This document shows, piece by piece, positions 1-64,000 of a stretch of DNA of 64,000 nt. Both the position numbers and the translations under genes were made by a program. The number at the start of each line of letters is the position of its first letter. Positions within the stretch are counted from its first letter, which is position 1. The notes beneath the pieces are model-generated. The model was not told the origin of the DNA. It searched no databases and was given only the letters and a program-made list of their open reading frames with translations. Source of the stretch: Asterochloris sp. CNOR1 (lineage: Eukaryota; Chlorophyta; Trebouxiophyceae; Trebouxiales; Trebouxiaceae); assembly GCA_963969365.1 (NCBI GenBank), contig OZ017759.1, positions 2,418,001-2,482,000 of the forward strand, given 5' to 3'.

Positions 1-251
1 AAGTTGATTGTCGTCTGTAGTTGCAGGGATGCTGAGCCTGCAGAAACGCACTGCCCCACCATCTGCAATGCCTGCTCACTCACCTGTCCAGTGTGGTGTC
101 CTTGCGCATATGGCGCGAGTTGCTTTGTGACTGCCTTCAGGGAATAGAGCCTTCAATCTGCTGGAGTTCTGCTCAGGAACAGCTTGGTGCCCTGTGAGAC
201 GCATCTCTTCACGTAGGTCACGTCTAAACAACGTGCATGTACTGTTTGCAG

Positions 252-3058
252 AAAGCGCTGTCCCGGAACCTGCAAGGGAAGCTGATCCAGATGCGCTGCC
301 TCATACAGTCCCTGCGATCCTTCTCCATGTTCCAGTCGCGCCTCCTGCTGATCATTCTGATCACTCTTGTCTATGGCGGTACCTACTGGAAGCCCGATCA
401 CACCTACAGGCAAGCTTGGCTGCTGTGCTTGGAATCCATCTCCTGTCAGGTGGTGGTATTTCAGGGCTCAAGTTGTTCTGTGGCATCTCGGATTGTTGTG
501 AGGCGCTGGAAGCCATCTGGAATTGAAGGCAAGCAGCGCTGGCTGCCTAAGAATATCTTTCAAGTCCTCATCGTGCGTGTAGATTGTGCGCTTTGGCATG
601 TGCAAGGAGGGGCAAAGCTGTTGCGACCTTGTGTTTTGAGACACAAATGCAGAACCCCTTACCAAAAAGGTGCATCGGAAACACTCTCAATGTCTTGCTT
701 GTTACTTCTGAATCCATTTTTGCTCTTGTGCTGCAGGGGCCTGGAGTACCGCCTGACAGTGCTCTTCCTGGCTTCCTGCGTGCTGCCGTCCCTGGCAGTG
801 CTTGCTCTGCCCGTGTATGCCAGCAACCACAAGGTAGGCACGCCCTTGATTGGGCTCTTTGTAGTGTCCTTTGTGCCGCCATCTGTGGCAGTGCTTGCCC
901 CTGCCCGTGTACGCCAGCAACGCCAAGGTAGGCGCGCCCTCACCTGGGCTGTTTCTGGTGTCCTTTCTGCTGCCTGCCCTGGAAGCGCTGGCCCTGCCGG
1001 TCTGCGCCAGCCCCACAAGCTGGAATGGAATGATGCAGCGCCCGCAGACATGGGCATGCTCGCATTGTGCACACCGTCTTTGTGGAGCTGGCCTGCCGCA
1101 CCGCAACCCCTGAGGGTGGTTGGAGAACTTCCATTTCTGGTTGAGCAACAACAAACAGTTGAGGAATGATTCGGTTTTGATTGCACATGCGGCAGTCTGC
1201 AGCACTGAGGCTAAGCAAAAGAGGTACAAACAGAAGGGAGCCCTCAGGCCACAATGGTCCCAAACACCAAGGGCCTCTCCCTGATTGTCAGCTGCAGGTT
1301 GCACTGTAGTCAGCAGGCTGCAGCAACTGTACAGTGCTGTCCCTTTTGCCTGCAGGTCTTTGTGCGTGAGCGTGACACCTGCAGGGAGTGCCCCTACGCC
1401 TTCCTCTCCAGCACAGTCTTCACCTCACTGCCCTACCTGCTGGTGGCTGCTTGCCTCACGGCCATTGTTCTCATTCCCATGGCTGGCCTCAACTCCTCAG
1501 GTGAGTGCTTACACTTCCCCACTTGCTGGTGGCTGCCCGCCTTTTAGCTGTGATGTCCACCTCAATGCCTCAAGTTGAGGCCACACCAGAGCTAGCCTCC
1601 TCGGTGTCTGCAGCCCTTCGAGTGCTGATCATTCAGCCAGATAAAGCTTGTGAGCATATGCCCAGTTCAGCACTGACTGATGGTGCCTTCACAAGGAGGG
1701 GCACAGGCAACCTCAGCCTGCCCACACACACAAATGTGGGAACCCCTGTACATGGCGTCACCCGGTGGACATGCAGCGTGAAGTCACCTCAGCCGGCACT
1801 GCCTCAACACCGCCTTGTCAGATGCACTTCCCAGTGGCTGCACCTCTGGTGCAGGCGCCGCGTGGGGCTACTTCATCCTCTGCACCTGGCTGACCTACCT
1901 GATAGCAGACGCCATTGTGCTGCTGATCAGCCTGCACGTCAAGCGGGAGCACATGTCTCTGGCAGGTAACAACCAGGGAGGTGCCAGACTTCCCAAACTT
2001 TCTGCAGTGGCACAGCCTCTTGCAGGGCTACATCGTTCCCACAATGTATACCATTATCACCACCCCCTCTCTGCAGTGGCGCTGGGCCTGTTTGGGATCC
2101 AGATTTTCTCCTGCGGCTACTTCTTTGGCAGCCAGCGGGGCCTGCAGCTGGCAGTGGGCACGCTGGCCTTCAGCTCGTATGCCTACCGCGGCCTGGTCAA
2201 GAATGAGCTGACTTCGAGTGCGCCGTGGGGCTGCCCCCAGGGGCGCTACAGCGACATCCTTCAGGTGAGCCTGAGTCGTCTGGTGCACAGAAAGCCTGCT
2301 GCGAGTCACCACATGTTCACCGCTGTCAGCAGACAGGGGCAAGAGTGCTTCAGGCAGCAGCTTCTCAACTACTCTGCACATTGCCACACCCGGTGCACTG
2401 GGCCTAACTGCCACATTGCGGGATGAGTGGACTTGATGGGAGCCTGCTGCTGGTGACAGGGACCTAGGCCCTGAAGGGCCCAGCCCACTTGCCCCGCTGC
2501 TGGCGTCTCTCCCAGCCTGGGAGCTGCTTGCTGCTACATGAATCCTGCGCCTGGCTGCTGTGTGGTGTGCACAGCGCGCGGAATTGCTCCAGCTGCCAGA
2601 GGCACCTGACTGATGCTAATGATGATGCCTGAGGGCTGCACTGCAGGCATGTGAGACCGGCTGGTACGCCGCCGGCCTCTCCCCTGCTGTGCAGCCTCTG
2701 CATCATCCTGGCTCTCGCTGCAGGTTGCTGCGCATGGACGGGGTGTCAGCGCGCTGAACTATGGTTCCCCGAAGTGTTCCAACATGGTGGTGGCAGCGAG
2801 AGGCGTCAGCACGACTGACCGCTCCTGTGTGGCCACTGACCTGATCCCTGCGCTTTGCCAAAAGTGTCTTTGTGCTGGCTGCAGGCGTCAGGGTGCCCAC
2901 AGCTGACCAGCCCGCAGGCCTACTCAGGCATCTCCCAAGACTTTGGTGTGGTGGTGGGCAGCCGGTGGGACTCGATCTATGTCCTGCTGGGCATGCTAGT
3001 GGTGTGGCGCCTACTGCACGCTGGTAGCCTGCTGTACAGGATCAGAGCTGTGTTGTGA
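252..3058 (+). CDS. ABCG-family ABC transporter, C-terminal membrane half (5' end outside window)
   Basis: Exons 252-409, 737-833, 1356-1500, 1855-1965, 2077-2264 and 2885-3058 join in one frame to 290 residues ending in TGA. The product looks like the ABC2-type membrane domain of the ABCG (white/PDR) family. It starts with the basic segment before the first membrane helix and a helix ending GGTYWK. It then has the family's conserved VFVRERDTC..PYAF stretch, in which ABCG proteins carry V-x-x-R-E-R, followed by several hydrophobic helices. The Walker/ABC signature domain must lie upstream of base 1. The first intron begins GCAAGC rather than GT. The exon ending at 833 is followed by two decayed copies of its own 3' end. 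Substrate cannot be told from sequence. A full-size or half-size ABCG are both possible because the 5' part is missing. Confidence 0.8.
793..1025 (+). repeat. Three-unit tandem repeat of the ABCG exon-2 donor junction
   Basis: Units begin near 793, 886 and 980 (period about 93). The first unit is the real exon end plus the start of the intron. The second unit retains an intact donor (CCAAG|GTAGGC, exon end 927). The third has decayed and lost GT at that place. Using the second donor would add 94 bases and shift the frame. Confidence 0.8.
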
Positions 3059-4046
3059 TTCAGGGGCCCGCAATTCAAGCAATCAGGCCTCCCGTCTACC
3101 TTGCCATTCATTTCTTTGGGTGACCTTTTAATCTTTTGCAAAACACACCTTAGATTGTTTAGGCACTGCTTGCATTCTGCTGGCAGCTGGCATCGCTTTG
3201 TTGATGGCCATCTTGTGGCTCCTTGCCTTCCATGGTCCTGAGCAGTCTCAACAGTTCCCCCCTGGCGTGCTACCTACTCCTGGACTGAGGCACTTGCTGC
3301 CTGTGCACTTTAGAATACAGAAAAGGCATACTTAAATAGTTGAACTGCCTTGCTCATCATGTCAATGAAGTGGGCTCGAGCACACCGTTTGTAGATACGT
3401 GGTGAGCTGTGTCAGCTGCAGCTTCAAGGTTCAGGAAGGAGCGCCAAGCAGCAGCTGCCTGTGTCCTGACAACGTGGCCCAGCTCTTCACTGTCAGGGCC
3501 CCAGGTGGGGCCTCCCAGTGATAACAATGGTGCTGGCTAGCGGATTTCAAGCTGGCACTGGCTCACGAAGACCAGGCTGCCGACCACCTGGCCAGGAAGC
3601 CCTCCTGTGTGGCCATGCTCAAGACCTCCGGCTTATCCGTTGACTACGTGAGCCTTCACGGGCTCCTGCTGCTGGTCGGCCTTCATTTGACTAAAGTTGC
3701 AGCCTGGGCACTCTGTGACATGCAGATGAGTAGCCTGTGTGCTGCACTGTTCTGCTTGATTGACTGAAATCACAATCCATGCAGCGTTTCTCAGATCAAC
3801 CACAGTGCAGCCCTGAGCGCTTCGGTGGCAATCCAGCGTTGCTGCACCCTCTGCTGCAGGCCTGCAAGGAGGAGTGCACTGAAGTTTTTGGGTAGGCCTC
3901 AGCTGAAGATCAGCAGCAGGAGTTAGGAATAGTTGCAGGGTTCCAGGCTTCCCAGCGTGCACCATCTCACGTCCAAAGGAGTCAGCATCTGCAGCCTGCC
4001 AGCAACTTTAAATCTTTGGAGCCTGCGGGGAGTCACCCCAGCAGCC
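3059..4046. other. Intergenic: ABCG 3' flank and AP2-gene 5' flank
   Basis: No exon-like open stretch was recognised on either strand. It should hold the 3' UTR of the ABCG gene and the promoter/5' UTR of the AP2/ERF gene, both transcribed rightwards. No tRNA-like or repeat structure was seen. Confidence 0.4.
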
Positions 4047-7000
4047 ATGCCCAGGGGTGGCGAAGAGTCTGACCCTGAGTACAATGCTAATGAGGACAGT
4101 CCCCATGCTGGCCAGGGTGGGGGCGCCTCCTTCAGGTGAGGCAGGAGCAGCCGGGACACAATCTCAGTGTGAACAGGCAGCACACAGCAATGCACAGCGT
4201 GCGCCAGAGAATGAGGAGGTGCCAGGAATTGGTACTGGATGCAGCCTCGTGCAGCCTCCAGCCCAGGCTGTGTGTAGCCCTGCACAAGCCTGCATGGGAT
4301 TCTATCCGCCCCATCAATGCCAGACAGTTGCCAGCCAAGTGCATGAGGCCAGACGCATCGCCTGTAGGCAGCAGGTTCTGGCATTCATGGAACGGGTGAG
4401 TAACATCTGCCCAGTTTGCCCTGGCACTGCTGGGCACAGCGCACCTGGCAGGTCTGAGGGTGCAGCAACAGCTTGGCAAGTGGCCACCTGCCAGCCACAG
4501 TCTGCTTTGGCTGTGCGAGGTGGTGGGGGCAATATCCTGGTCTGGCAGGTCAGGTGTGGACTTGAGGGTTTGCCATCTTATTCCTGAGATGGGCTCGCTT
4601 CGTGCGTGAATGTGGCTGTGCAGGCGCAGCATTTGGCTGACATCTGGCAGTGAGGACAGCTGGCATGTGGCTACCTCACATGAGAGACTTGCGCTGGGTG
4701 TGGGATGCCTGTGTGTGCTGGTGTAGCAATTGCCTGGTGTCTGGCAGTCTGGGCAGAACATGAGGGATGGCAGCTTTGCTGCTGAGATGGGCCTTCTTCA
4801 TGCACAATGTTTTGCAGGCGCAGCGACAGTGTGGCGTCTGGCAGGTCGGGGGGCGACTTGAAGGACAGTGACTACGCTGCAGACCGGCAGGAAGGGGAGG
4901 ACAGGCGCCCAGAAAGCCCACGCACCATGATGATCAAAGCGAATCTGACCAAGGTGACTTGCCATCTGCCAGACACAGACCGCAGTCTGCGTTCCGCAGA
5001 GTGACTGCAAAGCTGACAGTGGAGAGCTACCAACATGCCGATAGTGGACTGAGAATTGCCAGGGTGATTTGTTCGGGCTGCTGAGTGCCAGTCTCTTGTG
5101 TAGAGGGGGACAGAGCTGTGCTGAGCACCTGCTTGCTTGGGGTGGTGGCTGACTGCAGGCTGGCTTCACGGCCACAGCACCTTCCCAGTTGCACTGTTGC
5201 ATTGTCATGTCGACAGCGGGCCCGAGCCTTGATTCCGCTGAGTCTTCTGAGCACAGGGCAATATCCTGCTGTGTGCTGTGAGCTCGCCCAACTGAGAGGA
5301 CCTATCCTTCACACCAATGGGGAGCAGTCAATCTGCACAGACACCACACCTTGCAGAGACGAAGCAGTGATGCTGAGAGCTGAAATATGCAACTTGTGCC
5401 GAGTCATGACTGTCTACCCACTTGTATATACCTGACTGCAGGTCATGGCTGCTGGCGCCGTCTAGTGCATACCTGGCTTCAGGTCATGACTGCTGACACC
5501 CTGTTGCCCATATGTGGCTGCTGGGCAAGGCTGCTGGCACCTCAAGTCGCAATGCTGGTAGCAAATTGTGGCTGCTGGCAACTGCTTGCAAATGGTCGGC
5601 TGCAGGTCTTGGTGCTGAGACCTTCAGCCTTTGCAGCCGCATACTCTGCGCTGCCACCCACCTGCACAATGCTGGCTGCAGGTCATGGCTGCTGGCAATG
5701 TGGAGGAAGTAGAGCCAGCGAGGGGAGCTGCCAGCGCTGAAAAGGCTGTCTCCCGTAATAGGACCGCCTTCAAGAACCGCTCTGGCTACAGAGGTGTCCG
5801 TCAGGTGTGGCGACTTCACTGGGCAGCAGTCAGCCCACTGCAGCTGAGCAGTTCTTGCTGGTCAGCTTTGCCCCACATGTCATAGTTTCTGGGGGTGTGC
5901 ATGCTAGCTGCAGCTCGGCCTACATCATATATAGATAGTGTCATCACAGCCCTGAGGCATCATTGCAGGATCTGCTGTGCAATGCAGCAAGTGCTATGCA
6001 TCCTGAGCAATTCTAGCTGGCGCAAATCTGTCGTCGCTGGCAAAGTTGCTATGCTGCAGCAGCCTCAAAGCCTGCATATCTTCAGCAGGGCGCAGGCAGG
6101 CAATGCTTGATCCACCAGGCTGCATGCTACCCCGGAAGAACTGACTGCAGAAGCAATGCAGTGCTGGAGGCACAGGCCCTCTTGGGCTTACAGGCTGCAA
6201 CAGCAGATCACAGCTCAATCTGCTTTGCTGTGTGCTGCAGCGTCCCTGGAAGAAGTGGGCTGCAGAAATCAGGGATCCCAGCCGGTCGACACGGCGGTGG
6301 CTGGGCACATATGACACCCCTGCAGAGGTAGGCCTCACTGAATCCAGACAGAGGCCAAGCACTGCTGTGTTGGCCCTTCCAGGAAGACCTGCAGCTGGAG
6401 ACGCAAGGCATGCTTCAGTTTGAGTTGTCCCCTCCCCTTGCACTGCTCTGTCGGGTCGAGCTGCTTGTTCACACATGTGAGACAGGCTGCTTGACAAACC
6501 CGATACCTGGGCTTTGGAAAACGCCAGAGGCAAGGTGCTGAGCCTCTGACTTTGTGTTGCAGCCTGTTGTTGGAACTGCAGGCTGCCCAGACAGATGATG
6601 CAGCAGCTGGTGCAGTCTGTGTACCTGATGTTGCCCACTGCAGGCTCTCTGACTGTGCAGCTGCAGGTGCACTCCGCCAAGCTCTTTGCTCCTGCCCTGC
6701 AGGCCGCGCGTGCGTATGATGCAGCTGCTGTGGCCATCAGGGGGCCCTCGGCCAAGACCAACTTCAAGTATCCCTTCCAGCTGCTGCACCTCAAGCATCG
6801 GCGGGGCAAGGTGGGTGCGGTGCTGGCACACTGCCAATGCCTGCGCGTGTTCCAATGCGTGGCACCCGCACACATGGCAGCTTACCGGGCAGGAGCCCAG
6901 CCTGTCCCTGGGGTGCAAGGTCAGCACTTCCCATGGGCAGGCATGCCACCCGCATCTGCATTATCTTGTCTGGGTTTGGGGCCAGCCACTGGCGTACTGC

Positions 7001-10000
7001 CGAGCTCTTGTGCGTGGCACCTGCTTGCATGGACAGCTCACTGGACGCGCAAGGGAGTGTGCAACGGCTGGCAGGTATGCTGCCAAGATCTGGCACCTCT
7101 GTGCCTGGACTTTTTGCACCTAAGTGAGCTGGCAGGAGCACGGCGCTCTCAGTAGTTGCACACACGCACAAGGGAAGGGGCGAGGTCAGTGCACCTGCTG
7201 GCAAACTTGCTGCGCAATCATGGCCTCTCTGGTGACCTGTGCAATGAGTGCGATTGCAGCGCAGATGCTCACCATGCGGTGTGATGATGTGCACAGCTCT
7301 GAGAGCTGCCTTGGCTGCAGAAGGGGTCTCGGGACGAGGAGGTTGAGATGGAGTCATCCTTTCAGACGCCAGCTGGCTGTGGGGGCTCCCCAATTGGTGA
7401 GCCCAGCCTGCAGTTGCAGTGACAGTGCCTGTGCTAGCGATTTGCAGAGAGGGTCAAGCCACTGCCCCTTGAGGGTCAGCATGAGGTAGGGATTTGAGTC
7501 CCCTGAACAGTCCACACAGCAATTTCGACCAAACTGAGGTGTCAGATCCCAGGAAGCCGGGGTGTTGTGTGTTATCAAGTACACTCGTGACACTCACCTG
7601 TCCCTACACGTGCACGCGGTCCACGCAACGACAGTGTGTGGCAGTCAATAACCTGATATAAATAATGCACCAGATCTGCAGGCAGCCCATAGAGGAACAT
7701 CTAATGAGAGGTAGCGACATGATGGCCCCTGGTCACACCTGCAGGCAGCCCAGAGAGCGATAACGGCAGGGCGGGCAGCGAGGCAGCTCAGCCTGGCGCA
7801 GCGCGGCGTGAAGCCCAAGGCAGCAGGCAGCCCAACAGCCCTGTTCTGATTGCGCTGCCGGGCCAGCGTACAGCCGCGCCCGGGGGGGCCTCCGGGGGGC
7901 TGCAGGCTGGCGACATGTCTGGACTGCTGGGGGGCAGTGCTCTGGCCCGCCACCACGCGCAGCAGCAGCAGGCTCAGCAGCAGCTGCTGCCCTCCCAGCG
8001 CCTGGGCGCACTGCTGGGGTGAGCATCAGGAGAAGCAAGCCTAGCGAGTAGGCTTGCTGGGCACCTCATCCTGTATGACAGGCAGGGCTGTGGGTGTGTT
8101 CAGTGACGTGGCCGCTCAGTTACCGCAGCATGTTGTGCCTGCTGCTCTGCACACAGCCCTGCCAGTGCTGCGGCCTGCCAGGTACACCTTGATCTGACTG
8201 GAACTGTTTCATGCAAGTCTGCTTTAGACTCAGCCTCTTGTCTGCCCATCTTCCTGAGCGGCATGGACGCTACCCGCACCAGACCCATCTGTTCAAGCAC
8301 AGCTTCCGGTTTCGTCAAACGCTTCCCAGGTTCAGATCCATCTCTGCTTCACAGGTGCAATCGGTCTCTGGGAGGCAGGGCAGCTGCCTTGTCCCAGACC
8401 CTTTGTTGAATCCAGAGGCACAGCGTGCACTTGCCACATCTGGCAAACTCTTTGGTTGTGCCTCTCACAGGTATGACCTGTCCCTGGGCGGCATGTCGGC
8501 CGCCCTGCACCAAGTCAACCACACCCACATGCCTGCCCTGGGCGGGGGGTATCTCGGCCTGGGGCAGGGGCTCAACCTGGGGTCAGCTGAGGACCTGACC
8601 CGCCAGCCCATGGCGGCCCTCATGCAGCGCCTGGGCTTCTGGCCCCAGCCCCAGCAGCAGCAGGCGCAGCAGCAGCACCAGGCCCTCCAGGGACTGGGCC
8701 AGGGGCACAGCCTGGGGATGCATGCACACCCCAACCATGCCCTCGCCCACGCAGACCTGCAGCTCAAGGCAGACGCCCTGCAGCAGCAGCAGCAGCATGC
8801 GGCCGAGGAGGAGGCTGCCGCGATGCGACGCCAGCTCCACCAGCAGCAGCTGCAGCAGTACCATGCGGCGCTGGAGCAGCAGGCTGCCATCCAGCAGCAG
8901 CTGCAGGTGCGTCGCTTGGGGCCCTGGCCTGACAATGGGACGACTGTCAGTACGTATGCGACAATTGAATGACTTGGGCAACACTGTGCTTGGGGCTCTG
9001 GCCTGCTCAGAGTACAATGAGTCCGGTGAGTGTGCGACTGGGCAACACTGTGCTGCAGGGCTGGGGCACTGCTGCATGCACCCTGGCCACCATCAGTTGA
9101 GAATGGGGTAAATGGGGTGGTTTGGCCATGGCTCTGGGTGGCGCTGGTGCTGTCATCTGCTTGAGCTGGCTTGCAGCAGCACGCTGCCTCTGAGCAGCAG
9201 CTGCAGCCGCGCCGGGAGTATATCGCTGCTGAAGATGTGGCACTCTGCTGCAGCTGGATCCAAAAGCGCTGCTTTGTTTGCATGCAAGATCCACCACCAG
9301 CAGCTGCAGCTGCTGCTCAGCAGTGCGGCCGGCCACCTGGCCAGCAGCAATGTAAGCCTGGTTGCCCCAAAGGGCTGCTTCATCTGGGATGTTGCAGGTG
9401 CAGCCCCTGCAGTGTGCGCTGGCACACCTTGCTGCCTGATGGCCTGCTTTTCGCAAGCACTATGCTGTACGAGGATGTCCAACAATGGGTCTCCTGCAGA
9501 GGGATGCTTGTGGTGTTCTTGCAGGGGTAGTCCAGGGGCAGTCCCTGCAGCAAGCACAGCTATGCACACCTCGAACGGTGGCACACAGTCTGGCGTGGGC
9601 CCACCTGCCAGAAAAGCTTGCACTGCTCCTGCAGGGCCAGTTCCTGCAGCAGGCAGCCACCCCCATCGGCCTGCCTGACCTGTCGCCTGGTGTGGCACCG
9701 TCCTCACTGCTGGCGCCCAGCTCGCCCCTTGTGCCCCACCAGCAGCTTGTGGTGAGTGCACCCCTGGTTGCTGCCTGCCCCACCAGCAGCTTGGGAAACG
9801 CCCCAAACCCCTGGGCAGACCCGGGACTGGTGCTGATGGCGTTGGTGCTTCAAAAGTGTTGCTGCAGAGCCACGAGCAAGTTGTTCAATGCAATTGTAAT
9901 ACCAGGCAGGCAAGGCAGTACAGGTTGCTGCCAATGCTCGCCCAAGTGAGGCGCTAAAGGGGCCCTGATGCTTGTCACCTGCACAGCGTGGAGCGGGGAG

Positions 10001-13000
10001 GGGGCTGCAGCGGGTTGCTGTGAGTGCAAGTTTAGCTCGCTGCCTGGAGCAGTGCCCGATGAAAGGGGGCGTTGCAGCGACTTCTTTCGTGTCACCTGCA
10101 TGGCGTTCACAGGTAGAGGGGTCCAACGCGGGAGAGCAGCACCTGGTGAATGCATACCTGCCTTTTGCATGAAACAGTGATGGGACCAACTGAGGCTCTG
10201 CATCTGCTGGTTGCTTTGCATGAGGCAGTACCAGACTCACTGAGGGTGTAGCACTCGCTTTGCTACCTTGATCAGGTGTGCAGAGCTGTCGGACTTTGGC
10301 AGATTGTGGACCCCTGCATTGCACGTGAACGGTGCCCACTTGGCAGGTCCCGGTGTCCTGCAGCCGTCAGGCTGTCATTGCTTATTGCTCCGCCAGCCTC
10401 AGAGGATACATGGACCTCACAAGCTCAGCTCCCCGCCCAAGTCTCGCACATTGACATGCTATCAACCGATGTGACATGTCCTGCCCTGCAGAACATGGTT
10501 TTCCCTGAGGCACCCCCATTGAGCACAGCACTGGCCCAGCTGGGCGCCCCACAAGTCAGCCAGCAGCCGCTGATGTCCGCGCTGAGCCTGGAGTCGCATG
10601 GAGGGAGTGGAGGCCTCATGGCGGCCGCCACTGCTGGCGGGCCTGGCAGCCTTCTGGGCTCAGGCCCTGGCGGACCTCTAATGGTGAGCGACGGGCCGGT
10701 CTGGTGCATCTGGGTGGTTTTGCTTGTCATGCACAATCGTGTCAGCCATGGGGACATTGTGAAGGCAGTAGCCTGGTGACCTCGAGCCTTGGGGTTCTGC
10801 CCTGACGGTGTGCCATGGACATGTCGTCACGCTTGAAGCTGCAATGACGCACAGCAGAGCAAAGCCTGCTCCAGGGCTGCAGCAGGGCGCGCTTGAAGTT
10901 GTGCTGTACATGCGGCAACTGACATGATGGCAGCCAAGCTTTGGCTCCGACCCTGTCCTGGTCCATTCAGCAGCAGAGCATGCAGGAGAGACGGTGTTGC
11001 ATGGTGTGAAACCATTTAGCCCTGAGTGCAGCACCTGGTCTCTGAACTGACTACACCACGTGCAGTAGAGTGTTGTGCTCAAACATCTGCCTCCCACCCA
11101 GGCAGCCCGTGCTGGCTTGGTCTCTACCTGTCTGCTTGTAGCAGTACATGCCCAGCCGGTGTTGCACTGCACATCTGGTGTGCAGGGAGGCCTGGGCAGC
11201 TCGCGAGGCAATGCAAGCCCTCAAGGGCTGCTGTCCCACCCCTCTGACGGGGCCGCTCCCCCCCGCGGGGGCTTAGCTGGAGGAGGCCTCGGAAGGGCAG
11301 ATGTGGGGTCTGGCAGCCTCATGAGCACCAGCTCCATGAGGGAGGACAGCCTCATCGGGCAGGGCTCAGGCGCCCCTGAAGCCGGCGCTGAGGGTGCAAG
11401 CAGGGAGCAGAGGCCCAAGCGGGTGAGCACATGATCGAGGCATGCTTGCTTTAGTGGGCGGCCCTGTCTGGCAGGAGGCATGGCCTGCCTGCTGCTACCC
11501 TGCAGACAACCTGTGGCGGTGCCATGCCTGGTGCATGCCTAGACAGAGGTGACCAAGGGACTCCAACAACCTGGCCAGGCTCGGATGCTCTCTGTGGAGA
11601 CACCCTGCTGGCCTGCCCACACCTTTGCCGTCAACTACCCTGCTGGCAGCTCAAGTGCCATGTACTGCGATGATATGCGGCACCTCCGTCAAGCAGCGTG
11701 CAGCCATTGTCAGACTTTGCACTCGGGCATACTTTGCATCATGATGAACCCCCAGAGCACCCCAGCCACACCCTCTGAGCCGGCGGGCACTCGAGTCAGC
11801 ATTGCCCCTGTCATGCAGCCTGTCCTCCCTCTCTGCATTGCGTGACCCAGCTGGCCTCCAGGCAGTTCCATGCAAGACAGACTGCCCAACTACACACTGC
11901 TCTGCTGTGCAGCCCCACTCCCCCCTGCTGCACAGTGTGGCTGAGGCACTCCCAGTCAAGCAGGACCTGCAGGCATCTCACATCAAACAGCCCTTCCTCT
12001 GGTCTGCAGCTGGGCATAATTAAGTTGGACCTGCAGGCATGGTGCTTCACACACTGCCCTGCTCTGCAGGCCGACTCCCCCTCTTTGCACCGCGTCGCCA
12101 AGTCGGCCTCGCTCAAGCAGGACCTGCAAGTGCGGCGGCGCCACGCGAAGACCCTTGATGCCCTGATGCTGGGCGCAGAAAGGGCTCTGGGCCACCGAAA
12201 CTCCTCAGGTGGGCTGGTGCTGCGGCCTGCTGGAAGAGGGAGCTGGCCTGTCAGCGTGACATGTCGCCACTGCCTCATGTGGGTCTGCAACACTGAGGTC
12301 TTGCAGAGGCTTGGGGGCCAACACTGTCTCGCACATGCAGCTGAGCAACGATTCCCTGTCGCAAGTGTTGGTGCTCAAAGCCAGGCTGTGTGCTGCCTGG
12401 TTCAGGCAGGGCGGCCATGGCGTCTGCAAGCTCCTACTGCTTAGATCTGCAAGTTGTTTCGGCATGATACGTCTGTTGGCATGCTGGCTGTGATGTTGTA
12501 CACTGGCACCGTGTACTCACTGCTTGCACACAGGCACTCTGTACTCACCACCAACCCTGCAGATGTGTCTGATTTCCCAGCTGAGCACAATTCGTTTTGG
12601 CTGAGTGATGGGGCCTCCAGCATGTTTTGAGCTGCTGTTCCCAGAGAATCACCCTCTGCCACCTGCCAGAAGCATGCTTGTCAGGTGCCGCAGCCCTTGT
12701 CGATACCAGCAGCAAGGCCTCCATCAAGCCCTTGCGTGCAACCTGAGCCCTCACATCTGCAACACTGCCATTGGCTGCACACCTTGTGCAGGCATTGGCA
12801 ACGAGAATCTCATCGAGGCCTCTGTGCAATCCAAGCCCTAAAAGCTGCCAATTCACACACACGGTGTGATCTGCTGAACAGGTATCAGCAGCGAGGCCCT
12901 AATTGAGGCCTTCCGTGGCGGGGGCTTACTGGGCAGCGGCGGAGCCCAGCAGGCTGGTGGCGCAGCTGCTGGCAGCCAGAGCGGGCCAGAAGGCATGGAC

Positions 13001-14873
13001 CTAGACGGAGGTGGCATGGGCCTCGATGGCAGCTGCAATGCTGACCAGGCCCTGGAAGCAGGCAGAGCGGCTGCTGATCGCAGTGCAGCTGGAGGCGCAG
13101 GCGAATGCCACGGCAGGTCCAATGCAGCAGCGGCAGAGGGCACCAGGTGGGGCCGACGCCTGCGAGCGCCTGCTGTGTGTGATGCTGCCTGCATGGTGCT
13201 GTGAGGTGCTGCCTCCAAGCTGCAGCTGCTGAGATGCTGAGTAATGGCATCATGCAGCCTGACCAGAGTGATGCAGCCAACCAGAGGCACTGGTGGGCTC
13301 TCAGTGGGTTTCTGCAAGGTGCCAAACAGGTGGCGCCAGGATGTGTGGTGATGGTGCATGTCAGCCTCCTCCTGGATCCAGAGCACGCTCACGCCTCTTG
13401 TCTGGTTGGGTAGCCTCCTGCATGGGTGCCTCAAGCAAGTAGGAGTCGCAGCCATTGTCAGCAGCAGCTTTGGAGAACTCCAGGAGCCTCTTGACGATGC
13501 GTGCCCGGCTCCTTGCTATGCCTGCAGGTCGTGTGCATCGACTGAGATGGTGTGCATTCCCCAGTCAGGCCTCCTGAAGCATGGACCACCTGCCTCTAAC
13601 AGAGGCGGGTTCCAGGCACCCTGGAGCAGGGAGCGCCTGCTTCTAATGGAGGTTTGAACTTTCGATTTGTTTACAACACCTCTCACAGAGGTTGTTGCCC
13701 TGTCTGCAGGCCGCCTGCATCGGCTGCCTTAGTGGGCATGTCAGGCAGCCTCCTGGAGCATGCCGCCAATGGGGCCTCCAGCTTCCCTGGGCTGGAGGCT
13801 GCCAAGACAAGCAAAGGCATGGCAATGCCAGGCCGGAAGTCGGGGCAGGTGGCCCCCATAAAACTGGAGGGGGAGCTACCCCACAAACACGCGGTGAGGG
13901 AGACATGCTGCACAGGCAGACAGCTGTCTGTGTGCAGCAGTGTGTGTTATGCTGTATGATGTGCCTGCTGAAACAGGAACCTTGGAACCCCAGGTAGTCG
14001 TGAGGGTGTGTCCCACATTTGGCAGCAGAGAACGGGCCTGGCAAGGGCCACGCGGGCTGCACTTGGCCTTGGCTGCGGCTGCATCGCCGCTGCTGAGGCA
14101 CTGGGTGCTGTGTATGTGCTGCAGCTAACATGTGTGTGTCGCAATTCACTTGAGCAGGCAGCACATTGACCCACAGCGCTAACGAGGGGTGCAACAAAAT
14201 GCTTCATGTGCAGCTTGTCGCTGCAGGGCTGGTCTGGTGCCGGTGAGTCAGGCAGGCCCAACCACCCAGTCAGCCGCGACAACAGCTGGCGGATTGAGGT
14301 CAGCTCAAGCCCAGCCTTGCTCACTAGCTGCTTGATGAGCTGGCATTGATCTGCAGTGCAAAGACCATCAGATAAGATGGCTACATTCACCTGCAGGCAT
14401 CGTCAATGCCGCTCCGCGTGTGTGACTGCTGACGCTGCTAGAGTCAGCTGTTCTGTTTTGTGTGTCAGGCTCTTTGTGGGTTTTGGCCTGCTATGCTCTT
14501 CATGCCAGCTCAGTGGCAGCTGCAGGCACAGGTGCCTGCAGAAGAAAGTTACAAGGTGATTGCCACTGACAGTGACCTTGCTCTGCATCCAGGCACAGCA
14601 GATCGACTCAGTTGGCCTGTCCTATCAGCAGCTGCACGCCCTGGACGATATGGCCCTCAACCTTGGTATGTGGGACACGGTGGACCATAGCCATGACGCC
14701 ACCACACACTAACCTCGCCCCCTCAAACTTGGAGCGGGCTCTGTCGTTCCCCGCCCTTTGCAGCAGCCAGCGCACATCACACACTGCATTCCATCCATCC
14801 GCCCGCTGCATTGCCCTCCTGGTTGCCACTTTTCATGGAACATTCTCCAGGAATCGACTGTTTGCAGCACTGA
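4047..14873 (+). CDS. AP2/ERF-domain transcription factor with long Gln/Gly-rich C-terminus
   Basis: Eighteen exons: 4047-4135, 4818-4953, 5682-5804, 6241-6327, 6703-6810, 7321-7396, 7745-8018, 8471-8906, 9177-9236, 9301-9351, 9635-9751, 10492-10683, 11186-11422, 12070-12208, 12882-13116, 13710-13893, 14593-14665, 14764-14873. They join to 908 residues. Residues about 111-167 are a single AP2/ERF DNA-binding domain ([38 protein letters not shown], ending in TNF). It is split over three exons with phase-0 joins. An acidic, Ser-rich N-terminus precedes it. After it come poly-Gln runs (exons 7-8) and Gly/Ser/Ala-rich low-complexity stretches typical of activation domains. Expected role is nuclear, sequence-specific transcription control; targets are unknown. 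Start chosen as the first ATG of an open exon with a good donor. The exons after 8906 have no domain to guide them, so boundaries at 9236, 9301 and 13116 are the least secure. Confidence 0.78.
5430..5700 (+). repeat. Decayed copies of the AP2 exon-3 acceptor junction
   Basis: The real acceptor and exon start (CTGCAG|GTCATGGCTGCTGG, 5676-5695) recur as an almost exact copy near 5438-5457. More diverged versions follow near 5480 (TTCAGGTCATGACTGCTG) and through 5520-5610. All lie inside the preceding intron. Confidence 0.6.
11815..12140 (+). repeat. Three copies of the AP2 exon-14 acceptor and exon start
   Basis: The functional exon starts at 12070. Degenerate copies of the same boundary lie at about 11818 and 11913. 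Shared landmarks are a C-rich stretch, TTGCAC/CTGCAC, and AAGCAGGACCTGCA (the last in the 11913 copy and the real exon). Confidence 0.65.
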
Positions 14874-15419
14874 AATTCTGCTGATCAGAATCGGAGCACC
14901 TAGAATCGCATTGCTGTGCATGCCTTCAGTGATTCAGAACCTTCCACGTTCAAATTCAGACTTGATCACTGGGGCACAGCATTTTACTGCCTAAAGCATC
15001 GACCTGCTGTCTCAGCAGAACATGCCACAGGCAGGACACACATCAGTCGTGCAGGCACAAGCCATGTCAAAAATGCACTAGAATTTGATGTTGATAGGGC
15101 ATCACAAGCACGCGTTGATAAAGATCTGGGAAGGCTACAGTCTTGACACTTTCCCGCTGAAATCCACAGGCTGCACAACAAAGCTGGGAATGCAAAACAT
15201 GACCACCAGACTGGCTGCTCAAATGGTACACACTGCATGCCGATGCATGCGGTCTCCTACATGTCTCACAAATAAACCCACAAGCAAACACCTGCGGCAA
15301 AGGTACTCTGAGGGCTGCCGGGCTGTAGGAAGCAGAAAGAGGGGACAGCTGCCTGCTTGATCAATCCACGGAGGGAAGCATGCTAGTACAAAGGAGCCCT
15401 CAAGTCAGGGAGCCCCAGC
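14874..15419. other. Convergent intergenic region between AP2 and VSR genes
   Basis: The two genes point at each other here, so the stretch should hold both 3' UTRs and polyadenylation sites. It is more AT-rich than the flanking exons. No coding exon was recognised. Confidence 0.4.
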
Positions 15420-18400
15420 TCAGGCGTCTGCTGCATCCCGAGATGTGCCAGGGTGCAGGGCCTTGAGCTCAGCCTTCTTCTTGGAGTCGCCATGCTCGGC
15501 CTGGAGCAGGCTGGTAGTGCCATCATCGTCGGCGTTGAGTGGCATGTATTGCCTCATGATGGCGTGAATCTCTGTCTGCATCTCGCGCCTGCCCTTGAAG
15601 CGCTGCAGCGCATACCCAGCGGCCACAGCAATGAGGGCCGCCGCCAGTATGATGCCAATGACTGTGGCGCCGCCCATCTTGGAGGCAGCGTTCTGAATGG
15701 ACACGCCCCATTGGGCCAGCAGCTCGTTCTGCAGGGCAGGGGCACGCGTGTCAGCTGAGCAGCTCGTCTGCTGGTGGTGGGCTGTGGCCTTTCCGAGCAT
15801 CAGAGGGCCAGCAGCTCTTTCTGCAAGCTGAGGCAAAGGAGGTCAAGCCATTGGTCAGATGCCGCTCGCCAGCAGGGGCTGCATGCAGCCAGCAACCTCG
15901 TTCATAGCAAGTCAGAATGCAAGATGGTGGACAGCAGCAAGCTCAGGGGACAGCTGTATGAGGTAGCAGCTCTGTAAAACAGCAGTACCATGGCACGCAG
16001 GTTGTTTGCAACTGCAGCATGGCCTTGGCTGTGTGCTAGACTGCAATGCCAGGTAGGGTAAGGCAGGTGAGGGGCAGTATGAGGCTGTACACTGCAAAGC
16101 TCAGGCGCCTGCAGGGGATGCCTTGCTCATGCTGGGCAGCTGACAGTCAGGCTTCAGAGGGGTATAGGCAGCAATGGGTTCTTGGATCTAACCACTGGAC
16201 CCATGCAGCTCTTCTGAAGAACACGGTCTCATGACACCAACAGCTTCAGCACAGGTGATACGCAGCTTATAACACTGACCGTCCAGGTTTCCTGCAATGC
16301 TGCTGACAGCTCTGGTGGTCGGTCAGCAGGGCCGATGAGAACACCGCTTGGGGTGGTGCAGCCATAGGTGACAGGCAAACCTTACCGCCTCGATACACTT
16401 GAAGCGGTTGGCGGGATCGGTCATCTTGCCATCGCCACACTGGCACTGGTACTCCATGCCTGCAGCACATGCATGCACTGTTACTGGGAGTGCCAAGCCT
16501 GGTGAGCGGCACTTCCTGGACACAAGCGTCCACAGTCCCCACGAGGGCACTGATTCTCTGAGAGTGCCAAGCTTGAGGGGCTGTAGTGCACTGTGTCTGC
16601 TGCAGCAGCATTTCTTAGTCCTGACAGTGCTGCACCTGAAGAAGAGCAACGCCTTCTGATGCAGGAGTGGAAACAGGCAGTGTGCCACAGGGTGGACCTG
16701 GAAAACCTGCTGCACCAGCACTCCAGAATGAGAGCTACGAGCACAGTGCAAAGCCTGCTGCACACATGCAGCTCAGCTTGTTGCAAGCAGCATCCCTGAG
16801 AGCATATAGGACCAGCCGGACAACACATCTTGGAGGAACACAGCAAAGATAAGGTTGTACTACAACATCAAGACACCAAATTTCGGCAGTGTGGTCAACT
16901 TTCAAATTGCTGATGTCGACCTTGATGCGCAATCCAGCGCCTCCCCCAGCCTCTTGCACAGCACATACGCCACACAGGGGTTCAGGACCTGTCAATATGC
17001 TGAGGGCGAGGCAGGAGGCTGGGCAGGTCTGTGCCAACAAAGCACCCTACCTGACTCGCGGGGGTCCTTATTGATGCACTGCCCCTGGCACTTGTGCGTC
17101 TTGGCTGCGCACTCATCCACATCCTCACAGGACTTGCCATCTGCCGCCAGCTGCAGGCCGCGCCTGCAGTGCAAGGTGACACATGTCCAGCACATGGTAC
17201 TTGGTGTGTGTCTGGGGGCTGGGGAATGGTGTTCCGAGTCTGCCTGCTGCAAGCTGTGCCTGCAGGCACAGCGGCCCCCCCCACTGAGGACAGGCAGTTG
17301 TGTGTTTGCTGCTGGCAGCGCAACCTTGCTAGTTGCGCTTTAGGGTTCCAAGCTCTGCGCACAGCATTCAGCCGCATGGGCATGGGACTGAGATGCAACT
17401 CCACCAATGGCTCTGATGTGCATCCATCAGCCGCCAGTTGCAGGCAATGCACACAGGCATGAAGCCATACATGGCCTTTGGCAAGCCAGTGAACGGCTTT
17501 GCTTTTGCTGCTTTGCACCATCAAGAGGATGGGTATGGTGAGCAACATGCACAGCTGCAGTGATCAGAACTGTCCAGATCTCCTCCCAGTGCTGCGTTGC
17601 ATACAAGCCAGTGCATAGCATATCTCAGCACAACCAGTATGTGCTGCTACTGGGTGCTAGGTCCCAGGCCAACACCTGGTATGAGCTGCCATGGACAGGG
17701 GAGCCAATGTAGACTCACCCGCACGAGCAGATTGGCTGCCCATTCTGGCTGTAGCAGAGCTGCTCGCAGCGGCCGTTGTCCTTGCCGCACATGTCCTTGG
17801 GGAAGCAGAAGCCTGGGACGCCAATGCCTCCAAACTGCAGCAGGTAGATCACTGGTCAGAACAATGGACGTCTGGAAAAAAGGCCAGGTGGTAAGCTTGG
17901 CCCTGCTCCTTGAAAATGGTCCTCAGCGCCACTGCCAAACTGCATAAGTCAGCACAGGCAGGCATTGAATATGGCTTGCCAATGAATAACATACAGATGC
18001 TGGCAATCTGCAACAGCTGAGTGCGGCTGACGTGCAGCGGCCTTTGAAGACCCTTCCTGCAGAATGCGCATGACAGGCTCAAGAGAGCACTTTCTGGGTG
18101 CCCACGGGTGGGGCTCGGCATGATGTTCGACCATGTTCATTGCGCACTTCCTTTGGACCAAGCACATGGCCTTGGTCAAAATTCACATGCAACCATGGGG
18201 GTCTGCTGCCTGGCTGCAGGCTGCCGCAATCTTGCAGTGGTTTGATGCAGTGCCTGCACAACCTTGTGGCACCACTCAAAACGGTATGCTGTCTCCCATC
18301 AAGTGGTTCCAAGGTATGCATTGCATAAGGGGATAAAAAAGGAGACCCCTTGTTGATCACAGGGGTCACCTGACTGAAGCCGCCCGCAGACGCAGGTGCA

Positions 18401-21400
18401 CCTGCCTGGCCCACCAAGCCACGCCATGCCCAGCCAGCACGAGTCTGAGTGCGCTGCAGAACGGTCTGTGCACGGGCTGCTCCCCCAGCACAGGGGTCAC
18501 CAGGCTGCTGCCCCAGCACAGGGGTCACCAGGCTGCATCCCCAGCACAGGGCTCACCAGCTTGAAGGCATCCCCAGCACAGGTTGGTTCCCAAGCACAGG
18601 GCTCACCAGGTTAAACCCATCTGCGCACTCGCAGTGGTAGGTGCCAGGCTCATTGACACACGTCTGGTCGCACCCTGAGCTGCCCTCCGCGCACTCGTCG
18701 ATGTCCACACAGGACTTGCCATCACCCCGGTACCCTGCAGCAGTGTTGATCAGATGAGTGCCATATCCATATGGCAGCAGGTGCAGAACTGAAAGACGCC
18801 ATCCCACACTGTTGTGTAGTGCCGAGGTGAAGAGTCACTGATGAACACAGGGGCCAGCTGTTGTGTTGGTCTGAGAGCCCTCAGCGCCCTCAGCCCTGTT
18901 TGCACAGGATTTTGCAGTACCCCCCAGCTGGCTTGCAGCAGTGGTTGATGAGGGGGTGTGGCTCTGAGCAGGTACAAATTGGCACTGTCTGCAAAGGCCT
19001 TGCAGGTGGTCTGGCACATTTCTTTCCAATCAGCTTCTGGAGGGACTTCTGCAGAGTCCTTACAGGGCGAATGGCCAGTTGTGGGCAGTCATCAATATAC
19101 CACCCTGAGCAATCAGCCCACCTGGTGGGCACTGGCAGATGTAGCCCCGGAAGGTGTCCTTGCAGGCTGTCTGCATGTTGGCGTCATCGGCCCAGCACTC
19201 GTGGTTGGTGCCCTCGCAGTCGTCCACCTGAATCATCCCCTGCAGGCACACCTGCAGCAGCAGCAGCAGGCCCATAGCTTTAACATACTCTGCAGAAGGG
19301 CAGGTGGACCAGCGGCTGCTACACAGCTGCTTGGTAGTGCACCCTGCAGGCAGACCTGCAGCAGCAGCAGGCCCACGGCCTGAAGGAGGCTTTGAAGACA
19401 CAGCTGCCGGCAGCCACTACATGCATAGGTGCCTTGCCCTGCAGGCACACCTGCAGCAGCAGCAGGCCCACAGTTCAGCGGTGCTAGCGGCCAGATGCCC
19501 CAGCGCTGCCGTGACATGGTCAGACATTGTCCACAGTGCCCCCACACAGGTGTGAAGTTCACGCAGCTGGTTGAGTTTGCAGTGTCCTTGGCTGTGAGGG
19601 GAAGGCATCTTGTTGGCTCAGGGAATATCATGATACCGAATCATATGGACAAACCTCTGGCTCGGTGCTCTCATCGAACCCTGCGCACAGGGCGCGTGTG
19701 ATGCTGGGTGCGTCCAGCCTCCCGCGGTATTGCTTGTCGTTGACGATCACTGTCGGCAGCATGATGATCCTGCTGGCTGCGTCTGTGGGGCCCTCGTTCT
19801 GCATGCGCAGGTCGTCCTGCAGGCCATAAAAACGATCCTGTCATGTGGGGCGGGGTTCTCCAGGCACTGCCAGATGGCCAACAGATGTAGCCCCAAGACC
19901 CCTGCCCCAGGCACTGAAAGGACGTCTGCACAGCATCAGCTTTTGCTGAGCATTACCTCACCAAGCAATGACATCAGAGTACCCATCTCCCTGAACGTGT
20001 GGGTTGTGTCTCCGCAGTTGATCATGTACTCCCAGACCCGCCCCACGCGCCAGGCTCTGGTCCTAGTGCTTGGTGCAGGGACCAAACTGCAGTACCCCAA
20101 CTGAACAACGACTCCAGGGCGCTCACCTCCATGAGGGGGTTGTCCATGTCTGCGCGAGAATCCCCCATGCAGTCCTGGACGGCCTCGTAGTTCAGTCCTG
20201 TTGCCTGGACCTGCTCCTCTGCGCAGGCGTCGTTGAAGCGCTGGCTGTGCATGCGGCAGTGGGTGGCAAAAAGGCTGGCGTACTGCCACCACAGCCAGGG
20301 CTTGCCAGCATCTGAGGCCACCTTCTGCATGCACAGCTGGCGCTTGTTCTCCTCCACCACCTGAAAGCAACACAGATGTTGTCAGCACAGGTGAGGAGTT
20401 CGCAGCTCCAGCTTGCTCCCCATTGTCACCTGCTTGGCCTGACGTTCAAGTCAGGCTGCCTGCAACAGAGGGCCCAGTGTGCTCACCATGCTGCTTGCTG
20501 CTGCTGCTACAGCTGAAAGCGAGCGCAGCATGTCCAGGAGCTCTTGGCACAGCTCTCAGGACACAGCATCACAAATTTGCCGTCCATGGAGTGCTGCAGA
20601 TAAATTGCAGGGCAGATGCGCCTCCTTCATGCTCATCTGCCAGCCCTTGCAGTAGTGCAGCTTCTAGTCAACTGCTGCAAACACCAAGCCCCAAGCCCAC
20701 CTGCTTGGGTGCCAGCCCTTGTGCCGCAGGCCACATTGCTGCAACCAGAGTGACACAACCTAGCATGTTGTCTGGACTGCACCTCTCAGAACCAAACCCA
20801 CCTGCCAGCCCTTGTAGTGCACGGCCCACTCCTCGTCGATGGTGTCCATTGCGCAGTAGCGCCCCTTATTGATACAGTTGTCCTGGCAAGCCTGGCTGTC
20901 CGGGGGGCCGCCACAGCGCCGCATCATGAAGTGTGACTCAAAGGTCACATATCCGTCCTGCAGGCATGGGGGAAAATTGCTCAAGAACAGAGGGCCATCC
21001 TCCGGCTCTACTCTATTGTGTAGTCATACCAGAGCGGTTTGCGCAGCTAAGACTGGCAAACGATGCAGTCAGGACGCGTGAGGTAGTTGCTGAAGCCTCC
21101 ATCCCGGCAGGCATACAGCTTGCAAACCTGCTCTGCTGCACTAAACCCTGCCCTGACAGTTGGCAGGGCCAGGCAGCTAAGTGCAAAACCTGCTGGAAGA
21201 TGCAGTGGTGCATGCTTTCTGTAGCTGCCGACCTGTGGCGTTACAGCCTCAAATCCTAGAAAAGTGCAGGCAAACAGCCTAGAAGAGCTTCAGCAGCGGT
21301 ACATCCTGTCATGGCAGTCAGCAGTCGTCCACCAGAGCAGAGCAGGGCATGCTGGATCATGCAGCAGTGCCGCACACCTGCTGCAGCTGCTGCGCGGTGG

Positions 21401-24400
21401 TGCTGAAGGCCTTCTTGAAGTCGCTCTGGCGGGCGCAAGACGTCCCACAGCCGTCGCTGCTGCTGGTCCACAGCTGCCAGTCCACTCTGCAGCAGGACAG
21501 GCTTTTCAGAAGCAGTGATGCGCGCCCGGGCAGAAAGCGCTGTCGCTGCTGATGGCACAGAGCTGCCTGTTCCCCCTGCTGCACAGCAGTTGTCGCTACT
21601 GCGAGTTCACAGCTGTGAGTCAGCCCTGCAGCAGGAGAGGCTATGTGTAGCCAGGCACACTGGCACCAATGACAGGCGCCGCTGACGGTACAGAGCTGCC
21701 AGTCCGCCCTGCAGCAACAGTTTGGTTCAGAGGCTGTGCTGCGCGCGGACGGCTGCACATCACTCTGTACTGCTGCCGGTTTAAACCTGCCTGCAGTGGG
21801 AGAGGCTATGCAGAGGCAGTGCTGGGTACACAGGCGCAGCTGTTGCTGCTGGTGGTACACAGTGGCCACTTCCCCTGCATCAACAAGATCATTTCAGAGG
21901 CAGTGCTGCCCCAAAACTGCACTGTAGTCTTTGCTGCCGCAGGTCCATAGCTGCAAGTCCTCCCTGAAGCACGAGAGGCTACTTTTAGCCAAGCACACAG
22001 GTGCAAATGACTGGCGCCGCTGCTGCTCAAAGAGGTGCCAGTCAGCCCTGCAGTAAGACACTCGTGTTAAAGGCAGTGCAGCACAGAACGGCGCACAACA
22101 GCCTTTGCTGTCGCTGATCCAGAGCTTGCAGTGCAGGGACGGCATACGCAACAGCAGCCAGCAGCTGGCAAGCATGCTGCACAGTCAGGCACGCCCAGCA
22201 AGGCTCAGCTTCAGTCTGCAATAGACGCCTGTCCTGGTGCAGGTGACACTTTCTGTTGGGCGGCTGCACATTTTCATTCCCAGTCAAAATGCCCTGAGCT
22301 GGGTTAGAAAGCATGGCAGCCCTTGAATAAGTCCACACACATGCCCCACGCACTTAGCTGAGTACTGCAAGGGTGCTGGACCCGAGCCATGCGCGGAACT
22401 CACTTCTCTTTGAGGTGGGCCATGCTTTCCTTCCAGTCCAGCTCGACCACCACCTGTGGGGAGCTCCCAGAGTTTAGCGCCAGCTTCAGCCTGTCGCCCA
22501 CAGCCTGCATGGACAGGGCGCTTGGAGCAAGCATACTTTTACACAAGTAGACGCTGCACCCATGTACCCAGCCGCACTATGGTGATGCCACCAAGAGCTT
22601 GGCTTGCCACTGCAAGACTCTCCTGTCAGTGTAGCAAGGAGGACAAGGCTGGTGACAACCAGATGATGATGACAGCGGCTGAGAGGATGATCACACGAGC
22701 TTGACAACTGCAAGCCCACTCTGGGAATCAGGGCTGTGGGGGTGGCCACATGAGCTTTGCGGCCTGAGGGGCTCACAGAGGTGCAGGCTCGCTTTGCAGA
22801 GGGCCATGGAGATGATTGTCACCGCTGAGGAGCTGATTGACTGCCAACCCCACCTGTGTGGGCATGATCATGCGAGCTGCACCAGTTTGGAGCATGATGA
22901 CTACCCCACCTTTGTAACAAGGGCTGTGGGGATGGTGATGTCATCAATGAGCTTGGCAATCTCAGGACGGTCCTCGGGCAGCGCCATAGTCAGCAGCCCC
23001 TCCTCAACATTGTCTGCTACCATGATGGCCTTGTACCCGGCCTGCTCTGCGTTGAAGGCCTTCTCCACAAAATAGCAGTCTGTAGCAGCAGAAAAGACCC
23101 TTAGATCAGCCTGGGGTTGGTAGGCTGCACAAGACCATGTGCTCTGTGTTGTAAGTCTTCTGCCTTTTTTGCGCAGACGTCTGCTTGAGATGCAGCAGAG
23201 AGCACATGCTCTGTGTTGGAGGCCTTTCATAGGGTAGCAAGTCTGCACTCAGGACGGGAAGGTTCTGGGTCAGGTCCACATTGCGAGTTGCAATGCACTG
23301 CTGCCTCCGCTTGATGCCCTTCTGCATGAAGTGGCAGTCTGCACACAAGCAGACAGTCAGACACAAGGCCTGGTCAGCGGCTGCAGTCACTGGCTGAGTG
23401 CTGGGATGAGCATCTTCACCCTGGTGGCCCATGACGCGCCCCCTTTTTGTGGCAGAGCTGCTGACCTGCTGCACTGTGGCCCTCCCAGCAGGGATCTGGC
23501 CAGCTGGCTGAAGACAAGCAGTCTCAAGATTTAAAGGGCTCCAGCACAGGGGAAGCATCATGCCTTGTTCAAGAGAAGGTACAGCTCTCACCTTGCACAC
23601 CAGCAGGAGGTCTAGATGGGCGCAGCTGTACACTGCCGCTGGGTCATGCAAACCTAGAGAGACAATGCAGGTAGCGCCCACCTCCTCTGTCGACCAACAG
23701 GATGGGAGGTAGGGCTGTGCTGTCCTGGTGCACGCCCTCAGAAAAGGCAGAGCACCCATTCCTGTTGCTGCTGGGGTACAGGATGCTGCCGATGAGTGTG
23801 GCACCGTACAGGGGCACCCCAAAGTCCCCAATGGCTGCATCCTCCTTCCCGGCTATGTCAGCCTGTGAGTGAGGGCAAAGAGGGGGCAGTCAGCACTTTC
23901 AGTGGGCACACATTACGGTGCGTGCCAATCCAACTGCCGAAATGGAGCGTCCCAGAGGCACCCCAAGATGAGTCAGCCTTTCCAAATCGGCCAGCCTACT
24001 CCTGAGTCTAGACCGGGGTGGTTGGAGCGGTCTGAGGCCCAGGCATGTGGCATGTCAGCATGCATGGCTGACACATGCATTTGTCGTGGGAACTGAGGCA
24101 AACAGCGTCATGGCTCTGCAGCCTTCCAGCCAAGACGACGCAGCGTCATGTTTGCCTGCAGGCACCTCTATCCAGGCGCAGCATGTGTTCAAGCTGCTGG
24201 CAACAATGGTGCACACAATCGCTGTGTTCCACTGGGGCTTCTGTGGACCTGGAACAGTCAGTGCCGCAGCAACAGAGCACCAGCAGCGAGGGGATGCAGG
24301 GCAGGGCAGCCCAGGCTCACCGGTTCGCGGATCAGAAAAGAGTTTGTCTCCACGACCCACTCCTTGGCTGCACATGTGCCCAGCAGGAACACTGTCGCTG

Positions 24401-24431
24401 ACAGCGCAGTGAGGAGTGGCTGATACGACAT
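15420..24431 (-). CDS. VSR: Vacuolar sorting receptor (VSR/BP-80 family), type I membrane protein
   Basis: Minus-strand exons from the start: 24431-24321, 23862-23682, 23079-22910, 22504-22404, 21486-21378, 20957-20802, 20360-20127, 19816-19637, 19239-19122, 18734-18607, 17834-17719, 17163-17051, 16459-16386, 15728-15420; 699 residues. A signal peptide (1-22) is followed by the VSR hallmark KEWVVETNSF. A protease-associated domain follows (FGVPLYGATLIGSILYP, LLVDRGDCYF). The central ligand-binding region has CINKGRYC, NKRQLC and LPTVIVNDKQYRGRLD. EGF-like modules follow, including two with D-[IV]-D-E-C calcium-binding starts. One membrane helix (about 618-638) precedes a cytosolic tail with QYMPL at about 657-661. 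In plants YMPL binds the mu adaptin of AP complexes, and VSRs carry soluble vacuolar cargo from Golgi/TGN. Length is slightly above the usual 620-630 because there are four EGF-like modules. Donor choice at 19637 is inferred from the family's VC motif. Confidence 0.93.
18480..18612 (-). repeat. VSR: Array of VSR donor-site copies (exon ending at 18607)
   Basis: On the minus strand the real exon end CTG|GTGAGCCCTGTGCT is followed by further copies, reading CTGGTGASCCCTGTGCTGGGG, at about 18542, 18514 and 18486 (period 28). A degenerate one lies near 18574. The copy at 18551-18559 keeps an intact GTGAGC. The two farthest have GTGACC. Confidence 0.8.
19225..19480 (-). repeat. VSR: Three copies of the VSR exon-9 acceptor region
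   Basis: The plus-strand motif CCCTGCAGGCAnACCTGCAGCAGCAG occurs at about 19238, 19351 and 19438. The first is the real acceptor of the exon at 19122-19239. The others lie upstream in its intron, each with an intact minus-strand polypyrimidine/CTGCAG. Confidence 0.7.
21378..22140 (-). repeat. VSR: Multi-copy decayed array of the VSR exon-5 acceptor and 5' exon part
   Basis: The real exon (21378-21486) encodes VDWQLWTSSSDGCG. Upstream in the intron the same mix recurs at least five times, near 21600, 21700, 21830, 21940 and 22040. Each has GCTGCTG, a CACAGCTGCCAGTC-like core, the acceptor CTGCAG and a TTCAGAGGCAGTGCTGC tail, with diverging sequence. Confidence 0.7.
23275..23350 (-). pseudogene. 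VSR: Second, diverged copy of a VSR PA-domain exon start (pseudo-exon or alternative exon)
   Basis: On the minus strand the stretch reads ADCHFMQKGIKRRQQC. This parallels the real exon at 22910-23079, which reads DCYFVEKAFNAEQAGY. It keeps a GCAG acceptor-like AG and an open frame for about 35 codons. It lacks the full exon and an obvious matching donor, so it is most likely a decayed duplicate, though use as an alternative exon cannot be excluded. Confidence 0.55.
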
Positions 24432-25085
24432 GATGGAGGCCAGTTGCTGGCCAAAGCGTCGTCCAAGCTCTGCCAGAATGCGAATGGGGGTGATTGGTTC
24501 ACCTGCAATCGGTGAATGGGGAAGTTGTGGGAGAGGCTTCCATTGCAGGCCCAGCTTGCAGGGCAGCATGCTGTGCTGCCCAGGCTGCGGCTGATTGGCA
24601 AGTACCGCTGCCTGTGTGCCCCGCAGGATGCCTGGCCTGCAGCCTGCTGGCGCATCACATGGCAGCATGGTCCTTGGCTGCTACAATGCAAAGCAGGGGT
24701 GCAGAGAGCCTGAGAAGACACCAAACGAAGCCTGCTTACTCTCTGGTCATCCAAAAGCTGTCCACAGGGGCCGGCTGCCAAGTCAGCGCCGAAATTGCGC
24801 TGTTCCGAAGTGCTGCAGGAATCTGCATCCCAGCAATGCACATTCTTGTGAAGAGCGGTCTGAACACCCCAGAGGTCGCCTGCGGACACAAGCTGCAGCA
24901 CAACGGGGGGGCATGAGCAGACCATGCAGCTAAATGACCTGCACTCCTGATTAGAGAGCCTCTCCTCACCCTGAGCGATCGCAATGCAGGGCCTCCTGGT
25001 CCGTGGACAGCCTGAGAATATCCTGTAAGTGGGCTAGCGGTGGGCTGAGAAGCAGGAGGGGAATTGGCAAGGCTGAGCAGCCCAC
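24432..25085. promoter_or_regulatory. Shared upstream region of two divergent genes (VSR and small ORF)
   Basis: The VSR gene starts leftwards at 24431 and the small gene starts rightwards at 25086, so this 650-base gap must carry both promoters and 5' UTRs. No motif was recognised with confidence. Confidence 0.4.
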
Positions 25086-25539
25086 ATGGATGGACTGCAG
25101 CATGCCTACGAGGTGGGCCCAATTGTTCCCTTTTCAGCTTCTAAACTTGAGAGGCAGTGGCCTGTGAAGCACTCTCTGGCTGCTGCAGAGGCTGATGTAT
25201 GCGGTCGCAAAGTACTTGGAAACCATGAAGAGGTCAGACAGCGTCAGGTGACCCCTCAATGCGGCAGAGGCTTCCCGAGCTGCTTATATGATGGATACTG
25301 ATCAGTGGCATTCGTTGCAGGCTGGAGCAAGCACAGGCGCTTGTGCATGTGCAGGAGGCCAAGAGCCTCCTTGATGCCACATGTTCTGCGGCGCATGCAG
25401 AGCTGGTAGGCCATGCCTGCTCCACAGCACAAGCTGGAACAACGCAGTTTGATTCCCATGAGCGTCCTCTCTGCTGCAGGAGCACCATGGGCAACAGATC
25501 AAGGTCTGGGAGCACCAGCACATGCACGGCCAGGGGTGA
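25086..25539 (+). CDS. Small helical protein of unknown function
   Basis: Four exons, 25086-25112, 25189-25247, 25321-25405 and 25480-25539, join to 76 residues. Each junction has a clean donor (GAG|GTGGGC, CAG|GTGACC, CTG|GTAGGC) and a TGCAG acceptor, and the phases agree. The product is almost wholly predicted helix with Leu/Ala spacing suited to a coiled coil (YERLMYAVAKYLETMKR, then RLEQAQALVHVQEAKSLLDA). There is no signal peptide or membrane segment. No family was recognised. Size and character fit a small coiled-coil subunit of a larger complex, but that is a guess. The last exon could use a donor just before its TGA and continue, so the C-terminus is uncertain. Confidence 0.5.
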
Positions 25540-26659
25540 CGCAGTGTTGCACCTCACCAGTCAGGCAGCCGCCTCATCCATTTTGGCACATTGGAAGTCC
25601 CTGCAGCATGAGGCGTGCAGCAATGCCTCCTCACAGGCTCCGTGAGACACCTTACAGCCCAGTTGTACTGGCCGCCAGGCCTTGCGGTGGGCGTTGACAC
25701 TCGTTGTATGTCACATACTGAGCAGGTCAAGCAGCTGTCATCTGAGGTGTCATGGGGCAACTCCACCCAGAGCCCGCAGCAGTGAGGGGAACAGGCAGAG
25801 TGTCTTTCCAAGTGGTGTCAGAGTTTTGCTTGTACACACTAGAGACATGAAATTTTGCAGGGCTAGTTCTTCATTTGGGGCAGCTGATCAGGGCTGAGAG
25901 ATGTGCTGCATGTTGGAGAAAGCTGACAGATACCCCGGAATCAGCTAGGACAGTCTGCATAGCAACCCCACAAGATTCAAGATTGTGCAAGGATACAAGA
26001 GATTTATTCTGTGCCTATGGCAACAAGGGCGCAACAAGCACGCAATTGCTTGTGTGGCAACCAATTTTGGAGCAACATTTGCCACAGTTTGAGGACTCTT
26101 GATGAACACTCAAGAGACAAGAACCGTCTATAAGTGTGCAAGAATCTTGTCAAGACCGCTTGACTCAGAGACAAACATCAGTTCAGCATGCTTGCTGCAA
26201 GTTGCAGAGGATACTTTCCCTGAGGCTCTTTGAATGTGGCTTGTAGTCAGCTTTTGCTGTCAGATATGCACTTTAAGGTGTTGTCTGCTCTTGAATACAG
26301 CGACTCTCGCTGCCAGCTGATCACAAGAAGGTCGCCGCTACAGGTGCTTCTCCCATCACCTCAGACATTGCAGCAAACCTGCTACATGACCTTTTCAACA
26401 AGGCCAGATGTAAAATTTGAAGGCAGCCACAAAGCTGCCACAACTATGGCAACTGGCGGAGCCTACTGATAAGAGCTCTTCAGATGCATGCTTGAGCTGA
26501 CCTGTGTGATGCTGCAAAGATTTGCAGGTTGTTCCAGCTGACTGGGTCTCTTGCAGCAGCTGACTTGCTTGCATAACAGAATTCTCAAACACCCAAAGTC
26601 AGCAACATCTATACATTGAGGACTACAACAAGAGCTCTTCATCCTCTTCTTGTGCAGCA
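25540..26659. other. Convergent intergenic region, nothing recognised
   Basis: It lies between the 3' ends of the small helical gene (+) and the carbonic-anhydrase-like gene (-). It is comparatively AT-rich. Open frames are short, and no exon with consistent splice signals or known domain was found. Confidence 0.35.
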
Positions 26660-27840
26660 CTACTCTTGAGCCACAGAAACACCGCCGTCATGCACCTGCA
26701 GGGGCATTAGCAGCAGGTATAAATGGCATGCAGACAAGCTCCACCTGCTAAACAAGCAAAGCAAACCAAATGCTGCTCACATCATAGATGAGACCATGGA
26801 TGGCAATGGTGTCACTGATGAGGGGGGACTCGTGGAGCAGCTTGATATCCTCAGCCAAACTTTCCTCTAGGTTCATGAAAGTCAGCCATTTCATGTGCTC
26901 GATTTCCTTCTTGGCTGCCTCACCCAATTTCTCGGCAAGCACCTGCATGATGCCAGCTGCGATGTGCATTCAGGCATCGCAACGATGCTGGGCATGCCAG
27001 CTTGGCAATGCTTGATCTACATGCGCAATTTGCTGGCACAGCATGGGGCATGTGGCGCAAGGAATGCAGCAGGGCCCAGCAGGTGCATGGCTTGAACCTG
27101 TGAAACCTGGGCATCAGCCAGCTTGGTCATCCCTGAAACACATGAGCAACGTGTCATATGGGTCAGGAGCCCTGTTGGTGACGGTGACGAGGACTGCTTC
27201 ATAGGCACAGTGTATGCAGGCTGTCCGCAACTTTCATACAACAAGCAAAAGCGTCTGCTTCAACAAGAAGGGCTGATGAGAGCCACAGACCGCTCACCAC
27301 AGTCCACATGGTGCACAACATAAATCTCCCTCATGGCGCCAGCGCCAAGTGCCTGAGCCATGGCCAGAGATCTCACGACATCAGGAGTCACACGGCCACC
27401 TGCAGAGCAGCTCTGTAAGTTTGGTGGTCTTGTCAAAGGGTCGATTTGACCCAGTTGTGATGTCAAAGCCAGAGGTCATGAGCCGGTGCTGCAAGAAACT
27501 TTTCTGAACACCTCAGCTGGCTGAACTTGCAACTCCCACCTGCATTGCGCAGCACAAGGGCATCGCCATTCTTGAGCCCCAGAGCTGACTCAATCGGGAC
27601 CCTGCAACATTGACACACATTTGAAGTTGCTGAGCTCAGCAACAAAGATGAGGTAAGGTGGTTGGACCTTTTTCACGATGTCAGCAGGAAGCTGAGGGCC
27701 TAGCATGCTTGCCTTGCGTCCATGCAGGTAATCACAGCTGCACGGCGTACAGGAGCGATTTTCAGGTCGGCGTCCTTGAAGTGCTGCTTGAATGATCCAT
27801 TTGCTGACATAAACTGGGGGGTGTTGTCCACAATGGCCAT
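26660..27840 (-). CDS. Beta-carbonic-anhydrase-like protein
   Basis: Minus-strand exons 27840-27713, 27601-27540, 27399-27298, 27132-27107, 26942-26781 and 26695-26660 give 171 residues. Visible landmarks fit the beta-carbonic anhydrase fold: a first zinc cysteine with the C-x-D-x-R dyad (CMDAR, Cys39, Asp41, Arg43), ALVLRNAGGRVTPDVVRSL, and a His-x-x-Cys pair (VHHVDCGM, His94/Cys97). The protein ends in IAIHGLIYDVHDGG, as in this family's C-terminus. Expected reaction is reversible CO2 hydration at a zinc ion. The short length (about 170) resembles the small bacterial-like clade rather than plastid enzymes, and no transit peptide is evident, so a cytosolic location is inferred. The first intron starts GCAAGC, and the join restores the Arg codon of the dyad. 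An upstream start cannot be ruled out. Confidence 0.87.
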
Positions 27841-29075
27841 GGCAGGTACCCTTTACTCAGACAGGAGGAAGCTGCACTAGCATAGGACACTGCAGGCCTG
27901 CGATGTCACACCAAAGCCCTGCGCATGTCAGCTTCCCTTCTTGTGCACTTCTCTCTCTTGGAACTTGCAAATCTGTTTATGAGTCGCGAACCAGTCAAAG
28001 GAGGGGGACTCACCGTGAGGCAGGTCGCAGGCCCTGAGCATCCTTCTGGGGGGGAACAGGGCCGTTGAGAGGAACAGGGCCCTCCCTGCTCTGCAGCAAG
28101 TGCTGCGATGTGAGATGGCTTGGTTCTGCTTTCATCTGTGCCTCAGTGACCCACTCTGACATCCAGCTCCACGCGCCACCTATGGCCAGGACCCTGCTGT
28201 CAGCCACAAGCGATATGCGTGCTCAGTGAGCATGGCAGCGCCTGACATGCCTAGCCTGCATGCAAGCAAGCAGCCGCTGTGCAATGCGGCTTCCTGGTCA
28301 GCGTCATTGCAAGCGATGTCTCAAGGGCTGGCAGGCAAACAGTCTGCCCCTCCAAATCAAAGCTCATGACATGTAAGCAATGTTACCTGCAAAATGCAAG
28401 CCGAATTTCATGGACGCCTCCACATTTTGCTGCTCACTGTCAGCTGCACGGCCTCGATCCCTGCCTCAGGGTTATGATATTCATCAGCGAGGGCATGCCC
28501 TCATCTTTCACATTGCAGAGAAGACACTAGCCAGGGAGATCCTTTCCTCAGGTCTTTCTTTCTTTTTCCTGCAAAATGCATGCGAACTGTGATGTCCTGG
28601 CAACTGCCTGCTCACTGCAAAGCAGGCCCTGCATGGAGCTGTTTGACATTCTGCAGTGGGCCTCTCCCCTCAAGCTGCTTCGTGCACCAGCCTGCTCTCA
28701 ATGTGTATGCTCCAGCTTGCTTGAATGCAATGGTGGCAATGGTGGCAGTGTTACCTCTCAGGCAGTTGTCCCGAGCTCCTGCTGAGGGTTCTGCACAGTC
28801 CAGGGCCGATCTGCCTGGGAAGCAGATTGCCCAGCTGCCACAAGATGGAACTTCCAGCTTGACATTTGCAGCTGCAGTCGAGCTGCCGCTGGCACCTCCA
28901 GAGACGGGGCGAGCTCAGGCAAGGGAGGTTGTGTGTTGCAGCTGCTGAACTCAGTGCTTCGACCCTGGCTCATTCTGACCAGCCCACCAACACAGTTGAT
29001 CTGGGATTAAAGTACAGACAAGGTGCGTCAAGCTTCATGTTGAAACAAAGATCACTCAAGGGCACCTGAGTTTGG
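27841..29075. other. Intergenic region upstream of the carbonic-anhydrase-like gene
   Basis: It lies between the 5' end of the carbonic-anhydrase-like gene and the 3' end of the SnoaL-like gene, both on the minus strand, so it holds the former's promoter and the latter's 3' UTR. Two similar patches containing CCTGCAAAATGCA occur near 28386 and 28569, as if an acceptor-like segment had been duplicated. No supported exon was found. Confidence 0.35.
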
Positions 29076-29670
29076 CTATGTGTCTTTGCTGTTGACCTTC
29101 TTCCATGCCGCAATAGCGTCAGTCTGATCGCTGTAGTGCCTGCAAGTACACAAGCAAAGTAATGCACACGGTCCGTCTTGGACAGCGCAGGCTCACAGCA
29201 GTGGTCAAGCCTACTCGTAAGTCTGAATCTTGCCAGCCTTCACTGACCACCAGTGGACCCAGGGCATCACAACGCTGCAGCCCTGGACGGGCTCGCCGCT
29301 GTCATTCTTCATGGTAGCATACCACGCGCCCTTTACCACAACTGTGCTGGCATCAGTCTTATCCTCACATATGGTGATGATGTCGAACTCTGCACACCAC
29401 AACAAACATACAGGCTGTCCCAGATCAGGCACACAAGATGGCCTTGGTTCACTCACTGTCGACTCTGGCGTGGGTGTTCATGGCTTCCATGAAGCCCTTC
29501 TTGACACCTTCATGACCCCTATGGGTGCCCATCCAGGGAAGGCCAGTGTTGGTGTTCCCGTGCACGGTCCACTGGGTGTCTTCAGCACACAGGGATGCAA
29601 CACCGTCCCAGTCACCCTTGCCATAGGCGGCATATGCCTCTTTCACAATGTCCACAGCAGCTGGAGACAT
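29076..29670 (-). CDS. SnoaL-like / NTF2-fold protein
   Basis: Three exons, 29670-29457, 29389-29215 and 29139-29076, join to 150 residues. The sequence has the order typical of SnoaL/ketosteroid-isomerase-like small proteins. An N-terminal helix (IVKEAYAAYGKGDWDGVASL) is followed by a strand with the WTVHG motif, then GHEGVKKGF, then strands containing VVKGAWYATMK and VMPWVHWWSVKAGKI. It closes with a short helix (TDAIAAWKKVN). This fold forms a cone-shaped pocket; members are isomerases, cyclases, hydrolases or non-enzymatic, so the reaction cannot be assigned. The second donor (ACGA|GTAGGC) sits exactly where an unspliced reading would hit TAG. Splicing there adds the expected last helix. 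Confidence 0.82.
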
Positions 29671-30078
29671 GTCTGTTGTGCGAATCGTTCCTCAGATGTG
29701 CGAGTCGTTTCTTCAGGTCAGGGGGTTTGAGTAGTCTGTGGTTCAGGTTAACCTGAGTTCATCTGTCGAAGCATCTTCCCCCTTACCCCTCCCGTTCCTG
29801 TCTCGGGCAGGCGACCGTATTAGCTGTGGCCTGACCACGAATGCTTCTCAATATGATTGCGATTCATGGGGGGGAACTGGTCAGCGGGGTTCACGAAAGA
29901 CTCTTGCAATGTAGACCTGAGTATGAGACCAGGCAGCACATGTGAGGCCCGTGCTTAGTGCACTGACATATTGGTTGGCCAGGTTTGGGCTGCAGTCCAC
30001 AGCGCTTTGCTGTTGAGCAAATCATGGGTTCTGGTTCAGCAGATGATGTTCCTCTTGATACTTCGGGTGGCACCCCCC
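29671..30078. other. Intergenic region upstream of the SnoaL-like gene
   Basis: It separates the 5' end of the SnoaL-like gene from the 3' end of the RING gene, both leftward-transcribed. It probably contains the SnoaL-like promoter. No feature was recognised. Confidence 0.35.
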
Positions 30079-32468
30079 CTAAGAGCTGTTTGCCACCGAA
30101 CTCTCCCTGTGGCCCAGCCTTGCTTGCAGCTGCCGCAGCGCATCCACAAGGGGGTCAATCGTTGGCTTGCTGTGAGGGCCAACAGGGGGCACGCCTTCCC
30201 CTGGTGACGAGTGCACAAAGGGCAGGAGCTCTGCCAGGCGCAACTGCGTGCTGCTGCTGTTCCTGCCACTGCTAGAGCAAGACGCCTGCGTGCCGGGCCA
30301 GGGCACCTCATCCTGGAGCCCATAGGCCACGATGTCCTCAAGCAGCGTGAGCTCTTGAGGTGTTGTTGTGTGCCCTTGCTGCCCTGCAGCAGGCGCAAGG
30401 ATGCTTGTGAGGAGGCACCACTCATTGCACACATCCACGTTAGCCCTTGGTCTGCGGTGCAGCCCCCTCCCTGGCGTGGCTGCCCTGCAGCTAACATGAA
30501 AGGCACATGCACGTTTGTGGTGAAACAGGCCAACAACTTCTGCGCGCTGCAGTGCCCCCCTTGCTCTGCGTCGGTTGTGTGAAAGCACCAACCAGCATGC
30601 TAGGAATGAGGCAGCTGCATAGCTGCAGACACAGGAGCCACACATGTGGGCTTGCTGCAGTGAGTGGCTCCAAATCTGCTGCCCCATCAGCATCGCCAGG
30701 CTGCGGCACAGATGGCAACATACCAAGGCTTGCTGCGGTGTCATGCTCTGGCTCTGCTGCTCTGCACAGGAAGGCTGGTGCGCAGCTTCACAGGCCCCCC
30801 AAGGAAGGACCTGCGCCCCCATGTGGCTGCTCCAGCTGGCTCACAATGCTGCATGAAGGGTTGACAGCATGCCCTTGCGAGGAGGGACACTTGCTGCCAC
30901 GTGCCGAACATCATCCAGAGCCCTTGGCGCACTCATCTGGGCTGCCAGCCTGTGACTGGCCAGGCTTGACCTGGCAGCATTGCCTCACTACCAGCAGTGT
31001 CCACCAGCATGACTGTGTCTCACCGTCAGGGATTCCCCGAGCAGTAGGGCCTGCCAGGCGACTGCTACTGCCACTTACTCCCAGCGGCAGCTGCTCCAGC
31101 AGCTGGGCCTGCATCAGGAGCTCCTCCAGCGGGGCTGCCAGCTGCAGCTGGGCAGCAAGCTCAGCCACCTCTGCAGCAGGGGCGCACAGGCGTCTAGAGA
31201 AGAGTACAGGGATGGTCTCAGACACACAACAAGGGGCACTCATCACAAGACACCTCTGCAGCAGGGGCTCCCAGGCAACTTGAGATGTGTGCAGGGATGG
31301 GCTCGGACACAATGAGAGGGACACCCCTGCTCACTGCAAGCAGCTGCCAGCTGCAGCCGAAGCGGCTGCCCCCTGCAGCAGTGGCCACCAGCGTCTTTGA
31401 GCGGTGTGCAGGCACCACGCAGTGGGAGTGGATACACAAGAGGGGAGTCACATCAAACGGAGTTGCCAGCTGTTGACGCTGGCAATGACAGCAGCAAGTC
31501 TCCTGTGGATGCAGGCCGCAACAGGTGAGGAGCCGCCTGGCTTCAGTTCATACTTACTGCACAGTCTGTGGTGCTGTGAGTGGCTGAGGCTTCCATTAAG
31601 CCACCAGCCAGGTCATGCAGTGATGCTGATGTGGCACTTCTTGCAGGTCCCCTGACACTCTGCAGTGGGCCACAGGCCAGCCTGCCACACAGCACCACAA
31701 GTGTTCATACCTCCAGGCAAGGCAGAGGAGGCCCTGGTGAAGATCTCCAAGCAGCTTCCTTGACCCAGGCCAAGATGACAATGCTGCACCACGTCATCAT
31801 GGCCTCATCAGGCCTGGCTAGACCCAGAGTGGGGCCCTACTGTCGTCCAAATGTGACACAGGGTGGCCTAAAGCCCCTTTGGGAATGTCAGGTGCTCAAC
31901 ATGGTCTTCCTGCAGACTGGTAGCACTAGTACTAATACTGGGCCTGCCAAGCACGTTTGCACTCACCGCTGCACTGAGCTGCTGCGGCGCCGCTGGCTGC
32001 TGTTGCTGCTGCCGGGCACGCCCGCACAGGCCGGGCTCGGCCCCTGCAGACTGGGCAGCGCTGGTCCGCCAGCTGTGCCTGCCGAATGCACTCTGTGCAG
32101 AATAGATGCCCTGCAAGGCAGGAGGGGCTTCTGCTGCGGAAAGATGGCGGGTGAATGACAATGTACCTTGAGAGGAAGCTCTCAGCCCCGCCTTGAGGGG
32201 CAGCAGATTTCATGCATTGAAACGGGCAGGCAATGCTGAACAGGACCCTGATGGCTGAGGCAGAAGCCAGTGTGGAACACTTGATTCTGGCGGGCTGTCA
32301 GTAAAAAGGCGCCACGAAAAGACATCTCCCTTGACGCAGCCTGCCAGCCACAAAGCTGGAGCCTGGGCCCAGGCACTGCAGGCAGCTGGGGGCCTCACCA
32401 CAGCGTGTCTTCGACACCCCTCCAAGGGACCCCAGGCAGTCCCAGCAGATGCTGCACGAGTCTGCCAT
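30079..32468 (-). CDS. Small RING-HC zinc-finger protein (probable E3 ubiquitin ligase)
   Basis: Exons 32468-32399, 32110-31967, 31170-31079 and 30378-30079 join to 201 residues. The N-terminus is a complete C3HC4 RING: Cys5-x2-Cys8-x14-Cys23-x-His25-x2-Cys28-x2-Cys31-x10-Cys42-x2-Cys45 (SCSICWDC, CGHLFCTEC, CPVC). The intron falls exactly inside CG|H, so neither exon alone shows the finger. After it come an Ala-rich linker, a Leu-rich amphipathic helix (VAELAAQLQLAAPLEELL) and a C-terminal stretch without a known domain. RING-HC fingers of this spacing bind E2 enzymes; the substrate is unknown. The last acceptor was chosen at 30379 (GGGCAG) to keep phase; an unseen small exon before it is possible. 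Confidence 0.72.
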
Positions 32469-33453
32469 TCCTGGCAAGGAGCCGCTGCCCCAAGCTGTAT
32501 GCCGTGAGAGTCAGAGCCAAGGTGCCAGCAGTCAGGCTTGCCCAGACAGGGTTGGTAGGTGTGTCCACATGGCCTTGTTGGCAGTAGCTGTCCTCCACTA
32601 AGATGACACGTGCAAAGTCGTTGGGCAGCGCTAGGAGGCACGCAGGTACCAAGTAAAAAGACCCAGTCCTTGTTGGCGTGCTCAAGGTCTACCAGATCTT
32701 GGGTTGACCAAACAACAAGGCAGCCTTGCTTTGCCAGTGTGCACCCATAAGTGTATGCATAGAAAGCCCTGCACTGCAATACAGTGGGCATGTTGCATGG
32801 GTGCACAGGCTGGTTCTGCAGCATTTGCAACATGCGCTCGACCAGCAGCTCCTCAAAGCTGATCTGCTCACAAGCCAGAGCAGTGGGGGCAGCGTGCTGC
32901 TTTGCTGGTTGGATTGCCGTATGTCAGTGCCTGCAACAGACTCAGCTGCGAACAGCTAGCACAGCCGCTCTGCAAGCACCTGCAAGCACCATTGCGCCTG
33001 GACGAGGGTGCCGTGATTGCTGAGGTACTGGGTGCTCCACTGCACTGCTGTGTGCGGTCTTGATGGACCAGCAGTAATGTCTATGTGCTGAAAAGGAGCT
33101 GCTGCCCTTTTGACATGCTGACACTGTGGCCACCACTGGTGGCAGCAAGCTCTTGTGTTTGCTGACGCTGCTTGGGGCCACCTGGCGCTTGCACTGCAGC
33201 CTAACTTGATGTGCAGGTGCTGGGAGTCAGCTGGCAAGAGCTGTCTGGATCAAAGGCAGTACTCGAAGCAGGAAGTGCAGGTTGCCACAAACTACTGTGC
33301 ATGAAGCCAAGCTCACCTGCATAAGTCCTGTCTAACCAAAACGCCTGATCCTTCTGCCATCGAAGTCAGTGTTGCAAGCAGATCCCCCAGCTATCAATCA
33401 AGCCGTCCCTTCCGCTGGCACATGATTCCAATGCAGACAGTTCCAACATCTGC

Positions 33454-33795
33454 ATGCATTGCATCAGGAGCTCAGATAGATCACAAAAAGGCAGTTTGGA
33501 GGAGATAGAACGAGTCTCTCCCCGGCAGGAGACATGGCAGCTGCACTCATTGAGTCTCTTCAGCAGGTCAGAGAAGAACCCTTCTTTCTTCGTGCATGAA
33601 AGCCATATCCTGCTACACTGCCCAGGACTTGCAGACCTCCGGTCTGCTCACAGCCACCTGTTTGCGGAGCAGCAGCAGTCGTTGGCAACGCTGTTTGAAC
33701 AACCACCAAGCCGAGTGGCCACATACATCAGGGCAGCACTGCTCCAGCACGCAAATATGCTGGGCATCACTGGGGGCACATTTGGGCCTAAATGA
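33454..33795 (+). mobile_element. Possible 3' remnant of a non-LTR retrotransposon ORF
   Basis: An unspliced frame of about 110 codons ends in TGA. Its second half reads ESHILLHCPGLADLRSAHSH then LFAEQQQSLATLF. That matches the Cys/His-containing tail (E-x-H-x-L-x-x-C-P) at the end of many LINE-type polyproteins downstream of reverse transcriptase. No reverse transcriptase or endonuclease is present nearby, so this would be a 5'-truncated fossil. The call rests on this motif alone. Confidence 0.35.
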
Positions 33796-34339
33796 GGAAC
33801 AGACACCCTGGGTGACCCCTCTATGTGCCGTGATGTGTCCCCAGCTCACCAGCTGCTGATTAGAGCCCCAATTTCATAGCAATGCGCTAGACTCATCACA
33901 TGATTGTCTTCCCCTAAGGTCCCCATGCTGAGTTGTTGCTTGGGGTGTGCCGCCTTGGAGCCTGGTGCCCTGCGAGGGGAAGACTGCTGGTCACAGTCAT
34001 ACCCAAGCATAACTCTCTCATGACTGCGAAGTCTACGAGCTGAGAGGGCGTGGCAAGCCAGTCAGGGGGGCTGAGCCCCCCCCTGCGCCATACAGGATCC
34101 AGGGTGTTTGCATTTCGGGCAGCAACCTCAGCTAGCAGTCCAACGTGGTGATGAAGCCCAGCACAGTGCCAAGGCCTGCTATGAGCGCCGGCTCCCTCTT
34201 TACCAGCCAAGTACAGTGACCTGCTTGATATGCCTGCACTGCTTCTTTTTGTACCCCTACACCTTCAGCAAAGTTCATTGGTAGGATGAAATGATCATAC
34301 TCCTATGCCCGTGCATTGAGGCTACGGACTTTAAATTTA

Positions 34340-34365
34340 AATCATCATCATCATCATCATCATCG
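34340..34365 (+). repeat. TCA trinucleotide microsatellite
   Basis: About eight perfect TCA units directly upstream of the helicase-like gene, probably within its 5' UTR or promoter. Confidence 0.9.
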
Positions 34366-34396
34366 CAAACACAGACTTTTGCTGAGGCTGGCCACA

Positions 34397-35068
34397 ATGC
34401 CACCAAGACACTTCTACGTTGCCGTGGCTAGTCACGAGCTCAAGGATCCCACCTTGGCAGGTGCTGCAGTCCCATGCTGGACTTCAGCAGATGGCCGAAG
34501 GAGCAATGTCTGAGCTGTGCTTGCCACCTGCAGATCTTGTGACCGTGCTTGCCAGCAGCACCCAGCGCATCTGTGTCAGCTGCAGCTCAAGGGATAGCCT
34601 GGATGCGGCAGGAGCCTGCTTGGAGGCCCTGCCACTCCACACCCATTATCTGGTCAGGACTGCACATGCTGCTGGGCTCACGCAGGGTCAGCTGCTTGCC
34701 TGAGATGTTGGACTTTGATGCAGCACTCTGATGTGTCAAGGAGTGGAGCTGCCAGCACCATTCGCCAGGTGGTTGAGCATGCCAGCGATGCTGATACTCC
34801 AGCTGTGCTGTTGTGCACAGATGCTGCTCTCAAGGCCACTGCGCAGGCGACAGGGCTGCCCATTCAGCTGCTCATGCACTACGACTTGCCAGCCAGCAAA
34901 GAGCAGCTTGCAAGACGGATGGCGCTGCTCAGCTCAAAGACAGAGACAATGCATATCTATCTCCTCACATCAGGACAGATCGAGCACTTTCGGAGACTTG
35001 AGATGATGTTGCAGCCCGCTGTGGTGGAGGTAATGCCAGTCCATGCAGCTGACATGTTGAATTCTTAG
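34397..35068 (+). CDS. DEAD-box helicase-like C-terminal-domain protein (degenerate, plant type)
   Basis: Three exons, 34397-34460, 34534-34652 and 34724-35068, join to 175 residues. The order HFYVAVASHELKDPTLADLV, then ICVSCSSRDSLDAAG, then HSDVSR, then AVLLCTDAAL, then HYDLPASKEQLARR follows the second RecA-like domain of eIF4A-type helicases and a plant family annotated as helicase-like. The arginines of motif VI (H-R-x-G-R) are not kept, and the ATP-binding first domain is absent. It is therefore unlikely to be an active helicase by itself; a regulatory or scaffold role is inferred. The first exon's upstream flank shows no DEAD domain. All phases agree, and the CTGCAG acceptors sit where the family alignment needs them. 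Confidence 0.72.
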
Positions 35069-35306
35069 TGCTAGTGCATTCATTTCATAATCTTATTGCA
35101 CCAGCAAAGCATTCACTACTGACTGTCTAACGTATAGGATGACCAGATTGTAACCAGGGGGGTGGGGTGGGCGTTCAGACATTGCAGTGTTGCACTGGCA
35201 AGATAAGCGCGTGCACATCAGCGAGCTTCCTCAATGCTGACATCAGGAGGCATGCGCAGCATGCAATGCAATTTCATGCAAGCAGCAGAACAACTAAGCC
35301 TGGCTA

Positions 35307-38300
35307 TCACCCAGCATGCATGCTGGCGAGCGCATTGAGGGCGCTGGCGGCGCAGTCTTGCGCATCTCGTGTGGGAGCGTTGTCCACCGCACGCTGCAGG
35401 AGAGCCATGAGCTGCAGCAGGTCGCCCGCACGTCCAGTGTAGCGACGCTGTGTGAGGCAGGCGGCGGCCAGACACTCAAGCAGCAGCTGCTGCACTCCAT
35501 CATCTGGCTGCTGACTCAGAGCCGCCTGCCAGGCCGCCTGCAGCAGCAGCAGAAAGGGGTCGCTGTCAGCCCTGTGCTTGCCAAGGCTGCAAGCCTGGCT
35601 GCCTTTGGCAGGAGATGCTAATGCTGGTGATCAGCTGCAAACTGTGATTGAAACAAGGCAGGACTCCAAGTGAAGTCTGCCAAGCGGCCTGCCGCAGGAA
35701 AGTCCTGATTGCTGTCACCTGCAGTCTATGAGCAGGAGAGGCAGGAGCCCAAGTGCAGTCTGTGAGGCGGCCTGCAACATGGACACTGTGGCAGCCGTCT
35801 GCTGCAGAGCCAGAGGCAGGAGCTTGAGTACAGCCTGCCAGGCTGCCTCGAGCAGCTTCCAGCAGGCCAGGCTGCTTGGTGAATTTTGCTAGTGGCTGGT
35901 GCCAGCTTCCCTTCTTGAGCATGGTGTGTGTCAAACTCCGTGGCTGGTGGACACTGTCGTAATTCAGCATGGGGGCGAGTGCCTCCAGCCCTTTCCCAAA
36001 AGGTCACAAGCTTCAAAGCAGAGTCTGAAGAGGAAACCCATGACAAGGCCGCCGCTTGCACTCTCTTCACCAAAGATGGCTGCATATGATCAATGGCAGC
36101 CAGCTGGAATTTTTGAATGATCCCCCTGCAGAAAGCAACACCCGTAACATGGTATAAGCAAGAGGAGCAAAGCGCCTCTTTCAGACGTACAGCAACCGTG
36201 TGTGAATTACCGCCTGCTGTACTCCCTTCGGTAGCAAGTGCAAAGCCAATGCTACATGCTTGCCTGGATGGTCTGATGACAGGAGCTGGTATGCAGAGGT
36301 GTGAAGGCTGGCCCCCGCAGCAGGAGCTCACAGCCTGCTGTGACAGTCTGGTGCAACAAGACATTGACCCAATTCTTCAAGAGCCACCCACCACAGGTGC
36401 ACACCCACTCACCTGCAGCTGAGGCGCCAGCAAGGCGCCCGCGCTCTCCTTGGGGAAGGCCTCCGCAGAGGCCGCCAGGCACTGCGCCGCAGCCAGCGCG
36501 ACTGGCGCCTCAGGATGCGCCGCCAGCTCCAGGAAAATGGGCAGACTGGGCAGCAGAGCCACACACTGCCCCGCGCCGGCGACCTGCAACAGGAGTGAGT
36601 GCAGGTGTGGGGCAGGCTGGGCAGCAAGGCTGCACACTCATGTGCAGGTCTTGAGCAGGCTGGGCAGCAAGGCTGCACACTCCACCATCTGCTTGGCCAA
36701 GCAACCCTTGCTTCACACAACTAGTTCAATCATAAGTGTAAGTAGTTCAGGCTCATGCCCTGCTGCAGGCGGCACAGGCTTGTGTCAAGAGGCAACAGTG
36801 CGCAACTGGAAGGAGCATCGAAAGGCTGAGGCACAAATTGGCTGTGGCATTGTTCTGTGTCACAGGGCTGATAGCCAGCCTTACCCCAGCTTCGCAGTGT
36901 ACCACTCTGACCAGAGGCAACCTCCTGCTTCAAATGTGTGCTTTATGGGCACTGCAAGGGGCTGCAAAGTGGGAGGCACCTGGCTACGCCCTCTGTGTGC
37001 CACCCAGAGTGAGCATCACTCCTCTGGCCTTTTTGGGTCTTCCACCCATTGGGACAAGTCGGGCGGGCCCTTCAAGTGCGCTCTTAGCTGAAGGCAGCAT
37101 CTGTTAGGTCTAAGCAGTTATGTTTGGCAAACCTATGCATTCTCACCTGGCGCTGCAAGTCGGCGGCGTCCCTGGCCAGTAGGGCCCCGCACAGCTCCAG
37201 CACAGGCTGCAGGAACGGCTCCACCACATTCTCATAGGAGTAAACCAGCACATTGTGCACCTGCAGGCAGTTGGTGCAGGCATGAGCTGCAGTGTTGCAG
37301 TCTCCGTTCAATTTTTGCCAGGTCACACCCTCATAGGAAGGGCACCAAGGTGTTGGGCACCTGCAGGCACATCACAAGGCACCTCAGTCACCATACAGCG
37401 TGCTAGAACTTTATGCAAGGGTGCTTCTCCAGGTCGAGCTGTGCAGATGAAAGAGTGTCAGAACCATGCCGGGAATGTTGAACTCAAAATCATGTTCCAG
37501 GCATAGTGGTGTTGAACATCAGCCCCTGTTGTGCTGCACGTGCCAGGAGCTGCACTAATAAGGAGGGCAGCCTTGCTGGTCACAGGTATGTCCGCGGCCT
37601 TGTGCTCCACAATGCCAACAGAACCAAGCTGTGGCCAATCAGCGGCCTCACCTTGGCTGCTGGGCGCCTGCCATTGCACCACTATCCCACCTTCGCACAG
37701 ACAGCCATGACCACTTCAAGTGCACAGCCCACATGCTGCGTTGCAGGCCCTGCCTTGGCCAGTGCCTGAAGTGTTCCAGCTGCTGGGTCACTGCAAGGTC
37801 TTCACTCAGCTGCCTTAGGCATCCCCTGCGCTCGACCCCCAATGACAAGAAGGCATGCTATCATAATTGTTATCTGTCTCCTTCATCATCATGGGTTCCC
37901 CTTGACCCTGGCCTGCTCTTTTTGCAGCTTCTGCTCAGCTGAGCCTAGCTAGAGTGTTGCTTCCCCATCACAGACAGCTTGTGACATTGCTTTGACTGCC
38001 CCACCTTGGCCACTGCCTCCACCTCTCTCAGCTGCTGCTGGGTGAGCGCAGAGCTGCTGATGACGTGGTGGCACATGCGGATGTTGTGCACATTGTTGTT
38101 GGGGTGCTCCAGGGAGAGGAACTTGAAGAACTCGGGGATGAGGCCCAGCCTGCAGCAGCAGAGGGGTGGGTGGACGCCTTGGAGACCTGGAGAACGGCAA
38201 CTTGCCAGCCATAGGGGCATCACCAGCAAAGATGCCCAGCCTGGAGGAGCAGAGAGCTGGGTGGATGACTTGTTGAACAAAGCTTCCCCAGGTGTTGCCC

Positions 38301-41300
38301 ACTGCAGGGGCACAGACAACAGCGTTCAACTCAACCCACAGTTCTGGAATAGGATCTTTGGCATTCTGCCAGGAAGTTGGACATATAAAGGCATCTAAAG
38401 GCACCAGGCAGCCTTTCAGTGTGTCGAGACCTGAAGACAGACCCCAATACAGGTTCCACCGTTGCAACAGGGACATCTGGCGTGGCAGCCCGGCCCCCAG
38501 CAGCTTGCCGTGATGCGGCATTGAACCCATGAGCCGCTGAAGCAGATTGCAGAGCCCTCATCCAGAAAGCCGTTCAGCACTCTGAGCCGCTGGTCCTCCC
38601 AGTCACCAAAAGAGGCAAGCCTGAACCCATCTCCACCACCTCGGATTCCTGCATGTGGCCTATGGGAGACACACAGGAAACCCCATCAGGCTCCCACCTC
38701 TGGAACTGAGGCATCCAGCGCGGCAAGTCCGCCCCCAGGAGCGCTCCCAGCAGCTTGATGGCGTGCAGGGCCATGGGCCCGTCATCGTGCAGCAGGCTGG
38801 GCACCAGGGGGAGCACACCCTCCTGCAAGGTGCCGGCCAGAGCCTCCATCGTGGGGCCAGACACGCCGCCCTGCTGCCCCTGCAAGGGCACGGGAGGATT
38901 GTGGCAGGGTGGCAGAGATCTGTTTGGCATCTCAGAAGGGGCTACTGAGCTTGTGCCTGGCTTTCCTGAAAGTGCACCACATTGGCAGAGACCAAGGAAT
39001 CTTCTCCAAAGGTGCTGCACAGCCTCTGCAGCTATTCCCTCCATGTGCAGGATGAGACATGCCCACTCCCGCAGGATGCCAGCCAAAGACTTTGTTGGGG
39101 GAACAGTCATGCCGCCCTGCTGCCGCTGCAAGGGCACATTGTCAGAGACCAGATGGCATTTCAGATATGTCTGCTGGCTTGTGCATGGTCTTACTCCAAG
39201 TGCAGCACCAACATGCCTACTGCAGGACGCTGACGAGAACTTACACTGTGGAGGCAGTCGCACAGCAGCTGCAAGGTGGACTTCTCAGTGCACTTGACAG
39301 TCAGGCAGCTTGAGACAATGCAACCTGCCAGTCCATCCGCCCCAGCGCTGTGCAGTCACAAAGAAGATGCCAGCAAAGGCTCTCATTGTCGTTGATGTCT
39401 AGGCAGTCTCAGGCAGGCAAGTTGCCCCGCCTGCCCATGCATCCCGAGCACTGCGCAGTCACGCAACAGCTGCCAGCACGGTGTACATGACTTTGGCCAT
39501 GTGGACAGCCTGAGGTGTGCAACTTGCCCCACCTGCTCATCCAGTGGCCGCGCCGCACAGGCACACAGCAGCTGCCAGCCGCACCTCTCCATCATGGTTG
39601 CCACATGCTGCCCCACCTGCCCATCCACAGCAGCGGCCAGCAGAGACTCTTCATCACATTTGACATCCAGGCAGCCTGAGGCGAAGTGGCCCACCTGCCC
39701 ATCCAGCCTCGACGCCGCGTATGTGACCAGGTCGCACAGCAGCTTCAGGCAGAGGAACCCGGCATCCTGCTGCTCGCTGCGGCGTGCCACCGCCCCTGCC
39801 ATCGCAGGTGCCAGATGCACCACCACTGCCTGGCGGGCGGCCTCTGCCAGCTGGCTGTACTGGCACACCAGCTCCAGGCAGGCCAGCAGAGAGCCCTGCA
39901 GGCACAGGCAAACATGAAAGAAAGCAACTGAACAGTGAACATGCTGTGATGTGGAAGCAGAGCGTGACCGTCAGCTGGCTGTGCTGGCACACCAGCTTCA
40001 GGCAGACCAGCAGAGCTCCCTGCAAGCACAGGCCTCCGCATCAAACAGGCCTGCAGACTGCAAAGCATCGTATGCTCTGTGCAGTCTGCTCCAACAACCG
40101 CAAAGGCAAGTGAGTGAGTAGGCTGGCATACCAGCTCCAAGCCTGGAGCCCTCAAGGCACAGGCAGTCTGTTCTCGTCCTGCATACTGCTGCCCTGTTTT
40201 AACACGCATACTGCTAGGGACATGTTGGCAGAAGAAGACAAAAGCAGGTGGCCATACTGGCAGTCTAGCTCCAGCAGGGAGCCCTGCAGGCAGCAGACCA
40301 GTGGGAGTACATGCACAGCCTGCCCAGGGCTCTGCAGGGGCAGAGACAACATACCAAGGAGGGCAGCAAAACATGGCTGTGAGGTTTCAGGCTTGCTAGG
40401 GCACAGCTCCAGACTGCAGGACACTCACTGGTGAGTGAGCCCAGTGGCGAAGTTGGCTGGCCGGGCCCTGTCACACATGAGCTCAGCAGCTGCTGCTCAA
40501 CATCCCAAGCATGACTGATGTTGGGAGGTTCACATGATGCACTGTAGCGCCATTGCAACCTGCTTCTTTTTCCTTTCCCACAGGCTCACCCTGAACTCTG
40601 CGATGCCCTCCCGGGCCACGAGGGCAGGGCGCCCCAGGGCTTCGAGAAACCCTGCCAGCTCCACCAGGAGCGCGTTGGAGACCACTGCGGGCAGCAGAGC
40701 CGCGCTGCCCAGCACGTGCTGCACCAGAGGGAAGTGGGGCAGCGCGCTCAGGCCCTGCCCGCTGTGGCTGAGCGTCACGGGGCGCACCAGCTCGTCAGCG
40801 ACCTGCACACACGCCACCCTTTGCTCAGGACAAGTCATTAAGATGCAAGTCGATCTGGCCGCTGTTACTCAGCGTCTCGGGGCCACCACCTCGGCAGCGA
40901 GCTGCGCCCACACCATTCCTGAGAGCAGAGCCGAACATCTAAGGGACGTGCCTGCTGTATCTAGCATTAAGGGGCAGCTACAGCACTGAACTCTTCACAA
41001 CACCCGCTGTGCTGCACGGTACCAGAACAAAGTCCAACAAGCTCAGCATCATGCAGAGAGCTGACCTAGCACCCACCCCTCTGCAGGAATCTGGGCACCT
41101 CATCAGGATCTACTCCCACAAATGTTGTGGCATGCAGACAGCTGGCTTGGCATTCACCTGCTGCAGGAAGCCTGGCAGCATGGCAGCCACTTCGTGCTGA
41201 AAGGCTGCCATGCACCGCGTGACATAGGCGTCGCCATCCCGCTCCAGACGCTCCGCCTGGAACAGAAGTAGAGCCATGACTCTGTCTGAAAGTATGCTTT

Positions 41301-44300
41301 CAGTATGGCATGGCCAGCCCCCACAGGAGAAGGCCACACCTGGTGCACTTCCCATGCTTGATGGCTGCAATGCATGACACAGCTTGCAAAAAACAGTTAA
41401 AGGTGTGTGCAGAACACATCATACAGGCAGCTGACCTGCTGGACTAACAAATGGCCAGGAGCAGCGCCCTGCTCAGCCCTGCTGCGTATGCCTTACTAAC
41501 TGCCAGGCCCAAAGCAGTACATGTCGAGTTGCTACGAGCACACTGTGTGCCTTCCCTGGTGAGAACATCCAGCAGCAGACCAACATGAACCTCAACACGT
41601 CTATGCATTGGAAGCTCAGGGGTACACAAAAGCATCGCCGCTCCTGGCACATCCCCCCAGCTGGAACCCCAGCAGGTGCTCGTGCCATGTCTACAAATGA
41701 AACCCTAGGATTCAGTGCTTGGCTAGCCCTGGCTGCACCTGGACAAGCAGCTTAGACTTGCAGGCCAGCAGGAAGGCCCTGGCATTGGTGCGCGCCATCA
41801 GCGCTCCTGCCAGCAGGGCCTTGGCGCGCAGCGCGGGGAGCCCGCCCTCCAGCAGGCCCACCACCGCTGCAGCCACCTCTTTCTCCTCCTGCGCCAGCCA
41901 GAAAGGGATCTTGCAACGCAGAGTCAAGACTGAATGCAGCTGCAGTGCAGGGAGGCCGCCCTCCAGCAGCCCAAATCACCCCTGCTGCCATCTCCTTCTC
42001 CTCCTGCGCCAGACAGAACGGGGACTCTGCAATGCAAGGTCAAGACTGGCTGCTGTGCACTGCTGCAGCCATCACTGCCTTTCTGCGAGGCTGGGTTTTA
42101 TACTTCACCAGGCCCACGACATTCTACAGATGTAACTCAGGCCGCTGCCACCTGGTTTTCCTCATGCACATGCAGCAGATTAGCTGCCTGCCTTTGTGTA
42201 GAAACCCTGAAATTTTCAGTCCCCCCCCCCTAAAACTCCTGGTTAGCTGCTGGCTCTGGTATGGGTGATTATGGCATAGTCAGAAGCCGTAGCAGCAGCC
42301 AGACAAGCTGACCCTGCAAGACTGGGCAAACCGCATAATTTGGCTAATAAGCCTCCGCCACCCTTAGCCCATCGGTCACATGAGACTGATAACGTGGCGG
42401 AGAGCCGTGATGCTCGGGGCTACTCACCTGTGTCGACTTGAAGACGTGGGTGCACGTGTCGGGGTGCGCCAGTGCAAAGTTGAGCATGTTAATGGCAGCC
42501 GCCTGGACCTTCACATTGCCATCCATCATGCCTGCACACAGAGGCCTAGCAGAGCTGAGGGAGCTGGAGCAGACGCTGCCATTGTACTGCCTATACCCAC
42601 GCATGGCCATGCATCAGACCTGCCCATATAACATTTGCAGGTCCAGCTCTGCAATGGTAAGCAGATTTGGAGAATCAGCTTTGCATTGATGCCCAGCTTT
42701 GGTGCATGTGAGCACAAAACCTAAAGCCAAACGGCGAAAGCACTGCGAGCAGCCACACCTTTTCCCACAAGGAACTCATGATGGTCTGCCTAAAAGGGAG
42801 CTGCAGCTCAAAGTTCATGCAGAAGACCCGGGGACAAGGAATGAGTGACTACTGCTCAGCGGTGACCAGCTAAAGGCACACAAGCAATAGAACTGCACCC
42901 CTGCACAGTGCTGGAGACAGCAGCGCGCTGCTCATGGCGCAGCATGCGACCATGCACTGCCCTGCCTTGCTTCAAAGGGGATCCCTCGCGTTTGCTGAGC
43001 AGCAGCAAGCTGCAGCCCTCAGCACCGGTTGCTGAAAGCTTTGCGTGCACAGCAAATGCTTTGCATGCGTACCATCAAGAAAGATGCAAGTACTGCTACG
43101 CACCTGGTGCGAAGGGTCAGGTGTGTTCAAAGCAACCTTTCTAATTAGTTAAATCAAATGTGCATCCTCTGGACGGGTCACATAATGCTCAAAATGAGCG
43201 CCTCACCGCCGACCAACAACGAGCTGCGGTACTTGTCCAGCGCAAGGGACAGCAGCGCTGGCTCGTGACGCAGCATCCGTGACAGCGTGGAGGCCGCGGT
43301 GGCACGCAGGTTGTCAGCTCGGCTGCCCTGCCAGATGGCGACCAGACATGCGGCCGCCTCTGCACTGGCCAGGCGGGCAGCCCAGTCCCCGCCCTGGCTG
43401 GCAATGTTTTCCAGTGTCTTCACTGCGTAGTGCTACAGTGCAGATACAGGCAGAGATCACAGTAAGAATCTTGGGCTGCTCAGGCAATGTTACGTAGTGG
43501 GAAAAAGAGTGACAGCAACTCGTTGCTACTGCTGGCAACCCACAATCATTTTCTCACATGCTGATGTTGACATGGAATTGCAGGACATGCATGAAGAGAG
43601 TGAAGCAGAAGAGTGCAGATCACATGGCTTGCCTCGCAATTCGTCATTCTTCAGGGTCTTCACAGCATTGTGTTGTAGCAAGATAAATTCACCTCTAAAG
43701 TGCAGTTCAACATTATTTTGTGCGGAAGCAGCCTGGGGCCTAAACACAGAGCAGCTGACATCAGCTCCAACAAGAACCAACTGAACTCACCTGCGCAATC
43801 TCATCCTCCCCTGGCTTGAGCAGGCGCTGCACTTGCGCAAGGATTGCCGAGGGGACATGCCATGCGCTGCTCACATTAGGATCCTGCAGACGGGCAGCAG
43901 CCAACCATTTTGCTGGAATGGCCGGCAAGGCGGTGGTGCCCCGTCCATCTCCCCTGTGGGCAGTTTATTCAGCTGAGGCATGCTCTGCCAGCCTCAGTCG
44001 TTGCATGCAATGGCATGTGATTGCCAGCGGCCAGCTGGGGGCGCATGCTGGGCCGACCCCTCTGTTGCTGCTACTCTGCACAGTGCAGCCAGGCAGCTTA
44101 TGCGGCCTCCAGCCACGCTGCCTACCATGCCCCCCGGCTGCCAGTGACAGACCTGCTGCTGGGTTGCCACATAGAACAGGAGCTCCCCCAGAGACGCCAT
44201 GCTGCGCCGCCTGACGTGCACACTCTTGTCGCGCAGCGCCTCGGCCAGCACCTCAAACACGCCTGCGGTGGCAGAGCAGGGTACACGTCAGACCTGCAGA

Positions 44301-47300
44301 AAATTAGTGCAGGCCCCACTTGCTGCACCTCTGTCGATGGCTCCGTCACTGCATTGCAGAAGTTGGCGCTGGCAGCATGCAGCCTGACAGTAGTCTGCAA
44401 ATGGCAGGCAACCTCAGCAGCCTGGTGAAGCCCCTCAGCCATGGTCACTTACGATGCCCAGAAGAGTCTCAGCTGACCCCAGTCCAGCTCGCCTGGAGCC
44501 AGTGGCCTGTGAGCAATGCAGGTTGCGTGGCGCACCAGCAGGCCCAGCACAGAGGCCACTTGCATGTGTAGGAGGGGACACTTCTGTACCAGGTAGCACA
44601 GGCAGTGCCCAAGAGATGTGGCCCTCCGCACTTTGAGTTAGACCAGCAGCACCAAGCCAAGACAGCCGCCAGGCATGCACAGGGGGAATTTGCATTTGTA
44701 TGGTCACTCTCTTATGACAGATGCTTGTGAAATTCCGCTCACCAGTGGTCACCAATTCGTCAGCAATGTAGGTTGCATGGCGCACCAGCAGGCCCAGCAC
44801 AGAGGCCAGGCGCACGCGCAGGGCCGGCATGCGTGCGTTGCGCAGCATGCGCACGATCAGGATGGTCAGCGAGGAGTTGATCAGGACGTTGGCAGCCCCC
44901 GTGTCCACGCACAGCGTCTCAAAGTAGGCCAGCACATTGGTCTGCAGGGCACAGAGAGGGACAGGAGTTGAAGAGATTGTCTGTTGACGGCAGGTCTTAA
45001 ATCAATCCTCTTAAGCCAGCGCGCTCGTCTGCAGGGCCAAGGGAAGCAGTCTTGAATTGCACTGTGGCAGCCTGGCCTCAAAACAGTGCCCCGTGCCTTC
45101 TTGCAGGGACCACCTGCATGCAAGATGCACCCGCTGAGGCTGAGAGACAGCAGAGCAGAGCAGAACGCCGCAGGCACACCTGCACCTGGTGCCTAACATC
45201 ACAGACGTTGATCGCCTCGGCCCCAACCTCCCCTTGTGACAATGCGTCTTGTCTGCCTCTATGTAGGGTCAGCTCCCACACCGGAGCTGTGAACACTTGG
45301 AGTGAGCCTGAGGCACACCTCAGTTGCAGCTCACCTGCCTTCAGGCACCTCTCTCCCTCGCACAACAACAACAAAAAGAACGCACACCCCAGCACAGCAG
45401 CTGCGAACCTTGTCTTTGAGAGGGGCTGCCCCTGCAATGGCCCGATAGATCTGGGTGAGGAAGGCCTCCAGGTCCTGCTGGGAGCACTTGAGCATCTCAG
45501 GGAGCGCCTGCAGGACAGGAGTAACTTCCCCCTGAGTCTACACCCAAGTTTTGTTAGCAAGGTAGCAGGGCAACCTCCAGCTGGGTCTACTCCAGGATCC
45601 TATGCGGGGCCCTGCCCAAAATTCTGCCTCTGAGTCTATCATATGGGTCCTAGCAAGAGCAAGCGGGGGACCAATGGCTGGGAGCACTTGAGCATCTCAG
45701 GGAGCGCCTGCACAGCAGAGTTGACTTCCCCCTGAGTCGACATCCGGGTTGTTTTGTTTGGTTTGCTGGCAAGGTAGCAGGGCAACATCCAGCCTGACTT
45801 TACTCCAGGAGCCCGTACAGGGCCCTGCCCAATAGTCTGCCTCTGAGTCTATCATGTGGGTCCCTAGCAAGAGCAAGCGGGGCACCCCATGGCTGGGAGT
45901 CCGTGAGCACCTCAATGAGCGTCTGCATGACAGGTGTTTGTGCCACTCAGGGCTTGATGTCAGAGTCTGCTTGTAGGCTGGCTGAAGAGCACAGTCAGCC
46001 TTCAGCATCGCAGGGCCCCTTGTCCTGTAAGCAGTCCCTGAGGCTGCCACCTGAGCACAAAAGGTGTGCCCAATGTCTGGATGCTCAGCTTGCCGCTCAG
46101 CTTACATCAGGCTGCCCAAGCTATCGCTCAGGTCTTTTCTGCAGACACAGACATCGTCCTCTCGCCCACACTCCACTGTTGAAGCCAGTCCAGACCTACG
46201 TTGCCCTGCTGCAGAGCCATCATGCATGCGCAGGGTGTGGCAGCAGGCATACTGATGTCCTGTGCACTGAGCAGGCGACTTCTGCGTGGCCAGCACCCCG
46301 CAGCATTGTGTGAAGCTGCCTTGACATGTGCATGCCGTCAGCCTGGAGGCTGATGGCCATGGCAGCAGGTGCTGCCAACAGACTGCCTGTGTCTATGGCC
46401 ACCCTGTTCTCCAGGTGTCCACTGGCTGCCGCACTCACCAAGGGCTTGAAGGGCAGCAGCCGCGGGTCCCACTGCGGCTCTGGCAGGCGCTCGATGCGCC
46501 TGTTGCTGACAATGGGTTTGACTGAGCTGTCGGTGGCGTGCCAGATGAGGCTGGCTGCGGAGGGACCTGCCAGCCCAGAGGTTGAGGTACGATCGGGTGG
46601 CTCCGGGGGCGCCTCCGACCTCCCAGCATCTGATGCTGCAGGGGCGGGCAGGTTGCGTATACTGGATTTGCACTGTACAGGTTACTAAACAGGCTTTGCT
46701 GAATGCTGCCAGCCACGACAGGCACACAGAAAGTCTGCCCTGACCTACACTATGGTGCTCTTGACTGTGCAGGCTCCAGTACACTCCTGAAGACAGTGCA
46801 TACTGCCTCAGCTGGGTAGCGCCCAGCTGTGGGGCGACTCTCTTGATCGGGCGCGAATGCACAGGCATAAGCAGGCATAGCACCCATTGCACATTGTCAG
46901 GCAACAGCAGCAGCGCATGTGCAATCCCAGCCACAAGCAATCACACACCGCCTTCTCCTGTCAGGCGCACACTTCAGAGCACCCTGCCTTCAGCACCGAG
47001 CATGTGGGCAGCTCCAGGCGCAGACAATTACAGCATGCCCCCAGCACACCGTCAGAGCCCTCTGCTTCCAGCAAAGGCACATGCCCATTAGCCATGGGGT
47101 GCCCAGGCTCAGGCACGTGGCCCCTCGCAGGACTCACACCCTGGCGGCTGCCCGCCTCAGCTCGCGCCGGCGCTTCTGCGCCTGATGGCCCTGCACAAGA
47201 GGGGAGCTGCTCATCGATCTGTGCAGAGGACAGGCGCGAGTCTCAGAGCCCCCTGCACAAGCAGGCACCAACCCTTGCAATGAGCCAGACCTGCCGAGGA

Positions 47301-50300
47301 GTTCCCTGCCATGCTGCGCAGCAGGGCATCTGTGTCCAGGATCCCGACGACTGCGGCGTCCACAGCTGTGGCCGCTGAGCCCGCACTGTCATCCATCTGG
47401 CTAACGGGGCTGGCTGGCTCCTCATCCTCAGCTCCAGAGCCAGCGCGCTCTGCAGGCACAGGTGGAGCTGAGCAGATTCAAAGTCTGGCACAGCGGGATA
47501 TGCCATGAACATGCTGGGTGAGCTATTCCAGCGTCAGCGCGCGCTCCACTCTGTCCAAATGAGAAGGTCTGATGGGGGCCAATGGGGCTGGCTGCTCTCT
47601 CGTCCTCGGCTCTAACCTCAGTGGGCTCTGCAGGCATGGGGGACATTGGCAGATGCAGAGCTACTGCCCTCTGGCGGCTCAGGGCGGGCTTCAGAGGTGG
47701 AGGACCCTAACCTCCACAGCAAACACACTCTGCAGTTACATGAAGGCGGAAGAGACTGCAGAAACCGTGATCAGCGCTGCTAGACTTTGCCTGGGGCCGG
47801 CATGCTCGGCTGCACAGGCACTGCAACCAGCAGGCAGAGGGCCATGCAGCTGCAGAGACAATGCCCTCAGCAGACCCATGGCCGACAGTGGATTTTTGGG
47901 TGACCTGGCTGGTGAGGCTTCAGACCTGCTCGGGGTGCCTGCTTGCCACTGGACTGACTATAAAGGATTCAGAGCAGCTGAAAGCATGCTCTGTGGGCAG
48001 CTGCGTGTAAGGCGGATGCCCGGAGTTGTATTCTTGACCCATCAGGCCAAGTGCCCGGTCATCCAGTTCCCACAGCTGTGCCTGCTGATAGGGCTAAGTG
48101 CCTTGTTGGGGCAAGCAGTGAGCATTGTATTGCTTGAAGCTTAGTACTCAGACGATGCAAACGCAGAAGTACCAGTCAACGGTTCTCCTCTCTGCAGCGC
48201 CTGGCCCACCTGCTGCAGCTGCCTGCTCCTCAAAGTCCAGCTCCGCGTCTGTGTTGTGCAGCTGCACATCCCCGGGGACTGCCGCGGCGCCGCTGGCTGC
48301 CCCGTACTCCACCGCCCCCACTGCGCTCTCCAGGTTGGACCGCGCCGCGCACGACAGGCGCAGGACGTCCACCCCTGGATCTGCGCCAGAGGGCTGGGAC
48401 TGCAGGACAGCGGCGGCCAAGCTGCCGCTGGGCAGCGCGGGGGCCTGCTGCGCCTGCAGACCATTGCGCTCGATGAAAGCCTGCAGCAGAGTCAACGGGT
48501 CACTTGGTTGACACATGCATTGACATGCGTGATGCATGCCATCAGATGAGCCGCCTCCATTTCAAGGGCCGGAAGCACAAGCTGGCAAGCTGCTCATGTC
48601 AGGCTGCTTGCAGTGTGGGGAAGCAGAGGCAGGCAGAGGTGGGCTTTTCTCAAGAATTGCTGGAAGCAATGCTCCTGGTCAGTAGATGGAGCCAAGTGCC
48701 AGCTGGAGGCCTGGCACAGACTGACACACAGACAGGCTCCCACCTGCAGCATGGGCTCCGCAGGCAGGTCCCGCTCTGGGAGAGCTGTGTTCCAGAAGGG
48801 GTGGCTGCACAGCTCCTGCATGCAGCAGGGGCAGGCTGTCAGAACGGCGGCCTTCCCAAGCGCCCTCAGCCTAGACACGGGTGCCAGACAGGAGGCTTTC
48901 TGAGCTGTGCGAGTTCCACTGCAAAGTCCAGCGAGGTGACAGGCACCTGTCACAGGTCAGGCTGTCCTGGTCTGCGCTGGTACGCTGCAGGCTCCGGCAG
49001 CATTGCACATCAACTCCAGAGGATTTGATGAGAAGCAGGTGCCTTAAGAGGTGCCAATTGCTGCCAGAAGACTTTGGCTGAGAGGCAGACACCTGAGGAG
49101 GTCCCGTGTGCTGCCAGAAGGTTGGGCTGCTGGGCTGGCTGGTGCTCACCTTCCAGGATGCCCGCACTGCCGGATTCTTCTCCAGAAGGCGCTGTATGAG
49201 GTGGATGAAGTGCTCAGAGGCGCCTGCAGCACGAGAGGCAGCTATTCACCTAACAAAGATTTTAGCTTATTTGTCAATTGCGCATATGAAGGCCAGCCGC
49301 AATGTGCAGGGGTTGCCGTTGGTGCTCCCTGCAGCTCCCTGCCAGCAGGCAGGGGTGTTGGCCACCCCCAGCAAACAGTAACTTCCTGATGAGACCTGCA
49401 GCTCCCTGCTAGCAGCCAAAGGTACTGGCCACTCCTAGTAAACGACAACTTAAAATATTGATGGGGCATCCGCCACAATGCAGTCTGCTCAAGCCTGTGC
49501 ACGCCTGCATGTGACATAACAGCTTCTGATATGTGATGCTGCTGGGGCTGTGGCTGACGTGCCAATGACGAGGTCGAAACAGAGAGCAAGCAGCGACACC
49601 CCAACACAAACGAAAGATGGTGCTGGTTACAGTGGCCAGTAGGCAGGTAGCATTCCCTTCCACTGCCTTCTGCCCGCCAATCAACGGTGAATTAGCGGTC
49701 CTGATCAGTGCAGATGGCTCTTGTTTGTTTACTGCATCTGCAACTTGTTCATCTTCTGGCAGAGGCGCTGGCTCTGTGGCCAGGAAGTCGTTGGCCCAGT
49801 GGACAGACGAGGAGCTGACAAAGGGCGGCTTGCCGGCCGCGCATTCATATAGCTCTCATCAACTCACTGCATGTGCATGACCCACACCTTCTGGCAGAGG
49901 CGCCGGCTCCGTGGCCAGGATATCGTTGACCAGGTGGGTGAGCGAGGAGCTGACAAAGGGCGGCCTGCCGGCAGCGCACTCGTACAGCACGCACCCCAGC
50001 GCCCACAGGTCGGAGGCTGTGGAGTGGGTGGACCCGTCCTGGAACAGCTCGGGGGCCATGTAGCAGGGGGTACCATGCTTGGCCTGCAGGCAAGAAATAC
50101 AGTTATCTGCGAAGGCGCTGCCCCTGGCTGTCTGGAAGAGCTTGGGGCTCAACAGGCACTGCATGGGTCTGCAGAGCAGGTCACAGCCTGCTCAATTCTG
50201 CAATGCCACCACAGCAGCATACAGAGGTGCAGGCACTACAACCGTGATCTGACCCTGCGAAGTCTGCTCAGCCTGACTGGTGGCATTGTCTGCAGGGGGC

Positions 50301-53207
50301 CTCAGTTCTGCCCAGCAAGTCAGCGGCACGGCACATCAGACTTAGCAATCCCTGAACAAAACGCAGCATTGTTGGCATCACCCTTGCAGTCACATATTGT
50401 TCTTTGGCAATTGCTGGTGTGTTCCCAACAGCGGCAGCTGCTGCAGGGGACCTTGCTGGCGTCCAGGAGACTCTGTGGGAGGCCAAGGAAGGCATAGCAA
50501 TCATTGCAGCCCTTTGAAACACGATGCCCCTGCTGGTGTTGAGGCCTGACAGGCCAGCAGCTGCAGTGTGACAGCAGCACACCCCCCCAAATTACATAGA
50601 TGTGACCACAGCCACAGTCAAAGTCCAGTAGCTGCACTGTGACGGCTGCACCTAGCCCCAAAGCTACACATTTGTGCCCACAGCCTCACGGATGGCCATC
50701 ACAGCAGGGGAGTCTTGTCCTCACACAGCGCCTTTCAATACCAACACCAGCAGCACAGGCAGGACAAGCTCCAAAGCCGCCCAGTGCACGGCGCTCCAAA
50801 CTCTCAGGTTCTAAAGCCCTAAATCACTCACCGACGGCAGCTGCTGCAAGGGCGTCTTATTGATGTCTGAGAGACGCCGAGAGAGCCCAAATCCGCCCAG
50901 CTTGATGCGCCCATTCTCGTCCAACAGGATGTTACTCGGCTTCAGGTCGCAGTAGATGACGCTGCTGGCGTGCAGGTACTGGATGGAGATGACCTGCAAG
51001 GCTGACATGCATAGGTGAGCTACACATGCCGTAAGGCAGGACAGCCATTTGGCTGCAGCCAGTGGGCAGCTGCTGGATGCTGCTGGCGCGTAGGTACTGG
51101 ACAGGGACGACCTACAAGGCTGACACGCACAAGGCAAAGACTGTTTGTCTGTGTCCCAAGCCCAATGTCTGGCGTGATGAAGCCCTCTCCGGCCTTCCAC
51201 GGCAAAGCATGGTCATGCACCTTTGCTGCACTTTGTGCTGCAGTCATGGCGGCAGCCGTGGCGGGTGGCATTGGTGCCATCACACAAGTGTCTACCGCCA
51301 CACATCGTGCCAGTCCAGCTGCATTGCTGGTGGCGGTGGTGTTCTGAGGCAGGCTGTGTTTTGCTTGTGTAGGTCCTCGCACAATTTCACTGCCTGCTGA
51401 GGGTACTGGCATTTCTATCAGTACCAGAAGAGGTCTCAGCAGCTCACCAGGTCACGTGCAAGGTCGTGAATGGAGGCCTCCGGCAGGCGCATGTCCTGGC
51501 GCAGCAGCGACATGAGGTCTCCCCCGACGCAGTACTCCAGAATGAGCCACAGGTGGTTGCTGGTCTCATACCTGCAGCCACAGAGGACACTAGGGAGCCA
51601 TCACACTATGTCCCTTTCTTGTCGCAGAGCGGCTGCTGCTTTTGCTGTTCATCCCTTCAGGGGTGTCTGACCCTTGATTGCCAAGGTCTGCTGTGCTCTG
51701 CTGCTCCTGACTGATAAGGCCGCCCCAGCCTGCTGGCAAGTGCCACTGGCAGTCTGATGTCACCCAGTGAGAAGCCATGCAGGCACACAGCAGGCTGTCA
51801 CCTGAGCAGCTGCAGCGTCATGCAGGAAGCAAACACCTGGTGCAGCCAGCAAGCTCGCCAGCCAGCTGCCGCATGTGGCACCATCTGTTGGCAGAGGTGC
51901 CTGCACACATTTGGACAGGGGCCAACAACACTGCTCCCTGTGCTCACCAGGCATAGAATTTGAGGACGTTCTCATGGTCCAGCGCGTGCATTGTGCGGAC
52001 CTGCAGGCCAGGGCAGGAGAACCTTGACCGGTGGTGGACACCTGTGTGAAAATGCAGCCCTGTGTGGGCACTTTGAACAGCATCGGCCTGCCAGCCAGCA
52101 GATGTTGACCTCCTCACAGCCCCTGGTGGCCTGGTATAATTCAGCCGCCTGCAAGCTGAGCTTGCCAACCAAGCCGACCGACATCGCCGGCAGGCACCAC
52201 AGCTGAGTTCCCCGTGCCGCTGGGCTGTGGGAATTTGCAAGCATGCATTCATCCAGCAGGCTGACACTGCTGACAGGTCCCTCACTTGTGCAGCATGAAC
52301 AAGTCTGCCATGTGGGGGGTAAGCTCTGTGTCACGCCCAAATCAGCACATTAGCCATGAGGAGCCGTCAGAAGCCACACCACAACATCAGCAACCTCAAG
52401 CTGCCCCCTGAGCCTTGATGCATCAGGTGGTGAATACCTGTCTTGAGGCAGCACAGACAGCCTCAGCCAGAATAAGAAGAGCAGCACCTATGTTGACAGG
52501 CAGCTTGGCCCTTGCATCATGCGGGCACGTGGGCCGCCATGGAATACTGCTGCAGGCAGAATGCTGCTGCTGCCCATTTGTGCGGCTGCTGTGCAGGCAA
52601 GGCTTGGCCCTTGCATCATGCAGGCAGGCAGCCTTCCAACCTCCTGCAGGCCTTGTGCCCCAGGACTTTGCTTGATAACTCTTTCACGCATTTCTTGAAG
52701 GCTTTAGAACCCCTGCCAGCACGGATGCCTGCAGCCCCACTTCAGCTGCCAACAGGCTTTATCTCTTGCAGCGTCTCTCCCTCCTGCCATACAGTGATAC
52801 TGCGAGGGTATGCAGCCTTGCTGGCCATGAACCTTGCTGGCCATGAACCACTGCTCGCAGGCACCCAGATGAGCTCCCACCTCCTGCAGCACCCGTGCCT
52901 TCTGCGACTTGTCCACGCTCTTGATGGCATAGTACTGGATGGTCTTCTTCTTGCGGCCCTTGTACACGACTGAGTGCTTCCCGCGTCCGATGGCTTCATA
53001 GATGCTGCAGGCAGGAGGAGTGGGATCATCCCAGGTAGCTGCCTGTGAAGCAGTAGCTTGTCTGCTTGCTTGCCGTACCAGCATGCTGGCAGATTCTGCA
53101 GGCTATGAACGCTGCTACCATGTGTATAGTGCTGCTGCTGAAATGCCATGTCAACAGTTGCTTGGTCTCGTTGTCCAGCAGCCCCAAGCTCACTGGTACT
53201 GATTCAT
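35307..53207 (-). CDS. RUK: RUNKEL/ULK4-type protein (pseudo)kinase with ARM/HEAT repeats
   Basis: Minus-strand exons: 53207-53194, 53004-52881, 52000-51948, 51571-51448, 50993-50832, 50083-49888, 49223-49150, 48815-48744, 48480-48210, 47449-47291, 46566-46439, 45507-45409, 44941-44743, 44262-44153, 43883-43791, 43432-43207, 42531-42428, 41888-41739, 41256-41158, 40802-40590, 39895-39695, 38879-38698, 38149-38005, 37260-37147, 36583-36413, 35537-35307; 1237 residues. The kinase domain spans 1 to about 265, starting [14 protein letters not shown]. The 14-base first exon encodes MNQYH, restoring the known RUNKEL N-terminus. Lys33 (YAIK), Asp121 (YCDLKPSN) and CYMAPEL are kept. The DFG aspartate is Gly139 (LGGFGLS). 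The LIWH motif and many helical ARM-like repeats follow. Plant RUNKEL works in phragmoplast microtubule organisation during cytokinesis; animal ULK4 is a pseudokinase linked to cilia. An extra 24-base exon at 39268-39245 is possible. Confidence 0.9.
35530..35830 (-). repeat. RUK: Copies of the acceptor junction of the last RUNKEL exon
   Basis: The real boundary, GCCTGCCAGGCCGCCTGCAGCAG (plus strand, 35524-35546), recurs in decayed form near 35670-35700, 35750-35780 and 35830-35855 within the intron. Each has a C/G-rich GCCTGCn core followed by a minus-strand TGCAG. Confidence 0.6.
36540..36690 (-). repeat. RUK: Three copies of the acceptor junction of the exon 36413-36583
   Basis: The motif GCAGRCTGGGCAGCARRGCYRCACACTSC occurs at the real exon start (36541-36570) and twice more at about 36613 and 36656 in the upstream intron. 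The two intronic copies share GCAGGCTGGGCAGCAAGG. Confidence 0.75.
39300..39700 (-). repeat. RUK: Array of donor-junction copies of the exon 39695-39895
   Basis: The plus-strand pattern GCCCCACCTGCCCATCCA plus GCACAGCAGCT (real: 39690-39745) recurs near 39605-39650, 39525-39570, 39430-39475 and, most decayed, 39325-39350. Several copies keep a minus-strand GTGGGG/GTGGGC donor. Confidence 0.7.
39842..40300 (-). repeat. RUK: Four copies of the acceptor junction of the exon 39695-39895
   Basis: The real copy is 39842-39906, with CAGCTGGCTGTACTGGCACA and GAGCCCTGCAGGCACAGG. A close copy lies at 39968-40031, a diverged one at about 40120-40160 and another at about 40250-40295. Spacing is about 125-140 bases. 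Confidence 0.78.
41820..42050 (-). repeat. RUK: Tandem copy (115 bases) of the acceptor end of exon 41739-41888
   Basis: The block from GCGGGGAGCCCGCCCTCCAG through CTCCTCCTGCGCCAG to GAGTCAAGACTG is repeated at offset 115 (41947-42042). The copy has a few substitutions and small indels. The minus-strand acceptor CTGGCGCAG becomes TCTGGCGCAG in the copy and would still work. Confidence 0.8.
44505..44815 (-). repeat. RUK: Duplicated donor-side segment of exon 44743-44941
   Basis: The stretch GCAATGYAGGTTGCRTGGCGCACCAGCAGGCCCAGCACAGAGGCCA occurs in the exon at 44762-44808 and again in the following intron at 44514-44560. About 45 bases are nearly identical, followed by divergence. Confidence 0.85.
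45475..45925 (-). repeat. RUK: Recent three-unit tandem repeat of about 200 bases at a RUNKEL acceptor
   Basis: Units start at 45478, 45677 and 45892 with GCTGGGAGCACTTGAGCATC. Over the first 35 bases the second unit is identical to the real exon end and acceptor (exon 45409-45507). The rest of each unit (CTTCCCCCTGAGTC, GCAAGGTAGCAGGGCAAC, CTGCCTCTGAGTCTATCAT) is also conserved. The third unit is more diverged. Confidence 0.92.
47560..47650 (-). repeat. RUK: Decayed copy of the acceptor and start of exon 47291-47449
   Basis: The intronic stretch AATGGGGCTGGCTGCTCTCT followed by CGTCCTCGGCTCTAAC and TCTGCAGGCA mirrors 47402-47456 of the exon and its acceptor. Offset is about 182 bases. Confidence 0.75.
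49753..49853 (-). pseudogene. RUK: Partial copy of a RUNKEL kinase exon, still open in frame
   Basis: One hundred bases match 49888-49988 of the functional exon at about 83 percent by direct count. On the minus strand it reads [14 protein letters not shown] and ends [11 protein letters not shown] without a stop. The matching donor GTGTGG is replaced by ATGAAC, and the upstream part of the exon is missing, so it is not a complete alternative exon. Confidence 0.8.
50955..51130 (-). repeat. RUK: Duplicated acceptor junction of the RUNKEL catalytic-loop exon
   Basis: The segment GACGCTGCTGGCGTGCAGGT then ACTGGATGGAGATGACCTGCAAGGCTGACA (50957-51006) has a copy at about 51077-51126 in the preceding intron. 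The copy's acceptor is altered (CTACAAGG). Confidence 0.78.
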
Positions 53208-54580
53208 CTACTAGGCCGCAGAGCACTGCCCTTGGCAGGCGCATCTGCGCCAAGTTTGGCCAGCTTCTATTCCACTGGACGGCTGTGGGTTCTGCGTTGG
53301 CACTCCACAGCGGTTTCTAATGGTGGCTGTCTGTGTGCAGCCAAATAGAGTCAATGCTGCAGTGCTTGTCCGAGCATGATCAGCCTGGTGGTCCAGCACC
53401 GAGCATTTGTGTTCAAGTACTGACCGGGTCTGGATGTGGGTGATCAGATGCAATTAGGCAGGCAGCAGATGGTGAATGCCACTTCGCGGTCAATGCCACT
53501 TACTTCGCCTTCTTGCCAACCTTGCTGATATATATACCATTAGGATACAGTTCAGGGGAGATGTCCTTTCAGGGCAAGACAGGTGCGGTCGCTGCCTTTG
53601 CGTCATACCTCGGAGGGCCTACCTCCCCACAGCACAGCTGAAGATCTCACAGGTGGTACAGCATTGGCTCTTATTACAGCTGTCACTGTTCCAGGCGCCT
53701 TACAGGACACTGTCAGCAGTGCTGCATGTGAACGGCCCACGATGCATGCATGTAGCCTAGACAGGCTGCAATGCTTACAGCCTCAAGGGCTGAAGGAGCC
53801 TCCTGCTTTGAGCCAGGTCACAGTAGCTGAGGCTGCATCCACGCTGAGCTAGTTGCTGCCATTCAACCCCTTTGCCTCTCACAGGCCTCCAGCTCTGGCA
53901 TAGAGGCTGCATTTGCTGTGCCCGGCTCCTGACCAAGCCACCGCCGCCAAGATGCGCTGACCAGCACTGCAGTGGCCCCTTCACCTGCTTGTTCAAAGTA
54001 TGCTGAGCCCTCTTGAGTCATCACTCAGAGTGCTTGAGACGCTGGGCTCTTGCCCCACTGCGCAGAAAAGCATCCAGCAGACTCTCACCCCAACACTGAT
54101 GAGTTGCAGCAGGAAGGCAGGGACCTTCACTTCACAACTCCTGACATGCCAAGGTCTCAATCAAGAAGCATGACAGTCTTGTTCTTACAGCTGTACAATA
54201 GCACCGTCCTTTCACTTTCCGTGTATGTGTGGGCGCAGAGTGTGGATCTTGTACCGGTAAGGGTTCTGGAACCTATGTAGGTCAGAGCTCTGCGGCGCTC
54301 ACGTCCTGATCAGCAACGGCTAGGTATTCCGATCGAATCGAATTTGGAATTCAGCTTGCTCTGAGATCAGAGCATCCTTGTGCCAGGCAAGTGAAAAATC
54401 ACAAGGCTGTCACCAGACAAGCCAGCAGCCTTGGGGAGACATGCGTCTGCAGCTCTGCTGTGCGATTCTGCTCCCTCTTTGGCATCAGACATGCATAGAT
54501 GCTGGATCCTGCACTGCCATGGCTGATGCCATATATGTTGACTGCAGGCAGAGTTTGGAGCAGACGGCTCTGCAGAAGCC
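53208..54580. promoter_or_regulatory. Divergent promoter region between RUNKEL and EF1B-gamma genes
   Basis: The two genes are transcribed away from this 1.4-kb stretch, so it contains both promoters and 5' UTRs. An acceptor-like CTGCAG eight bases before the EF1B-gamma ATG suggests a 5' UTR intron for that gene. No coding exon was recognised. Confidence 0.4.
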
Positions 54581-57500
54581 ATGGGCTTCACCCTGTGGAC
54601 AAGTCCCAACAATAAGAATGCCTATAAGGCGCTCATCACAGCGCAGTATGTGGGGGTGAAGGTGGACGTGCCTGCCGGATTTGAATTCGGCAAGACGAAC
54701 AAGTCCCCAGAGTTCTTGAAGAAGAATCCCAACGGCAAGGTGGGCCTGGCCGCTGTGGTTCTCTCGTAGCTTATCACCAGTCTGGCAGCATGCAGACATG
54801 TGCTCTGGAGACAGCAGCCTTCCAGCTGCTGTGGCAATCAGCGGTCAGGTGCAGTCAGAGTAGCATGTGAGGTCAGACTGCTGCACAAGACATGGTCAGC
54901 AGCCTGCTCTTGGCACCAGCTCAGGGCAAGTGCTTGGCCACAGGTGGTGGACCAAATCGTGATTGTAGGCATAAGTTTGTGCGCAGAGGCTTTTTTGGGT
55001 TCTGACCTACAGCCATGGGCAGTGTGGTGGCCATCTTCATTTTCAGTCTCCTGCATGGCAGCGCACTTGACTTCCTGTGTCACATGGCTGCAGTGCCTGT
55101 CTTCTACAGAGCAGGGCAGCCCTGACATTTGGAGACGCTGGGTGGTGTGCCCTGTGAGTGCAGGGTTCACTGGTCACTGTACCCCAGGGAGCTGTACCAT
55201 GTCAGACCTGATCTGACCTGACCCACGAGGCACCATGCGCATGCGCTGGCCGCTTAGCAGCAACGCCACGTCCTTGTGCACAGTCCCTGACATGTACGAT
55301 TTTCCTGCTGCGCAGATTCCCCTGCTGGACACCCCTCAGGGCTCAGTCTGGGAGAGCAACGCCATTGCGCGGTATCTCGCCCGCCAGGCAGACAAGGGTC
55401 TCTTTGGCAAGACACGCATTGACGAGGTCAGCCCGGCGCATGCATCTGCTGCTTCCCTGCCTGAAAGCTGTGGAGGCCGCACATCAGTGATGTCAGGTCA
55501 GCGCCTGTGCTGCTGACCTGCTCTGGAGCTTTGAAGGCGCTCATGATACGGGTGAGACCAGCAGTTCCTCTGTTGTTGACCTGCTGACTGGCTTTGCTTG
55601 CCTATGATCAAGGTCAGCCCGGCATCTGCCTCTGCTGCTGAAGTGCGCACAAAGCTGTGGACCTGCTCAACTTCAGGTCAGCCTAGCATTTGCGTCTGCT
55701 GCTGACCAACTTGGAGCTGCCAAGCTTGGCCAGTCGATACCTGCACTGCAACTGGAGCTTGGCCAGTCGATTCCTGCACTGCAACTGGAGCAGCCCACAG
55801 CACTAAATGCGTGCTGTGCTACTTCAAAGAGCCACAGTCATGCTGGGGGCCTGTCAGCTGCGCCAGAGGGTTGGAAACATCACAAAAGTCTTGGCCAATG
55901 TGTGATGCTGTTGGAGCACATTGCAATTCAATGGCCTAGCCTGCTGCTGGACACTGAACACATAGCTGTGGATGGGTGCCTTCAGCAGCCGTCTAATCTC
56001 AGCCTCTTGGGCAGGTGTTTTTGATCTGCTGCAAGTCCACATGAGCGGAGGACTGCTCCAGCCACCTCTTCTGTGAAGGAGGACCTTGCTCGACAGCTCT
56101 TTCTCTCTGCTGCTGCAGGCCCACGTGGAGCAGTGGATTGACTTCTCAACCACAGCTGTGGATGCGCCACTGTGCTCCTGGGTGTACCCCCTGCTGGGCT
56201 TCATGCCCTTTGACAAAAAGGTGGGTGGGGCGCTACAGAAACAAGGTCTGGTACAGAATCTGATGGGCTTGGAAAACCCCATTGTGTTCCTATATGAGGG
56301 CTTTTCCGGCAGTGCTGCACAGCAAGAAGCATGCTTGGAACCCGTGCCAGCTCCATCTCATGTGCGGCTGCTGTAGGCAGCCAAGGTAGTGGTAAGGAAG
56401 GCCTTGAATCCACTAGAGTTTGTTGGGCACATGTCGGATGTTGCAGAAGAGGGAGGCGGCCGATCCAGCTGTTAGTGCAGCCTCCACTGCGTTGAATACA
56501 GTTGCACTGAGCTGGTGATCTGACTGCTGCAGAGGGGGGCCTTGGCTGCGGTGGCTGTCAGGCAGGTCCTGAAGGGTTTCACTGCACTGAATGTGTCCCT
56601 GGCTGCTGCAGAAGGAGGAGGCAGCCGAGACAGCTGTCAGGCAGAGTCTAAAGACGCTGGAGACCTATTTGAGCAGCCGCACCTTCCTGATCGGGGAGCG
56701 GGTGACGTTGGCCGACATTGTGGGCGTCTGCAACCTCCTCAACGGCTTCACAAATGTGGGTTGTCGAGGTTCATAGCCCTTCAAAGTGCAAGTCTGTGTT
56801 GGGACAGGGAGGCCCTGCGGAGACACTGGCAAGCATGTGGGCATCCGCATGTACTCATCGCATGATGGCGAAATGCTGAGCCGCTCAGGCTGCATGGCTC
56901 CCTCTGTACATTGTCTTACTGCCGGAAGTACTGCAGCCAAACAATGATGGCGCTGGTGTACCTTATGCATACGTCTGTCATTTTTCAGTGGCTTCCAGAT
57001 GGTGAGCACTGAGGCTGCATGCCCATCCGCACACCGCTGCACTGCTCCAGCAGTCCACCAGAATTCACTGCATGCTGGCAAGCAGACTGGAATCTTGCAC
57101 CCTGCTCAGCGGCTCGAAGTCGGTGAGTCAAGGTTTCAGGGCCTGCAGAGTGTCAGCCTGTGAGGTGCGGGTTCCCACACAGCACGCTGTGCCTTGTCCA
57201 GCACATTCAGCAGCCTTGCACAGCCTGGCTGCAAGGCTCCATCTGTATCTGCTCAGCCTATCTCAGCAAAACCAAAGGTGGTGCAGTCAGATATCATGGG
57301 CGCTTCAAGGTGGCGAGCCCTGCACATTGTCGCCGCTTCAAACCTTATTGACACCAAACTCACTCTAAACTTATTGCAAAGAGCCCAGGTGACCGCCTGG
57401 CAGGCGCCCTCAACCTGCTCCATGGCTTTCAAGCTGTGCTTGGCATGGCTGCAATGCCCCATTTGCACTGCATTGCTAAAGCAACACTGCAGAGCTCACT

Positions 57501-60500
57501 GAGAGTCAGTCTGGCATCTGCAACCTGCTCAATGATTGGGCCCCCACCTCTCTGCAGTTGGTGCTGTGACTGAACCATGCCTCCAGCACAGCCACGGTGC
57601 TGCAGGTGTTTGATGAGGCCTTCCGCAAGGACTTCCCCTGCGTGACGCGGTGGTTCCAGACCTGCGTGCACCAGCCAGCCTTCAAGGCCGTTCTGCATGA
57701 GGTGCACCTCTGCAACGAGCGGAAGCAGGGCAAGGGTGAGCAGCATGGTAACTCTTATTGGGGGTTCCTTGTTGCCTGCAGCAGGGACAGCTGTGCTGGA
57801 AGCGCACGCAGGGGCAACAGTGTGCGCTTCATGCTGGGGTGACGCCTGGGGAGCCAGGTCTCATTGCATGCAGCTGTGCATGGAGGGGCCACCAGGCACA
57901 AGTCTTGAGTAAGCCGCATACAACCTCGGTAGTCAACCCAGATTGTTGACTGGGTATGCGAGAGAGTCCACCTTCCTTTACAAAGGGTGAGCTGTGTGCT
58001 GGTCATAGCCTGAGGGAGGGCCTTGTTGCACAGTGGACAGCTTTGCTCAGAACGCTTGGCAGGGGATGGCTGTGCGACTTGATGGCTGTCTGCCTGTGCA
58101 GCAGGTGGGCTGATTGCGCAATATATGTGCAACTCCTGTCTAGCTTGAATCTGCGGCACCAGTGTTGCAAAACCTGCTGCAGACAGTTTCGGGGCTGCTC
58201 ACTGCTTACCTGACAGGCTGCATACCAAGGCTGCCTCCTACATGCATGGCTTGGCTGGCCTGTGAGTGGTGTGAGACAGACGCATGCCCGTCGCATAGTG
58301 ATGCTGCCTGCCAGAGGCATGGCTTGCATGGCCTGTGAGCGCCATGTGCTGCTTGCATTGATAGTGTCCTGCTGTGCTCCAGAACCAGCCACGCTGACTT
58401 GCTCAATCTGACGGACATGTCCCTTTGGCATGCCGGCATGCTAGTGCCCAGTGCTGAGCTGCAATCTGGTCCACTGCCATGCAGCTGGCGAACAGCCTGC
58501 GAAGCAGCAGCCTAAGAAGGAGCAGGCACCCAAGCAGCCGAAGAAGGAGCAGCCCAAGAAGGTGAGCATGCGTCTCAATCCACAACGCTAGCCTGGACCT
58601 CGTGGTTGGCGTTGTCTGCGTAACGCATTGTGTGGCCTGGCCAACTCTGCCATTGAAGACCAAGGCCTGGACAACCCAGAGGAGGGCCCCTTCTGCCTCA
58701 GTCTTGACCTTGGGGGGTCATGCTCCTCATGGCACAGCCAGCGCCCAACTTGCTTTTGGTGATGGTTCAGAACCACCCGATCTCCTAGTGTTATACATCC
58801 AGCTCATTAGCGACATCAGACGTACTAGCGCTGCCAATGCTGTGTAAGCCTTCCTGCAGCAGTCCCAGCTGCTGGACCACCACTTCAAGGCGTCCTCTTG
58901 TGGTGTCATACATGCAGCTCATCAGCCACATCAAATAGGTGTGCGCTGCAAACACCACATCAAGGCGTCTTGTCCCAGTGGCTTGGCTGATTGCACATGT
59001 CCTCCAGTCTAGCTGTAGACCTTTGAAGTCAGTACTGACTGCAGGTCAAGGCTGAGGCGGGAGGCTGTCCCACAGCATTCCGCATGGGCTTGGTTTGCGC
59101 TTGGCGCTGCAGCACATTGCAGGAGCACCCTTGACGGCAGCGGCACGCTTAGTCTGTGGGTCGTATGTCATAGGTCAGAGCTCCATCTGATGCCGTGTTG
59201 TTTTGTGCCACCTGCAGGACGCGCCAGCAGTTGCATCAGCAGGCAACAAGGCATTCATGCCACGCTTGCAGCGCAGAAAGCCCCAAGACCTTATGCTAAG
59301 TTGTTTTGTACAACCTGCAGGTGCTGCAGGTTCCTTTGCATCCAAACCCCAGCTTGCAGTCTGCCACCTGCAGGGTGCCCAAGCAGTCGCGGCAGCAGCA
59401 GACGAGGAGCACCCGTTGTGCTGGCAGCGCAGGAAGCCCCCAGACCTGATGCTAAGTTCCCTTCCTTTTGATGCCACCTGCAGGCTCAAGCACCAGCAGC
59501 CAAATCAGCAGGCAACAAGGACCTCGCGCGGTCCAGCGACAAGCCCACCCTGAGGTTCATTCTCTTCTGTTCCACCTGCAGGAGGCGCCAGCAGCCGCGT
59601 CAGCAGGCGACGATGAGCCCAAGCCGGCCCCCAAGCCAAAGAACCCTCTGGACCTGCTGCCCCCCAGCAAGATGATCCTGGACTCATGGAAGCGCCTGTA
59701 CTCCAACACGCCCAGCTCCAGCTTCCGCGACATCTGCATCAAGGGCCTCTGGCAGGGCGCCGACATCCCTAAGAGCCCCAACAACGAGGTGACTTTTGTT
59801 TGACCAATGGTTTCATTGGTGCAGGATCGGAGAATCAAGGTGTCAGCAGCAATTTCTTTGAGCCTGGAAGCTGCCTTGGCTGGGACTGCATGTTCCTGTC
59901 CATGTTGCAGTAAGTCTATGTGGGCTATGTGCCTTGCATCCACTCAATGTACCTACCAAATCTGCATACTTCCTACCTGCACCTCCCAAGGGCCACGACC
60001 TGAGTCTACAGGCATTCTTGCTGTCGTCATGTTGCCATCCTGTCGCCTGAGGCACTGCCCGCAGCACCTGAAGGCCCATCATGCAAACTGTTGCAGTTTC
60101 GCTGACACCTACCATGCTGTGTCTGCAGCACTTTGAGGGGTACGACCCTGAGGGTTACGTCATGTACTTCTGCGACTACAAGTACCCCGAGGAGAACACC
60201 GTCAACTACATCGTGATGAACAAGGTGGGTGACTCACTCGCTTTGCTCCTTTGGTCTGGGTGACGCGTCTTGGCCTGATGCTGCACAGCTGCTGCTGCTG
60301 CTCAGCTGTTTGGCACACTCCTTATGAGCACTTTAGATCTTGCTTTGCCCTGGCAGATGCATACATACATGGCTGCACAGCAGCCGCTGACTTTCAATCC
60401 CAGCTGCAAGCACGGTGCCCTGCCCGCAGGAGAAGTGCTGGGTCAGAATTTGTACATACATAATTGCAACAGAAACTGTGTCCCGCAACCAGCTGCAGGC

Positions 60501-62145
60501 TCTGTGCCCTGCCTGCAGGAAGGATGCAGGGTACACCTGCACATACCTACAGCATGTACCTACAACACTGTCCCACATCCAGCTGCAGCCTTTGTGCCTT
60601 GCATGTAGGAGAAGCTCTGGTTTAATCTGTACATGCCTGCCTAGCTGCAGCAGAGCCTTGTCCCGCATCCACCTGCAGACTCTGTGGCGTGCCTGCAGGT
60701 TGGCGGCTTCCTGCAGAGAATAGACTACGTCCGCAAGCACGCCTTTGGCGTGATGTGCATCCTCAAGGTGAGCTGATGGCCTTCAAGTTGTATGGATTCA
60801 GGGTGTATGGATGGGGTGGGCAGCTCTGTGCGACACACCTGTCTTCAGCTGCATGCAGCAAGCGGCCATGCCATCAGCAAGGGACCGGTCAGCATACGGC
60901 TTTGCTTCCATGTGCTGCCTATTGAGACAGGCGCAACAGAGGTCACCATAGCGCTTGCAGCTGGCGGCTGGGGGCCCCCAGTAACACAGCATGAGAGTGA
61001 GCGTTTCCCGAGCTTGTGACCTCGCTGTCTGCGCAGCACGGCATAGCAGGGTAGCCTGTGCTTGCCCCACATTGTCGTTTGGTACTCAATATCCAGTTTG
61101 TGCAAACAGGTCTCTATTGGGGGCTGCGAAAGCTCGCAGCGCAGCTTAATTTGCTGTGCTTGCTTCTGTCAGTGGTGCAGCATGCTTTTGAAAGCAAAGG
61201 TCACTCCTGCCTTTATGTATGCCATTCAGCAATAGCTGCGTCCAAAACCTGGCTGTGCAGGATGGGGATCAGTTCCCCATCCGCGGCTTCTGGATCTTCC
61301 GTGGCAACGACATCCCCCCCATGATGAAGGAAGAGTGTTACGACCTGGACCTGTACAACTGGAGCAAGGTGGACATCAATGACGAGGTAAGCCGAGACTG
61401 TGAGACGGCTAACGGCAACTGGAGCTGTGCCTGAACTCCATGCTTGGGTGGTGTTTGAGGGCAGTGAACCTGGGCTGCAAGATTTAGCAAGTTCCAGGCT
61501 GAGGCTTTGAAACGTGCTTCCTCACCGATTGTGGTCCACCCTGTGGCTCACATCCAGGGTAGACGTGAGTGTCGCAGTGAGCTCTGATGCTGTAGTCTTG
61601 CACTGGCGTGCCACTAGGCGTGTCACGCTGCCAAGCCTCGGCAGCAGCTCTGAGTCTGGGACCAGGTCCGAATACTAAGAAGTGGGACTCTGTGAGAAGC
61701 AGTCCTTGCTGGCAGGGCTGTGCTTCTGAGCATTTTGAGTGCTACATTAAGCTGCGGTGCTGGGAGCATACCAAAACATCTGCAGCTGCCTGTGGTGTGT
61801 TTGTGACATGCGAAGCGGGTGCGGGAGCGGCACTACTGATTGCTGTGCTCTGTGTCAGAATCTGGTACATCAATGTGCTGCCTGGAAGCGGGCCACTGCC
61901 TAACATGTAGCTGACCATGGTGCAGCCGTAGGGACATTGTGAGCATGGTGCAGATTGCATCCCCGACTCTAAACAGCTCCAGCTGCTGGTGCCCTTGGCT
62001 CTCTGCCAGATGCAGGTGCCCAGACAGGCTCTGACTATTTGATGCACATGTCATGCAGGCCCAAAAGAAGCGCTTGGAGGACATGTTGGCAGAGGAGGAC
62101 AAAATCGACAATCTTGAGCACATTGAGTGCAAGGTGTTCAAGTGA
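54581..62145 (+). CDS. EEF1G: Translation elongation factor 1B gamma (eEF1G)
   Basis: Eleven exons: 54581-54739, 55316-55426, 56119-56220, 56612-56755, 57606-57735, 58485-58561, 59582-59788, 60129-60224, 60699-60767, 61261-61386, 62059-62145; 435 residues. Residues 1 to about 215 form a GST-like domain: [20 protein letters not shown] is the cis-Pro and Glu-Ser glutathione-site region, followed by a C-terminal helical part with [14 protein letters not shown] Lys/Gln/Pro/Ala-rich linker ([14 protein letters not shown]) joins it to the conserved EF1G C-terminal domain ([47 protein letters not shown]). It ends CKVFK. The protein scaffolds the eEF1B nucleotide-exchange complex for eEF1A in the cytosol. 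ATG context is strong (GAAGCCATGG). Its introns are full of duplicated splice junctions, although the protein is intact. Confidence 0.95.
55420..55695 (+). repeat. EEF1G: Copies of the EF1B-gamma exon-2 donor junction
   Basis: The donor GAG|GTCAGCCCGGCGCATGCATC (55424-55443) recurs as AAGGTCAGCCCGGCATCTGC near 55610, TCAGGTCAGCCTAGCATTTG near 55674, and more weakly near 55495. GTCAGC is retained in all. Confidence 0.75.
55733..55798 (+). repeat. Near-perfect 33-base tandem duplication
   Basis: Two adjacent units (CTTGGCCAGTCGATACCTGC then ACTGCAACTGGAG) differ at one base. They lie inside intron 2 of EF1B-gamma and do not include a functional splice site. Confidence 0.93.
56435..56665 (+). 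repeat. EEF1G: Three copies of the EF1B-gamma exon-4 acceptor junction
   Basis: The functional boundary CTGCAG|AAGGAGGAGGCAGCC is at 56606-56626. Copies at 56441 (GTTGCAGAAGAGGGAGGCGG) and 56527 (CTGCAGAGGGGGGCCTTGGC) continue with CAGCTGT/GGCTGTCAGGCAG as in the exon. Period is about 80-85. Confidence 0.82.
59180..59625 (+). repeat. EEF1G: Five-copy array of the EF1B-gamma exon-7 acceptor junction
   Basis: Acceptors CACCTGCAG (or CAACCTGCAG) followed by G-rich GCGCCAGCAGC-like exon starts occur at about 59212, 59318, 59366, 59477 and the real 59573. A linking segment (AAGMCCYCAGACCTTATGCT-like, then AAGTTnnnTT) is also repeated. Four non-functional copies precede the true exon start at 59582. 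Confidence 0.88.
60395..60710 (+). repeat. EEF1G: Four-copy array of the EF1B-gamma exon-9 acceptor junction
   Basis: Units beginning with CAGCTGCAGnCTSTGTGCCY then TGCCTGCAGG occur near 60402, 60490, 60579 and 60669 (period about 90). The last holds the true acceptor at 60698. Linkers share CnTGTCCCRCATCCA. Confidence 0.85.
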
Positions 62146-62266
62146 GACAAATTCTCATGCAGACAGTGTTTCCTGCCACTGATTTGATGTTGATGCTTCC
62201 AGCTAGAAAATAAACGTAAATCCTGCTGCTCAATGAAACACATCAGCGCTGCCCTCACATTGCCGC
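62146..62266. terminator. Shared 3' region of two convergent genes
   Basis: This 121-base gap between the EF1B-gamma and SIP stop codons must contain both 3' ends. An AATAAA lies at about 62209-62214 on the plus strand. The two 3' UTRs probably overlap. Confidence 0.4.
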
Positions 62267-63956
62267 CTATTCAATCTTTTTGGCATTGGTCTCTGTCTGC
62301 TGCTGCCTGTTTCTCTGCAAAGCTCGCCATGTCCAGCCAGCAAGTAGGGACCCGAGCAGAGGTGCTGCCCAATACACAAGCACATGCTCGCGTGTGGTCT
62401 GGACCTGCACATGGCAGGGCAAGGCTCATGACAACCGCACCAGTTGGGGAAGCTAAGTTGAGCACCAGCAATGGAGCCTTCCATCAACTAGAGACAGACA
62501 CACAATATGGATGTGACCTGCATCTGGAAGTGCCATGCGAAGGTGTAGGCGGGGTTCATGCTGGGGCCTGTCAATGCCTCCCCTGACCAGATGAGCAGGA
62601 TGGTGGCAATGTAAGGCGTCCAGAAACCCAGCACCCTGTTTTTGGCATCTGCAGCAGTGGGGCGTTGTGCATCAGCTCCCCGTTGCCAGCCGTGTGCAGG
62701 TGCAGTGGCACTGTGACAGCCAGCATGCATCGTACCTCATTGCTCTGACAGGTGCTGCGCACTTGCAGCCAAGTCTAGACAGCTTATGTTGCATTGGTAT
62801 CGATGCGAGCTGTGCAGGTGCAGTGGTAGCGTGACAGCCTGTGTGCATCAGAACTGCTATGCAACTGCAGTTGTAGAGTGACGGCCATTGAAGTCAAAGG
62901 GTGAGACCACGTGACTGAGCAACGCTGTCTCACTCATGGACCAGAGAATGCTGAGGTTGATCAGGAATGACAGGAGCCCTTCTGTGAGGCAGCCCTGAGC
63001 AATGCCCACGCCCGCTCTGAGGCCTAGACCAAACTTGTAAAAGTTCCTGCAGGGCGCGCGCGTCAGGGGCAGGTCAAATGGCTTCTTTGGCACCACACCC
63101 AGAGTTGACCCAACACCAGTTGCTGCATAGCACGACAGATCCAGGCTCACCGCTGCAGAGCTTCTGGGATCAGCACTAGGGCAGCAATGGCGCCAAGCAT
63201 TGCGCCAGAGGCCTGGGAGACCTGCATTCAGCAAACCAACGTGAGCTGAGGCTCCCAGCACCTTACAGGGCTTGCAGGGAAGGGGAGTGTCTGCAGGTAC
63301 CAGATGCAGGCCTGTGTGAGCAGGTGAAGACCTGTTTCCAACAGGGCTCAAAACATGTACAGGCCAGCCTGTACTCACAGCTTGTCTCTGGCGGCGGGCA
63401 AGCTGCCAAGGGCATCTGCTCATTGCCGAGCAGTCTGTGCAAGCACCGCACTTGCTCAGCAAGTGTGCTGCACTCCTGCAGCGTGCAGCCTGTGGCCAGC
63501 CCAGCTGTGCATCGCAAGTCCCTTACCGATCGCAGCAGATGGTGACTGAAGGGGCCTGGACCAGTGCCTGCTGCCCCAAAGGCGACGCTGTTTGCAGGAT
63601 TGAAGACTGCACCGCCTGGGCCCAATATGTGTTGCATCAGGGGATCATACAGCATCAAAGACAACAATAGAATGGTCAGATTAACATTGCCAGGGGTCAC
63701 ATGAAGCTTTGGCGATAGCCACAGGGCTGCCTGCAGAGCATCGAGCAGCTCAGCCAGCACTTTTTTATGCAGGAGGCATTGTCCCTGGCAATTGCACATC
63801 AAAATGTAAGACAGCAGCATAAACTGTGTAGACAGTGTGGCCTTTAATGCTCACCTCCTCGAATACTGAGCTGATCAGCACAAAGCCCGCAGTGGCAACT
63901 GCATCCCCTATAAGAAGGCTTCTGAGAGATCTGTTCTGCTGAGCTACTGCAGGCAT
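62267..63956 (-). CDS. SIP-like aquaporin (MIP family)
   Basis: Minus-strand exons 63956-63855, 63730-63527, 63221-63151, 63046-62934, 62648-62518 and 62404-62267 give 252 residues, the usual size of a small basic intrinsic protein. Six hydrophobic segments are visible. The two half-helix motifs are NPA at 78-80 (VFNPANSV) and NPA at 195-197 (GPSMNPAYTF). The order GDAVATAGFVLISSVF, SQASGAMLGAIAAL, EGLLSFLINLSILW, GPSMNPA, YWAAPLLGSLLAGW parallels plant SIPs, and the tail is basic (KKIE end). SIPs are water channels mainly of the endoplasmic reticulum; here location is inferred. The first box is a plain NPA rather than the altered NPT/NPC/NPL of land-plant SIPs. The donor at 62934 was chosen among several because GTGAGA is strong and keeps phase. 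The 3' end is only 121 bases from the convergent EF1B-gamma gene. Confidence 0.85.
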
Positions 63957-64000
63957 GACACTAGTTCATGCACTCCCGATCCTGTCAGACAGGAGCCCAG

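Follow-up and report, generated by a model that had tools for sequence, protein, structure and literature searches.

Are the direct repeats in the introns of this locus the mark of a process tied to splice junctions, as an earlier note on the sequence had suggested, or of one that duplicates intron DNA in general? The window, i.e., the whole 64-kb stretch of DNA analysed here, has no annotation, and we therefore use genes predicted with the third version of a custom gene finder, which gives a sharp consensus at donors (AG|GTGAGC) and acceptors (CTGCAG|G); version 1, which called 67% of all bases intron, and version 2, which collapsed into micro-exons, were discarded. Pfam matches back 8 of the 10 predicted proteins of the large genes (the middle kinase model, one of these 8, only below the curated cut-offs) and identify them as an ABCG transporter, an AP2 factor, a vacuolar sorting receptor, a RUNKEL/ULK4-like kinase, and EF1-gamma. 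Given where vacuolar sorting receptors, AP2 factors, and RUNKEL kinases occur, these three matches suggest the green lineage, and the organism is probably a green alga.

Each junction flank was compared with its own intron against a null of 400 targets taken out of other introns (swap test; introns of ≥200 bp, or ≥360 bp for mid-intron and ≥320 bp for intron-only queries). At p≤0.005, 27 of the 75 window junctions have a copy in their own intron where about 0.4 would be expected, and for 20 of these 27 the alignment crosses the splice site. Direct repeats of an intron's own exon–intron boundary are thus far more common than chance allows, and the earlier count of at least eighteen affected junctions is supported. 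Junctions 834 and 45508 are absent from these positives (the exon at 45508 scores 4, the cut-off being 5), and the pair 45478/45677 is genuine but was generously described as nearly identical, with 87% identity over 69 nt. Overall, the local intron copies are real, often extend into the adjacent exon, and are in many cases old (Table 1).

Table 1. Duplications at and away from splice junctions of the window.
Feature	Position	Strand	Evidence and details
ABCG transporter exon; 3' end and donor copied downstream	737..833	+	Gene model; ABC2_membrane E 3.2e-12
94-bp period array over donor 833/834	761..1019	+	TRF, 2.4 copies (~2.7 counting matches from 761); copy 2 retains AAG|GTAGGC; no match at another locus
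Exon piece recopied 86 bp downstream, in intron after donor 1500/1501	1426..1542	+	
AP2 gene: acceptor 4817/4818 region and upstream copy 4584-4630	4584..4824	+	36/43 aligned; 0/400 null scores equal it (swap test)
AP2 gene: array of 41-bp period plus 240-bp spaced copy, up to acceptor 5681/5682	5416..5696	+	TRF, swap test
Acceptor 12069/12070 region and copy 157 bp upstream	11892..12128	+	62/79 aligned, p 0.0025
Vacuolar sorting receptor gene: 28-bp period array beside donor 18606	18470..18621	-	TRF, swap test; additional 50-bp spaced copy lies across the donor
Kinase gene: acceptor 38879 region and intron copy 246 bp away	38820..39137	-	56/72 aligned
Exon piece 44759-44808 repeated in downstream intron at 44509-44558	44509..44808	-	94% identity
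Acceptor unit present three times, at spacings of 200 and 215 (acceptor 45507/45508)	45477..45937	-	Unit of ~31 nt exon, acceptor 45508 and ~170-185 nt intron; no match at any other locus
Acceptor 47449 region and copy 178 bp away	47399..47660	-	Swap test; copy retains TGCCTGCAG|agc
Exon end at donor 49887; 104-nt copy 135 bp inside intron	49750..49988	-	83% identity; GT of donor missing in copy
Acceptor 50993 region and copy 118 bp away	50958..51129	-	45/54 aligned; 0/400 null scores equal it
Array, spacings 156, 208, 364, up to acceptor 59581/59582 of EF1G-domain exon	59201..59611	+	EF1G domain E 5.2e-31
EF1-gamma gene: 90-bp period array before acceptor 60698/60699	60400..60699	+	Aligned copy on intron side of acceptor
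Young interior 33-bp tandem duplication, away from junctions	55723..55791	+	TRF; 97%; the off-junction exception named in the earlier note
Young 43-bp tandem duplication, intronic, near acceptor 36583	36599..36682	-	TRF; 93%
16-bp tandem duplication, intronic	52816..52849	-	TRF; identical copies

Interior intron DNA is duplicated as well, which supports neither a process exclusive to junctions nor the earlier impression of far fewer repeats away from them: a copy is found for 21 of 86 mid-intron queries in the window and for 12 of 164 outside it (33/250 together). The difference between junctions and mid-intron pieces is not significant in the window (27/75 versus 21/86, p 0.12) but is seen outside it (38/240 versus 12/164, Fisher p 0.013); the odds ratio of junction to mid-intron queries is 1.66 (bootstrap 95% 1.03-2.85). 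In an earlier and smaller swap test, with positives in 14/96 donors, 24/114 acceptors, 6/108 mid-intron and 13/155 unlabelled queries, the junction contrast was sharper than in this larger one. For confidently predicted junctions, the rates amount to about 1 in 6 in random loci and 1 in 3 in the window.

These comparisons cover the window together with 25 loci of 10 kb chosen at random from its genome (314 kb in total). In blastn self-comparison of the 314 kb, 168 direct repeats of score ≥34 stand against 2 inverted ones (0 and 1 in shuffled sequence), the direct count being an underestimate because blastn loses repeats close to the main diagonal, including the 45477/45677 pair. For the same reason, we adopted a custom ungapped detector, which finds 119 repeat clusters in the 314 kb and none in order-6 Markov sequence of equal length; low-complexity and simple repeats were filtered before counting (9/128 in one run, 8/180 in another). 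Repeats are about twice as dense in the window as in the control loci, and the phenomenon is genome-wide, with junctions not its sole site.

The 11 young complete copies (identity ≥0.85) adjoin directly, with an overlap beyond the unit of -2 to +5 in 10 of them and of 20 in one 2.4-copy case, and their unit is ≤26 bp in 6 of 11. Most pairs can be aligned in part only (median L/d 0.36), and the older ones among them may have arisen in tandem as well. Among the best candidates scored in the 56-Mb genome, units 739-930 and 45480-45700 match nothing beyond themselves and the neighbouring copy and unit 49750-49990 matches itself alone, match counts of this search being lower bounds.

We consider it likely that the best explanation is a background of short tandem duplication that is tolerated via splicing and leaves slowly decaying exon halves. 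Duplications of tens to a few hundred bases would be frequent throughout the genome, probably caused by staggered DNA breaks that are filled in and rejoined, and would strike exons, edges, and intron interiors alike. Those internal to exons would largely be purged because they alter the protein, while those crossing a donor or acceptor could persist because one intact exon-plus-site stays in place and the other copy is buried in the intron. Buried copies would then decay neutrally, bearing a decoy splice site until it is mutated, and edge pairs would remain recognisable for longer than interior pairs because their exon-side copy is conserved; recurrent events would yield multi-copy arrays and longer introns. 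Staggered-break repair had already been named as a candidate mechanism in the earlier note, and it fits the direct, adjoining copies with little microhomology.

Under such a background, geometry alone will often carry a unit across an edge, since units measure about 115 bp and introns about 350-420 bp, and simulated even placement lets ~30-50% of intron-hitting duplications do so. With cluster class assigned from the best pair alone, this pair touches no confident exon in 85 of 119 clusters (70/119 with a looser exon cut-off). In rotations, exon-exon clusters are scarce (2 versus 6.2 expected, P 0.04; looser exons 3 versus 8.5, P 0.014), and edge-straddling clusters number 20 versus 7.3 expected. 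Rotation alone would suggest junction specificity, but retention simulations, which combine purging of exonic events with slower decay of the exon half, remove much of it, though not all. The retention set comprises 220 introns of ≥100 bp with flanking exons past a loose score of -4 and contains 49 of the 119 clusters; 28 of these 49 touch an exon versus 13.5-20.7 in simulations (z 2.2-4.7 over eight parameter sets; model-dependent), so that a 1.4-2-fold junction excess stays unexplained. The exon-touching share is 16/21 outside the window, above the simulated 0.32-0.56, and 13/18 and 7/9 under stricter exon cut-offs; introns confident on both sides give 15:11 versus a simulated 0.40-0.76, and a cruder first simulation likewise fell about 2-fold short of observation. 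A looser set with one confident side, in which exon contact is undercounted, shows no excess (25:30 versus 0.70-0.91 at exon rates ≤0.5).

This leftover excess, the straddling count, and the junction contrast outside the window would all suit boundaries that are true duplication hot spots, where a boundary-linked process (e.g., RNA:DNA hybrid breaks or transcription stalled at splice sites, perhaps with transcription-coupled breaks) favours junctions; introns would then grow from their edges and keep gaining decoy splice sites. We regard this as rather unlikely, and besides the missing significance in the window, the young clusters speak for it in part only. At identity ≥0.90, straddling clusters exceed expectation with the looser exon cut-off (6 versus 2.4, P 0.024) but not clearly with the strict one (3 versus 1.4, P 0.13), nor do all exon-touching clusters (6 versus 4.1, P 0.2; looser exons 9 versus 5.9, P 0.11). 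Moreover, the 4 of the 11 complete copies that lie in retention-set introns are all interior, though there are also young edge pairs among the incomplete ones (L011:5834, L002:8580). On the side against the retention model, edge events show no greater identity in their exon part than in their intron part (0.819 versus 0.826), and simulated edge events reproduce this near-equality but at a higher identity of 0.88-0.94, so the retention model misses the age of the real events. Any preference for intron edges beyond background appears mild at most.

It is very improbable that the copies are retained as alternative or back-up splice sites or exons. Decoy splice sites are present, with the splice dinucleotide retained in 16 of 21 copies, yet overall identity predicts about as much (~14 at 82%). 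The copies have no coding-like pattern, their mismatches by codon position (0.21, 0.13, 0.20) lacking a third-position excess, and there is no frame preference because spacing is divisible by three in just 9 of 28 exon-touching events; signs of selection are absent.

Even less probable is that the similarity reflects mere shared CTGCAG/CAG-rich composition. Interior copies ≥30 bp from exons are enriched in CTGCAGG (35 versus 17.3) and CAGCAG (84 versus 48.3), but also in the control motif CAGCTG (36 versus 20.0), and in the 33 clusters away from exons CAG/CTG is higher (304 versus 247) with no enrichment of CTGCAGG (8 versus 6.4) or CAGCAG (19 versus 18.6). Mid-intron queries are more often positive with CTGCAG than without it (14/63 versus 19/187, p 0.019). 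At junctions, the CTGCAG slippage proposed earlier is not supported: positives with and without the motif are 23/110 versus 14/57 for acceptors and 3/27 versus 25/121 for donors, and regression finds no effect (odds ratio 1.1, 0.66-1.7). Since the swap null holds the same motifs and CTGCAG junctions are not more often positive, the boundary duplications are no CTGCAG artefact. The composition reading is further contradicted by the direct/inverted contrast, with inverted matches in the swap test at chance level although CTGCAG is palindromic, and by the empty Markov sequence.

To introner-like elements or reverse-transcribed introns or lariats inserted at junctions we give hardly any credence, as no point in support was found, the copies run contiguously and colinearly from exon into intron and are almost never inverted, and the three searched units, which unlike introners or transposable elements have no multi-locus copies, contradict such an origin in their case.

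Our result is a tally of a known event type and no new mechanism. Small tandem duplications in rice and their origin by staggered-break fill-in were reportedly studied by Vaughn and Bennetzen in 2014. For mouse and human cells, PMC8355091 describes small tandem duplications from staggered-break fill-in, those made by theta-mediated joining carrying more microhomology than the majority; ours are similarly direct and adjoining with little microhomology, but are read from old copies in one genome instead of from induced breaks. In the potato RdRp gene, according to PMC4974935, a tandem duplication over an intron–exon boundary made a new spliced intron, with RNA reads as proof; its unit of exon part, splice site, and adjacent intron resembles ours, whereas the copies here are buried inside existing introns. 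Intron gain by tandem duplication, as cited in PMC3443670 and PMC4974935, shares the within-gene duplication involving splice signals, but unlike in the AGGT model, own donor and acceptor regions here are not mutual copies beyond chance (3/98 introns at p about 0.01, 6/98 at p≤0.05). Among the matches listed, no title or abstract opening describes a survey, across a whole genome, of duplications that straddle junctions and lie buried in introns; such an absence is weak evidence. Ordinary splicing-tolerated mutation can lengthen introns and accumulate decoy splice sites, and, owing to the excess that remains at edges, a bias of mutation linked to junctions becomes a testable idea.

At a score of at least 34, local repeats comprise 168 direct versus 2 inverted pairs (0 and 1 in shuffled sequence), and the custom ungapped detector returned zero hits on order-6 Markov sequence. 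Its 119 repeat clusters divide into 42 in the window and 77 in the 250-kb control (20 plus 5 random 10-kb loci of the same 56.4-Mb, 21-contig genome), with window density about twice that of the 25 loci (6.56 vs 3.08 per 10 kb). Together with the swap-test positives below, this confirms the earlier note's observation that exon-intron boundaries recur as direct repeats.

Exons and introns were mapped with a gene finder trained on these data without existing annotation, whose weak single exons may be wrong. Across the 314 kb it predicted 442 introns, placed 174 donors and 195 acceptors with confidence, and learned the signals AG|GTGAGC and CTGCAG|G; the acceptor is strict (T 0.89, G 0.84, C 0.93, first exon base G 0.79). 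The window (G+C 57.7%) encodes 10 predicted proteins, of which 8 match Pfam (ABC2_membrane of an ABCG transporter, AP2, vacuolar sorting receptor, HEAT_ULK4/ARM_RUK, Pkinase, GST and EF1G; one has HEAT matches below cut-off only) and 2 have no Pfam match. A single RUNKEL/ULK4-like gene probably comprises the kinase and HEAT models, as a single EF1-gamma gene probably comprises those with GST and EF1G. In one of the kinase models the predicted start falls within a decoy copy close to 45911.

When flanks were compared with their own intron and with 400 targets from other introns (positive at p<=0.005), 28/148 donors and 37/167 acceptors were positive (window 27/75, outside 38/240), as were 33/250 mid-intron queries (21/86 and 12/164). 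Inverted positives were rare (2/315 junctions, 3/250 mid-intron). Exon-only queries containing no intron motif were still positive (16/148 donors, 26/167 acceptors), as were intron-only queries adjoining the junction (6/101 and 10/116). The raw junction versus mid-intron odds ratio is 1.7 (p 0.025; outside 2.4, p 0.013; window 1.7, p 0.12), and 1.66 (1.03–2.85) once motif content, target length and window are adjusted for. Each additional 100 bp of available intron multiplies the odds of a positive query by 3.4 (2.24–5.96), a steep rise that would fit duplication lengthening introns, or long introns simply giving more room.

Rotation of the exon map gave 20 straddling clusters versus 7.3 expected, 2 versus 6.2 exon-exon, 12 versus 11.3 with copies wholly within an exon, and 85 versus 94 interior. 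Since the tandem unit is about 115 bp and introns about 350–420 bp, edge crossing is frequent from geometry alone. Under a retention model of even tandem duplication, events internal to exons would be lost, and edge pairs would decay more slowly on their exon side. Simulated on real introns, this model predicts 13.5–20.7 exon-touching events among 49, against 28 observed (window 12/28, outside 16/21), leaving a 1.4–2 fold excess (z 2.2–4.7 by assumptions). Of the junction-tied process proposed earlier, a mild excess stands, and exclusivity is not supported, given the mid-intron positives. We read the junction association, which is only mild, as mostly ordinary and accounted for by retention, plus an unexplained remainder.

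The five young complete pairs listed in the table lie directly adjacent, their copies overlapping by -2 to 3 bases, and all 11 such pairs overlap by -2 to 5 except one 2.4-copy array. Fill-in of staggered breaks with end joining, described in PMC8355091, fits these better than slippage between long repeats; for units of <=26 bp (6/11) slippage is possible. Staggered-break repair is thus favored among the mechanisms suggested earlier, and CTGCAG slippage at junctions is not, as CTGCAG did not raise junction positivity in the swap test. Three tested units match no other locus and so are not mobile elements, which we also consider an unlikely source more widely. A lariat or reverse-transcribed origin fails because copies continue from exon across the splice site into intron, excluding spliced RNA or lariats. 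The two control-locus pairs are very young and usable as strain markers of the process.

Local repeats and host gene (L016 and L009, random control loci)
Feature	Position	Details
Young complete tandem pair	L016:191-407	108 bp, 100% identity
Young complete tandem pair	L009:822-1174	176 bp, 98% identity
Young complete tandem pair	window 55723	
Young complete tandem pair	window 36599	
Young complete tandem pair	window 52816	
Array of diverged copies	window 21448-22056	spacings 89, 139, 222, 338; vacuolar sorting receptor gene
RUNKEL/ULK4-like kinase, HEAT + ARM repeats	window 35307-53207	split by gene finder into three models

CTGCAGG is enriched in interior copies that lie 30 bp or more away from exons; old acceptor copies may explain this. 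In the 33 clusters lying more than 100 bp from any exon it is not enriched (8 vs 6.4), though overall CAG/CTG is higher (304 vs 247).

The copies are potential decoy splice sites, with no sign of action by three tests: mismatches at codon positions 1, 2 and 3 (74/352, 47/353, 71/354) are lower at the second with no third-position excess, the splice dinucleotide is kept in 16/21 copies, close to the number that drift would leave at 82% identity, and 9/28 exon-touching events have a spacing divisible by three. Similarity between own donor and acceptor (3/98 introns at p about 0.01) gives no sign that introns themselves were born from such duplications. Earlier papers already record boundary-crossing tandem duplication (potato RdRp, PMC4974935) and intron gain via tandem duplication (PMC3443670, PMC2891723); added here are the frequency of buried, non-gained copies within one genome and the retention model, which accounts for most of the association with junctions. 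The edge of the diverged array is overlapped by just one weak predicted exon (21378-21486, score 2).
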